Below, one piece after another: positions 1-43,054 of a DNA stretch of 43,054 bases. This DNA comes from Nitrobacter sp. 62-23 (GTDB lineage: Bacteria; Pseudomonadota; Alphaproteobacteria; Rhizobiales; Xanthobacteraceae). The notes beneath the pieces were generated by a model. The model saw only the letters and a program-made list of their open reading frames with translations, did not search any database and was not told the DNA's origin. Numbering within the stretch: position 1 is the first letter of the stretch; every line of letters starts with the position of its first letter. The stretch lies in NCBI RefSeq assembly GCF_001897285.1, contig NZ_MKSM01000090.1, positions 1 through 43,054 on the forward strand. Reading direction: 5' to 3'. The position numbers and the translations under genes are program-made.

Positions 1-183
1 GGCTTGACTGCCATCAGCTTTCGAGACCCGTGCGTATCCGATCAACAATGTCATTTATACGTCCGTTTGTGTGACATTCTTCATTTGGTCGCGCCAAAGT
101 CTGTAGATTGTCACATAACCCGTCTTGCAATGTAAGCTCCATGAACGGTTATCTCCGATCTTTTTGTGACGAACGGAGTACCC

Positions 184-3156
184 ATGCCCCGCCGGATGAT
201 TTTGACGGATGCCGAACGGCAGAATTTCCTTGCTCTTCCCATTGATGACGACACTCTGATCCGGCATTGGTGCCTCGATGACGATGATCGCCATCTTATC
301 GAAACTCGACGCCATGATGACACTCGGTTGGGATTAGCGCTTCAGCTCTCTGCTCTTCGTTATCCCGGCCGCCTGATTCAGCGGGGGGAAGTCATCCCTT
401 CTGTGGCGCTGTCGTTTCTGGCCGAACAACTCGGGATCGAGCCAGAGGCACTTTCCACTTTTGCACGGAGAGCACCAACCCGCTATGAGCAGCTCGCCAT
501 CCTGCGCCAGCACTATGGCTTCACTGAACTGTCACACCCGTTGCGCGCCGATCTGCTTGCATTTGCACGCGGCATTGCGATCGCTTCGACGAAAGACAAA
601 TTTGTCGTTGCAACACTGGCTGACGAGATGCGGCGGAGGCGCATCATTATTCCCGGCATTACCGTGCTCGAACGGTTGGCGGGGCAGGCTTGCACTGAAG
701 CCGAGGAGGCGCTGTATACCGATGTCGCCGGAAGATTGACGCCGGACCTTGTTCTTCGGATGGAAACATTGCTCGGCGCGGGACGACGCGCAAAACAGAG
801 CGGCATATCCTGGTTGCGAGAACCTCCCGGTAAAGCCGGGGCAACGGCCATGCGGGGATTGATAGATCGACTGGAGGCCGTGCGTCATGTCGGTGTCCCC
901 AATGATGTGCTTCAAGCGATCCCGGCTCACCGTGTTCGTCGGATGGCACAGGAAGGTCGTCGTCTGACTGCCCAGAATTTTGAGCAGATGCGGCCAGGCC
1001 GCCGTCACGCGACATTGGCCGCGTTTTTTCTGGAAATGGAAATAGCACTCACCGACGCGGCGATCAGCATGTTCGAGACGTTGATTGGCAAGAGTTTTCG
1101 GCAGGCAGAGGCAGCCCGTGACAAGCAACTCCTCGAAACCGCATCGTCGGCGACATCCGCACTCGATTTCTTCGTCAATTTTGGCGAAGCCATAACCGCC
1201 CAACGCGAAGCTGGGCTTTCTCTTGATGAGGCGGTGACCACTGTCGCGAGCTGGGAAGAGCTCATTCAGGCAACAGCTTCGGCGAAGGCAGTGAGAAGGC
1301 CTCGCAGCGAGGATGATTTGATCACCTACCTGCCGGCTCAATATGCTCGCATCCGGCGGTTCGCGGCTGCATTTCTGGCCTCGTTCACCTTTGAAGGAAA
1401 CCGCCGAAACGTACATATCATTGAAGCTATTGTGCAGATGGAAACTGCCTGGAGGAAAGGGGCCAGATCAAACGATCGGCCCTGGATCCGCAAGGCGTTG
1501 CTGCTGGCGAATGCGCGATGGCGCAAGGAAATCGTCGGCGCTGATGACGTGATCGACCGGAAGATGCTGGAACTCTTTCTCATCGTCGAGCTGAAAAACA
1601 GGATTGCCGCCGGCGACATATGGATCAGGGGTTCCCGCGCCTACCGCGCACTCGACGAGTACATGATCTCGCACCAGACGTTTGCCGTCATCAAAGCCGA
1701 GGCCCGCATTCCGGTCGCGATTCCGATCGATGTCGAGACCTATCTCGCCCAGAAGGCCGACGCTCTGGATCAAAAGCTGCGTGAGGCGACACGTCGCCTG
1801 GAAACTAGTCGAGGCGATACCCGCATCGGCGCAAAAGGATTGCGGGTCCCAGCGGTCAGAAGCACGGAAACCGAAGCCGCAATCGCGTTCGCAAGGCGGG
1901 TGGCGACAGCCATGCCGCCAATCCGGTTGACGGACCTTGTGGCCGATATCGACCGGATGACCGGCTTCAGTTCGTTATTCGAGCACCTCCAGACCGGTCG
2001 GTCACCTTCCGATCTGCGGGTGTTCTATGCGGCGCTGATCGCCGAAGCCACAAATCTCGGCTTCTCGAAGATGGCGCATGCCTGTCCCGGCATCACGCGC
2101 CGCCAGCTACAGCAGATGGCAATCTGGCATTTTCGCGAGGAGACATTCGCTCTGGCGCTCGCCAAACTGGTTGAGGCTCAACACTCTGCCCCGTTCTCAA
2201 CAGTGTTCGGCTCGCACGCTGTTTCCTCGTCGGACGGACAACATATCCATCTTGGCGACGGCGGCGAAGTCGCAGGCGGCGTCAATGGCAGGTATGGAAA
2301 CAACCCGATTATCAAGCTCTACACCGCAATCTCTGGTCGCTACGCGCCCTTTCATACCAAAATCATCGCCGCAACGGCAAGTGAAGCCGTTCACGTGCTT
2401 GACGCATTGCTGGAAACCGACGCTGGCCTTAATATTGTCCGACACCACGTCGATGGCGGCGGCGTCAGCGATCTTGTATTCGCCCTCTGTCATGCGCTCG
2501 GCTTCGCATTCGTGCCGCGCATCCCCGATCTCGACGGGCGATGCCTCTACGCCTTCGGACTGGCCAAACAATACGGAATTCTTCAGAATGTCATGGGTGA
2601 CCGGATTGACGCCGATCTGATCCGGACGCATTGGGATGATATCTTGCGCCTGATGACCTCGCTACGCACGCGCACCGTCAGCGCCTCGCTCATGCTGAAG
2701 CGATTGTCGGCGACAACGAGGCAAAGCGGTCTTGCCCAGGCGTTGCGCCAGATGGGACGGATTGAACGAACCCTCTTCACCCTCGACTGGATCAACGACG
2801 AGCAATTGCGAAAGACAACTACCGCTGAATTGAACAAGGGCGAAAGCCGGAACAGCCTTGTTCGGGCAGTCAATCTTCATCGTCTCGGCCGTTTCCGCGA
2901 TCGCAGTCAGGAAAACCTGTCGATCCGGGCATCCGCTCTCAATCTGGTTGTCACCGCCATCATTCACTGGAACACAATCTATATCGGCCGCGTCATCGAT
3001 GCCCTGCGCAGTGCAGGACAGGCTATCCCGGATCATCTGCTGTCCAGCCTGTCGCCTCTCACATGGGAGCATGTGAACCTGACCGGCGATTACCTCTGGG
3101 AAGAAAAGCCGGCTCTCGACAAAAACGGGTTCCGAGCCATCCCGTTCAACCCATGA
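184..3156 (+). CDS. tnpA: Tn3-family transposase (TnpA)
   Basis: A 990-residue protein, the usual length for Tn3-family transposases, which carry out replicative cointegrate transposition. The N-terminus (MPRRMILTDAERQNF) is the DUF4158-type start of the family. The C-terminal half carries the DDE domain, with acidic residues visible in SSDGQH and DGGGVSD, followed by the family-typical stretch GRIERTLFTLDW and a conserved tail around LTWEHVNLTGDY. No frameshift is seen. I chose the ATG at 184, preceded by GGAG at 174-177, over an in-frame GTG at 166. No resolvase lies in the window and I could not find a convincing 38-bp terminal inverted repeat in the first 165 bases, so the left end and any passenger genes are probably outside. 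It may be active or stranded; the sequence does not say which. Confidence 0.95.
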   Translation: MPRRMILTDAERQNFLALPIDDDTLIRHWCLDDDDRHLIETRRHDDTRLGLALQLSALRYPGRLIQRGEVIPSVALSFLAEQLGIEPEALSTFARRAPTRYEQLAILRQHYGFTELSHPLRADLLAFARGIAIASTKDKFVVATLADEMRRRRIIIPGITVLERLAGQACTEAEEALYTDVAGRLTPDLVLRMETLLGAGRRAKQSGISWLREPPGKAGATAMRGLIDRLEAVRHVGVPNDVLQAIPAHRVRRMAQEGRRLTAQNFEQMRPGRRHATLAAFFLEMEIALTDAAISMFETLIGKSFRQAEAARDKQLLETASSATSALDFFVNFGEAITAQREAGLSLDEAVTTVASWEELIQATASAKAVRRPRSEDDLITYLPAQYARIRRFAAAFLASFTFEGNRRNVHIIEAIVQMETAWRKGARSNDRPWIRKALLLANARWRKEIVGADDVIDRKMLELFLIVELKNRIAAGDIWIRGSRAYRALDEYMISHQTFAVIKAEARIPVAIPIDVETYLAQKADALDQKLREATRRLETSRGDTRIGAKGLRVPAVRSTETEAAIAFARRVATAMPPIRLTDLVADIDRMTGFSSLFEHLQTGRSPSDLRVFYAALIAEATNLGFSKMAHACPGITRRQLQQMAIWHFREETFALALAKLVEAQHSAPFSTVFGSHAVSSSDGQHIHLGDGGEVAGGVNGRYGNNPIIKLYTAISGRYAPFHTKIIAATASEAVHVLDALLETDAGLNIVRHHVDGGGVSDLVFALCHALGFAFVPRIPDLDGRCLYAFGLAKQYGILQNVMGDRIDADLIRTHWDDILRLMTSLRTRTVSASLMLKRLSATTRQSGLAQALRQMGRIERTLFTLDWINDEQLRKTTTAELNKGESRNSLVRAVNLHRLGRFRDRSQENLSIRASALNLVVTAIIHWNTIYIGRVIDALRSAGQAIPDHLLSSLSPLTWEHVNLTGDYLWEEKPALDKNGFRAIPFNP

Positions 3157-3176
3157 TCCGCCTGCCGTATATCTGT

Positions 3177-3197
3177 GCCCCTTTAATGTTCAGGGGC
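3177..3197 (+). terminator. Possible hairpin after tnpA
   Basis: GCCCCT at 3177-3182 is exactly complementary to AGGGGC at 3192-3197, with a 9-base loop, 20 bases after the tnpA stop codon. There is no strong T-run after it, so it is a weak terminator candidate. The first arm, read on the other strand, starts GGGGCACAG, and GGGG is how Tn3 inverted repeats begin, so this could instead be part of a transposon end. Confidence 0.3.
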
Positions 3198-3376
3198 CTC
3201 CGTTGCTTTCGCCTGGCGCCACGCCAACACCATGTGGCGCGCGACAGCGGACATCCCTAAGCGATGCGCTCTTCGATCGAGAACGCAGACGCGATGATGA
3301 CTTCATGCCTTGTCAGAAGGCGGCGCAACGAATATCGTAATGGTCACTACACTTCACAAGGCGCGATACGCCAAAA

Positions 3377-3396
3377 TATGTAGCGATCGATACATA
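3377..3396. promoter_or_regulatory. Palindromic operator candidate upstream of tetR
   Basis: TATGTAGCGATCGATACATA is a 20-base palindrome apart from one mismatched pair (G at 3383 against A at 3390). It lies 46 bases before the TetR start codon, a common place for an autoregulatory TetR-dimer site. The assignment to this regulator is inferred from position. Confidence 0.5.
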
Positions 3397-3442
3397 ACGG
3401 CAAGGTAGCTCGTTCGCTGACGGACAAAAAAGGCAAGGCGTC

Positions 3443-4108
3443 ATGCGAGGTCCCACTAAGAACAGCACCACGCGAAACAGAAACAGAGGTCGCCCGCGGA
3501 CATTCGATCGCGATGTCGCGTTGGCACGGGCTCTGAATGTCTTCTGGCTGAGAGGCTATGAGCCTGCATCCATCGCCGAGCTCTGTGCGGCGATGGAAAT
3601 AAATCCGCCGAGCCTCTACGCCGCTTTTGGCAACAAGGCGCAACTCTTCCTGGAGGCCGCCAGACATTACAAGAATTTCTACTGGAGTGCCGCCTGGGAT
3701 CGACTGGCGGCAAATCCGGATATTCACGAGGGCATGGCTGGCTTTTTCCACGAGGCCGCCAGCATCCTGACCTCGCAGGACGCGCCGTGCGGATGCCTGA
3801 TCATTCTGGCCGCCACGAACGTCTCTGCCGAGGGGCAGACCGTCAACGACGCGCTCAAGGAATTACGCGAAGAAGGCCTTAATTGCTTTCTGACCCGCAT
3901 CAAGCGGGCGATCGTCGACGGACAGTTGCTCCCCGACACGGATGCCATTGCCATGGCTGCGGCGTTCAACACCATGCTGGACGGCATGTCTCTGCGGGCG
4001 CGGGACGGCGCATCCCGAAGCGACCTTGAGCAAGTCGGCACTATTGCAATGAGCATGTTTCGCAGCGCCATTCCGTCATCATCCGATCCACTAGGAGTTC
4101 AGCCATGA
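3443..4108 (+). CDS. TetR/AcrR-family transcriptional regulator
   Basis: A 221-residue one-component repressor of typical TetR length. The N-terminal helix-turn-helix is clear at about residues 12-60, from RGRPRTFDRDVALARAL through SIAELCAAMEINPPSLYAAFGNKAQLF. The rest would be the helical ligand-binding and dimer domain and contains a DAPCGCL segment typical of one TetR subgroup. Its stop codon overlaps the ATG of the next gene (ATGA at 4105-4108), so it is translationally coupled to the cysteine-synthase-like enzyme and probably controls both. A palindrome at 3377-3396 is the likely operator. The ligand cannot be read from sequence. Confidence 0.93.
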   Translation: MRGPTKNSTTRNRNRGRPRTFDRDVALARALNVFWLRGYEPASIAELCAAMEINPPSLYAAFGNKAQLFLEAARHYKNFYWSAAWDRLAANPDIHEGMAGFFHEAASILTSQDAPCGCLIILAATNVSAEGQTVNDALKELREEGLNCFLTRIKRAIVDGQLLPDTDAIAMAAAFNTMLDGMSLRARDGASRSDLEQVGTIAMSMFRSAIPSSSDPLGVQP

Positions 4109-5190
4109 CGTCACCGGCAGCAATCCGCACCACCAATGGCCGAGGCCGGCTTTTCGACAGCGTCGTCGACACGGTCGGCGATACGCCCGCGATCCGGATC
4201 AACAATCTGGGTGTTGAGAACCGCACCCTCTATGTGAAGGCCGAATTCTTCAATCCGGCGTCCTCTGTAAAGGACCGTCTCGCGCTCAACATCATCGAGG
4301 ATGCCGAGCGCCGTGGCCTTCTCAAACCGGGGCAAACGGTGGTCGAGGCCACCAGCGGCAATACGGGCATCGGGCTCGCCATCGTTTGCGCCCAGAAGGG
4401 CTATCCGCTGGTCGTGACGATGGCTGAAAGCTTCTCGGTCGAGCGGCGCAAGCTGATGCGCATGCTGGGCGCAAAAGTGGTGCTGACGCCGCGCGCGGAA
4501 AAGGGTTTCGGGATGTATCGCAAGGCGGTCGAGCTGGCCGAGGCCAATGGATGGTTCCTTGCCCGCCAGTTCGAGACCGAGGCCAACGCCGACATTCACG
4601 AGGCGACCACGGCGCGTGAAATCATCAACGATTTTGCCGGATCGCGTCTCGACTTCTTCGTCAGCGGTTATGGCACCGGCGGCACGGTCACCGGTGTCGG
4701 ACGCGTGCTGCGGCGCGAACGGCCGGAAACCCGCATCATTCTGGCCGAACCCGAGAATGCGCAACTCATCGGCAGCGGCAAGGCCCAGGAGCGAGAGAAG
4801 AACGGAGCCCCGGCGGGCAGCCATCCGGCCTTCGAGCCGCATCCGATTCAGGGCTGGACGCCCGACTTCATCCCCGAAGTCCTGCAGGAGGCGATCGACG
4901 CGCATCTCTATGACGAGGTGGTGTCCGTGTCGGGTGCCGATGGCCTCAAATGGACACGCGAACTGGCAAGCAAGGAAGGCATCTTCAGCGGAATCTCCGG
5001 AGGCGCGACCTTCGCCGTGGCACGGCAGATCGCCGAACGCGCACCGGCCGGTTCGGTCATCCTGTGCATGCTGCCCGACACCGGCGAGCGCTATTTGTCA
5101 ACGCCGCTGTTCGAGGGCATCGAGGCGGAGATGGACGCCAACGAGATCGCCCTTTCACGATCCACACCGGGATTCCAGTTCACGTCATGA
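4105..5190 (+). CDS. Cysteine synthase family PLP enzyme (CysK-like)
   Basis: A 361-residue fold-type II PLP enzyme related to O-acetylserine sulfhydrylase, which makes cysteine from O-acetylserine and sulfide. The PLP lysine lies in NPASSVKDRLAL (about residues 51-62), the substrate loop is EATSGNTGIGLA, the phosphate loop is SGYGTGGTVTGVGR, and PDTGERYLS is the usual C-terminal motif. It is 30-50 residues longer than typical CysK, with an extra C-terminal tail. The start is fixed by a Shine-Dalgarno (TAGGAG at 4092-4097) and the ATGA overlap with tetR. It converges on the LysR gene, overlapping it by 6 bases. It could supply cysteine or perform a related beta-replacement; a dedicated TetR regulator suggests it is not the housekeeping copy. 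Confidence 0.9.
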   Translation: MTSPAAIRTTNGRGRLFDSVVDTVGDTPAIRINNLGVENRTLYVKAEFFNPASSVKDRLALNIIEDAERRGLLKPGQTVVEATSGNTGIGLAIVCAQKGYPLVVTMAESFSVERRKLMRMLGAKVVLTPRAEKGFGMYRKAVELAEANGWFLARQFETEANADIHEATTAREIINDFAGSRLDFFVSGYGTGGTVTGVGRVLRRERPETRIILAEPENAQLIGSGKAQEREKNGAPAGSHPAFEPHPIQGWTPDFIPEVLQEAIDAHLYDEVVSVSGADGLKWTRELASKEGIFSGISGGATFAVARQIAERAPAGSVILCMLPDTGERYLSTPLFEGIEAEMDANEIALSRSTPGFQFTS

Positions 5191-6066
5191 GCGGACCAGG
5201 GATGCCCTGAGTTCTTTGATGAAGCTGCGCACGCGTGACGGCATGTGGCGGCGGGTGGGCAATACGGCCCAGATGGCGAGGCTGACCGGATCTGCGTCCT
5301 GCAATGTGACCTCGACCAGGTCGCCACGGGCGAGGTCGTCCACGATGTCCCAATAGGTGAGCAGTGCTAATCCGGAGCCCGCCAGGCAGGCGGCGCGCAG
5401 GGCATCCGCGCTACTGGCCGACAAGCGGCCGCTAATCGGCCGGGCGATCTGTTGCGCATTGTGCAGGAACAACCAGGAGCCGATGCCGTGGAGTGTCAGG
5501 CAGGCGTGGTTGTCGAGATTCCCCAGTGTCTGCGGATCTCCATGTGTTTTGAGATAGACCGGGGATGCGCAGAGCATCCGTGGGTTGTCGGCCAGTTTCA
5601 CGGCGATCAGTTCCGAGGCCTGGAGGGGCGCGACACGGATGGCGACATCAATGCCGGCCGCGACGATATCGATGATCCCGTCGGACAAAGTGACGTCGGC
5701 CTGCAGCAACGGGTTGGCGGCCATCAACCTCGCGACCACCGGAACGACCAGCGCGCGCCCGATGACGTTCGGGGCGGTCAACTTGAGCACGCCGCTTAGC
5801 CCTTCAGCCCGTTCGGCGAACGCCGTGACAGCGGCGTCCTTGGCGTCGAGCATGGCCTGCGCCAGCGGCAGGAAGGTTTCGCCATCTGAGGTCAGCGCGA
5901 GTGATCGCGTGGTGCGATGGACAAGGCGCACGCCGAGTTCGGTCTCCAGCGCGGCAAGCCGCCGGCTGACAGCCATTGGTGACAGCCCGCTCTGCCGCCC
6001 AGCGGTGGAGAGGCTGCCGGCCGAGACGATCGTGCAGAAAAGGGCGACATCTGAAAGGTCCATCAT
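5185..6066 (-). CDS. LysR-family transcriptional regulator
   Basis: A 293-residue LysR-type regulator. The winged helix is at residues 1-60 (DVALFCTIVSAGSLSTAGR, then LSPMAVSRRLAALETELGVRL), followed by a periplasmic-binding-like effector domain that ends with the usual L-x-T-Y and S/R-rich C-terminus. It is transcribed divergently from the Old Yellow Enzyme gene, the standard arrangement for a LysR regulator and its target, and an inverted repeat lies between them at 6078-6096. Two tandem ATGs (6066 and 6063) could serve as start. The effector is unknown. Confidence 0.92.
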   Translation of the reverse strand: MMDLSDVALFCTIVSAGSLSTAGRQSGLSPMAVSRRLAALETELGVRLVHRTTRSLALTSDGETFLPLAQAMLDAKDAAVTAFAERAEGLSGVLKLTAPNVIGRALVVPVVARLMAANPLLQADVTLSDGIIDIVAAGIDVAIRVAPLQASELIAVKLADNPRMLCASPVYLKTHGDPQTLGNLDNHACLTLHGIGSWLFLHNAQQIARPISGRLSASSADALRAACLAGSGLALLTYWDIVDDLARGDLVEVTLQDADPVSLAIWAVLPTRRHMPSRVRSFIKELRASLVRS

Positions 6067-6077
6067 TATAACAATAA

Positions 6078-6096
6078 ACGATAAAGTGCCTATCGT
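6078..6096. promoter_or_regulatory. Inverted repeat in LysR/OYE divergent promoter
   Basis: ACGATA and TATCGT are perfect 6-base arms separated by 7 bases, 12 bases upstream of the LysR start. The position between divergent LysR and target genes fits a LysR recognition site; that use is inferred. Confidence 0.45.
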
Positions 6097-6212
6097 CTAG
6101 CCCCGTCTAATTCGCCGCCTCCGGGGTGCCCATCTACGTCTCCGACGTGCAATTCCGCTCGCCCTCATAGGGTGCGAGCGTTGCGTGCGCCTTTTGTACG
6201 GAGGACCAATTA

Positions 6213-7319
6213 ATGAGCAATGCCGCCAACGCAATTTTCACGAAGATCGATATAAATGGGCTCACGCTTCGCAACCGCTTCGCCCTCGCGCCGATGACCC
6301 GCGTCAGCGCCACCGCCGACGGCAAGGCGACGGAGGAAATGAAGTCGTATTACGAACGCTTCGCGAAGGGCGGCTTCAGCCTCTTGATCACTGAGGGCCT
6401 CTATACCGACAAAGCCTGGTCGCAGGGTTATATCCACCAGCCCGGGATCAGCGACGACGCCCAGGCGCTTTCATGGCGGCCCGTCGTCGAGGCTGCCCAC
6501 AAACACGGCGGGCGCGTTTTTGCGCAGATCATGCATTCGGGTGCGCTCAGCTACGCCAATGGGTATCGCGAGGGCACCGTCGGTCCCTCGGCGATCAAGC
6601 CCAAGGGCACCCAGAGCGAATCTTACTACGGCAAGGACGAGTTCCTGACGCCGCGCGCCATGACCGACGAAGAGATCGCCGACGCGGTCGACGGTTTCGC
6701 CGACTCCGCTCAGCGCGCAATCGAAGTCGCGGGGTTCGACGGTATCGAACTCCACGGCGCCAATGGCTACCTCATCGATCAGTTCCTGACCGATTTTTCC
6801 AATGAACGCACCGATCACTGGGGCGGAAGCACCGAGCGCCGCGTCGAATTCCTCCTTGCTGTGTTCAAGGCTGTTCGCGCCAAGGTCGGCGATGCCATTC
6901 CGCTCGGCGCGCGCATCTCGCAGGGCAAGACCAACTATTATTATCACAAGTGGCAGGGTCGCGAAGCGGACGCGGAGATCATCTTCGGCGCGCTTGCTGA
7001 CGTTGGCGCTGACTTCATCCACGTCACCGAATTCGAAGCCTGGCAGCCGGCTTTTGAAGGTGGCAGCGAAAGCCTCGCTGCGCTGGCGCACCGCTTTGCG
7101 CCCCATATCCCGATCATCGCCAATGGCAGCCTGCATGATCTCGTCCGTGCCGAGGAAATGATTGATCAGGGCATGGGCCTGGTCGCAATCGGCCGTGGTG
7201 CGCTGGCCAATCCCGACCTGCCCCGCCGCGCCGAGGCGACCCTTGATCTTGTCGAGTTTGACCCTGGCCTTCTCGTTCCCGTCGCCAACCTCAAGGCGCG
7301 CGAACTCGAAATGGCCTGA
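6213..7319 (+). CDS. Old Yellow Enzyme family alkene reductase (NADH:flavin oxidoreductase)
   Basis: A 368-residue FMN-dependent TIM-barrel protein of the Old Yellow Enzyme family, which reduces activated C=C bonds (enones, nitro-alkenes) with NAD(P)H. Family markers in order are the FMN-site start LRNRFALAPMTRVSA (about residues 19-33), an active-site region with FAQIMHSGAL, the His/Asn substrate-binding pair in IELHGANGYLIDQF, TDHWGGSTERRVEFLL, and the FMN-phosphate loop near IIANGSL and VAIGRGALANPDLP. The ATG has a good Shine-Dalgarno (GGAGGA at 6199-6204). Divergent from a LysR gene that probably controls it. The physiological substrate is unknown. Confidence 0.94.
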   Translation: MSNAANAIFTKIDINGLTLRNRFALAPMTRVSATADGKATEEMKSYYERFAKGGFSLLITEGLYTDKAWSQGYIHQPGISDDAQALSWRPVVEAAHKHGGRVFAQIMHSGALSYANGYREGTVGPSAIKPKGTQSESYYGKDEFLTPRAMTDEEIADAVDGFADSAQRAIEVAGFDGIELHGANGYLIDQFLTDFSNERTDHWGGSTERRVEFLLAVFKAVRAKVGDAIPLGARISQGKTNYYYHKWQGREADAEIIFGALADVGADFIHVTEFEAWQPAFEGGSESLAALAHRFAPHIPIIANGSLHDLVRAEEMIDQGMGLVAIGRGALANPDLPRRAEATLDLVEFDPGLLVPVANLKARELEMA

Positions 7320-7394
7320 CGAGATCTGGCTGGCCCCACCAGAAGGAAAGGACGGAACGATGACCAACGAGCAATCAACAACGCTGAGGCTCGT

Positions 7395-7553
7395 CATGCC
7401 GCAGATCGTCGCCGCCCGTGCGCCGCCGAGCCGATCCGGAACCGCCCCGAAGAAGACGCGCGCCACCATCAGCGCGATAGCGAAGGCGGTGAAGGGCAGC
7501 CAGGCCGGTTGCCAGCCCCGTTGCGCGAACAGGAGCACGGCGAAGGAACACAG
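7395..7553 (-). pseudogene. MFS transporter fragment
   Basis: About 50 codons on the minus strand read LLFAQRGWQPAWLPFTAFA followed by VARVFFGAVPDRLGGARAA, which is the loop 2-3 signature region of a major facilitator superfamily permease (typically G-x-x-x-D-R-x-G-G). The match ends abruptly on both sides and no start or other transmembrane segments follow. It is the internal remnant of a transporter gene, directly abutting an IS5-type transposase remnant, and is not expected to be functional. Confidence 0.75.
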
Positions 7554-7559
7554 CCGATT

Positions 7560-7690
7560 GTATTGTCATGTGCCTCACCGGGCGTGAGAGCGAGATGGAC
7601 CGGCATGCCATTGGTGTCCACCACCGCGTGAATCTTGCTGGTCAGGCCCCTCGCGAGCGACCCACACCCTGGCAACGACGCTCGCCAACG
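7560..7690 (-). pseudogene. IS5-family (IS427-type) transposase fragment
   Basis: The minus strand encodes GLTSKIHAVVDTNGMPVHLA and then LTPGEAHDN, the hallmark central motif of IS5/IS427-group DDE transposases. One base appears to be missing just before it, where a GRSRGGLTSK reading would need an extra G, so the frame is broken. Only about 40 codons survive. It joins the MFS fragment at about 7555, recording an old insertion followed by deletion at the left edge of the island. Confidence 0.8.
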
Positions 7691-7714
7691 ACGTTCCGAC
7701 GGTCTGCATTTCCC

Positions 7715-7769
7715 TTGACGGGGCCTGGCTCAGCATATACTTTAAGAAAAAATAATTGCCTATACGATA
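7715..7769 (+). promoter_or_regulatory. Promoter and operator candidate for the FAD-reductase operon
   Basis: TTGACG (7715-7720) and TATACT (7736-7741) form a sigma-70-like pair with a 15-base spacer, slightly short. CCTATACGATA at 7759-7769 follows, near the expected transcription start. The same word with one change (CCTATGCGATA) occurs at 15309-15319 in the fdrA upstream region, suggesting a shared regulator. Confidence 0.45.
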
Positions 7770-7793
7770 CACAGCCAGGACGAGGATCGCGTT

Positions 7794-9122
7794 ATGAAGA
7801 TTGTTGTGGTCGGTGGTGGTGCTGCGGGTTTAGGAGCTGCGGGCGCGGCGTTAGGTGTCGATCCTTCTGCCGAGATGGTTGTTTACACCCAGTTCGAAGA
7901 CGTTGCCTACAGTCCTTGCGGTATTCCCTTCGTCCACGGGAAGGAAATCGAGTCCTTCGATCGGCTGTTTCTCGCCACGAAGGAGCAGTATCAGAAGCAG
8001 GGCATCGATGTGCACTATACGACCACGGTCGAGAGCATCGACGTCAAGCGCCATGTGATCAAGGTCGCTGGCGAAGGCGAGGTTCGATACGACAAGCTCG
8101 TTCTCGCCACCGGCTGGAATTACCGCGATCCCAATCTTCCCGGCGGCGATCTCAAGGGCATCTACCGGGTCAAGAACATCCAGCGCGCCAGGGAGTGGGA
8201 CTCGTTCCTCGACACGGTCAAGTCGGCCGTCGTGGTCGAATGCGGCCTGATCGCGGTCGAGATGGTAACTGCCCTGGTCCACCGCGGCATCAAGGTGACG
8301 GTGGTTGATCCCGGCCCCTGGCCGATGGCTGAAGTGGTGGACCCCGACATAGTCGATCCGGTTCGCGCCGGCTGGGCGGAAGCAGGCGTGACCACGCTCT
8401 GGGGTGAGCAGGTGACCGCCTTCGGCGGCGATGGCACCCTTTCCTATGTCGAGACCACGGCAGGCCGCGTCGAGGCCCAACTCGCGATCATCGGCACCCG
8501 CAAGGTGCCCAATAGCGACCTGGCCCGGGCCGCCGGAATCGCGCTGGGCGGCACCGGTGGCATCGTCGTCGATGCCCGGATGCAGACCTCCGCGTCGGAC
8601 GTCTTCGCGGCGGGCGACTGCACCGAGATTCCCCACGGCGTTTCCGGCGTGCCTCTGCAAGGCCTCTCCGGCAGCCATGCTTATGCGCAGGGCAAGACCG
8701 CCGGCATCAATGCCGCCGGCGGCGTTCGCGAATACGATCCGGTCTATGTGCCCTGGGCGATGCTCGCCGGCGAATGGATGATCGGCGGCGTCTCGTTTGG
8801 CGAGACGACGGCGAGCGCGGTGGGCATGAACTATGTCAGCGGCGTCGCGAAGGGGATCACCCGGGCGCGCTACTATCCGGGCGTGAAACCCATCACGGTG
8901 AAGCTGCTCGCAGATCCGGGCACGCGCTGTCTGATCGGCGCGCAGATCGTGGGCGGCGAAGGTGTGAAGGAGCGTGCCGACTTCCTGGCGGTCGCCGTAC
9001 GCGCGGGCATCACCATCGACGATCTCGCGACGATGGAGAACGTCTATTCGCCGGCGATCGGTGCGCTCAATGAGCCGATCCAGATGGCCGCACTCGCCGT
9101 CCAGCAGAATATGCGGAGGTAA
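7794..9122 (+). CDS. FAD-dependent disulfide-reductase-like protein (CoA-disulfide reductase family)
   Basis: A 442-residue flavoprotein of the CoA-disulfide reductase/NADH oxidase/peroxide reductase group. The FAD dinucleotide fold is at the N-terminus (VVVGGGAAGLGAAG). A single redox cysteine, Cys42 in YSPCGIPF, matches the CoADR type rather than the two-cysteine CxxxxC of glutathione reductase or 2-ketopropyl-CoM oxidoreductase. The second FAD motif is VFAAGDC and a C-terminal dimerisation domain follows. The NAD(P)H motif is unusual: at residues 149-154 ECGLIA replaces the expected GxGxxG. First gene of an operon with a small basic protein (2-base gap) and NitB. A role in reducing a low-molecular-weight disulfide, perhaps that of the sulfonated thiol made nearby, is inference. 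Confidence 0.9.
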   Translation: MKIVVVGGGAAGLGAAGAALGVDPSAEMVVYTQFEDVAYSPCGIPFVHGKEIESFDRLFLATKEQYQKQGIDVHYTTTVESIDVKRHVIKVAGEGEVRYDKLVLATGWNYRDPNLPGGDLKGIYRVKNIQRAREWDSFLDTVKSAVVVECGLIAVEMVTALVHRGIKVTVVDPGPWPMAEVVDPDIVDPVRAGWAEAGVTTLWGEQVTAFGGDGTLSYVETTAGRVEAQLAIIGTRKVPNSDLARAAGIALGGTGGIVVDARMQTSASDVFAAGDCTEIPHGVSGVPLQGLSGSHAYAQGKTAGINAAGGVREYDPVYVPWAMLAGEWMIGGVSFGETTASAVGMNYVSGVAKGITRARYYPGVKPITVKLLADPGTRCLIGAQIVGGEGVKERADFLAVAVRAGITIDDLATMENVYSPAIGALNEPIQMAALAVQQNMRR

Positions 9123-9124
9123 GC

Positions 9125-9424
9125 ATGTCATTCTCGCAGTGGCTGCGCACCAATTCGCAGCAATATCTTCTTGCCGATGCCCAGCAGCGCATCGGCCGGA
9201 AAAACGGCGTCACTGTCTACGGCAAGCCGCGCTCCCTGAAGGACCGCTTCTGGCGCTACATTTTCGTGCCGACATACAAGATTCTGCCGGACGGGCTGCG
9301 CCGGAGTCTGATCCACGCGATGCCGGGGAGCCATCGCCAGGCCTGGCCCAAGCAGAGCGCGCGCCCCCGTCCGCCTCATCCGTTCGTGCGGAGCAACGGG
9401 CAGGACCGATCGCCCAAGAAATGA
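9125..9424 (+). CDS. Small basic protein of unknown function
   Basis: A 99-residue protein, rich in Arg and Lys, with an aromatic central segment (DRFWRYIFVPTYKILP) and a disordered Pro/Arg-rich tail. No family recognised, no signal peptide or clear membrane helix. It starts 2 bases after the flavoprotein stop with a Shine-Dalgarno (GGAGG) in the upstream gene's end, so it is co-translated with it, and lies between the flavoprotein and NitB. This placement suggests a partner or accessory subunit of one of them. Coding status is supported by the tight spacing and RBS. Confidence 0.75.
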   Translation: MSFSQWLRTNSQQYLLADAQQRIGRKNGVTVYGKPRSLKDRFWRYIFVPTYKILPDGLRRSLIHAMPGSHRQAWPKQSARPRPPHPFVRSNGQDRSPKK

Positions 9425-9480
9425 ACCCCTGAACTGCCACCCTCGGGCGATGCCCCGACGATTCTTGTAAGGAGAGACCA

Positions 9481-9969
9481 ATGCCGAAGACAGTGAAGAT
9501 CCCTGCTGCGAAGGAAGGCGATATCCTCTTCAACGTGGAGGAGAAGGTATTTCCGGACGTCAAGGCCAACGAGGGCGACAAGGCCTTGATCCTCATGCAC
9601 ACCGTCCCGTTCGAGGGCTCGGTGGGCTTCGTGAACATGCTGACGGCAACGCGCCTGCGCCGCAAGGGTTTCGAGCTGTCGTTCGTGCTCTACGGCCCGG
9701 GTGTGCTAATGGCCGCGGCGACGCGCGGTTATCCGGCCGTGGGCGCCGAGGCTTTCCCTGGCAATCTCCAATATAATCGCCAGATCAAGACACTGATCGA
9801 CGAAGGCGCAAAGGTCTATGCCTGCCGCTTCGCGATGGGCGCACTGTACGGCATGCGCGAGGACGACCTGATCCCGGGTGTCATCCCGATCAACCCGCTC
9901 GACGTCCTCGACATCAACATTCAGGCATGGCGCGACCGCGCTCTGATCTTCTCGACCTGGACGGTCTGA
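9481..9969 (+). CDS. nitB: NitB-type protein (MSMEG_0572/Sll0783 family)
   Basis: A 162-residue protein that I recognise as the MSMEG_0572/Sll0783 family, described as a nitrogen-starvation response protein and known as NitB in Nit1C clusters. The sequence has a DsrE-like alpha/beta look: KALILMHTVPFEG, then FELSFVLYGPGVLMAAATRG and a cysteine in VYACRFAMGALYGM. Its function is unknown; it accompanies the nitrilase/radical-SAM set in many bacteria. Here it sits 15 kb from the nitrilase operon, behind the flavoprotein, rather than at the head of nitCDEF. A strong terminator follows at 9988-10023. Shine-Dalgarno AAGGAGAG lies just upstream of the ATG. Confidence 0.92.
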   Translation: MPKTVKIPAAKEGDILFNVEEKVFPDVKANEGDKALILMHTVPFEGSVGFVNMLTATRLRRKGFELSFVLYGPGVLMAAATRGYPAVGAEAFPGNLQYNRQIKTLIDEGAKVYACRFAMGALYGMREDDLIPGVIPINPLDVLDINIQAWRDRALIFSTWTV

Positions 9970-9987
9970 GTTCAGCCCCCTGCCTGC

Positions 9988-10023
9988 AAAAAGCAGCAAG
10001 CCCGCCCAGGCTTGCTGCTTTTT
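9988..10023 (+). terminator. Rho-independent terminator after nitB
   Basis: AAAAAGCAGCAAGCC (9988-10002) pairs perfectly with GGCTTGCTGCTTTTT (10009-10023) around a 6-base loop, followed by a T-rich run. The A/T flanks make it usable on both strands. It closes the flavoprotein-small protein-nitB operon, so the DUF1116 gene needs its own promoter or read-through. Confidence 0.9.
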
Positions 10024-10108
10024 CTTTGTCGCGGGTGCGTTATCCTCTGCTGAAGATCTCGCGTTTTTCGTATCGGTATCCTCCCCCCGTGCATAAGACG
10101 ATCGAACG

Positions 10109-11524
10109 ATGAACCGCCACGACCAAGGCCCAGAGGCTCGCTTGCCCGGTGAGGTTCGCGTTATCAATATCGGCTTACCCATTTTCGCGGATGTGCTGCG
10201 CGATCAGGGCACGCCGGTCGTGGATGTCGACTGGCGCATTCCTGGCGGCGGCGACAGCAAATTGGTCGCCGCGCTTGCGCGGCTGCTCGGACCCAAAGCG
10301 GCCCGGATCGACGCGGCGAATACCCAGGTGCTCGGCCATCTGCGCGCCAGCCCTATCGTCAGGACCATCGAGCGTGCGGGCGCGGTGATCGCGGGACTTG
10401 GCGAGCGGACCCTCCTGCATTGCGGTCCAGCGATCACCTGGGACGACATGATCGATCCGCTGCGTCGGTCGGCGACCGCCGCGATCGTCGCCGAAGGCTG
10501 GGCCGATACCGTCGCGGCCGCGGCGGAACTCGCGCAGGCTGGCGAGATCGCATTGAAGCCCGCCAATGATCACCAGACCGTGGTTCCGATGGCCACCGTG
10601 ATCGGTCCGTCCGCACCAGTCTATGTCGTGGAAAACGCGCACGGCGGCACAACCGCCTTCTCGAGCATTAATCAGGGCGCCGGCGATGCCCCCTGGTTCG
10701 GGGTCAACAGCGATGCCGCCATCCAGCGGCTGAAGCTTGTGCGTGACGTGGTTGGACCGGTGCTGGCGGAGGCGCTGAGGCGCCGCGGCGGTATAGAGAT
10801 CCTCGACCTCGCCGCACAGGGGGTCGCCATGGCAGACGACGTCCACATGCGCGTCCAGGCCACTACCAACCTTCTGCTGCGCGACCTGTTGCCTGCCCTG
10901 CTCAGATCGGCCCATCCGCTGACTGCGCTCGCCGCAGATTTCCTCGCCAGTAATCCGCTCACGACGCTGAACATGGCGATGGCGGCTGCGAAGGCGTTGG
11001 CTGATGCGGCCGCGAAGGTCGATGGCGCCAGCCTCGTGACGACCATGGCGCGCAACGGGTCGTCGTTCGGGATACGGCTGGGCAATCGTCCCTGGGTCGT
11101 GACGGACGCCCCCCCGGTCCGGAGCGCGCTGTTCCGACCCGGCTTCGGCCCGGAATGCGCGGCTCCCGACATCGGGGACAGCGCGGTTCTCGAGCTTATC
11201 GGGCTTGGAGCCGCGGTCGCGGGAAACACGCCGGCCGTGGCGGCCTTCCTAGGCGGATCCGCCGATGCGCTCGCACTGACCCAGGCCATGGAGACAATCA
11301 GCGCGGGCGAGAGCGACCGTTTTCGGATGCCCTATCTGTCGAACAAAGGGTCGCCCGTGGGTCTCGATGTCCGGCGGATCGCCGAGCTGTCGATCACGCC
11401 GGGGATCAGCACCGGGATCGTGCATGCGACAGATGGCCTCGGCCAGATCGGCGCGGGCATCGCCCGCGCGCCGCTCGCTTGCTTCGTGCAAGCGGCACTT
11501 GAGCTTGACGAGAGGATCGTCTGA
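10109..11524 (+). CDS. DUF1116 protein, AllG/YlbE-like (oxamate carbamoyltransferase-type subunit)
   Basis: A 471-residue DUF1116 protein related to E. coli YlbE (AllG). Its N-terminus reads VRVINIGLPIFADVLRDQG, the INIGL-type nucleotide-binding start shared by YlbE proteins, and it contains long Ala/Gly-rich stretches and RFRMPYLSNKGSPVGLDVRR. In E. coli FdrA, YlbE and YlbF together form oxamate carbamoyltransferase (AllFGH), which splits oxalurate to oxamate and carbamoyl phosphate. Here the DUF2877 gene follows immediately and FdrA lies on the opposite strand 1.3 kb beyond, so the three-subunit enzyme is complete, but no allantoin genes or carbamate kinase are present. The substrate may differ. 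The Shine-Dalgarno before the ATG is weak. Confidence 0.88.
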   Translation: MNRHDQGPEARLPGEVRVINIGLPIFADVLRDQGTPVVDVDWRIPGGGDSKLVAALARLLGPKAARIDAANTQVLGHLRASPIVRTIERAGAVIAGLGERTLLHCGPAITWDDMIDPLRRSATAAIVAEGWADTVAAAAELAQAGEIALKPANDHQTVVPMATVIGPSAPVYVVENAHGGTTAFSSINQGAGDAPWFGVNSDAAIQRLKLVRDVVGPVLAEALRRRGGIEILDLAAQGVAMADDVHMRVQATTNLLLRDLLPALLRSAHPLTALAADFLASNPLTTLNMAMAAAKALADAAAKVDGASLVTTMARNGSSFGIRLGNRPWVVTDAPPVRSALFRPGFGPECAAPDIGDSAVLELIGLGAAVAGNTPAVAAFLGGSADALALTQAMETISAGESDRFRMPYLSNKGSPVGLDVRRIAELSITPGISTGIVHATDGLGQIGAGIARAPLACFVQAALELDERIV

Positions 11525-12343
11525 GTGCCGGATGCAGCACGTGCGGTCCATCAGGGCGAGGCGATCACCGAACTATGTGCCGAGGCAGCTCATAGCGATC
11601 GGTTGTCCGGGAAGATCGTGGGGCGTTTCACGGGCGGTTTTTACGCTAGGGTCGATGACAGCATCTTCGCCGTCGCGGGATCGCGGATCTGGCCGGGTCC
11701 GATCCACCTGGTCCTCGATCGCGATCCTCCGGCAGTTGCCGAGGGCGCAGACGTCCATCTGGATCCCCTTCGTCTCTCATTTCCTGGGGGGACGATCGAT
11801 CTCGCGCCGGCAATTCTCTACTTGCCGCGCGCGCCTTCGGCGAGCGATCTCGGCATCGCCGCCCCATGGATGGCATCATGGGCCGCTGCGAAGCACCGCC
11901 CCGATGATCTTGCCGCGGTCTGGAATGACACGCGAGCCGCGGTTGAAAATGGCGACTTGGAAAGCGCGGCGGCGGCCCTTGAGGGACGCGGGACCGGTCT
12001 AACGCCTTCGGGAGACGACGTGCTCGCGGGCCTCCTCCTGTTTTGCAGTTGGTCCGGACATTCGCTTGAGCGGCTCATCTCGATCGCAGCGCGCGCCCGG
12101 ACCACGGACCTCAGCCGAAACTTCCTGCGATGGGCCGCACGCGGGCAAAGCGTCGCGCCGGTCCATATGCTCTTCACGGACAGCAGCGATGCCCTCTGCC
12201 GACACGGCCCGCTACGCCGTGAAGCGTTCGAAGAGGCGGCGCACATTGTGCGCGGCATAGGCCACCGGTCTGGAGCCGCGCTGCTCGCAGGACTCGGGCT
12301 GGCGGCCACAACCTGGAAAGATCGGGGCCGCGACGCTCTATGA
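11525..12343 (+). CDS. DUF2877 protein, AllH/YlbF-like
   Basis: A 272-residue DUF2877 protein related to E. coli YlbF (AllH), the third component of oxamate carbamoyltransferase. The family motif is GRGTGLTPSGDDVLAGLLL at about residues 159-177. It starts with GTG directly after the DUF1116 stop, so the two are translationally coupled. It converges with the glycosyltransferase gene, overlapping it by 6 bases at 12338-12343. No catalytic assignment for the individual subunit is possible from sequence. Confidence 0.87.
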   Translation: MPDAARAVHQGEAITELCAEAAHSDRLSGKIVGRFTGGFYARVDDSIFAVAGSRIWPGPIHLVLDRDPPAVAEGADVHLDPLRLSFPGGTIDLAPAILYLPRAPSASDLGIAAPWMASWAAAKHRPDDLAAVWNDTRAAVENGDLESAAAALEGRGTGLTPSGDDVLAGLLLFCSWSGHSLERLISIAARARTTDLSRNFLRWAARGQSVAPVHMLFTDSSDALCRHGPLRREAFEEAAHIVRGIGHRSGAALLAGLGLAATTWKDRGRDAL

Positions 12344-13606
12344 ATGCGTGTCGCCGCCCCCGGAGTGCGTGACCTTTAAGGCGGAAAGGCTGACCCGGTC
12401 GGGCGCGCCCATCTCGCCCCAGATCCGCTCATAGTGCGCGATATGCTGGCGCGCGGTCCGATCCCAACCATAGTTGCCGACGAGCGCCGTGCCTTCCGCG
12501 GCGAGCCTCTGGCGTGTCTGCGGCTCGTCCATGAGCCGTGCCATGCCGAGGGCAAGCGACGCACTATCGCCTGCGCCTGTGAGGATGGCGTTCTCGCCAT
12601 CGTCCAGAAACTCCCGAAAGACGTCGATGTCGGACGCCACCACAGGGAGGCCGGCACTGGCCGCCTCCATGATGACCAACCCCCACCCCTCGTTGATCGA
12701 GGGGAAGACGAAACCATTGGCGACCGCCAGCCATTCGACCAGCTCGGCCTGGGCAACGGTCCGGAGCAGCACGACATCGCGTCCGAGCTCGAGCCCCAGT
12801 CCGGGCAAGGAAGCGAGCACCTCTTCGCTATAGGCCGAATAATCCTGGAAGCTGTGGCCTCCGATGATGGCCAGCACCGGCGAGACGGCGCGCTGCGCCT
12901 TGATCTGGGAAAGCGCCTCGACCAGGAATCGGCTTCCCTTGCGCGGCTCGATCCCGCCGATCGTGAGAAAGAGGAAGCGGTCTTCGGCGCCGACCCTGCG
13001 TCGGAGCTCCTTGCGGCGGGCATCGTCGAGCTCGCAGCGGAAATTTTCGGGCCAGACCCCGTTCGTGACGATGCTGGCATCCACGCCATATTCGGCACGC
13101 AGGCGATCCTGCCAGACCTTGCTCACCACCAGGACGTCGTCCGGCTCGAGGATAGCCTGGCGCTGGCATTCGATGAGCGCCTCGGTGGTGAAATCGTCGA
13201 CATGATGCACCGTGCGCATCAACCGAAAGGGAGCGCCCGCGTCACGGATCCGGGCTGCCGCGCGCGCCGAAATGCAATCCTGACTGTGCACGATATCGAA
13301 ACGGTCGCGCAGGGGCTCCAACCCCTTGATCAGCGTGTCGATCCAGCTGAAGACGCGCGCCTCGAGCGTGTCCTTCACCTCGGGCGGTCGAATATATTCG
13401 ACCGGAACGCTGACCTCGCGAAACAGTGAGCCCCGCTCCCCCATCGTGACCACCGTCACATCGATTCCCTGCGCCTGCAGCGCCTCGGCCAACTCCAGCG
13501 TATGCACGACACCGCCGCGCGGCTTGGTGGAATAGGTGGTGAGCGCAATGCGCGGGCCGCGCGCGGAGTGGGAGGAAGGCAGAGAAGACATTGCGGGTTG
13601 GTCCAT
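12338..13606 (-). CDS. GT4-type glycosyltransferase, MSMEG_0565-like
   Basis: A 422-residue GT-B fold, family-4-type glycosyltransferase. The N-terminal domain starts with RIALTTYSTKPRGGVVHTLE, and the C-terminal domain holds GIEPRKGSRFLVEAL and the EX7E donor-site motif in EGWGLVIMEAASAGLPVVAS. The wording matches the MSMEG_0565 family found in Nit1C clusters of mycobacteria, so its presence here fits. I placed the start at ATG 13606, 13 bases after the FdrA stop, because the longest open frame would overlap fdrA by 68 bases. Cytoplasmic; sugar donor and acceptor unknown. It suggests that the pathway product is glycosylated, which is inference. Confidence 0.88.
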   Translation of the reverse strand: MDQPAMSSLPSSHSARGPRIALTTYSTKPRGGVVHTLELAEALQAQGIDVTVVTMGERGSLFREVSVPVEYIRPPEVKDTLEARVFSWIDTLIKGLEPLRDRFDIVHSQDCISARAAARIRDAGAPFRLMRTVHHVDDFTTEALIECQRQAILEPDDVLVVSKVWQDRLRAEYGVDASIVTNGVWPENFRCELDDARRKELRRRVGAEDRFLFLTIGGIEPRKGSRFLVEALSQIKAQRAVSPVLAIIGGHSFQDYSAYSEEVLASLPGLGLELGRDVVLLRTVAQAELVEWLAVANGFVFPSINEGWGLVIMEAASAGLPVVASDIDVFREFLDDGENAILTGAGDSASLALGMARLMDEPQTRQRLAAEGTALVGNYGWDRTARQHIAHYERIWGEMGAPDRVSLSALKVTHSGGGDTHS

Positions 13607-13619
13607 TCGGATATCGGGA

Positions 13620-15164
13620 TCAGGAGTGTCGAGTTTCGGTCTTGCTCGCGATCGATGGCTTGCGAAGCGCGATCGCAAACGCGGCATATGCCGCGCGTGC
13701 GGTGGTGGGGGCCAGGATGCAGCCTGCGCCTTCGAGTTGATGGCGCTGCTTGTTCAGATCCTGCGGATCCGCCGCAGTACCGATGACACAGACGATAACA
13801 ACCGCGCCGGATTCAACGACCCTGGCCGCCGCAGGCGCCAACACATTGGCCGGATCAGGGTGAGAACCTTCACCGATGACGAGGTCCAGAAGAACGACTG
13901 CGACCGTGGGGTCTGCCGCCTGCTCCAACAGGAGTGCCGATCGCGCCGCGGCGTCGATCATCGGGTGCGGCCTGCCGCGCGTATGATCCTCATCGCCCAG
14001 ATCGAGCAGCAGATGCGCGTGACGTGCATTAGGATCGAGTGGTGGCGGTGCGGTGCGCGCAATCGGCGCGAGATGGCGGACCGCGATCGCTGCTGCCTCC
14101 TCGCAGAGAGTTCCACCGCTGAACAGGCCGACCACACGCGTCCGATCCGGCGACAGTCGCGTTGCAGCCGCTTCGATTTGGTCGACGAGATGGGCATCGA
14201 GCGTTATTTGCGGCGCATATCCGAGCAATCCCGCGACCGCGTATGCGCCCTGCTCAAGCGTGGAATAGACGTCCTTTCGCGCCATCAGGCGAACGTCGCC
14301 CGTGCCTAGTAGAACTGCCACGATCGGTTTGCTCGCGCCGTCGAGCAGCCTGGCCGCCGCCGCCGCGTCGGTCTGCTTCGATATGAGAATGATGGCGTGC
14401 GTCTTCTCGTCGGCCTCGAAGGCCTCGAGCGCCATCTGCGCGGAAAGACCGCCTATCTCGGCCGTGAGGTCGTGCGCGCCGACTCCGATCACCTGCGATA
14501 TTCCGATCCCCATGTGATCGAGGAGGCACATGACCGCCTGCGCACCCGTGCCGGAGGCGGCGATGATGCCGACCTGGCCGGATCGGACGCGGTTGGCGAA
14601 TCCGAACCCGATGCCACCGATCCAAGAGGTCCCGGCGCCAGGTCCCATGACGAACAGGCCGAGCGTCCGCGCACGCTGCTTGAGGGCGAGCTCGTCTGCC
14701 AGGTCGACGCCATCGCTGAACAGCATCACATGGAGCCCCTCGGAAAGCGCCTTCTGGGCTTCCAACGCGGCATAGGGTCCGGGCACCGAAATCATCGCGA
14801 TATTGGCGGTGCGATCCTCGCACAGCGCTGCCCGCAGATCTGCCGGAGGCGACTCCTGGACGCGGGTGGTATCAGCCCCAGCGGCGAACAGGCCGGCCTC
14901 GGCCAGCGCCAATGCGCGCTGTGCCGAAGCCTTATCCTCCGCCCGAACGGCGAGAACGAGATCATTCGCCTGCGCATTGATCTCGGTGTCCGCGAAACCC
15001 TCGGCGTGCAATTGTTGAAGATTGGCTGGGGTCGCCATGAAGGCCCCCGCCCACTCCACGCCGCTGGCCTCCAGCATCGCGCGGGTCGCGGCCATCTGAC
15101 GGACGCTGTCCTTGTAAGCGCCTCGGCGCACGGTGAGGAGAAGGGTCAAGGCTGCCGCCATCAT
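13620..15164 (-). CDS. FdrA-like protein (AllF; acyl-CoA-synthetase-like subunit)
   Basis: A 514-residue protein aligned by eye with E. coli FdrA (AllF). Shared segments include RRGAYKDSVRQM near the start, ATPANLQQLHAEGF, VMGPGAGTSWIGGIGFGFAN, GIIAASGTGAQAVM, DLTAEIGGLS and LLDLGDEDHTRGRPHPMID. The fold resembles succinyl-CoA synthetase alpha-type subunits. With DUF1116 and DUF2877 it makes oxamate carbamoyltransferase in E. coli. Here it is on the opposite strand from its partners and is followed by the glycosyltransferase 13 bases on. The start is uncertain: TTG 15170, or ATG 15164 or 15161; I used the first ATG. Its promoter region (15291-15331) carries a motif shared with the comA promoter. 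Confidence 0.88.
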   Translation of the reverse strand: MMAAALTLLLTVRRGAYKDSVRQMAATRAMLEASGVEWAGAFMATPANLQQLHAEGFADTEINAQANDLVLAVRAEDKASAQRALALAEAGLFAAGADTTRVQESPPADLRAALCEDRTANIAMISVPGPYAALEAQKALSEGLHVMLFSDGVDLADELALKQRARTLGLFVMGPGAGTSWIGGIGFGFANRVRSGQVGIIAASGTGAQAVMCLLDHMGIGISQVIGVGAHDLTAEIGGLSAQMALEAFEADEKTHAIILISKQTDAAAAARLLDGASKPIVAVLLGTGDVRLMARKDVYSTLEQGAYAVAGLLGYAPQITLDAHLVDQIEAAATRLSPDRTRVVGLFSGGTLCEEAAAIAVRHLAPIARTAPPPLDPNARHAHLLLDLGDEDHTRGRPHPMIDAAARSALLLEQAADPTVAVVLLDLVIGEGSHPDPANVLAPAAARVVESGAVVIVCVIGTAADPQDLNKQRHQLEGAGCILAPTTARAAYAAFAIALRKPSIASKTETRHS

Positions 15165-15290
15165 GGCCAACGGACAGAGATTGAGCTGGTATTCATGGCA
15201 ACGATGCGCCTCGCCTTTCCCGCCACTGGAAATCTCGCCGTCGGCTCTTCTGTTCCAGCGCTGCGCGCCCCCATGACACGGAGCGTATCT

Positions 15291-15331
15291 TATAGTGACT
15301 TAACTTTTCCTATGCGATATTAGGATGTCAA
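15291..15331 (-). promoter_or_regulatory. fdrA promoter region with element shared with comA
   Basis: Read on the minus strand: TTGACA (15331-15326), then TATCGCATAGG (15319-15309), then 11 bases, then CACTATA (15297-15291). The comA promoter has TTGACG, TGTCGTATGAGG, 11 bases and CACTATA in the same order. The same block also lies upstream of the divergent 15388 gene, so it may control both directions. Confidence 0.5.
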
Positions 15332-15387
15332 GTCAAACGTGGTTGCGGTCGTGCGGGATGGCCGGACCACCAAGGAGACTCCGCTTC

Positions 15388-16011
15388 ATGCACGGCGCGT
15401 CGTCGACCATAACCAGGCCTGTTAAAGACGAGTGGGCGGAGTGCGAGCGGGAATTGCACGCGACCGCGATGCCCGACGTGCAGCGTTACGAAAGCGATCT
15501 GAGAACGCTGCGCGCGGAGGTCGATCAATTGCAGGGTCTGGGGACGCTCGATCAACTCATCAGCGCCTGGCCGATCACCTTGGATGGCACCGCCGATCGG
15601 CGGATGAGGCTGATCCGGGGCGCAGCCTTCGCGCTCCGCGCCCGGGAGATCCAGGCGCTCGCGGACGCGCGTGCGACCGAAGACCGTATCGCCCGCGCCC
15701 GCGCCGCGGGTGAGACCTGGGTGGTGCTTCAGGAGACCGGAGATCCGAGCGCCCTCGAGGGCGCTGCGTTCAGCATCGCGACCATGCATCTCGCCAGCGG
15801 CCTGACGACGCTTTCGATGGCGCAACATGCGACCATGGCCATAGGCCTCGTCTATTCGCTCTCGGTCATTCGCCTCGAGACGAAGTCCGGCGTGCTGATC
15901 GATGCGACGCCGGGGCTCGAAGATTGGCTGGAGATAAAGGATCGCAGTGAGTTGGACGCCGCGACCGAACGGTGGCGTCGGAGCATCGAGGCCGGAGATT
16001 TCCAGCTTTGA
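15388..16011 (+). CDS. Protein of unknown function, island-associated
   Basis: A 207-residue protein I do not recognise. It is largely helical in appearance, with an Arg/Glu-rich region (ELHATAMPDVQRYESDLRT, possible short coiled coil around residues 15-50) and a more hydrophobic middle (SIATMHLASGLTTLSMAQHA). No signal peptide. ATG 15388 is preferred over ATG 15325 because AAGGAGA lies 8-9 bases upstream. It is divergent from fdrA and followed after 146 bases by the XRE-cupin regulator in the same direction. Confidence 0.7.
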   Translation: MHGASSTITRPVKDEWAECERELHATAMPDVQRYESDLRTLRAEVDQLQGLGTLDQLISAWPITLDGTADRRMRLIRGAAFALRAREIQALADARATEDRIARARAAGETWVVLQETGDPSALEGAAFSIATMHLASGLTTLSMAQHATMAIGLVYSLSVIRLETKSGVLIDATPGLEDWLEIKDRSELDAATERWRRSIEAGDFQL

Positions 16012-16157
16012 GCAGGCGACACGAGCGATTGCCGCGTCCGTCCGGCCTCTGCGGTAGCCCGGTGGCTGACGTTTCGCTGCACCGGCCCTTGCTTCACCGC
16101 GTTGAATGACGCACGTCTGCAACATTCACAGACCGTTGGATTGCCCTGGAGAGAATA

Positions 16158-16817
16158 TTGGCGACACGCGCAAAGAAGGAAGGCGGGACCAAGCCGCGAG
16201 CCAACGCTCCTGAAAAGGCGCCAGCGCCCGCGGCCAGCGAAAATGTCGACGTCATCGTCAGCAAGGTCGGCGAGAAGATCGCGGCGCTGCGCCGCAAGAA
16301 ACGGCTCTCGCTGCAGGGTCTCGCCGATGTCAGCGATGTGGCGCCCGCGACGATCCACAAAATCGAGCGCAGCGGGATGGTCCCCACGATCACCACGCTG
16401 CTGAAGCTCGCGACCGCGCTCGGTGTGACCGTCGGTTATTTCGTGGAAGAGGACGAGAATGCGTCGGCCCCCTTCCAGTTCACGCCGACGGATCATCGTC
16501 AACCCATCTACACGCCCCACAAAGGGCTGAGCCTTGGCAATATCTCCGGGTCCTATCGCCAGTTCGTGACCGCCGCCGCGGTCGCGACCATGGCGCCAGG
16601 CGCGTCCAGCGGCGACCAGATCCTGCACCACACCGGCGAGGAGCTGATCTTCGTGCTGTCCGGAGAGGTCGTATTCCGGATGGACGAGGACGACTATGTC
16701 CTGAAGACCGGTGACTCGCTCCATTTCCAGGGAGGCGTTCCTCACCACTGGGAGAACCGGAGCAAGGAACCTGCCCAACTCATCTGGTATGTCTTCCGCA
16801 ACCGCGAGAATGCCTGA
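16158..16817 (+). CDS. XRE-family regulator with C-terminal cupin domain
   Basis: A 219-residue two-domain regulator. After a Lys/Ala/Pro-rich N-terminal tail, an XRE helix-turn-helix spans about residues 30-95 (GEKIAALRRKKRLSLQGLAD, then PATIHKIERSGMVPTITTLL). A cupin_2 domain follows, with HHTGEELIFVLSGEVVFRMD and the second motif LHFQGGVPHHWEN, whose His/Glu residues could bind a metal or a small-molecule effector. This class often represses catabolic genes and senses a substrate such as an amino acid, polyamine or sulfonate. Start codon is TTG, preceded by GGAGAG. It is a good candidate for the regulator that binds the shared fdrA/comA promoter element, but that link is inferred. Confidence 0.9.
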   Translation: MATRAKKEGGTKPRANAPEKAPAPAASENVDVIVSKVGEKIAALRRKKRLSLQGLADVSDVAPATIHKIERSGMVPTITTLLKLATALGVTVGYFVEEDENASAPFQFTPTDHRQPIYTPHKGLSLGNISGSYRQFVTAAAVATMAPGASSGDQILHHTGEELIFVLSGEVVFRMDEDDYVLKTGDSLHFQGGVPHHWENRSKEPAQLIWYVFRNRENA

Positions 16818-16869
16818 GCTTCGAGGAAATGCCGCCGATCGTCCGCCGCGATGCGAACGACCGGCGGCG

Positions 16870-17000
16870 TGAGTCCCGCTATAGCGTTTTCGAGCGAAGC
16901 ACGTTCTCGGGCTTGACCCGAGGATGGATACCGGTTCGCGTGAAGAAAACGCGTCAAAACAATATCCAGAGCTTCGCTTCTGATTCAATCAGAAGCGAGA
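16870..17000. repeat. Alphaproteobacterial dispersed intergenic element (RIME-like)
   Basis: The intergenic space between the XRE gene and the converging lyase gene holds a block I recognise from intergenic regions of rhizobia and related bacteria: AGCGTTTTCGAGCGAAGC, then GGATACCGGTTCGCG and GAAGAAAACGCGTCAAAACA. Internally, CTCGGG/CCCGAG form a short hairpin, and TCGCTTCTGATT (16974-16985) pairs perfectly with AATCAGAAGCGA (16987-16998), giving a 12-bp stem that may also terminate transcription from both sides. Repeat naming is from memory. Confidence 0.65.
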
Positions 17001-17005
17001 ATGCT

Positions 17006-18526
17006 CTAGCCGTTGACGAGGGTCTCGACGCGCTGGAGCAACTGCTGCTCTACCTCGTCGAAATGAGCAAGCTGCGTGCCGGCCTGGCACCCCAGTTCGG
17101 TCGCACTCTGCGCAAAGCGAGCCGCCATGTCGGCAACGACCGCCGGTGCCGCTCCACCGTGGGCAGAGCGACTGGCGACGATTTGGCGCGGATCCAGCGC
17201 GGCGGCGAGCTTGCCGGGGTCAAGCGCAAGGTCGAGGCCGGCCACCTGTTGCGCGGCCCGCCTGATCCCTTCGGCATCGACATCGACGCCGCGCCGGCCG
17301 GCGGCGCTGGCTTCGCGGACGGCCTGGCCGACAATCTTGTAGGCGCTCCGGTAATCGATACCGCATTCGACCATGACATATTCGGCCAGATCCGTCGCCT
17401 GGCTGAAGCCGGCCTCGAGCGCCTTCCACAACCGATCTTCGTTGACCGTCAAGGTCTTGACGACGCCGCGGCTTAGGTTGCTGATCTTGACCGCATAGTC
17501 GAGCGCACGGGGCAACTCGCCATAAGCGAAAATCAGGTTGTCGCTGCGCGCCGAGGGGGTCTTCACGACCGCGAGGAAACCCGACAGGCGGCCGATGAGC
17601 ATGCCGCTGCCGCCGCGGATGATGGTGAGCGCATAGGGGTTGCGCTTCTGCGGCATCAGCACCGACGAACGGGTATAGGGACCGGCCAGGTCCACATAGT
17701 TGAACTCCTGGCTCGACCAGATCTCGAGATCCTCGGCGAGCTTGGACTGGTTCGACAACAGGCTGACGCCGGTCGACAGGATGTCGATGAACGTGTCGAC
17801 CTGCCACATCGCGTCGCGGGTATGCTCGATGACCGCCTCGAAGCCAAGCAACGAAGCGAGATAGCCGCGATCCGCGAGCAGATGGCTGCCATTGACGCAG
17901 CCGGCGCCGCCCGGGCTGCGATTGACCGCGTGAAGCGCCGACAGCAGCCGCTCACCATCTCGCAATGCCGGCGGGACGAAGCCGAGCAGATAATGTCCGA
18001 AGGTCGAAGGCTGGGCCTGCTGAAGATAGGTCTGGTCCGCCATGAAGCTTTCACGATGGCGGTCCGCGACGGCGCAGGCGGCCTCGGCGAAGGACGCGCC
18101 TGATTTTAGCAACTCCGCCGTCAGCCGACGCAGAACGATGCGGAAGGCGACGCGAGCCGCCTCGCGGCGCGGCCGGCCGGCGTGAAGCCAACCCGCGCAA
18201 TCGCCTATGCGCTCCGCGAAGAAGCGCTCGCGAGAATTATAGGCTTCTCCATGATGGGGATCATAGGGGAAGTCGCTCGCATCCCTGCGATGGGCCTCCA
18301 GCAGCACCGAGAGGAGCTCGCGCGCCACATCGTCGGAGATGATCGCGCGGTGATGCAGGTCGAGAACATGCGCGAAATCGGCGATGTTCAGGCCATGATG
18401 CAGCACGCCCGCATCGGCGATCTCCCATCCGAATCCAGCTTCGATCAGCTCCGGCGCCGGCCCATCGGCGGAAGGGCCTTCAACGCGGGGGGCGGCCCGT
18501 TTTTCTCCGGCGGCGAGCATGGTCAT
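17006..18526 (-). CDS. Argininosuccinate-lyase-like enzyme with altered active site (XcbE-type candidate)
   Basis: A 506-residue member of the fumarase/aspartase superfamily closest to argininosuccinate lyase. Superfamily signature RSSVLMPQKRNPYALT is at 286-301. Compared with true lyases three sites differ: GRSRND is GRPRRE (about 117-122), the catalytic His of THLQ is Tyr167 in QTYLQQAQP, and the Glu that ends the signature is Thr301. So it is unlikely to make arginine. Last gene of the comA operon; its ATG overlaps the PLP gene stop (ATGA at 18523-18526). By analogy with Xanthobacter coenzyme M genes it may add cysteine to, or eliminate from, a sulfonate intermediate; the exact step is inference. 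Confidence 0.85.
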   Translation of the reverse strand: MTMLAAGEKRAAPRVEGPSADGPAPELIEAGFGWEIADAGVLHHGLNIADFAHVLDLHHRAIISDDVARELLSVLLEAHRRDASDFPYDPHHGEAYNSRERFFAERIGDCAGWLHAGRPRREAARVAFRIVLRRLTAELLKSGASFAEAACAVADRHRESFMADQTYLQQAQPSTFGHYLLGFVPPALRDGERLLSALHAVNRSPGGAGCVNGSHLLADRGYLASLLGFEAVIEHTRDAMWQVDTFIDILSTGVSLLSNQSKLAEDLEIWSSQEFNYVDLAGPYTRSSVLMPQKRNPYALTIIRGGSGMLIGRLSGFLAVVKTPSARSDNLIFAYGELPRALDYAVKISNLSRGVVKTLTVNEDRLWKALEAGFSQATDLAEYVMVECGIDYRSAYKIVGQAVREASAAGRRGVDVDAEGIRRAAQQVAGLDLALDPGKLAAALDPRQIVASRSAHGGAAPAVVADMAARFAQSATELGCQAGTQLAHFDEVEQQLLQRVETLVNG

Positions 18527-19539
18527 TTGGTCTCCTGATGATAAGGCGAAGGATGGCGGGGGCTTCCCAGCCGATCGGCGACCGCGAGCGCACCGCCGGT
18601 ATGCCAGTAGAGGATCGACCGGTCGGTTTGTGGCAGCAGGTCGCGCAGCCAGCGCAGCGCCTTGCCGTTATAGGTCGTGTCGATGAGCAAGCCCGACCGG
18701 CGCATCAGCTCGTCGACGAATGCCGCGTCGTCCGCGTCGTAGCGATTGAAGCCCGCGCCGCGTCCGTCCACCAGCTCCCAACGGCAGCGCACGTTCGCGA
18801 GGCGCAAACGCCTCTCCCCGCATCCCCGCGCCTTGGCGTCGATTTCGTCGCGCAGCGCTTCAGGCGGACGAGAGACGCTGACGCCGATCAGTTCGACGTC
18901 GAGCGGGCTTTCTTTGTCGTCGCCTTCAAAGTCAAACAGAAAGCCGGCGAGCAGCCCAGCGATGCTGCCGCCCGATCCCACGGGGATGACCAGCGTGAGG
19001 GCATCGATGCCGGCCAGTCGTAGTTGGCGGCGGACTTCGCCCGCTGCATGGGCATATCCGAGTGCACCGATCACCGTGGCCCCGCCGCGTGGTACCGGAT
19101 AGGGACGCCGGCCCTGCGCCCGCAGGACATCCGCGAGCGCGTCCGCCGCGTCCTCCATGGTCGAACGATCAACGGATCCGGTATAGCGGATCGTAGCGCC
19201 TGCCGCCTCGCCTACCGCGAGCGCCGCGGGCTTTGGGCTGGGTTCGGTTCCATAGCTGACCTGGACGGTCTCCAGACCATGCGCGGTGCATGCGGCCGTC
19301 ATCAGCGCCGCGAAATTCGATGTCGGGCCGCCGCAGAGCACGACCATGTCGCAGCTCTGCGCTTTGGCATCACCCAGCAGATATTCGATCGTCCGGACCT
19401 TGTTCCCGCCCCAGGAATGGCCGGTGAGATCGTCTCGCTTCACCCAGAACGCCTTCCGCCCCAGCGCAGCGCCAAGATCGGGACGATGCTGAAGCGGGGT
19501 CGGCAGGGCGGCGAGCGGCAGGTGTGGCGGCACGATCAT
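18523..19539 (-). CDS. D-cysteine desulfhydrase/ACC deaminase-family PLP enzyme (XcbD-type candidate)
   Basis: A 338-residue fold-type II PLP enzyme of the ACC deaminase/D-cysteine desulfhydrase family. The PLP lysine is in SWGGNKVRTIEYLLGDA, the substrate loop is LCGGPTSNFAALM, the phosphate-binding Gly-rich loop is PVGSGGSIAGLLAGF, and the C-terminus has ILYWHTGGALAV. These enzymes cleave C-S bonds or the ACC ring with release of ammonia and a keto acid. In the coenzyme M context a C-S beta-elimination that liberates the thiol from a cysteine adduct is a sensible job, but unproven. ATG 19539 overlaps the stop of the upstream lyase (4 bases), and its own stop overlaps the next ATG. Confidence 0.88.
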   Translation of the reverse strand: MIVPPHLPLAALPTPLQHRPDLGAALGRKAFWVKRDDLTGHSWGGNKVRTIEYLLGDAKAQSCDMVVLCGGPTSNFAALMTAACTAHGLETVQVSYGTEPSPKPAALAVGEAAGATIRYTGSVDRSTMEDAADALADVLRAQGRRPYPVPRGGATVIGALGYAHAAGEVRRQLRLAGIDALTLVIPVGSGGSIAGLLAGFLFDFEGDDKESPLDVELIGVSVSRPPEALRDEIDAKARGCGERRLRLANVRCRWELVDGRGAGFNRYDADDAAFVDELMRRSGLLIDTTYNGKALRWLRDLLPQTDRSILYWHTGGALAVADRLGSPRHPSPYHQETK

Positions 19540-20879
19540 TGCCAATGTTCCGGTTCGGTCTCGCGGCGTTGCCGGGAGGCCGCGACCACGCGATCGACCA
19601 TCTCCGGTCCCGCGCCCAGATCGACATCTGCGATTGCCGCGAGTTCGGCCGGCGTCGCCACGCCGTCCAGCGCGTCCGCAAGCGAGAGCCGCTCGTCGCG
19701 AGCACGCCGATAGGCCTGTTGAAGCGTCTGCTGCGCGGCATGTTTGCCCAGGCGTGTCGCCATGAGGCTGAGCAGATGCTCCGATGCCGGTACGAGCGCG
19801 AGATTGCGCGCCATGGCCTGAGCGTCGACTTCGAGCCCGTCGAGCAGGGTTCGGGTGAGCGAACAGGCAGCGAGGACGGAATGGGAAAGCGTGGGAAAGA
19901 CCGACCATTCGAGCTTCCAGGCGCGACCGTCGCGTTCATGCTCGTGAACCATGGCGTCAGCGAGAAGCGCGTTTTGTGCGCGCGCCAGCTGGGCGAGCGT
20001 AACAATCTGTTCGCTGTTCTCCGGATTGCGCTTGTGCGGCATGGTGATGCTGCCGACCGTGCTGGCGGACGGGCGCTCGCCTAGCTCGCCTATTTCGCGG
20101 CGTTGGAGGCCATAGACCTCGTTGGCGATCCGGGCGAGTGTGTTGGCCGCCATCGCGGACACGCTCGCGAATTCGACGAAGCGGTCCCTGGCCGACAGCC
20201 AGGAAATGGACGGTTCGGCCAGCCCGACATGCCGGCAAAAGGCTGCGCGCAGCGCCAGACCCTGGGGTTCGAAGAAGCCGAGCGTCCCGACCGCTCCCGC
20301 GAACTGTCCTGTCAGCCAGCGGTCGCGGCCGTCGTGCAATCTGGACAGATCTCGGCCGACCTGGTCGGCCCAGCTCGCGATCTTGAAGCCGAGCGGGATG
20401 GGTGAGCCGAGCTGGCCATGGGTTCGGCCCGCCATCGGCGTCTTCCTATGCGTCACGGCGAGATCGAGAAGCCTGTCTTCGATCGCACGCAGGTCCCGCC
20501 AGAGGACCAGGCCGGTCGCGGCGAGCTCAAGCACCTGCGATGTGTCGGTGATGTCCTGGACGGTGGCGCCATAATAGACGAACGGCGCCGCCGACGGCGG
20601 CAGCAGATCCTGCAGGACTTGGATCATCCCCAGGGTCGAGTGGCCTGTCGCGCGCGTCGCCTCGGCGATGCGATCAATCGGGAGATCGCGATCCTGAAGC
20701 GCGGTTATATCGCGCGCGGCCGCTGCCGGGATGAGGTCCAGCTCGGCTTGCGCTTGTGCCAAGGCGATGATGACGCCGAGCCAGCGGCGAGCCCTGGCCG
20801 GTTCGTCGAAGATGGCGTGGCTTTCCGGCGTCGACCAGCGATGGCCGAAAATCCGGGAGTCGATCAGGTGCGCGTCCAC
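19536..20879 (-). CDS. Adenylosuccinate-lyase-like fumarase-superfamily enzyme (XcbC-type candidate)
   Basis: A 447-residue fumarase/aspartase-superfamily protein resembling adenylosuccinate lyase and carboxymuconate cycloisomerase. It retains the canonical residues: His154 in GRTHGQ and the signature STVGSITMPHKRNPENSE (273-290) with the catalytic serine in its flexible loop. In Xanthobacter a superfamily member (XcbC1) eliminates phosphate from phosphosulfolactate to give sulfoacrylate; this gene, directly in the comA operon, is the best candidate for that step. The start is GTG at 20879, overlapping the preceding gene by 16 bases. The equivalence is inferred from context and not from alignment. 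Confidence 0.87.
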   Translation of the reverse strand: MDAHLIDSRIFGHRWSTPESHAIFDEPARARRWLGVIIALAQAQAELDLIPAAAARDITALQDRDLPIDRIAEATRATGHSTLGMIQVLQDLLPPSAAPFVYYGATVQDITDTSQVLELAATGLVLWRDLRAIEDRLLDLAVTHRKTPMAGRTHGQLGSPIPLGFKIASWADQVGRDLSRLHDGRDRWLTGQFAGAVGTLGFFEPQGLALRAAFCRHVGLAEPSISWLSARDRFVEFASVSAMAANTLARIANEVYGLQRREIGELGERPSASTVGSITMPHKRNPENSEQIVTLAQLARAQNALLADAMVHEHERDGRAWKLEWSVFPTLSHSVLAACSLTRTLLDGLEVDAQAMARNLALVPASEHLLSLMATRLGKHAAQQTLQQAYRRARDERLSLADALDGVATPAELAAIADVDLGAGPEMVDRVVAASRQRRETEPEHWQ

Positions 20880-21745
20880 GGCACATCCACCTTGGAAAGG
20901 ATATGGACGAGCGCCTTGCGCACCTCATCCAGGGACGAACCCCAGGGGACATAGGTAGCGAGGTCACGTGCCTCGACGCCCTCCTGAATCAGGCAGCAGC
21001 GGGTGATGGTGCGTGCCGGATCGAGGTGCTTGCCGAGAAAGCGGGTCGGGCAGATGTCGACCACCGGTGCGTTCGCGCCATAAAACCAGCGGTGGATCTG
21101 CTGGGAGCGGTCGCAGCCGAGCAGGATCCAGTCGACCTTGCGCGGGCGCTCATCAAGATAGGCGACCTTGGTCTCGGCAAATTCGAGACCCGATCCCCGG
21201 CAGGGCACCAACACCTCGGCGGGCAGCGGGCTGACATGAGCCGCGAGTTCCTCGCGGCTGTCGATCAGCATCGGCACAGGCACGATCGGCGGCAGATCTT
21301 CGGCAACCGCGAGAACGCGCTCCACCTGATCCAGCAGCTTCGAGGGAAAGGGCGGGACGATGTCGAAGACATTGAGGAGCAGCGGCGCGGGATTGAGGAT
21401 GAAGCTCACATGGCCGTACTCGCCCTCGACGATCACGCAGGGCACATCCGGGTTCTTGACCGCCACGAGTGCGAGCTGGGAGGGAATGGCCGTGTCGATA
21501 TCCGGTTCGTAGAAATATCGGCAGCTCGCCGCCGGAGCGAGAACCCTGACGGCCTGGATCACCGAGAAGATCGCCTTGCTCTCGGGTCGGTCCACCTCGA
21601 TCAGCGCGCATTCCTCGCCGAGCCGGGCGACGATGAAGCGCGTTCGCATATAGGCTTCGCGCCCGAGGAAATGCTGTTCCAGCCAGGCCGGTTCGAGGCT
21701 CTCGACATCGCTGCTGATTGCGACCTGCCGATAGCGTGTCGGCAT
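20864..21745 (-). CDS. Conserved-looking unknown protein in the comA operon
   Basis: A 293-residue protein with no family I can name. It contains EYGHVSFILNP, VDICPTRFLGKHLD, ITRCCLIQEG and a final block VPWGSSLDEVRKAL; the Cys-containing C-terminal third looks conserved in character (buried, charged-patterned). No signal peptide or transmembrane segment. ATG 21745 begins 19 bases after the comA stop and the gene overlaps the next lyase by 16 bases, so it is translated with the coenzyme-M-type enzymes. It could be a missing enzyme of that pathway, or a carrier or regulator. Confidence 0.82.
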   Translation of the reverse strand: MPTRYRQVAISSDVESLEPAWLEQHFLGREAYMRTRFIVARLGEECALIEVDRPESKAIFSVIQAVRVLAPAASCRYFYEPDIDTAIPSQLALVAVKNPDVPCVIVEGEYGHVSFILNPAPLLLNVFDIVPPFPSKLLDQVERVLAVAEDLPPIVPVPMLIDSREELAAHVSPLPAEVLVPCRGSGLEFAETKVAYLDERPRKVDWILLGCDRSQQIHRWFYGANAPVVDICPTRFLGKHLDPARTITRCCLIQEGVEARDLATYVPWGSSLDEVRKALVHILSKVDVPWTRT

Positions 21746-21764
21746 GATGTTCCGGGCTGAAGGG

Positions 21765-22571
21765 TCAAGCGCGAACAAGGTGGGGGCCCTCGCTATCGGC
21801 GTCGGCCAGCAGTTCGAGCGTGTCGGCGCGCAGCCCGAGGCGGAGAGTCTCGAGGCTGATCACGTCGCCGGGCAGGATGTTCCCCAGATTGACCTCCGGA
21901 CCGAACTCCCGGATCAAAAAGGCCTGTTGCGCCCGCTGCGGCGCCTCGAAGACGAGCTTGTCGGCGAACATGCTACGCGTGATCGCGTGGAGGATGTCGT
22001 TCCTGACCTTGCCATATTCGTCATAGAGCCCGACGGTTCCGCTTTCGCGCCCTTCGATCACGATCCAGCGCGCGCCGGCACGGGCATCCGTTTTGAGCTG
22101 ATTGACCCATTCTGCCGAGCTCAGCTGCTTGGTGGGATCCTTGCTTCCGATTTCGGAGAGAACCTCGAAGCCCAGGGCATTGGCACGCTCGATGAGCGCG
22201 AGCTTGTCGCGCGAGGGCATATGGGTCGCGCCATCGGATACCTCGACGCAGTCGAAGCCGCGTTCAGCTGCAAACTCGAAAAACGCCTCGGTGCGGCCTC
22301 GCAACCATGCGATTTCGAGCAACGTACCTCCGGGACACGTCTTGATGCCGGTGGTTTTCAGCAGCGCTATTTTCGCCGTTACTGTCGGGTCGACATAGGA
22401 GATGCCGAAGCCGAACTTCCAGATGTCGATATAGCCGGCTGCGGAGGTGAGGATCGCCTGGATATCCGCCGTGGTGCTGCCTTTATCGAGGATATGGGTG
22501 ATACCGGCCTTGCGCGGCTGCGTTGATCTTGCCGGGAGGTCAAGGAAGGTGGGAAGCTGGTCGGCGGACAT
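21765..22571 (-). CDS. comA: Phosphosulfolactate synthase (ComA family)
   Basis: A 268-residue TIM-barrel protein of the ComA family (about 250-270 residues usual). ComA adds sulfite to phosphoenolpyruvate to make phosphosulfolactate, the first step of coenzyme M synthesis in methanogens and in Xanthobacter (XcbB1). Motifs in order: LDKG (28-31), WKFGFG (51-56), CPGGTLLE (79-86), VEVSDG (109-114), EIGSKDP, VIEGRESG and FGPEVNLGNI. I start at ATG 22571, with an AAGGAGAG Shine-Dalgarno and a promoter upstream. It heads a five-gene, mostly overlapping operon with two lyases, a PLP enzyme and an unknown protein. Some bacterial homologues make other sulfonates such as sulfolactate, so the product should be treated as a sulfonate, probably coenzyme M. 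Confidence 0.92.
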   Translation of the reverse strand: MSADQLPTFLDLPARSTQPRKAGITHILDKGSTTADIQAILTSAAGYIDIWKFGFGISYVDPTVTAKIALLKTTGIKTCPGGTLLEIAWLRGRTEAFFEFAAERGFDCVEVSDGATHMPSRDKLALIERANALGFEVLSEIGSKDPTKQLSSAEWVNQLKTDARAGARWIVIEGRESGTVGLYDEYGKVRNDILHAITRSMFADKLVFEAPQRAQQAFLIREFGPEVNLGNILPGDVISLETLRLGLRADTLELLADADSEGPHLVRA

Positions 22572-22891
22572 GAGCGCCGCTCTCCTTGCGCGATATTTTA
22601 CTATAGTGTATAAGATAATCCTCATACGACATATCGTCAATGGCGAGACTCGGGACCAGCACCCAAAAATCCCTCTCGCGGCATCGCCTCGACTGGCGGC
22701 CACTCCTATCGAGCCATTGCTGTTTCCTCGAATTCCCAAGTCCGGGGTGCACGCGGACTCGCACATCCGCCGGCCGAGGATCACTATAGGAAAAATGCGA
22801 TGACAGTCGTCGGGACATACGTGGAGGTATCTCGCCCTCTCGCTGCAAGACCGATGCAGACATGCTCGGCTTCGGTCACCTTGAGTGGAGC
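22572..22891. other. 320-base gap between comA and osmC
   Basis: Holds the comA promoter/operator (22602-22640) and, at 22781-22803 on the plus strand, a related fragment with CACTATAGG, AAAAA and TGCGATGAC, which is a rearranged version of the same words. No convincing gene, RNA or terminator was seen in the rest. Confidence 0.5.
22602..22640 (-). promoter_or_regulatory. comA operon promoter with operator-like element
   Basis: On the minus strand, TTGACG (22640-22635) and TTATCT (22618-22613) form a sigma-70-like pair with a 16-base spacer. The spacer holds TGTCGTATGAGG (22631-22620) and CACTATA (22608-22602) lies just after the -10, 11 bases from it. The same parts with the same 11-base gap occur upstream of fdrA, which suggests one regulator for both operons. 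Confidence 0.6.
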
Positions 22892-23302
22892 TTAGGCCGT
22901 AATCAGTTGCGGGGCGATTACAATGTCCAGATCGGATTTCAGCGTATTGGTGAAGTAGCAGACGCGCTCGGCCTGTCGGATAAGGCCATCGAGCGCGGCG
23001 GGGTCGCACGCGACCCGCGCATCGATCCGGACGGCGCGGAAACGCGGCCCATCATAGAAGCCGGTCGCCGTGACATTGATCGCGTCCACCGCGATCGACC
23101 GGCGGCGCGCGCTGAACGCCAGGGCCAGCGTGAAGCAAGAGGCGATCGAGGACAGGAAGAGTTCGGTAGGTTGCGGTCCGCGGTCCGTACCGCCGACGCT
23201 TTCAGGCTCGTCCACCACCAGGGTGAAACGTCCTGCCTGGACTTCGCAGGAGAGGCCTCCTCGCCATTCGCTGACAACCGACCGCTCATGGTTCGCGGAC
23301 AT
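22892..23302 (-). CDS. OsmC-family protein
   Basis: A 136-residue OsmC/Ohr-fold protein. The first redox cysteine is in LFLSSIASCFTLAL and the second in RVCYFTNTLKSD, spaced as in OsmC proteins, with PQPTELFLSS as the typical helix start. Family members reduce organic hydroperoxides or act on low-molecular-weight thiols. A Shine-Dalgarno (AGGAG) precedes ATG 23302. It lies between the comA operon and mocR and is transcribed with neither clearly; a 320-base gap follows it. A protective role around thiol or peroxide chemistry in the island is inferred. Confidence 0.87.
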   Translation of the reverse strand: MSANHERSVVSEWRGGLSCEVQAGRFTLVVDEPESVGGTDRGPQPTELFLSSIASCFTLALAFSARRRSIAVDAINVTATGFYDGPRFRAVRIDARVACDPAALDGLIRQAERVCYFTNTLKSDLDIVIAPQLITA

Positions 23303-23374
23303 AGTCTCTCCTGATTATGAGCGGGCTTCCGGCGCGCGCAGCCATTTCGCTCGGCTGCGGGTCGGGTCCGCCCG

Positions 23375-24772
23375 TTATAGGAAGGAAGTCACTGTTGCCG
23401 GCATCACCTCAAGTGCGTGTGCCGCGCATTCGAGCGCTCGTTTTATGGTCGAGCGAGGTGCTGGTCCTCCAAGGCAGATGCGCACCGCTTCGGGCGGAAT
23501 TCCGGACACGGTGAACGCGTCGCTCGGGACGATCCCCACACCAGTCGAGCGCATGTGACCGACAAAGGCAGACCGCGTCCATGCGGCGGGAAGCGACAGC
23601 CAGATGTTGAAACTGTCAGGATCGCCTTCGAAGCGTTGGTCGGCAAGGATCCGATGCGCGAGTTTCTGCCGCTCCTCGGTCTCGACGCGGACGGCGCGCA
23701 GGATGGCGTCGGCAGTTCCATCCTCGATCCATTGCGTCGCAAGCGCCAGGGTGATCGGCGAGGCAATGACAGCGGCGGAACGCACCGCCGAGGCGAACGC
23801 CCAGGCCGACCGCTTTTCAGGCACCATGACATAAGCGGTGCGCAGGCCCGCCCCGATGCATTTTGCGAGCGAGGCGACATACCAGGTGAGATCGGGCGCA
23901 AGCGACGCGATCGTTGGCGGCGGTCCCGGCGCGATAAAGCCATAAGCATCGTCTTCGATGATCGCGACGCCGAAGCGGCGCGCGATCTCGACGATCTGCT
24001 GGCGGCGCACAAGGGAGATGGTGACGTTGGTCGGGTTCTGCAGCGTCGGATTGAGATAGAGAGCCTTTGGCGCTAGGCGCTTGCAAGCCTCCGCAAATGC
24101 TTCGGGCTCGATTCCTTCCTGATCCATCGACAGGCCGTGTAGGTCGACCCCGACCAGCGCCACGACGGCCCTGATGCCTGGATAGGTCAGATTTTCGCTG
24201 AGCAGGACATCGCCTGGCTTGGTGAGTGCGCTCAATATCCCCAGCAACGCAGCATGTGCGCCCGGGGTAACATAGATCTGTTCGATCGCCGGTACGAGCC
24301 CTCGACGCGCCAGCCAATGCTGCGCCGCCTCCTTGTCACGCACTCCCCCGCCGAAAGACTGGTAGCGCAGCATCGGAAGGATATCGCGTCCGATCATGTC
24401 CCAACCAGCGCGCATGCGCTCGATCAGTTCAGGCGAGTGCGGCTCCGGCGGCAAATTCATCGAAAGATCAGCGTCGTCGCCATGCGTGCGCGACGGCGCG
24501 GTCATGTCGGCGTGCAGGTTTGCGCGCTGGATCGGCAACACGAATGTTCCGTGCCCCTGCCGGGCCTCCACGAGGCCGCGTTTCTGGGCTTCGCCATATC
24601 CTCGGGCCACTGTCGTGAAATCGATCCCGAGGCGCTCTGCAAGCAAACGCTGCGCCGGCAACCGGTCTCCTGCGACCAGACGACCGGCCTGCATGTCGGA
24701 TGCAATACGATCGGCGAGAGCAAGATAACGGGGCTTCGCTGAAGTGGAGAGATCGGGCGTCCAGTCGTGCAT
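23375..24772 (-). CDS. MocR/PdxR-type GntR regulator with aminotransferase domain
   Basis: A 465-residue MocR-type regulator: a GntR winged helix (residues 12-75, ALADRIASDMQAGRLVAGDR, then RLGIDFTTVARGYGEA) fused to a fold-type I aminotransferase-like domain that binds PLP (YLNPTLQNPTN, IIEDDAYGFI, and the lysine in YVASLAKCIGAGLR). MocR proteins sense amino acids or amines through PLP and bind direct repeats, often activating a divergent operon. It is divergent from the nitrilase operon, and repeated CCGAT elements lie in the shared 346-base gap. I start at ATG 24772; a longer open frame to 24910 lacks family similarity. Confidence 0.93.
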   Translation of the reverse strand: MHDWTPDLSTSAKPRYLALADRIASDMQAGRLVAGDRLPAQRLLAERLGIDFTTVARGYGEAQKRGLVEARQGHGTFVLPIQRANLHADMTAPSRTHGDDADLSMNLPPEPHSPELIERMRAGWDMIGRDILPMLRYQSFGGGVRDKEAAQHWLARRGLVPAIEQIYVTPGAHAALLGILSALTKPGDVLLSENLTYPGIRAVVALVGVDLHGLSMDQEGIEPEAFAEACKRLAPKALYLNPTLQNPTNVTISLVRRQQIVEIARRFGVAIIEDDAYGFIAPGPPPTIASLAPDLTWYVASLAKCIGAGLRTAYVMVPEKRSAWAFASAVRSAAVIASPITLALATQWIEDGTADAILRAVRVETEERQKLAHRILADQRFEGDPDSFNIWLSLPAAWTRSAFVGHMRSTGVGIVPSDAFTVSGIPPEAVRICLGGPAPRSTIKRALECAAHALEVMPATVTSFL

Positions 24773-24919
24773 GAGCTCAGTGTTTCGAAACCTCGGATGG
24801 ATTGACTGTACAATGTTGCACGCGCGAAAGCCAGCCCGTTGACCGCCTCGCGTGACAGGACTGAAACCCGCCAATGACTGGATGGTGCGGTGCGGAATGA
24901 TAAGAAGCAAAGGCAGTTG

Positions 24920-24948
24920 TTGACGGCATTCTGCAAAGTGTTTACGCT
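24920..24948 (+). promoter_or_regulatory. Candidate promoter of the nit operon
   Basis: TTGACG (24920-24925) and TACGCT (24943-24948) are separated by 17 bases. The -35 is near consensus and the -10 is weak, as expected for a promoter that needs an activator such as the divergent MocR. It would give a leader of about 160 bases before the nitrilase ATG. Confidence 0.5.
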
Positions 24949-24950
24949 AG

Positions 24951-25042
24951 ATGATCGGATAGTGAATGGACGTAAAGACAGCATTATGAGCCGATACATC
25001 AGCAGATATGATGCGTATATTGAATGCATTATATCCGATCAT
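24951..25042. promoter_or_regulatory. Triplicated CCGAT-type element, probable MocR sites
   Basis: Three related sites: ATGATCGGATA at 24951-24961; GCATTATGAGCCGATAC at 24981-24997; GCATTATATCCGATCAT at 25026-25042. The last two are direct repeats with a one-base length difference; the first is a perfect 11-base inverted copy of TATCCGATCAT (25032-25042). A further imperfect inverted repeat, GATATGATGC with GCATTATATC (25005-25014, 25026-25035), overlaps. The rest of the 346-base gap (24773-25118) shows only an imperfect palindrome GTACAATGTTGCAC near 24807 by the mocR start. Confidence 0.55.
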
Positions 25043-25118
25043 GTTCCAGTCTCCAGATCACGGGTCAGTTGCCCGTGCCAAAAGAGGCAAATTGTCCCCG
25101 CATCACGAGAGGAAAGCC

Positions 25119-26126
25119 ATGTCTGAAAAACGTGTGATCCGCGCTGCCGCCGTACAGATTGCCCCCGATCTCGAGACTCCGTTGGGCACGCTCGACCGTG
25201 TCCTCGCAGCGATCTCGGACGCCGCGGACAAGGGCGTCCAGTTTATCGTCTTCCCCGAGACATTCGTTCCCTATTATCCCTATTTTTCGTTCGTGCGCCC
25301 TCCGATGACCAGCGGCGGCGATCACATGCGCTTTTACGAGAACGCCGTCGTGGTGCCAGGTCCCGTCACCGAGGCCATCAGCCAAGCCGCGCGGCGCCAC
25401 AAGATGGTGATCGTGCTCGGCGTCAATGAGCTGGACTATGGCTCGATCTACAACGCGCAGCTGATTTTCGACACCGACGGCAAGCTCCTGCTGAAACGGC
25501 GCAAGCTCACCGCCACGTTCCATGAGCGCATGATCTGGGGCGGCGGCGATGGCGCCGGGCTCAAGGTCGTCGATACCGCGGTCGGCCGCGTCGGCGCGCT
25601 TGCCTGCTGGGAGCACTACAATCCGCTCGCCCGCTATGCGCTGATGGCGCAGCACGAGGAAATTCACGCGGGCCAGTTCCCGGGCTCGCTGGTGGGTCAG
25701 ATATTCGGCGAGCAGACCGAGGTGACGATCCGCCACCACGCCCTCGAGAGCGGTTGCTTCGTCGTCAACTCGACCGGCTGGCTGACCGAGGAGCAGATCG
25801 CGTCCATCTCGCCCGATGAAGGCCTGCAGCGCGGCCTGCGCGGCGGCTGCATGACCGCGATCATTTCGCCCGAGGGCAAGCACCTCGTCGATCCGCTGAC
25901 CTCTGGCGAAGGTCTCGTGGTGGCCGACCTCGACATGAGCCTCATCATCAAGCGCAAGCGCATGATGGATTCCGTCGGTCACTATGCTCGCCCCGAGCTT
26001 CTGTCGCTTCTCATCAACGACCAGCCGGCCGTGACGATGCGAAGCGCCGAATCCATTCGCTCCGTCCCGCACGCGACGCACGCGGAGGCAAGCGAAGATC
26101 AGGGGGCGCTCGAGAATGTCGACTGA
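25119..26126 (+). CDS. nitC: Nit1-type nitrilase (NitC)
   Basis: A 335-residue nitrilase-superfamily enzyme of the Nit1 (Sll0784) branch, hydrolysing a nitrile to acid and ammonia. The Glu-Lys-Cys triad is present: Glu47 in [13 protein letters not shown], Lys129 in [12 protein letters not shown], and Cys163 in [20 protein letters not shown] 25119 has GAGAGGA upstream; a longer frame from 25008 is rejected. First gene of a five-gene operon whose members overlap by 1-11 bases. Nit1C nitrilases have been implicated in bacterial growth on cyanide, but the true substrate is not settled. Divergent from mocR, which probably activates the operon. Confidence 0.95.
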
Positions 26127-27213
26127 GTCCTTGATCAACGATCTGCAGTCCTTCGGGATCCGGCTCGTCGATCCCAGGAGCTCGGGGGTTAGCCGGCGCG
26201 GTGGCGCCGGCCCTTCCGACCACATGGCGGTGACGATCGACGGGACCACTGTCATGGTGCCGGTCCACAATGCGCCAGCTTTCGAGAGCCCTTATCAGGC
26301 GGCCCGCCCTGATGCGGCCGGCGTAAGCCGATTGAGCCGCGACGGCGTGGAACTCGCGGCGATTTCCTTCCCCACGAAGCCGAAATTCTACGAGCTTTCG
26401 ACAGCGGACGGGATCCCCTATTCGCATATCGCGACCCTCCACGGCCGCGATGTCCTGGCCACGACCATCCTGCAGACCTGCATCCGTTATCAAAGCCGGA
26501 CCAAGGCCTGTCAGTTCTGCGCGATCGGCCAGTCGCTGGCGGCTGGCCGCACGATCGAGCGCAAGACGCCCGCGCAGCTGGCCGAGGTTGCCAAGGCCGC
26601 CGTCGAACTGGATGGCGTGCGTCATATGGTCATGACGACCGGGACGCCGCCGGGGCCTGATCGCGGCGCAGCGATCCTCGCGGAGAGTGCTGCGGGTGTG
26701 AAGACGGCGGTCGACCTGCCGATCCAGGCGCAGTGCGAGCCGCCGGACGACGATCTCTGGTTCACGCGCCTGAAAGACGCCGGTGTCGACTCGCTCGGCA
26801 TGCATCTCGAGGTCGTGACGCCGGAAGTTCGCGCTCGGATCATGCCCGGCAAGGCACAGGTGTCCCTCGAACGCTATTTCGACGCCTTCGAGGCGGCGAT
26901 TGAGGTATTCGGCCGAGGACAGGTTTCGACCTTCATCCTCGCGGGCCTGGGAGATAGCCGCGAGGCGCTCCTCGACGTCTGTCGACGGCTGGTCGCCAGC
27001 GGCGTCTATCCGTTCGTGGTGCCCTTCGTTCCGATCGCGGGCACCCCGCTTGAGAGCCATCCATCGCCGAAGCCAACCTTCATGCACAGCGTTCTCCAGC
27101 CGCTCGGAGCAATGCTCCGTGAAGCCGGAATGCAGTCGAGCGACATCAAGGCCGGCTGCGGGCGATGCGGGGCGTGCTCGGCCCTCTCGAGCTATGAGCG
27201 GCGCGCGTCATGA
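26116..27213 (+). CDS. nitD: Radical SAM protein, MSMEG_0568 family (NitD)
   Basis: A 365-residue radical SAM enzyme. The cluster ligands are Cys122, Cys132 and Cys135 in a CX9CX2C motif ([15 protein letters not shown]), longer than the standard CX3CX2C and characteristic of the MSMEG_0568 family. The TIM-barrel body follows, and the C-terminus has a second cysteine group, Cys348, 351 and 354 ([11 protein letters not shown]), which may hold an auxiliary cluster. The reaction is unknown. It overlaps nitC by 11 bases and the GNAT gene by 4, so it is coupled to both. Radical SAM plus nitrilase is the defining pair of Nit1C clusters. Confidence 0.94.
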
Positions 27214-27755
27214 GCGCCGTAGCCAAACAGGCTGTGCCGGCGCCTTCGTTGCGCATCAAATGGGCGACCGCGGAGTGGGAGCGCTCCGCGGCGTTCGCGT
27301 TGCGCCGCGAGATCTTTTGCGAGGAGCAAGGGGTCTTCGTGGCGGATGATCGGGACGAGATCGACGAGTTCGCAATCGCTCTGGTGGCCGTCATGCAGGA
27401 CGAGGACGGACTTTCCCGGGTTGTCGGCACGGTGCGGATTCACGAGGATTTGAACGAGCACAAGACCTGGTGGGGATCCCGTCTCGCCGTCACTCAGGCC
27501 TATCGCGGCCGCGCCGGTGGGCGGATCGGCCCCGACCTCATCCGCTTGGCCGTCTCCTCGGCGCATGCCCGTGGATGCACACGCTTCCTGGCCAATGTGC
27601 AGAGCCAGAACGCCCTTCTCTTCAAACGGCTGCATTGGCGCTCGCTCGAGGAGTTCGACCTGTTCGGCAGGGCGCATCACCGAATGGAAGCGGATCTGGA
27701 ATATTACCCGCCTTTTGGCACGCCCCAGGTGGGCTTCCTGTCCCGAGCGCGCTGA
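27210..27755 (+). CDS. nitE: GNAT acetyltransferase-like protein (NitE; MSMEG_0567 N-domain)
   Basis: A 181-residue GNAT-fold N-acyltransferase. Visible parts are LRREIFCEEQGVFVADD near the start, a strand DGLSRVVGTVRIHED, the acyl-CoA-binding region AVTQAYRGRAGGRIG, and VQSQNALLFKRLHWRSLEEF. In Mycobacterium the homologous MSMEG_0567 protein has this domain fused to an AIR-synthase-like domain; here they are separate adjacent genes, as in Nit1C clusters of proteobacteria. It overlaps the radical SAM gene by 4 bases and its stop shares one base with the next ATG. Acceptor unknown. Confidence 0.92.
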   Translation: MSAVAKQAVPAPSLRIKWATAEWERSAAFALRREIFCEEQGVFVADDRDEIDEFAIALVAVMQDEDGLSRVVGTVRIHEDLNEHKTWWGSRLAVTQAYRGRAGGRIGPDLIRLAVSSAHARGCTRFLANVQSQNALLFKRLHWRSLEEFDLFGRAHHRMEADLEYYPPFGTPQVGFLSRAR

Positions 27756-28753
27756 TGAGCCGGGCAGACATCAACCTGGCGGCGCTCGCTCAGTCGCTGC
27801 GCCAGAGCCGCAGCTTCGCCGCAAAGGCGGACATCGCCTGCGTGGTGAAGGCTCTGGGAATCGAGACAGGTGCGATCGCGGTCGGTGACGATTGTGCCGC
27901 GATCCCCGATGGGGACGGCTATCTGCTGTTCGCCATCGAGGGATTCATCAACGAGTTCGTTGCCAGCGATCCTTGGTTCGCAGGCTGGTGCGGCGTGATG
28001 GTCAACGTCTCCGATATCGCAGCGATGGGCGGTCGTCCCCTGGCAACAGTGAATGCCATCTGGTCGGACGGACAAGACGGGGCCCTGCCCATCCTTGAGG
28101 GCTTGCGCAACGCATCGCGCGCCTTCGGGGTCCCCATGGTCGGTGGGCACAGTAATCTGCGGATGAAGAACAGTCAGCTTGCGCTTGCGATCCTCGGTCG
28201 CGCCAAGAAGCTGCTAACCAGCTTCGACGCGACGCCGGGCGATCATCTGGTGGCCGCCATCGATCTGCGTGGCCGATATCGCGAGCCATATCCGAACTGG
28301 GATGCCGCCACCTCCGCCCCACCCACGCGCCTGCGCGGTGATCTCGATCTGTTGCCTGAGATCGCCGAAGCCGGGCTTGCAAGAGCTGCCAAGGACATCA
28401 GCCAAGGCGGGATTATCGGCACCGCGACGATGCTCGCGGAATGCTCAGGCGTTGGCGCGGTGATCGACATCGATGCGATTCCAATGCCGGCGGACGTCGC
28501 GATCGAGCGCTGGCTCCAGACATTCCCGAGCTTCGGCTACCTGCTCGCGGTCGGCGCGGCGGAACTGGACGAAGTCCTGGCCAGGTTTCGTGCGAGAGAC
28601 ATCGCGGCGGCGGCGATCGGAACGATCACCGAGGATCCGCGCGTGCGAATCGAGTGCGCGACGCAACGGGAAACCGTCTGGGACTTGTCGGACCGGCCGC
28701 TGATCGGATGCGCGCCAGCTTCGGCCACGACCCGCGACGAGGTTCGAGCATGA
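27755..28753 (+). CDS. nitF: AIR-synthase-related ATP-dependent protein (NitF; Sll0787 type)
   Basis: A 332-residue member of the AIR synthase/selenophosphate synthetase (PurM/SelD) superfamily, which activates substrates with ATP. Markers: AIAVGDDCAAIPDGDGYLLF (about 43-62), MVNVSDIAAMGGRPLA, GVPMVGGHSNLR, and the second-domain AKDISQGGIIGTATMLAECS. Known as the Sll0787-type protein in Nit1C clusters. ATG 27755 is used; a long upstream extension in the same frame is a shadow of the GNAT gene. Translationally coupled at both ends. The activated substrate is unknown; it could make an imidazole-like or amidine product. Confidence 0.92.
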   Translation: MSRADINLAALAQSLRQSRSFAAKADIACVVKALGIETGAIAVGDDCAAIPDGDGYLLFAIEGFINEFVASDPWFAGWCGVMVNVSDIAAMGGRPLATVNAIWSDGQDGALPILEGLRNASRAFGVPMVGGHSNLRMKNSQLALAILGRAKKLLTSFDATPGDHLVAAIDLRGRYREPYPNWDAATSAPPTRLRGDLDLLPEIAEAGLARAAKDISQGGIIGTATMLAECSGVGAVIDIDAIPMPADVAIERWLQTFPSFGYLLAVGAAELDEVLARFRARDIAAAAIGTITEDPRVRIECATQRETVWDLSDRPLIGCAPASATTRDEVRA

Positions 28754-29802
28754 ACGGCGTAGCCCTGACCGCCGCCAAGGCGCACCCTGATGCCTTGCGG
28801 GAGCCCTGCACGGCGTGCGGGCAGAAATGGTTGCGGAGCGCCTTCGGTCGGTTGCAGGATCGCTGCGAGCATTGCGGCTATGATCCGGTGTCAGCCTCCG
28901 CCGAGCCGCTCGAGCCTTTCGCCGATGCGCCGCCGCGCCCCTCGTTTTGGCTGCGGAACCGAAGCGAGACAATTCTCCTGGGCATGCCACAGCTGAGCTT
29001 GCACGGCCTCTCGGAGACTTGGCTGCTGAAGCAGCTCGGGCATCAACACTGGATGATGCTCGCGAGCTTGGCCGGCCAGAAAGTGCCGAGCTTCATCGAT
29101 GAGCGCGGAAAACCAGTCTATGCGGCCTTTTCCGCGATTTCGATTCAGGATGGCGACTTTGGCTCCGTCCGTGAGAATGATGAGTTGGTCGTACGATCGC
29201 GGGTGCGGCGAGTGACGCAGACGCAGATGCTGAGCCGCCACCGTCTGGTGGTGGGCGGTCGCTACATCGGGCAGGTGGAGATGGTCTCGGTCTTCGTGCG
29301 CCGCGGCCAGGATGGTGGCAATCGCAGCGTCTCCCGGTTCGTCGTGCCAGGTCTGCCGAAGCCGGAGCCGTTCCGGAGCCGAGAAGATCTGCCGGGCTGG
29401 GCGGCCGCTGTGCGTGCCGGTCGCGTGAGCGAACATCTGGGCTTCGCGCTGCACCAGGCGGCAGTCGGACCGGTCGTCGCCATCGACCCTTGCCCCGCCC
29501 AGGACTTCAACGGCGCAGGCTTCCTCTATTTCAGCAGCTTCGTCTCTTTCGTGGATCGCGCTGAATGGCAGTTCGCCCGCGATTTCGCTCGAACGGCAAC
29601 GACATTGCGGCGGGATATCCTCTTCGCGGGCAATCTCGACCCAGGCGAAACACTGTTGGTCGGGCTGGTCGACCGGAAGGATTGGCATGTGCCCGGCGAT
29701 CCGACTCCTGGGACCAGGACGTTGTCGCATCATTGTCGTCTTGTACGAACCGGCGACAATGAGCCGATCGCCGAGGTTTTCACGATCCGGCATATCCACT
29801 AA
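28750..29802 (+). CDS. Zinc-ribbon plus LnmK/Pnap_2097-like double-hotdog protein
   Basis: A 350-residue protein. Residues 20-42 form a zinc ribbon (Cys20, Cys23, Cys39, Cys42; CX2C-X15-CX2C). The remainder resembles the Pnap_2097/LnmK family, hotdog proteins that act as acyltransferase/decarboxylase or thioesterase-like enzymes in biosynthetic clusters: LLGMPQLSLHGLSETWLLKQ, GDFGSVRENDELVVRSRV, and CPAQDFNGAGFLYFSSFVSF. It is the last gene of the nit operon, 4-base ATGA overlap with nitF, occupying the place where standard Nit1C clusters carry NitG and NitH. It suggests that a thioester-bound intermediate is handled. Family call from memory, so moderate confidence. Confidence 0.78.
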   Translation: MNGVALTAAKAHPDALREPCTACGQKWLRSAFGRLQDRCEHCGYDPVSASAEPLEPFADAPPRPSFWLRNRSETILLGMPQLSLHGLSETWLLKQLGHQHWMMLASLAGQKVPSFIDERGKPVYAAFSAISIQDGDFGSVRENDELVVRSRVRRVTQTQMLSRHRLVVGGRYIGQVEMVSVFVRRGQDGGNRSVSRFVVPGLPKPEPFRSREDLPGWAAAVRAGRVSEHLGFALHQAAVGPVVAIDPCPAQDFNGAGFLYFSSFVSFVDRAEWQFARDFARTATTLRRDILFAGNLDPGETLLVGLVDRKDWHVPGDPTPGTRTLSHHCRLVRTGDNEPIAEVFTIRHIH

Positions 29803-29819
29803 TTTATGGAGGAGCCCAA

Positions 29820-30080
29820 CAGACGGGAACCTCGACGATGAGCTTTCCGGACAATCCATTTGAGGAAGCCGGACCGGGCAAGCTCCTTGTCGCGAATCCA
29901 GATGCGGTTGAGCCATTTCGCTGACAGCGAGCCCGGCCAGCCGGGATGATGAGCCGCACAGGCCCGCCGTTGATGTTGGGAAGTGCTTCGCCATTGACCT
30001 GCCAGACGATCAGGTTGCTGGCGCGGGGGGACTGCGCAAACGCTGCCGGAAACAATCCGCCAGGAGATCGGCGCGGGACT
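29820..30080 (-). pseudogene. Molybdopterin oxidoreductase (sulfite-oxidase type) remnant
   Basis: On the minus strand one frame reads NLIVWQVNGEALPNINGGPV then RLIIPAG, and another frame continues WPGSLSAKWLNRIWIRDKE. Together they match the molybdopterin-domain core of sulfite-oxidase-family proteins (MNG-x2-LP-x-NG-x-P-x-RL-x-VPG, then VKWL-x-x-I-x-V). The frame shift is near 29950 and both ends are cut. Non-functional. It forms the first piece of debris beyond the island's right edge. Confidence 0.7.
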
Positions 30081-30289
30081 GCGCACCACGGTCGTTTCTG
30101 CCTGAGTACATGCGACCCGTGTTGGACGACGCCCGGACGCGTGCATGACGATGGCCATAGTGAAGTTGCCGCCGCACTCGTCTGGTAATCCGCGCGCGGC
30201 ACCGTCGTTCCCTGGGTGGTGCAGGTCGACCGCCTCGGCCCGGCGCAGACCGTGGCTGCGGCGACGGCCGATTATCGCGCGGCCGACCG

Positions 30290-30605
30290 CGGGGCAGCAC
30301 GCTCAACGACTATTCGGCTTCGATTCGGTCGTATTCGTCGCGGAGCGCCTCACGAGTGGCCGCTCCTCCTCGGTGAGGTCGACGGCCGTGCGGCGAGTTC
30401 ACGAAGGCCATGATCGTGAACGTAGCGGAAGCTCACGGCGACCTCGATCCATTTCCAGCCTTCCTCTGCGAGTTGGTCCGCAAGGCCTTCAGCTTTTCGG
30501 ACACGAGCCGGTCGTGCAGGACGGAGTCCTGTAGCCAGCCGCCGTCGTCGTCTTGGAACAGATCGCGCAAGATGCAGACGCCTGGTAGGCATCGACGCCG
30601 ACGAA
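30290..30605 (-). pseudogene. ParB/RepB-type partition protein remnant
   Basis: On the minus strand, short pieces in shifting frames read RDLFQDDDGGWLQDS, LHDRLVSEKLKAL, ADQLAEEGWKWIEVAVSF and LTEEER, which match the N-terminal half of plasmid ParB-like proteins of sphingomonads and rhizobia. At least two frameshifts interrupt it and no complete reading frame exists. It shows that this DNA was once on, or recombined with, a plasmid. I saw nothing identifiable between 30080 and 30290 or between 30605 and 30718. Confidence 0.7.
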
Positions 30606-30718
30606 GATGGCGCGCTTGCAGGGGTGCGCGGTCGATATTCTCGATCAGCGAAACCTCGTGGATGCTGACGTCGCTGTTCGGGTCTGGAGGGGGTCTGTCT
30701 GTTTCTTTTCCCTATCTG

Positions 30719-31627
30719 CTAGAGTCCTATCGGACGCAGCTCGCGAACGAGGTCGATCAGAAGACGCAGCCCGGTCGGGACTTGTCGACGGCTCGAATAA
30801 TAGATGTGAAAGCCGTCTCCCCGCGACGCCCAGTCCACGAGCACCAGACGCAGTCGTCCGTCCGAAACATACGGGGCAACGAGGGGTTCAGGAAAGTACA
30901 TGAGACCGCCGCCGCGGAGCACGGCAACAAGCCCCGTCTCCGCCTGATCGACCGTGATCGATGTCGGCACCGTCACCTGCAATTCCTCTCCATCGTGCTC
31001 GAACTCCCATCGATAGACACGGTCATCTCCGAGCCGGTTGCTGATGCATCGGTGCTGAAGCAGATCGTTGGGATGTTCCGGCGTGCCGAACCGATCTAGG
31101 TATTCAGGCGAACCCGCTACCACCCAGCGCACATCCGCCGACAGCCTTTGCGCAATCATGTCCTCCGGCACCGTGCCCCCATATCGGATGCCGGCATCAA
31201 AACCTGCGTCCGTCATATCCACCATGCGATTGTTGGCAACGATATCGATCTCGATGTCAGGATAACGCTCCATGAACACGGGCAAGACCGGGGCCAAGAG
31301 CAGATTGGCTGCCTCAACGGCGACGTTCAGCCGGATTCGGCCCGATGGAGCGTCGCGAAAACGGTTCAGCGTTTCCAACGCAACGTCGATCCGCTCGAAT
31401 GGTTCTCCGATCGCAACGGCAAGAGCCTCTCCGGCGGCCGTGAGAGTGACACTCTTTGTCGTCCGATTGAGAAGCCGAATACCTAGCCTGCCCTCCAAGC
31501 CTTTGAGTGCATGGCTCAAGGCAGAGGCGCTCACGCCGATTTCGATTGCAGCGCGGCTAAAGCTTCGATGCCTTGCGATCGCCAGAAAGTAGGTTAAATC
31601 GGCGACGTCGGCACGGTTTGTTTGCAT
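30719..31627 (-). CDS. LysR-family transcriptional regulator
   Basis: A 302-residue LysR regulator. The winged helix is at residues 7-65 (TYFLAIARHRSFSRAAIEIG, ASALSHALKGLEGRLGIRL), with the effector domain following (GRIRLNVAVEAANLLLAPVL, DAGIRYGGTVPEDMIAQRL). It is divergent from the aldo/keto reductase at 31960, with a 332-base gap, and probably controls that gene or the whole aldo/keto reductase-RND block. Full length, no frameshift. Confidence 0.93.
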   Translation of the reverse strand: MQTNRADVADLTYFLAIARHRSFSRAAIEIGVSASALSHALKGLEGRLGIRLLNRTTKSVTLTAAGEALAVAIGEPFERIDVALETLNRFRDAPSGRIRLNVAVEAANLLLAPVLPVFMERYPDIEIDIVANNRMVDMTDAGFDAGIRYGGTVPEDMIAQRLSADVRWVVAGSPEYLDRFGTPEHPNDLLQHRCISNRLGDDRVYRWEFEHDGEELQVTVPTSITVDQAETGLVAVLRGGGLMYFPEPLVAPYVSDGRLRLVLVDWASRGDGFHIYYSSRRQVPTGLRLLIDLVRELRPIGL

Positions 31628-31959
31628 GCTAATTTCTTCCGATAAAGCCGTATACTTTCACCAAGGCGCGCTCCTCTCCACTGTGCTGACTTGAAAGCGG
31701 CAGCCCTGCCGCCGCGGATTCGCGCACTTTGGCCACGTTAACATCCGAAACTGTTGAATCGTCCTCACAAGACCATGCAACATACCCCGATAACGAAAGT
31801 GCCGTTTCCAGTTTAGTGTCGCACCCAAAGATCGGCGCAGCCACCCAAGAAGTAGAATGTGCCGCTGGGGATGCGACGGCGTGTACGCCCAAATTCCCCC
31901 TACGGCATCCACACCGTACGATTGAACGTCCCTCAAAGAACGATGAAGGGAATAATGTA
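31628..31959. other. 332-base gap between LysR and aldo/keto reductase
   Basis: Contains the divergent promoters by position, but I could not settle a promoter pair or a LysR box with confidence. The minus strand close to the LysR start has GTATAC and CTTTATCGG. Short open frames here look like noise. Confidence 0.4.
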
Positions 31960-32946
31960 ATGCAATATACCCATCTGGGCCGTTCGGGGTTGAAGGTCAG
32001 CCGTCTGTGCCTCGGCACCATGAATTTCGGCGAGTTGACCGACGAGCCGACCAGCTTCCAGATTCTGGATGAGGCGGTAGAGGCTGGGATCAATTTCATC
32101 GATACCGCCGATGTCTATGGCGGCCCTCAATCTCCCGACATGGAGAAGGGGTTCGGTCTTTCGGAGGAGATCATCGGGCGATGGATGGCAGACCGCGGAA
32201 GCCGCAACGAAATCGTGCTCGCGACCAAGGTCTATCAGCCGATGGGACTCGGCCCGAACGATCGTCGGCTTTCAGCGCTCCACATTCGCCGTGCGTGTGA
32301 AGATAGCCTTCGGCGACTGCGGACCGATCACATCGATCTCTATCAGATGCATCACGTCGATCGCTTCACGCCTTGGGAAGAGATCTGGCAAGCGATGGAA
32401 CTGCTGGTGCAGCAGGGGAAGATTATCTACGTCGGAAGCAGCAACTTCGCGGGATGGGATATCGCCACCGCGCAAAGTGCAGCCAACCAACGCCACTTCA
32501 TGGGTCTGATCGCGGAACAAAGCCTCTACAATCTTTCGGCCAGAACCGTTGAGCTTGAGGTCATTCCGGCCTGTCGTCACTATGGCCTTGGTCTCATTCC
32601 CTGGAGTCCTCTCGGAGGCGGCTTGCTGGGGGGCGTGTTGCAGAAAATGGCTGGCGGCCGCCGGACTACTTCCATGATGAAGGAAAAGATCGAACGGTAT
32701 CGTGCGCAACTCCAAGCCTTTGAAGCCCTTTGTGAAGACCTTGGCGAGCGGCCAGCAGACGTTGCGTTGGCGTGGCTCTTGCACAATCCCGCAGTCACGG
32801 CACCGCTGGTCGGGCCGCGCACAGCCGAACAGATGACACAGACGCTGCGCGCCGCGGAGATTTCGCTTTCCGACGATACCATGCGGTGCCTCGACGAGAT
32901 ATGGCCCGGTCCCGGTGGAGACGCGCCCAAAGCCTACGCCTGGTAG
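31960..32946 (+). CDS. Aldo/keto reductase (cytoplasmic)
   Basis: A 328-residue NAD(P)H-dependent aldo/keto reductase. Catalytic residues are visible: Asp and Tyr in INFIDTADVYGGP, Lys in IVLATKVYQPMG, and His in DLYQMHHVDRFTP. GRSGLKVSRLCLGTMNFGE is the family start, and the NADP-binding end has VGPRTAEQMTQTL. ATG 31960 has GAAGGGA upstream. Members reduce aldehydes and ketones of many kinds; YajO- or gsp69-like. First gene after the divergent LysR, followed 156 bases on by a second, secreted-type aldo/keto reductase. Confidence 0.94.
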   Translation: MQYTHLGRSGLKVSRLCLGTMNFGELTDEPTSFQILDEAVEAGINFIDTADVYGGPQSPDMEKGFGLSEEIIGRWMADRGSRNEIVLATKVYQPMGLGPNDRRLSALHIRRACEDSLRRLRTDHIDLYQMHHVDRFTPWEEIWQAMELLVQQGKIIYVGSSNFAGWDIATAQSAANQRHFMGLIAEQSLYNLSARTVELEVIPACRHYGLGLIPWSPLGGGLLGGVLQKMAGGRRTTSMMKEKIERYRAQLQAFEALCEDLGERPADVALAWLLHNPAVTAPLVGPRTAEQMTQTLRAAEISLSDDTMRCLDEIWPGPGGDAPKAYAW

Positions 32947-33084
32947 CGTCTTGGCAAGGTGCCATACCGCTGTCGCTGATCCACCCGGCGTCCCTTGTTT
33001 CGTGAGCGCCATTCATAAGTCCATGTAGCACCCTCGGGGTAACCGTGCCGCCGTCCCACGCTAGATTTTACGATGAAGGCGTGA

Positions 33085-34275
<1,191 letters not shown>

Positions 34276-34364
34276 GGGACGTTCGTCGTCGAAGGGGGGC
34301 TGTTCCCTCGTCGCACACGGCCTCTCAAGCTGGAATTCACAAACACCAACGCCGGGAGACCGAA

Positions 34365-34553
34365 TTGAAACGCTTCATCGCACCAGTCTTAGGATTTATC
34401 ATCATGACAACCACCGCACATGCTCAGCAGCCCAATCCCGAAGGCCGCCGCTTCTCGCCGGATCAGGTTCGCTCCGTCGCGCCGGCGCTCGAGCATTACA
34501 CGGACGCGGCCACAGCCTCCGGGGTGGACGACTCCATGACAATCCATATCTAA
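34365..34553 (+). pseudogene. Truncated secreted carboxymuconolactone-decarboxylase-like gene
   Basis: A 62-codon frame, TTG start, encoding a clear signal peptide (MKRFIAPVLGFIIMTTTAHAQ, cleavage after AHA) and then RRFSPDQVRSVAPALEHYTD, which resembles the start of exported carboxymuconolactone decarboxylase family proteins. Homology stops after this point and the frame ends early, so the catalytic domain is missing. Read as a truncated gene. The following 200 bases to the RND genes hold nothing recognisable. Confidence 0.6.
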
Positions 34554-34768
34554 GCTCAGTACGGCCTTGATCGGGCGGGCCAATTGAGGCTGACTACTCT
34601 CGTGCATCTTATGCTCACTTCGCGATGAATAGGTGGGCTCACAATTCTTCGGGGTCACCGTACGATTTGAGAACCGCAAACGCTGTAGCCCGTTTGTTCC
34701 CATCTGTGTTTTAGATTTAAAGCGATAGCGGCGGCCTGCCGTAACGATCGTCAGGAGATATGACAGTC

Positions 34769-35917
34769 ATGCGCGCCCTTTCATCGGTCAACACCATCGT
34801 TGCTGGAACGTTTCTGTTGGCAACATCCGCGATTGCGCAAGTGAACCCTAGTGCACCCCCGGCAGTCGGGGTTGTCACAGCTGAATTCAAGCCGATGGCG
34901 GAGAGCACGGAAATCAACGGCCGCATCCAGGCCCGGGATCGCGTTGATCTGGTTGCGCGCGTGACCGCGTTCATGAACGAACGCCTCTTCACGGAAGGCG
35001 CGGATGTCAAGAAGGGGCAGATTTTATATCGGCTTGAGCGGGCGCCGTTCGAAGCCGACGTCGAGGCTAAAGAAGCGGCTGTTGCACAGGCTCAGGCCCA
35101 ACTGGAGAATGCTGATCTCGCGCTTTCCCGCGCGCAGGAGCTATTGCGGAAAAATTCCGGTACCCAGGTCACAGCCGACAGCGCATTGGCGACGCAGCGC
35201 GTCGCGGCAGCCCAGGTGAAGGCCGCGCAGGCGCAGCTCCATCAATCGCAAATCAATCTCGATTATACCGAAATAAAAGCGCCGATCGACGGCCTCATTG
35301 GCCGAACCTCGATCACGGTCGGTAACGTCGTCAGCCCCACCAGCGGGTCGCTGGCGACGATTGTCAGTCCGGACCCTATGTATGTGACCTTTCCCATCTC
35401 GGTGCGCCGCGTTCTCGAACTAAGGGAACGCTATGCCGACAAGGGCGGCTATCATGCCGTCCAGATTCGCGTGCGTCTGCCAAACGGTGAAATGTACGGT
35501 CAGACCGGCAAGCTCGATTTCGTCGATATCGGCGTTGCCAAGGATACCGACACCATCACCCTGCGCGGCACGATCCCCAATTCGATGATTCAGACAGTCG
35601 GGGAGAACAAGCTTTACGAGTTGACGGACCAAGAGTTTGTTACCGTATCGCTTGAGGCTGTCGAACCGCTCAAGGTGCTGGCTGTTCCACGCGCCGCGAT
35701 TCTGGCCGACCAGCAGGGTGACTATGTCTTCGTGGTCAACGGCAAGAACGTGGCCGAGCAACGCCGCGTGAAGCTGGGCCAATCAACCCCTGACATCGCG
35801 GGGATAGTCGATGGTTTGAAGCCGGGCGAGAAGGTCGTCGTGGAGGGAATCCAGCGGGTGCGGCCAAATCTTGTGGTCGCGCCGGCGCCCGCTTCGCCGA
35901 CACCTGCCGGGAGATAA
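34769..35917 (+). CDS. RND efflux periplasmic adaptor subunit (MexE/AcrA type)
   Basis: About 382 residues. A signal peptide (RALSSVNTIVAGTFLLATSA, cleavage near AIA-Q) precedes a membrane-fusion protein with a lipoyl half-motif (VDLVARVTAFMNERLFTEGA), an alpha-hairpin of Ala/Gln repeats (about residues 100-165, AVAQAQAQLENADLALSRAQ), the second lipoyl half (APIDGLIGRTSITVGNVV) and a beta-barrel. It links the inner-membrane pump to an outer-membrane channel. Start at ATG 34769, 11 bases after AGGAG; ATG 34760 is only 2 bases from it. The permease starts 3 bases after its stop. Confidence 0.93.
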   Translation: MRALSSVNTIVAGTFLLATSAIAQVNPSAPPAVGVVTAEFKPMAESTEINGRIQARDRVDLVARVTAFMNERLFTEGADVKKGQILYRLERAPFEADVEAKEAAVAQAQAQLENADLALSRAQELLRKNSGTQVTADSALATQRVAAAQVKAAQAQLHQSQINLDYTEIKAPIDGLIGRTSITVGNVVSPTSGSLATIVSPDPMYVTFPISVRRVLELRERYADKGGYHAVQIRVRLPNGEMYGQTGKLDFVDIGVAKDTDTITLRGTIPNSMIQTVGENKLYELTDQEFVTVSLEAVEPLKVLAVPRAAILADQQGDYVFVVNGKNVAEQRRVKLGQSTPDIAGIVDGLKPGEKVVVEGIQRVRPNLVVAPAPASPTPAGR

Positions 35918-35920
35918 GCC

Positions 35921-38900
35921 ATGCTCTCCGCATATTTTATTGATCGCCCTCGCATGGCGATCGTCATTGCCATCGTCATTTCGCTCGCGGGCCTGTTGGC
36001 GCTCTCGCGCATCCCCGTGGCTCAGTTGCCCGACATCGTTCCGCCGCAGGTTGAGGTCTCGGCGGTCTATCCGGGGGCCTCTGCCTCGGTGCTGGAAGCG
36101 ACCGTGGCGCAGCCGATCGAGTCCAAGGTCGTCGGCGTCGACAAGATGATTTACATGAAGAGCAGCAGCGGGGCCGATGGAAGTTACAATCTCACCGTCA
36201 GCTTCGCCCTTGGCACCGATCCGGACATCAACACGGTCAACGTCAACAACCGCGTTCAGACCGCGATGGCGAACTTGCCCACCGAGGTGCAGGTTCAGGG
36301 ATTGACCGTCCAGAAGCGGTCGTCGTCGATCCTGCAATTCATCGCCCTCTACAGCGAAGGCGGTAAGCTCGATCCGCTGTTTATCACCAATTACGCCATC
36401 ATCAACGTCATGGACGAGTTGTCGCGGACGCCGGGCGTCGGGCAGGCGACCCTGTTCGGCCGCGAAGACTATTCGATGCGAATCTGGTTCGACACGTCGC
36501 GGCTGACCAACCTGGGTCTTGCGCCCTCTGACGTCATTCGCGCCGTGCAGGCGCAGAACGTCCAGGCGCCGATCGGTCGTCTTGGAGCACGTCCGGTTCC
36601 TGAAGACCAGCAGTTCCAATTGAACCTGCAGACCCAGGGGCGCCTCACCACGCCGGAGGAATTCGGCGCGATCGTCATCCGCGCCAATCCGGATGGTTCG
36701 GTGCTGCAGGTCAAGGACGTCGCCCGGATCGAATTAGGAGCGCAAAATCAGGATACCTTCAGCCGGCTGAATGGTAGCCCGTCGGTCGCCATCGGCATCT
36801 ATCTCGCACCTGGCGCCAATGCCATCACCGTATCGAAGGCCGTGAACGCAACGCTGGAAAAGCTGCGAGGGCGCTTTCCCGCGGGGCTGCAGGCGCGCGT
36901 TGTCCATGATTCCACGATTTTCGTTACCGATACGATCAGCGCCGTCATTCACGCGCTTATCGAGGCATTTGTTCTGGTCGCCATTGTCGTGTTCCTGTTT
37001 CTCGGCAATCTGCGCGCAACGTTAATTCCGATCATTGCCATTCCGGTCAGTCTGGTTGGAAGTTTCGCCGTTCTCCTTGCGCTTGGCTATTCTGCCAACA
37101 CCGTCTCGTTGCTGGCGCTGGTGCTCGCGGTTGGCATCGTGGTGGACGATGCGATCGTCGTGGTCGAAAACGTCGAGCGCGTGATGGAGGAAGAGCCGGA
37201 CCTTTCGCCTGCGGACGCGACCAAGAAAGCCATGACGCAGGTGACCGCGCCGATCGTCGGCATCACCCTGGTGCTGCTATCCGTGTTTGTGCCCATCGCC
37301 TTTATCTCGGGTATTTCAGGCGAGCTGTTTCGCCAGTTCGCCGTAACGATCAGTGCTTCGGTGCTCATCTCGGCGGTCAACGCGCTGACCCTTTCTCCGG
37401 CGCTGTGTACGGTGTTCCTCCGTCACTCCCCGCGTCGCGGAATCATGGGACGCATCGGGCAAGGGATCGACAAAGTGCGCGACGGTTATGCCACCGTCGT
37501 GCGCAAGACATTGCGGTTGTCGATCATTTCAATGGTGCTGGTCGCCGCATTCGGTCTGGGTATTTTTGGCCTGATGCGAATTACCCCTACGGGCTTCCTG
37601 CCGGAGGAGGATCAGGGCGCATTCTTCATCAACGTGCAATTGCCGGATGGTGCTTCGGTCAACCGGACCAGCGAAGCCGTAAAGCAGGTGGAAAACGTTC
37701 TGAAGTCGATGCCTCAGGTGCAGGATACCATTTCGATTATCGGCTTCTCGCTGCTCGACAGCTATTCCGCCAGCAACAATGCGTTTCTGATAGCCAAGCT
37801 GAAGCCATTCGAAGATCGCACCAAGGCGGCCGATTCCGCGCAGGCTTTGATCGCGCATGTCTTCGATGCAGCCCAGCAGATTCGTACGGCGAATGTACTG
37901 CCGTTCAATCTTCCCCCTGTCGTGGGTCTGTCAACGACGGGCGGTTTCGAATATCAACTTGAGAATCTGGAAGGCGCCGATCCGAAAGCAATGGGTGCGG
38001 TGGTTCAGGGGCTCGTCGCCGCGGCCAATCAGGACCCGCGTCTTTCGCGCGTCTTCTCGACCTACGGCGCCAATGCGCCTTCCATCTTTCTCGATATCGA
38101 TCGCGAGAAGGCGCAGTCGCTTGGTATCACTCTCAACGATGTTTTCACCACGCTGCAAACCACGCTGGGGGGCTACTTCATCAATAACTTCAACCTGTTT
38201 GGCCGCACCTGGCAGGTTAATTTACAGGCCGAGGCGGCGGATCGGCGCGATGTGTCCGCGCTCTCGAAGATATTCATTCGCAACTCGAAAGGCACGATGG
38301 TGCCGCTACAGTCGATTGCGTCGGCGCGTACCGTCACCGGGCCGCAAGTGATCACGCGGTACAACAATTACCGCTCGGTGACCATTAATGGCGGCCCGGC
38401 TCCGGGCGTCGCCTCGGGTACCGCATTGGCCGCCATGGCCGAGGTGTCGGCCAAGACGCTCCCCCCAGGCTATGCGTTCGAATGGACCGGTACAGCCTAT
38501 CAGGAGCAAGGCGCGAGCGGCCAGACCTTGATCGTGCTGGGCATGGCGTTACTGTTCGCATTTCTGTTTCTGGTCGCGCTCTACGAAAGCTGGATCATCC
38601 CGATTCCGGTGCTGTTCTCCGTGGTGGCGGGCGTTTTTGGCGCCATTGGCGGCGTCCTGATCACGCACCTTACGCTCGATCTTTATGCGCAGATCGGGCT
38701 CGTCGTTCTGATTGCGCTGGCGGCGAAGAACGCCATTCTGATCGTTGAGTTTGCCAAGGAACAGCGTGAGCAAGGGTTGGGCCTTGAACAGGCCGCAGCT
38801 CTCGGCGCCGAGATGCGGTTCCGTGCTGTGCTTATGACGTCCATTGCTTTCATTCTTGGATTGGTGCCGCTGGTCTGGGCGACCGGCGCATCGCAGATTG

Positions 38901-39064
38901 CGCGGCACGCCGTCAGCACGCCGGTATTCGTCGGCATGATCGCTGCGAGTAGTATCGGGCTGTTTTTGATTCCGATGCTCTATGTTTTTTGGGAATCCAT
39001 CAGAGAGCGAACGAGTGAATTCTTCAATCGAAACAAAATGGCCGATGCCGATCCGGCAGAATAG
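35921..39064 (+). CDS. RND multidrug efflux permease (HAE1; MexF/AcrB type)
   Basis: A 1047-residue resistance-nodulation-division inner-membrane pump, full length. It has 12 predicted transmembrane segments and two large periplasmic loops. The proton-relay pair is in [18 protein letters not shown], and the conserved Lys is in the C-terminal half ([20 protein letters not shown]). It would export organic solutes, dyes or antibiotics using proton motive force. Operon with the adaptor; no outer-membrane channel gene follows in the window, so it must share a TolC-type partner encoded elsewhere. A LysR gene 4 kb upstream may regulate the block. Confidence 0.95.
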
Positions 39065-39080
39065 CTGAGTAATTCTGCTA

Positions 39081-39096
39081 GACGCTGCTCAGCGTC
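39081..39096 (+). terminator. Hairpin after the RND permease
   Basis: GACGCTG and CAGCGTC pair perfectly around a 2-base loop, 17 bases after the permease stop. There is no T-run, so it is only a moderate terminator candidate. Confidence 0.4.
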
Positions 39097-39238
39097 AGAA
39101 ATCCGGCAACTGCTACAAACCGGGCAGCACTTGCAGGTGTCGCACGCACGGATTGTTGCTGAATACCTCGGAACGACCTAGCGTTACAGTCGTAATTTGT
39201 ATGGCTCGTTTTAGCGAGTTCTGACTCGATGCATCACC

Positions 39239-39530
39239 GGCGCGCTGCTCGACAGGCTGACCCATCACGTCCACATCCTGGCCATGGACGGCGACAGCTA
39301 TCGGCTCAAGCAATCCTCCGGTCGTCGCCGGTCAGCCGCCGTGGCTGTCGCGGCGGAGCAAAACCAGACCCCCGCCTGACCCCTCATTCTGCCAAATCCA
39401 AAAGGCCGCTCGCTCGCTGCGGCGCCATTGAAAGCGCGCTTCGCGAGTGGCCTGCGCCGAACCCCCACTGGCCGGCTTTTACTCCGCCCCAGTGGCCCGG
39501 TTTTGCTCCGCCGTTAACAAAACCGCTCAA
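39239..39530 (+). mobile_element. IS21-family remnant: IstB C-terminus and right end
   Basis: From 39239 the plus strand reads GALLDRLTHHVHILAMDGDS then YRLKQS, the C-terminus of the IS21 helper ATPase IstB, ending at a TGA at 39377-39379. It is followed by the repeat-like sequence TGGCCGGCTTTTACTCCGCC and a near-copy TGGCCCGGTTTTGCTCCGCC (about 39470-39513), typical of IS21-type right ends. The transposase istA and the rest of istB are missing, so the element is dead. No gene lies between 39097 and 39239. Confidence 0.75.
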
Positions 39531-39649
39531 ACGCGCTATTTCCTGATCGAAAAGTTCAAAGGGAATAATCTGATCGAGCGGGTGCATAAGGATCAAGGAT
39601 CGCCCTGCCTGCCTGAAAAAGTTGAGCGCGGTCGCAAACAGGACGTGCG

Positions 39650-41237
39650 CTAGGCCTGAATCCTAATCCGTTGCCGCACGCGTTCGTACAGCTGCACCTC
39701 GGCTTTGTGGAGCAGCTCGACGACGAGCGCGAATTGCTGGCGATCTATATGCGTCGCCCATCCGCTCTCACAGCGCACGACGAGATAAGAGTCGTCGCCG
39801 TATTCTTCGACGTCACGCCTGAACGTGGCGGTCGCGCACTGGACGCTTCCCTTCTCCCGGGCCTGTGGGCCTGGAACGAGATTGCAATTATATCGTGCTG
39901 CGAGTTCGGGGAATGGACCATCCGCCTGCTCACGCTTGCGGTAATGATCGAAGATCAGATCGGGCTGGCAGCCGCGGACCAGCCGGAAGCTCATGCCGAC
40001 GCCCGCATAATCGTTGCGCGTGTGCCGCACCGGCGGGTCGAATGCCAGCGTCACGCGAATGCACCGCTCGCCATTCCCGGCCTGGAACGCTTCCGGGACC
40101 CTCGGCGCCGCATAGGACGTGCCCGAGCCGGCCGTAAACAGCTGATCGAGATAGCTGTGATACAACGTCAGGACTCCAGCACTGCCGACATCCTCCCCGC
40201 CCCGCAGCCGCGCGACGACGGGATCGAAAATCAGTGTGCCGCCGATCTCGACGACGTCCGGCTTTGTTGCGCCCCCCGGGCCCGGCCCGGTGCGGGAGAA
40301 TGGCGCCGGCTCATGCAACTTCGTGATCGGCCGCACGCGGACGTCGTTCGCTCGCTCGGCATCGAGACCCTCGCCATGCGCGAGCGCGCCAACGGTGATG
40401 ACGTTCAAAGCGCCAGCTGGTTCGAAGAACCGGTTGGCGTCCTCCAACAAATAGCCCGGATATTCGGTAACAGCCTGTTCGAGGCGGTTTCCGCCGCGCG
40501 GGTGCCGATTTCCGGACGACACCACGATGACGACGTCGAGTTCGCGTGCCAGTTCGTCCAGCGTCGCGGCCCATGTGCCGACCTTGCCGCCATCGTAAAC
40601 CCGCCGACGGTCGGCAAGCGCGATGACGAACACCCGGCAGCCGAAGCGCTGGTTCAACGTCATGATCGCTTCGCGCATCTGCGATGGCACCAGGCGGCGA
40701 TCGTCAAAATCGCCATGGTCATTCACGACCTTCGCCGCGCAGATCCGGGCCCCCCTCTGCAGGGCTCCCGCATTGAGTTGTGCGCGAAGGTCGCCAAACA
40801 CGGCGATGCCGGCAACGCGGGTCCCGTGTCCCCAGACGTCGGCCGTCCCGAGGTTCTCAGGGACGGCGATTGATCCGGCGATAACGTTGGCGAGGAATGG
40901 ATGATCGTTGACACCGCTGTCGATCACGCCGATCAGCGGCGCGTCGTCACCAAGCGCGTTCAACGGTGGCGCATTGGCCAGAGTCAGATCGAGGGCTTCA
41001 GCCGTGGTCACGTCTGGCGCAGGCGGCAGATCGATGGCCGCAATTTCCTCAATCGTCAGGAGCGTGCGAACGAGCTCGCCGGTCAGACGTGCCCGGAACA
41101 TGCTGATCGAGGGGCCAACGTAGCGATCGAAGACGTCACCCGCCCGCGCTTCGACGTACCGGATCACTTCCTCGATCTTACGCTCGCGCAGGCGGCGTTC
41201 GCCGAGATCCCAAAGCTCGATATCGACCAGGTAGGAC
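39650..41237 (-). pseudogene. S8 subtilase-type peptidase, N-terminally truncated and internally deleted
   Basis: The frame encodes the catalytic triad of a subtilisin-like protease: Asp in LIGVIDSGVNDHPFL, His in WGHGTRVAGIAVF, and Ser in GTSYAAPRV. The similarity begins abruptly at 41237 (YLVDIELWDLGERRLRERK), without the usual N-terminal part. After the Ser motif it jumps to PEAFQAGNGERCIRV, where I would expect more of the catalytic domain. These proteases form a two-gene module with an AAA ATPase, whose N-terminus is fused just upstream. Probably inactive, although the 505-codon frame 39650-41167 is open and could still make a protein. Confidence 0.7.
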
Positions 41238-41540
41238 GTTCGCGCGACGAAACTCTTTGACCAGTCCTAGCAGGACGCGCACGTTCGTTGCGCCCAGGAT
41301 AATGTCGTTCCGGCTATGGCTTGGCTCGACGCGCTCTATGAATTCCGCGGCGGCCTCGGGAAACGGGATAAGGGGCGCAAGCGCCTTTGGGCCCGCCGGC
41401 CGGCTGGGACCCGTCTCAAGGGTCTTGCGCAGGCTACGCGCCAGAACGCGATTGTTCTTCTTTTCCTCTTCGTTGATGATTTGCTCCGCCACGGCACGGA
41501 ACTCATCGTCCCGACCGTAACTGGCCAGCAATTTTTTCAT
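41178..41540 (-). pseudogene. AAA ATPase partner, N-terminal fragment
   Basis: About 120 codons starting MKKLLASYGRDDEFRAVAEQ (ATG 41540, with GGAGAG upstream). They match the N-terminus of the AAA ATPase paired with S8 proteases, ending with VLLGLVKEFRRANVLP just where the Walker-A part should follow. After about 41238 the sequence continues in another frame as the protease, so one deletion removed the ATPase domain and the protease N-terminus. Non-functional as an ATPase. Confidence 0.7.
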
Positions 41541-41666
41541 CAACTCTCCGGGGCCATGGCTCTGGTTTACTTTCTCCTGCTGGGCGAATCATAACCGCAA
41601 CGCAGCGTTTCACGATGGGGTTACTGCCCGATTTAAACAACGCAAATGGCTGTTGATGACCATCGG

Positions 41667-42902
41667 CTATAGAACCCCCCACGCCCGGTATCGTCCCCGT
41701 CCCGTCGCCTCCCGCAGCCCGAGTTCACCGACCAGGTCCTGTGCGGCACGCGGCGTGATCTTTAGCTCCTCCGCGATCATGCCGGCCGAGACGATGGGCC
41801 GGGTCAGGACATAATCCAGGAGTGCCGGCAGCCGGGAAGTGGAGCGGCGCCCGGCGAGCTTGCGCGCCAGCAGGATGCGGGCGGCCAGCCAGCGGTCATG
41901 ATCCTTCAGCCCGGCTTCGGCGGCTGCCGCGATCGCTTCGAGCTGGACCGCAAGGCGGCCGGCCGGGTCCCGCGGTTGCCGCCGTTCGCGCGGAATCGCC
42001 TTCAAGCCCTCATGCAGGCAGGGAAGGTGCGCGCGGGCCTTGCCGCGCGCGCGGAGCAGGCTGGCGGCGAGCAATCGGCCAAGCCACGGCGTGTGCTGCA
42101 GCGGCTCGACGGCACTCCATGCGTCGGTGGCGATCGCCGCCGCCAGCGTCGGCGGCAGCGGCCAGGTCTGGTCGACGACGGTACGCCATTCGACGAGACG
42201 TTCGTCCTCGTCCCAGTCGAGGTCGTAGACCAGCGGGTCGCGCTCCGGCGCGCGCCGCGCCTGCGTCGCCGCCCCGCCCGCGAGCGTGCGGTCGGCCTGC
42301 GCGATCGCCGCGTCGACTGCGGCGAACACCTCGGCCATCCGGTCGTCCACGGGAGCGAGGCGTGGCTCGGCTGCATCCGCCTCGCCGCCCTTGTCATCGA
42401 CGTGGCGCGGTTCATCCGAATCTTTCTCCGGGTCGTTCGCCTCTTCATCATCCCTGGCGCTTGCCTCATCCTCGTTAGCGCTCCCTCCCCTGCCCCGCAG
42501 GCCGGCGAGGCTTGTCGCCGACAGCGGCCAGTCGGGCTTGGCGGCGGCGATGCGGCGGCGGGCGCGCAACACGACGTTGGCGCGGGTGAGTTCAAAGGTC
42601 GGCGCGCGGACGTCCCTGCCGGCGTCGTGGAGAACGAGATCCTCGAGATGGACGAGTTCGCCGTCCAGCCACAGGCAGGCCGCAGCATCGGTGAAGTGAG
42701 TCCGGGCGATCCACCCCTGCCGGATCGGGCTTTTGGCGAGCCGCTCGTCGAGGCGCGCCAACGCATCCTCGGCGGCCGCGAGCGGCCCGGCGATTTGGCT
42801 CCAGGGCATTGGATCGGGGATCTGGTAGGCTGACGACAAGGATTTGATAACCTTAATAGGAATCGCCGCAACAGAAGCTAACATAGACATAGCTTCCGTC
42901 AT
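41667..42902 (-). CDS. DUF1612/HTH protein (RHE_PE00001 family)
   Basis: About 411 residues. The N-terminal DUF1612 region (AAEDALARLDERLAKSP, WIARTHFTDAAACLWLDGEL, VHLEDLVLHDAGRDVR) is followed by an acidic low-complexity linker, and a C-terminal helix-turn-helix ends the protein (GMIAEELKITPRAAQDLVGE). I know this family mainly from rhizobial and sphingomonad plasmids; its function is unknown, but the layout suggests a DNA-binding regulator. The open frame extends to a GTG at 42917; I prefer ATG 42902. A palindromic operator lies just upstream, consistent with autoregulation. Confidence 0.85.
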   Translation of the reverse strand: MTEAMSMLASVAAIPIKVIKSLSSAYQIPDPMPWSQIAGPLAAAEDALARLDERLAKSPIRQGWIARTHFTDAAACLWLDGELVHLEDLVLHDAGRDVRAPTFELTRANVVLRARRRIAAAKPDWPLSATSLAGLRGRGGSANEDEASARDDEEANDPEKDSDEPRHVDDKGGEADAAEPRLAPVDDRMAEVFAAVDAAIAQADRTLAGGAATQARRAPERDPLVYDLDWDEDERLVEWRTVVDQTWPLPPTLAAAIATDAWSAVEPLQHTPWLGRLLAASLLRARGKARAHLPCLHEGLKAIPRERRQPRDPAGRLAVQLEAIAAAAEAGLKDHDRWLAARILLARKLAGRRSTSRLPALLDYVLTRPIVSAGMIAEELKITPRAAQDLVGELGLREATGRGRYRAWGVL

Positions 42903-42932
42903 AGCAAAGTCCGGCACACGACGTGTGTCACC

Positions 42933-42955
42933 ATCGATAATTATCCGTTATCGAT
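42933..42955. promoter_or_regulatory. Palindromic operator upstream of the DUF1612 gene
   Basis: ATCGATAA (42933-42940) and TTATCGAT (42948-42955) are perfect 8-base inverted arms around 7 bases, about 30 bases before the start codon. CACAC-GAC-GTGTG lies closer to the start at about 42916-42928. Both could be binding sites for the gene's own helix-turn-helix product. The last 100 bases of the window show nothing else. Confidence 0.5.
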
Positions 42956-43054
42956 AGTGTTGGACGTGACAGCGCAAATCAGCGATGTCACTTGGCCGAG
43001 ATCGCTGGAATCGCCCGGAAACATGCGGTTTTTCGGCGCCGCTCACCGCAAATC

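Follow-up and report, generated by a model that had tools for sequence, protein, structure and literature searches.

Do the genes of three biochemical kinds that lie together in one island of the Nitrobacter sp. 62-23 genome serve a single pathway? Within the window, the whole 43,054-nucleotide stretch of DNA that was analysed, positions 7794-29802 hold about 20 genes, in which family scans found coenzyme M (CoM) biosynthesis families (ComA, XcbA, XcbC, XcbD, and XcbE), five Nit1C families (NitB to NitF) with an MSMEG_0565-type glycosyltransferase, and the FdrA, AllG, and AllH families. The scans confirmed the families named by eye in a preliminary description (NitB-F, the glycosyltransferase, ComA, two lyases, a PLP enzyme, and FdrA/DUF1116/DUF2877), and resolved the lyases as XcbC-like and XcbD-like, the PLP enzyme as XcbE-like, and DUF7714 as the XcbA family. 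Added to that list are a flavoprotein, a 99-aa protein, an OsmC protein, an XRE-cupin regulator, the conserved protein hyp15, a MocR regulator, and a Pnap_2097/LnmK-like protein. The same description proposed that the modules form one system, partly because of shared promoter words; these were not confirmed, as two near-identical 16-mer pairs between intergenic regions compare with 0-4 in ten shuffles. The gene debris reported on both flanks was checked in part, and an IS5 transposase match (93% over 73 bp) was found at 7600-7672.

The Nit1C cluster consists of seven genes, of which NitB to NitF are genes 1-5, according to the passages of Podar et al. (PMC1199592) that deal with it. All five are above their curated cut-offs in the window: NitB of the DsrE-like MSMEG_0572/Sll0783 family (9481-9969, plus strand; TIGR04044, 224.7 bits, cut-off 110), the Nit6803-family nitrilase NitC (25008-26126, plus; TIGR04048, 557 bits, cut-off 503; aligned with 3wuy), the MSMEG_0568 radical SAM protein NitD (26116-27213, plus; TIGR04043, 601 bits, cut-off 304), the GNAT protein NitE (27210-27755, plus; TIGR04045, 218 bits, cut-off 68), and the AIR-synthase-like NitF (27755-28753, plus, start estimated from start codons; TIGR04049, 463 bits, cut-off 321). 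The MSMEG_0565-family, MshA/BshA-like glycosyltransferase (12338-13687, minus; TIGR04047, 361 bits, cut-off 260) and the MocR-type GntR regulator (23375-24910, minus) are likewise common to the island and the Nit1C loci of cyanotrophic pseudomonads, cyanobacteria, and others. In 13 ordinary Hyphomicrobiales loci, the glycosyltransferase is found in 12 and a MocR homolog (45-62%) adjoins all. However, neither NitG (gene 6, ~100 aa, MSMEG_0570 family) nor the flavoprotein NitH (gene 7, MSMEG_0569 family) was found in the window. A NitG query from an ordinary locus matches every one of the 13 ordinary loci but none of the islands, and a NitH query matches the same 13 and, elsewhere among the searched loci, gives one weak match of 32% (L089). 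In their place the island has an unrelated protein of ~99 aa and a CoA-disulfide-reductase-like flavoprotein, and it adds CoM-biosynthesis, AllFGH, and OsmC genes. No Xcb, AllFGH, or OsmC gene was found within ~10 kb of Nit1C in the 13 Hyphomicrobiales genomes, so that the proposed link with Nit1C holds for one clade of systems and not for Nit1C generally. In phylogenetic trees, NitD and NitF of the proteobacterial islands nest inside ordinary Nit1C and NitB and the glycosyltransferase group with actinobacterial islands; the trees thus show a module swap, in which proteobacterial islands acquired NitD and NitF from ordinary Nit1C and retained island-type NitB and glycosyltransferase. Growth on cyanide needs Nit1C in pseudomonads, and passages of the same source assign cyanide use to NitC alone, acting on cyanohydrins without CoM (PMC11049912). 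Such growth with Nit1C alone counts against a chemistry based on a CoM thiol.

The CoM-biosynthesis genes are adjacent on the minus strand. They encode the XcbC-like phosphosulfolactate lyase of the aspartase/fumarase superfamily (17006-18526; NF052535, 439 bits, cut-off 575), the XcbE-like PLP enzyme (18523-19545, start estimated from start codons; PF00291; NF052537, 189 bits, cut-off 450), the XcbD-like lyase (19536-20879; NF052536, 500 bits, cut-off 600), XcbA (20864-21778; NF052538, 310 bits, cut-off 150), and the phosphosulfolactate synthase ComA (21765-22571, start estimated from start codons in a frame open to 23009; PF02679, 269 bits; TIGR03849, 268 bits, cut-off 280). XcbC, XcbD, XcbE, and ComA thus lie under their narrow cut-offs. 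The same five families, also adjacent, constitute xcbA-E of Xanthobacter Py2 and other alkene degraders, and alignments showed that columns conserved in the alkene-type proteins are also conserved in the island for 44/52 positions of ComA, 72/75 of XcbC, and 84/122 of XcbD, with XcbA (44/79) and XcbE (41/78) more diverged. In contrast to the alkene loci, the island has no XecA (epoxyalkane:CoM transferase) or epoxide carboxylation genes.

The three carbamoyltransferase subunits are encoded by allG (DUF1116; 10109-11524, plus; PF06545, 211 bits), allH (DUF2877; 11525-12343, plus; PF11392, 60 bits), and fdrA/allF, with a CoA-ligase fold (13620-15170, minus; PF00549; PRK06091, 361 bits, under the curated cut-off of 433). 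The E. coli relatives of FdrA, AllG, and AllH split a carbamoyl compound with phosphate. In E. coli, allFGHK specifies oxamate carbamoyltransferase and carbamate kinase, the same set as in most actinobacterial islands, and the reaction is described as reversible in passages of PMC11326118. Unlike the E. coli cluster, the window has no allantoin or ureidoglycolate genes among its scanned ORFs, and its genome gave no TIGR00746 match for carbamate kinase. Three other proteobacterial genomes gave weak kinase matches only; family-model matches lie within 11 of 14 actinobacterial islands, counted in the stretches as fetched, and in a further genome (G545) on the same contig beyond the fetched stretch. 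A genome that, like that of the window, has no carbamate kinase counts against a salvage route through carbamoyl phosphate.

The remaining genes include some that distinguish the island. The CoA-disulfide-reductase-family flavoprotein (7794-9122, plus; Pyr_redox_2; TIGR03385, 249.5 bits) carries a single cysteine, Cys42, in the motif SPCGIPFVH, and its PDB relatives are CoA-disulfide and CoA-persulfide reductases. The motif is present in 32 of the 35 island rows scoring >330 bits, and two CB1190-like rows (L095 and L113) have a flavoprotein without SPCGIP. It is followed by an island-specific conserved protein of 99 aa, called small (9125-9424, plus), which was recognized by alignment, belongs to no Pfam or NCBIfam family, and is modelled as three helices (pLDDT 72). 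In P. dioxanivorans and Pseudonocardia sp. N23, the ORF lists show it joined to NitB in a single protein. Among 249 genomes it occurs in four, all within the six that have XcbA (Fisher 1e-7). The 228-aa protein hyp15 (15325-16011, plus), conserved in an alignment of 14, has no Pfam or other named family, and its model (pLDDT 84.6) has no PDB match with E ≤ 0.001. The PuuR-like XRE-cupin regulator (16158-16817, plus; HTH_3 and Cupin_2) is present in all 20 tabulated islands. An OsmC-family protein (22892-23302, minus; PF02566, 59.5 bits; 62% in Methylocystis) and the Pnap_2097/LnmK-like protein, which has several candidate starts (28708-29802, plus; TIGR04099, 310 bits), complete the set. In addition, an AmiS/UreI-like channel gene accompanies 16 of 59 island loci.

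Restriction of the combination to this strain and its close relatives had been named beforehand as the finding that would speak against one system, and it was not seen. The combination also occurs in Sphingobium, Methylocystis, and many Actinomycetota, and it is present on each of the two M. iwaonis plasmids. This recurrence across phyla exceeds chance co-occurrence, and the presence of the same combination in distant bacteria indicates that the genes probably constitute one undescribed pathway. The XcbA tree of 86 rows is divided accordingly: 61 of the 62 rows on its larger side, the island side, have island neighbours, the remaining one being on a 3-kb contig, and none of the 24 rows on the other side has them. 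Individual members vary, since AllH was not found on the M. iwaonis plasmids, AllG is absent from P. elongata, no XcbE was found in a tabulated island of Acidimicrobiaceae or at several related loci, and the system of CB1190 is divided between two loci. Exactly one hydrolase class is present in 19 of 20 islands, namely NitC in 5, nitrile hydratase in 10, and an amidohydrolase in 4, where it could possibly substitute for a nitrile-cleaving enzyme; Actinomycetota islands have one of the latter two instead of a nitrilase. In the alpha subunit of nitrile hydratase, 24 of 27 rows have VCTLCSC as the claw motif and one has VCSLCSC, two rows being incomplete. Alpha, beta, and accessory genes are present in actinobacterial islands as in cobalt-type nitrile hydratase operons, but they are embedded in the CoM/AllFGHK/Nit1C-like cluster rather than placed beside an amidase, and nitrile hydratase is absent from the window. 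Collectively, genes that travel together in two phyla make it very likely that the island is one system.

The pathway could draw nitrogen from a nitrile or cyanide by means of a CoM-type sulfonated thiol. ComA, XcbC, XcbD, XcbA, and XcbE would convert phosphoenolpyruvate, sulfite, and cysteine to CoM or a near analogue. This thiol, or a product of NitB, NitD, NitE, NitF, and the glycosyltransferase, would take up a cyano group, for example by reaction of a disulfide with cyanide to an organic thiocyanate. The nitrile-cleaving enzyme, NitC here and nitrile hydratase or amidohydrolase elsewhere, would turn X-CN into X-CO-NH2. FdrA/AllG/AllH would then split this to give carbamoyl phosphate and regenerate the thiol; where a carbamate kinase exists, it would go on to yield ATP, ammonia, and CO2. 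The flavoprotein and OsmC may keep the redox state of the thiol. A classical nitrilase yields an acid and ammonia and no carbamoyl group, so the AllFGH step is not accounted for where the hydrolase is NitC; nor does the scheme explain the parts played by NitB, NitD, NitE, NitF, the glycosyltransferase, small, and hyp15. The idea of nitrile and carbamoyl chemistry carried out with a sulfonated thiol, its reactions being inferred, fits the wider gene set better than the window alone could reveal, since nitrile hydratase and carbamate kinase join it elsewhere. That a CoM-type thiol participates in nitrile or cyanide nitrogen salvage ending in carbamoyl phosphate is a plausible but tentative reading of the gene content. 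Somewhat more tentatively, CoM or a close analogue might carry first the cyano and then the carbamoyl group. With such a carrier, nitrogen might conceivably reach FdrA/AllG/AllH in the form of an S-cyano and S-carbamoyl thiol, to be released as carbamoyl phosphate, and, with similar reserve, the nitrile-cleaving step might be interchangeable among three unrelated enzymes.

Other explanations account for parts of the same evidence. The cluster might build a new low-molecular-weight thiol or cofactor, with CoM extended by the radical SAM, AIR-synthase-like, GNAT, and glycosyltransferase enzymes in a manner loosely resembling mycothiol or bacillithiol synthesis, and with uses that include, without being confined to, nitrile or cyanide detoxification. 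MshA (90-101 bits) and BshA (55-64 bits) are among the nearest curated relatives of the glycosyltransferase, NitB/D/E/F and the glycosyltransferase are in all or nearly all islands, and the flavoprotein and OsmC are expected for a redox thiol. However, the conserved families include no mycothiol-type cysteine ligase or deacetylase, ordinary Nit1C has the same NitB/D/E/F and glycosyltransferase without CoM genes, and AllFGH, carbamate kinase, and the swapping of nitrile-cleaving enzymes are left unaccounted for, which makes this explanation rather unlikely. We consider it quite improbable that the flow is reversed, such that FdrA/AllG/AllH use carbamoyl phosphate to carbamoylate an acceptor, the CoM thiol or some other, and NitF dehydrates the product to a nitrile or thiocyanate as a biosynthetic intermediate. 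In hydrogenase maturation, HypF and HypE carry out carbamoylation and then dehydration to a nitrile, and NitF is an AIR-synthase-like relative of HypE. The reversibility of the AllFGH reaction is in keeping with this route, as is a HypE match of 27 bits for NitF of one actinobacterial island, but that match is far under the cut-off and NitF is nearer methanogenesis marker 2 and ThiL. Moreover, the product would be broken down again by the cluster's own nitrilase or nitrile hydratase, and the cluster conserves no other user of carbamoyl phosphate.

Joint horizontal transfer or shared regulation of functionally independent modules is disfavoured and has little probability. The island is indeed mobile: relatives of it are carried by plasmids and also occur, 68-78% identical at the DNA level, in another order of Alphaproteobacteria, with genes for Tn3-family transposases in the vicinity; yet the modules are jointly retained over two phyla despite reshuffled gene order, one nitrile-cleaving enzyme is replaced by another within the same set, and small is tied to XcbA in the independent sample of 249 genomes. 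Least credible, and hardly to be expected, is a pathway for alkenes or epoxides like that known from Xanthobacter, despite the five shared Xcb families with largely shared catalytic-region columns. A XecA ortholog occurs in one of 19 island-bearing genomes or records, a Methylocystis strain with a separate XecA-bearing alkene-type locus; no full-length ortholog was found in the other 18 or in the genome of the window, which gave only a partial match of 28%, and near the island of M. iwaonis SD4 there are just fragments of XecA. The alkene-type Xcb proteins keep to their own side of the tree, and their 23 loci gave no AllF/G/H, NitB/D/E/F, glycosyltransferase, or high-scoring CoA-disulfide-reductase-like flavoprotein.

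To our knowledge, CoM in bacteria has been reported only from hydrocarbon breakdown, and the more populous side of the XcbA tree has other gene neighbours, among which there is no epoxide enzyme. CoM as carrier, if the tentative reading holds, would be its second, non-hydrocarbon use in bacteria, and a service of CoM in nitrile or cyanide nitrogen use would be a new biological role for this cofactor. The function of NitB, NitD, NitE, and NitF in Nit1C, a long-standing question, would then become testable because among the islands the nitrile enzyme has been exchanged naturally within an otherwise conserved set. Furthermore, island loci are found in methanotrophs, soil actinomycetes, and actinobacterial metagenome bins, so the trait may bear on how nitrogen and cyanide cycle in the environment.

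The window (43,054 bp) spans all of contig C90 in a draft assembly of 3.79 Mb with 99.75% completeness, and the comparison set consisted of genomes drawn as the same order as the window genome. The three modules of the preliminary description, namely the Nit1C, coenzyme M (CoM), and AllFGH-type genes of the island at 7794–29802, proved to be real in family scans. Further genes recognized by the scans encode two regulators (XRE-cupin and MocR), OsmC, a flavoprotein resembling CoA-disulfide reductases (FADred), a Pnap_2097/LnmK-like protein, a protein of 99 aa (hereafter small), and an unnamed one of 228 aa (hyp15). The two lyases, the PLP enzyme, and the DUF7714 protein are relatives of XcbC, XcbD, XcbE, and XcbA, so that with ComA the window has every member of the bacterial CoM set. 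No PDB match was obtained for hyp15 at E ≤ 0.001, and the predicted fold of small is of low confidence at the C-terminus. Promoter words said to be shared between the CoM and AllFGH modules were rejected as evidence, since a search of nine intergenic stretches for 16-mers with two mismatches allowed gave 2 pairs, compared to 0–4 in shuffles.

The stretch at 16900–17012, between the XRE-cupin gene and xcbC, is a dispersed intergenic repeat that folds strongly (z −5.3), with at least 80% identity at 40 places of its own genome (among 40 scored of 240 candidates) and 93% matches in Bradyrhizobium plasmids. A Tn3-family transposase gene is located at 166–3156, and its distant relatives (36–45% at the amino acid level) adjoin parts of the Sphingobium island (L052 and L137). 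Beyond the island, at 31729–34275, a pair of neighbouring aldo-keto reductase genes and a LysR regulator match a Sinorhizobium plasmid at 81% DNA identity. Rfam families and tRNA genes were searched for in the window, and none was found.

In plasmids, the window XcbA matches two Methylocystis iwaonis plasmids at 66–67% (tblastn). Both carry, within ~20 kb, FADred, small, NitB, AllG, the MSMEG_0565-type glycosyltransferase (GT), FdrA, hyp15, XRE-cupin, Pnap_2097, NitF, NitE, NitD, NitC, OsmC, ComA, XcbA, XcbD, XcbE, and XcbC, and AllH was not found in these two islands. An XcbA scan across species, each represented by a single genome, yielded 177 relatives. The best 80 were kept, and the island proteins were searched against these loci (genes called from tblastn matches, E cut-offs between 1e-4 and 1e-8). 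The same set is present in Sphingobium chungbukense and a third Methylocystis, in part at a contig edge in Paraburkholderia elongata, and also in genomes or bins of Nocardioides, Kribbella, Terrabacter, Pseudonocardia, Actinomycetospora, and Acidimicrobiia. The Xcb loci of Xanthobacter Py2, representing the alkene type, and of Mycolicibacterium chubuense contain no Nit or All genes, and the viral contigs scanned contain no XcbA relative.

An XcbA tree was built from 86 rows (the best 80 of 177, four plasmid rows, one genome row, and the window), 84 of which are different. One side holds 62 rows, comprising 61 labelled island and a 3.1-kb contig without room for companions; among the 61, two or more of 16 companion genes accompany 56, and a single one (NitF in four cases, OsmC in one) accompanies five. 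Companions are absent from all 24 rows on the other side, and 62 versus 24 gives no estimate of prevalence because the rows were picked for likeness to the window XcbA. Three bins, L076, L082, and L085, carry titles of the Bifidobacterium breve group and are placed with other actinobacterial bins in the tree; these titles are probably wrong. XcbA is rare: in the window's class it was found in 2 of 385 genomes, and in the order of Pseudonocardia dioxanivorans in 6 of 249. In the latter sample small occurs in four genomes, all among those six (Fisher p = 1e-7), and the two XcbA genomes without it are G648, whose high-scoring XcbA is like the alkene type, and G616. P. dioxanivorans CB1190 has small twice, one copy near each of the two places sharing its split system.

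In two fetched loci, small and NitB form one fused 275-aa ORF (L093 16252–17079; L113 10727–11554), which suggests that they work together. LarE-LarB-LarC genes for the nickel-pincer cofactor lie directly beside the island in L068, L073, L093, L104, and other Pseudonocardia/Actinomycetospora loci, and were left out of the system because they are absent from other islands. The bd-type oxidase genes (cydAB) adjoin the M. iwaonis islands (L034 1753–4188); as a clue to cyanide they were rejected, occurring only in the two M. iwaonis loci among the loci searched.

Gene content was tabulated for 20 islands, 6 proteobacterial and 14 actinobacterial, some of which were pieced together from separate stretches of a single genome. 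In this table NitE is undercounted because overlapping NitF matches hid it, and FADred was counted at a 330-bit limit, under which the CB1190 copy (47%) was missed. The single-cysteine motif of FADred is found in 32 of 35 rows, L091 being cut and L095 and L113 lacking it. For the nitrile step, five islands have NitC, ten have nitrile hydratase alpha and beta, and four have an amidohydrolase_2 protein; the P. elongata island at its contig edge has none of these classes, and two classes occur together in 0 of 20. Of 19 genomes or records, 10 have the gene for nitrile hydratase alpha no more than 20 kb from XcbA, 2 have it elsewhere, and in 7 it was not found at all. The motif of the alpha subunit is VCTLCSC in 24 of 27 rows, which we take to be a cobalt-type metal site, and VCSLCSC in one, two rows being cut. 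The amidohydrolase has no PDB relative by sequence, so that its putative substitution for NitC or nitrile hydratase is inferred only from gene replacement and position.

Nit1C is needed for growth on cyanide and its NitC acts on 2-hydroxynitriles, and NitB and NitG are without an assigned function (PMC11049912; Podar et al., PMC1199592). Thirteen ordinary Nit1C loci from the order of the window genome were compared, with flanks of ~10 kb or as far as the contig reached. MocR and NitB to NitH are each present in 13/13 and GT in 12/13, and genes for Xcb, AllFGH, small, or OsmC are absent from the fetched stretches. Compared to these, the island is missing NitG and NitH (2 of 7 Nit1C genes), to which its small and FADred are unrelated by family search. 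Trees were made for NitD, NitF, NitB, and GT. Proteobacterial islands fall with ordinary Nit1C in the NitD and NitF trees, actinobacterial islands being apart (support 100), whereas in the NitB and GT trees proteobacterial islands fall with actinobacterial ones and ordinary Nit1C is apart (support 100). Based on these placements, the proteobacterial islands appear to be the widespread core with an inserted ordinary NitC-NitD-NitE-NitF block, which appears to have replaced the nitrile hydratase and the diverged NitD/E/F of the core. Island NitC is 66–79% identical to ordinary Nit1C copies. A block swap of this kind is strong evidence that the swapped and replaced blocks do the same job.

The CoM genes could alternatively belong to an alkene pathway, which uses epoxyalkane:CoM transferase (XecA), and this was rejected by a search for XecA. 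Full-length orthologs (at least 49%) are present in the Xanthobacter control and both alkene-type genomes, and of 19 island genomes or records one, a Methylocystis strain, has such an ortholog. The other 18 are without one, six having no match and the rest partial or low-identity matches. Broken XecA pieces are present on the M. iwaonis SD4 plasmid just upstream of the island (NZ_CP143315.1 175033–175373), and Methylocystis sp. Sn-Cys has both an island (L053) and a second, alkene-type XcbA on its XecA contig (G531 contig C19). Columns at least 90% conserved in the alkene type are kept by the island type at 44/52 in ComA, 72/75 in XcbC, 84/122 in XcbD, 44/79 in XcbA, and 41/78 in XcbE; several of the Acidimicrobiaceae loci searched gave no XcbE. 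From this column conservation, the first CoM steps are likely the same in both types, and the last step may differ.

For 16 of 19 island genomes or records, and for 0 of 2 alkene-type genomes, AllG is found no more than 20 kb from XcbA; the island exceptions are Sphingobium (other contig), P. elongata (none), and CB1190 (other locus). The 14 actinobacterial islands as fetched have AllG in 14, FdrA in 11, AllH in 10, and carbamate kinase in 11, the last named by a subfamily model over its cut-off, with arcC itself just below cut-off. In Escherichia coli, allFGH encodes oxamate carbamoyltransferase, whose reaction is a reversible phosphorolysis, and allK a carbamate kinase (PMC11326118). A carbamoyl-phosphate end step in the islands is counted against by the window genome, in which carbamate kinase was not found, and by three other proteobacterial genomes, in which its matches are weak.

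What the island has beyond Nit1C is a set for making a thiol, a flavoprotein resembling disulfide reductases, OsmC, and a set for splitting carbamoyl compounds. All of these would be joined if a CoM-type thiol carried first a cyano group and then a carbamoyl group in the salvage of nitrile or cyanide nitrogen. Reactions of thiols with cyanate and of disulfides with cyanide are part of general chemistry. The carbamoyl step is left unexplained with NitC as a classical nitrilase, unless NitC is a hydratase here or cuts another bond.

In the open-access literature, no paper among the matches listed joins these genes, which does not prove that the combination is absent from print; 'coenzyme M' with 'Nit1C' gave none, and 'phosphosulfolactate synthase' with 'nitrile hydratase' gave a sponge metatranscriptome paper mentioning them in separate passages. 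The gene families are known singly, and their combination fits neither Nit1C nor the epoxide pathway. There is a substantial chance that it is a new kind of system, and the two loci of Methylocystis sp. Sn-Cys lend themselves to a comparison of one use with the other.
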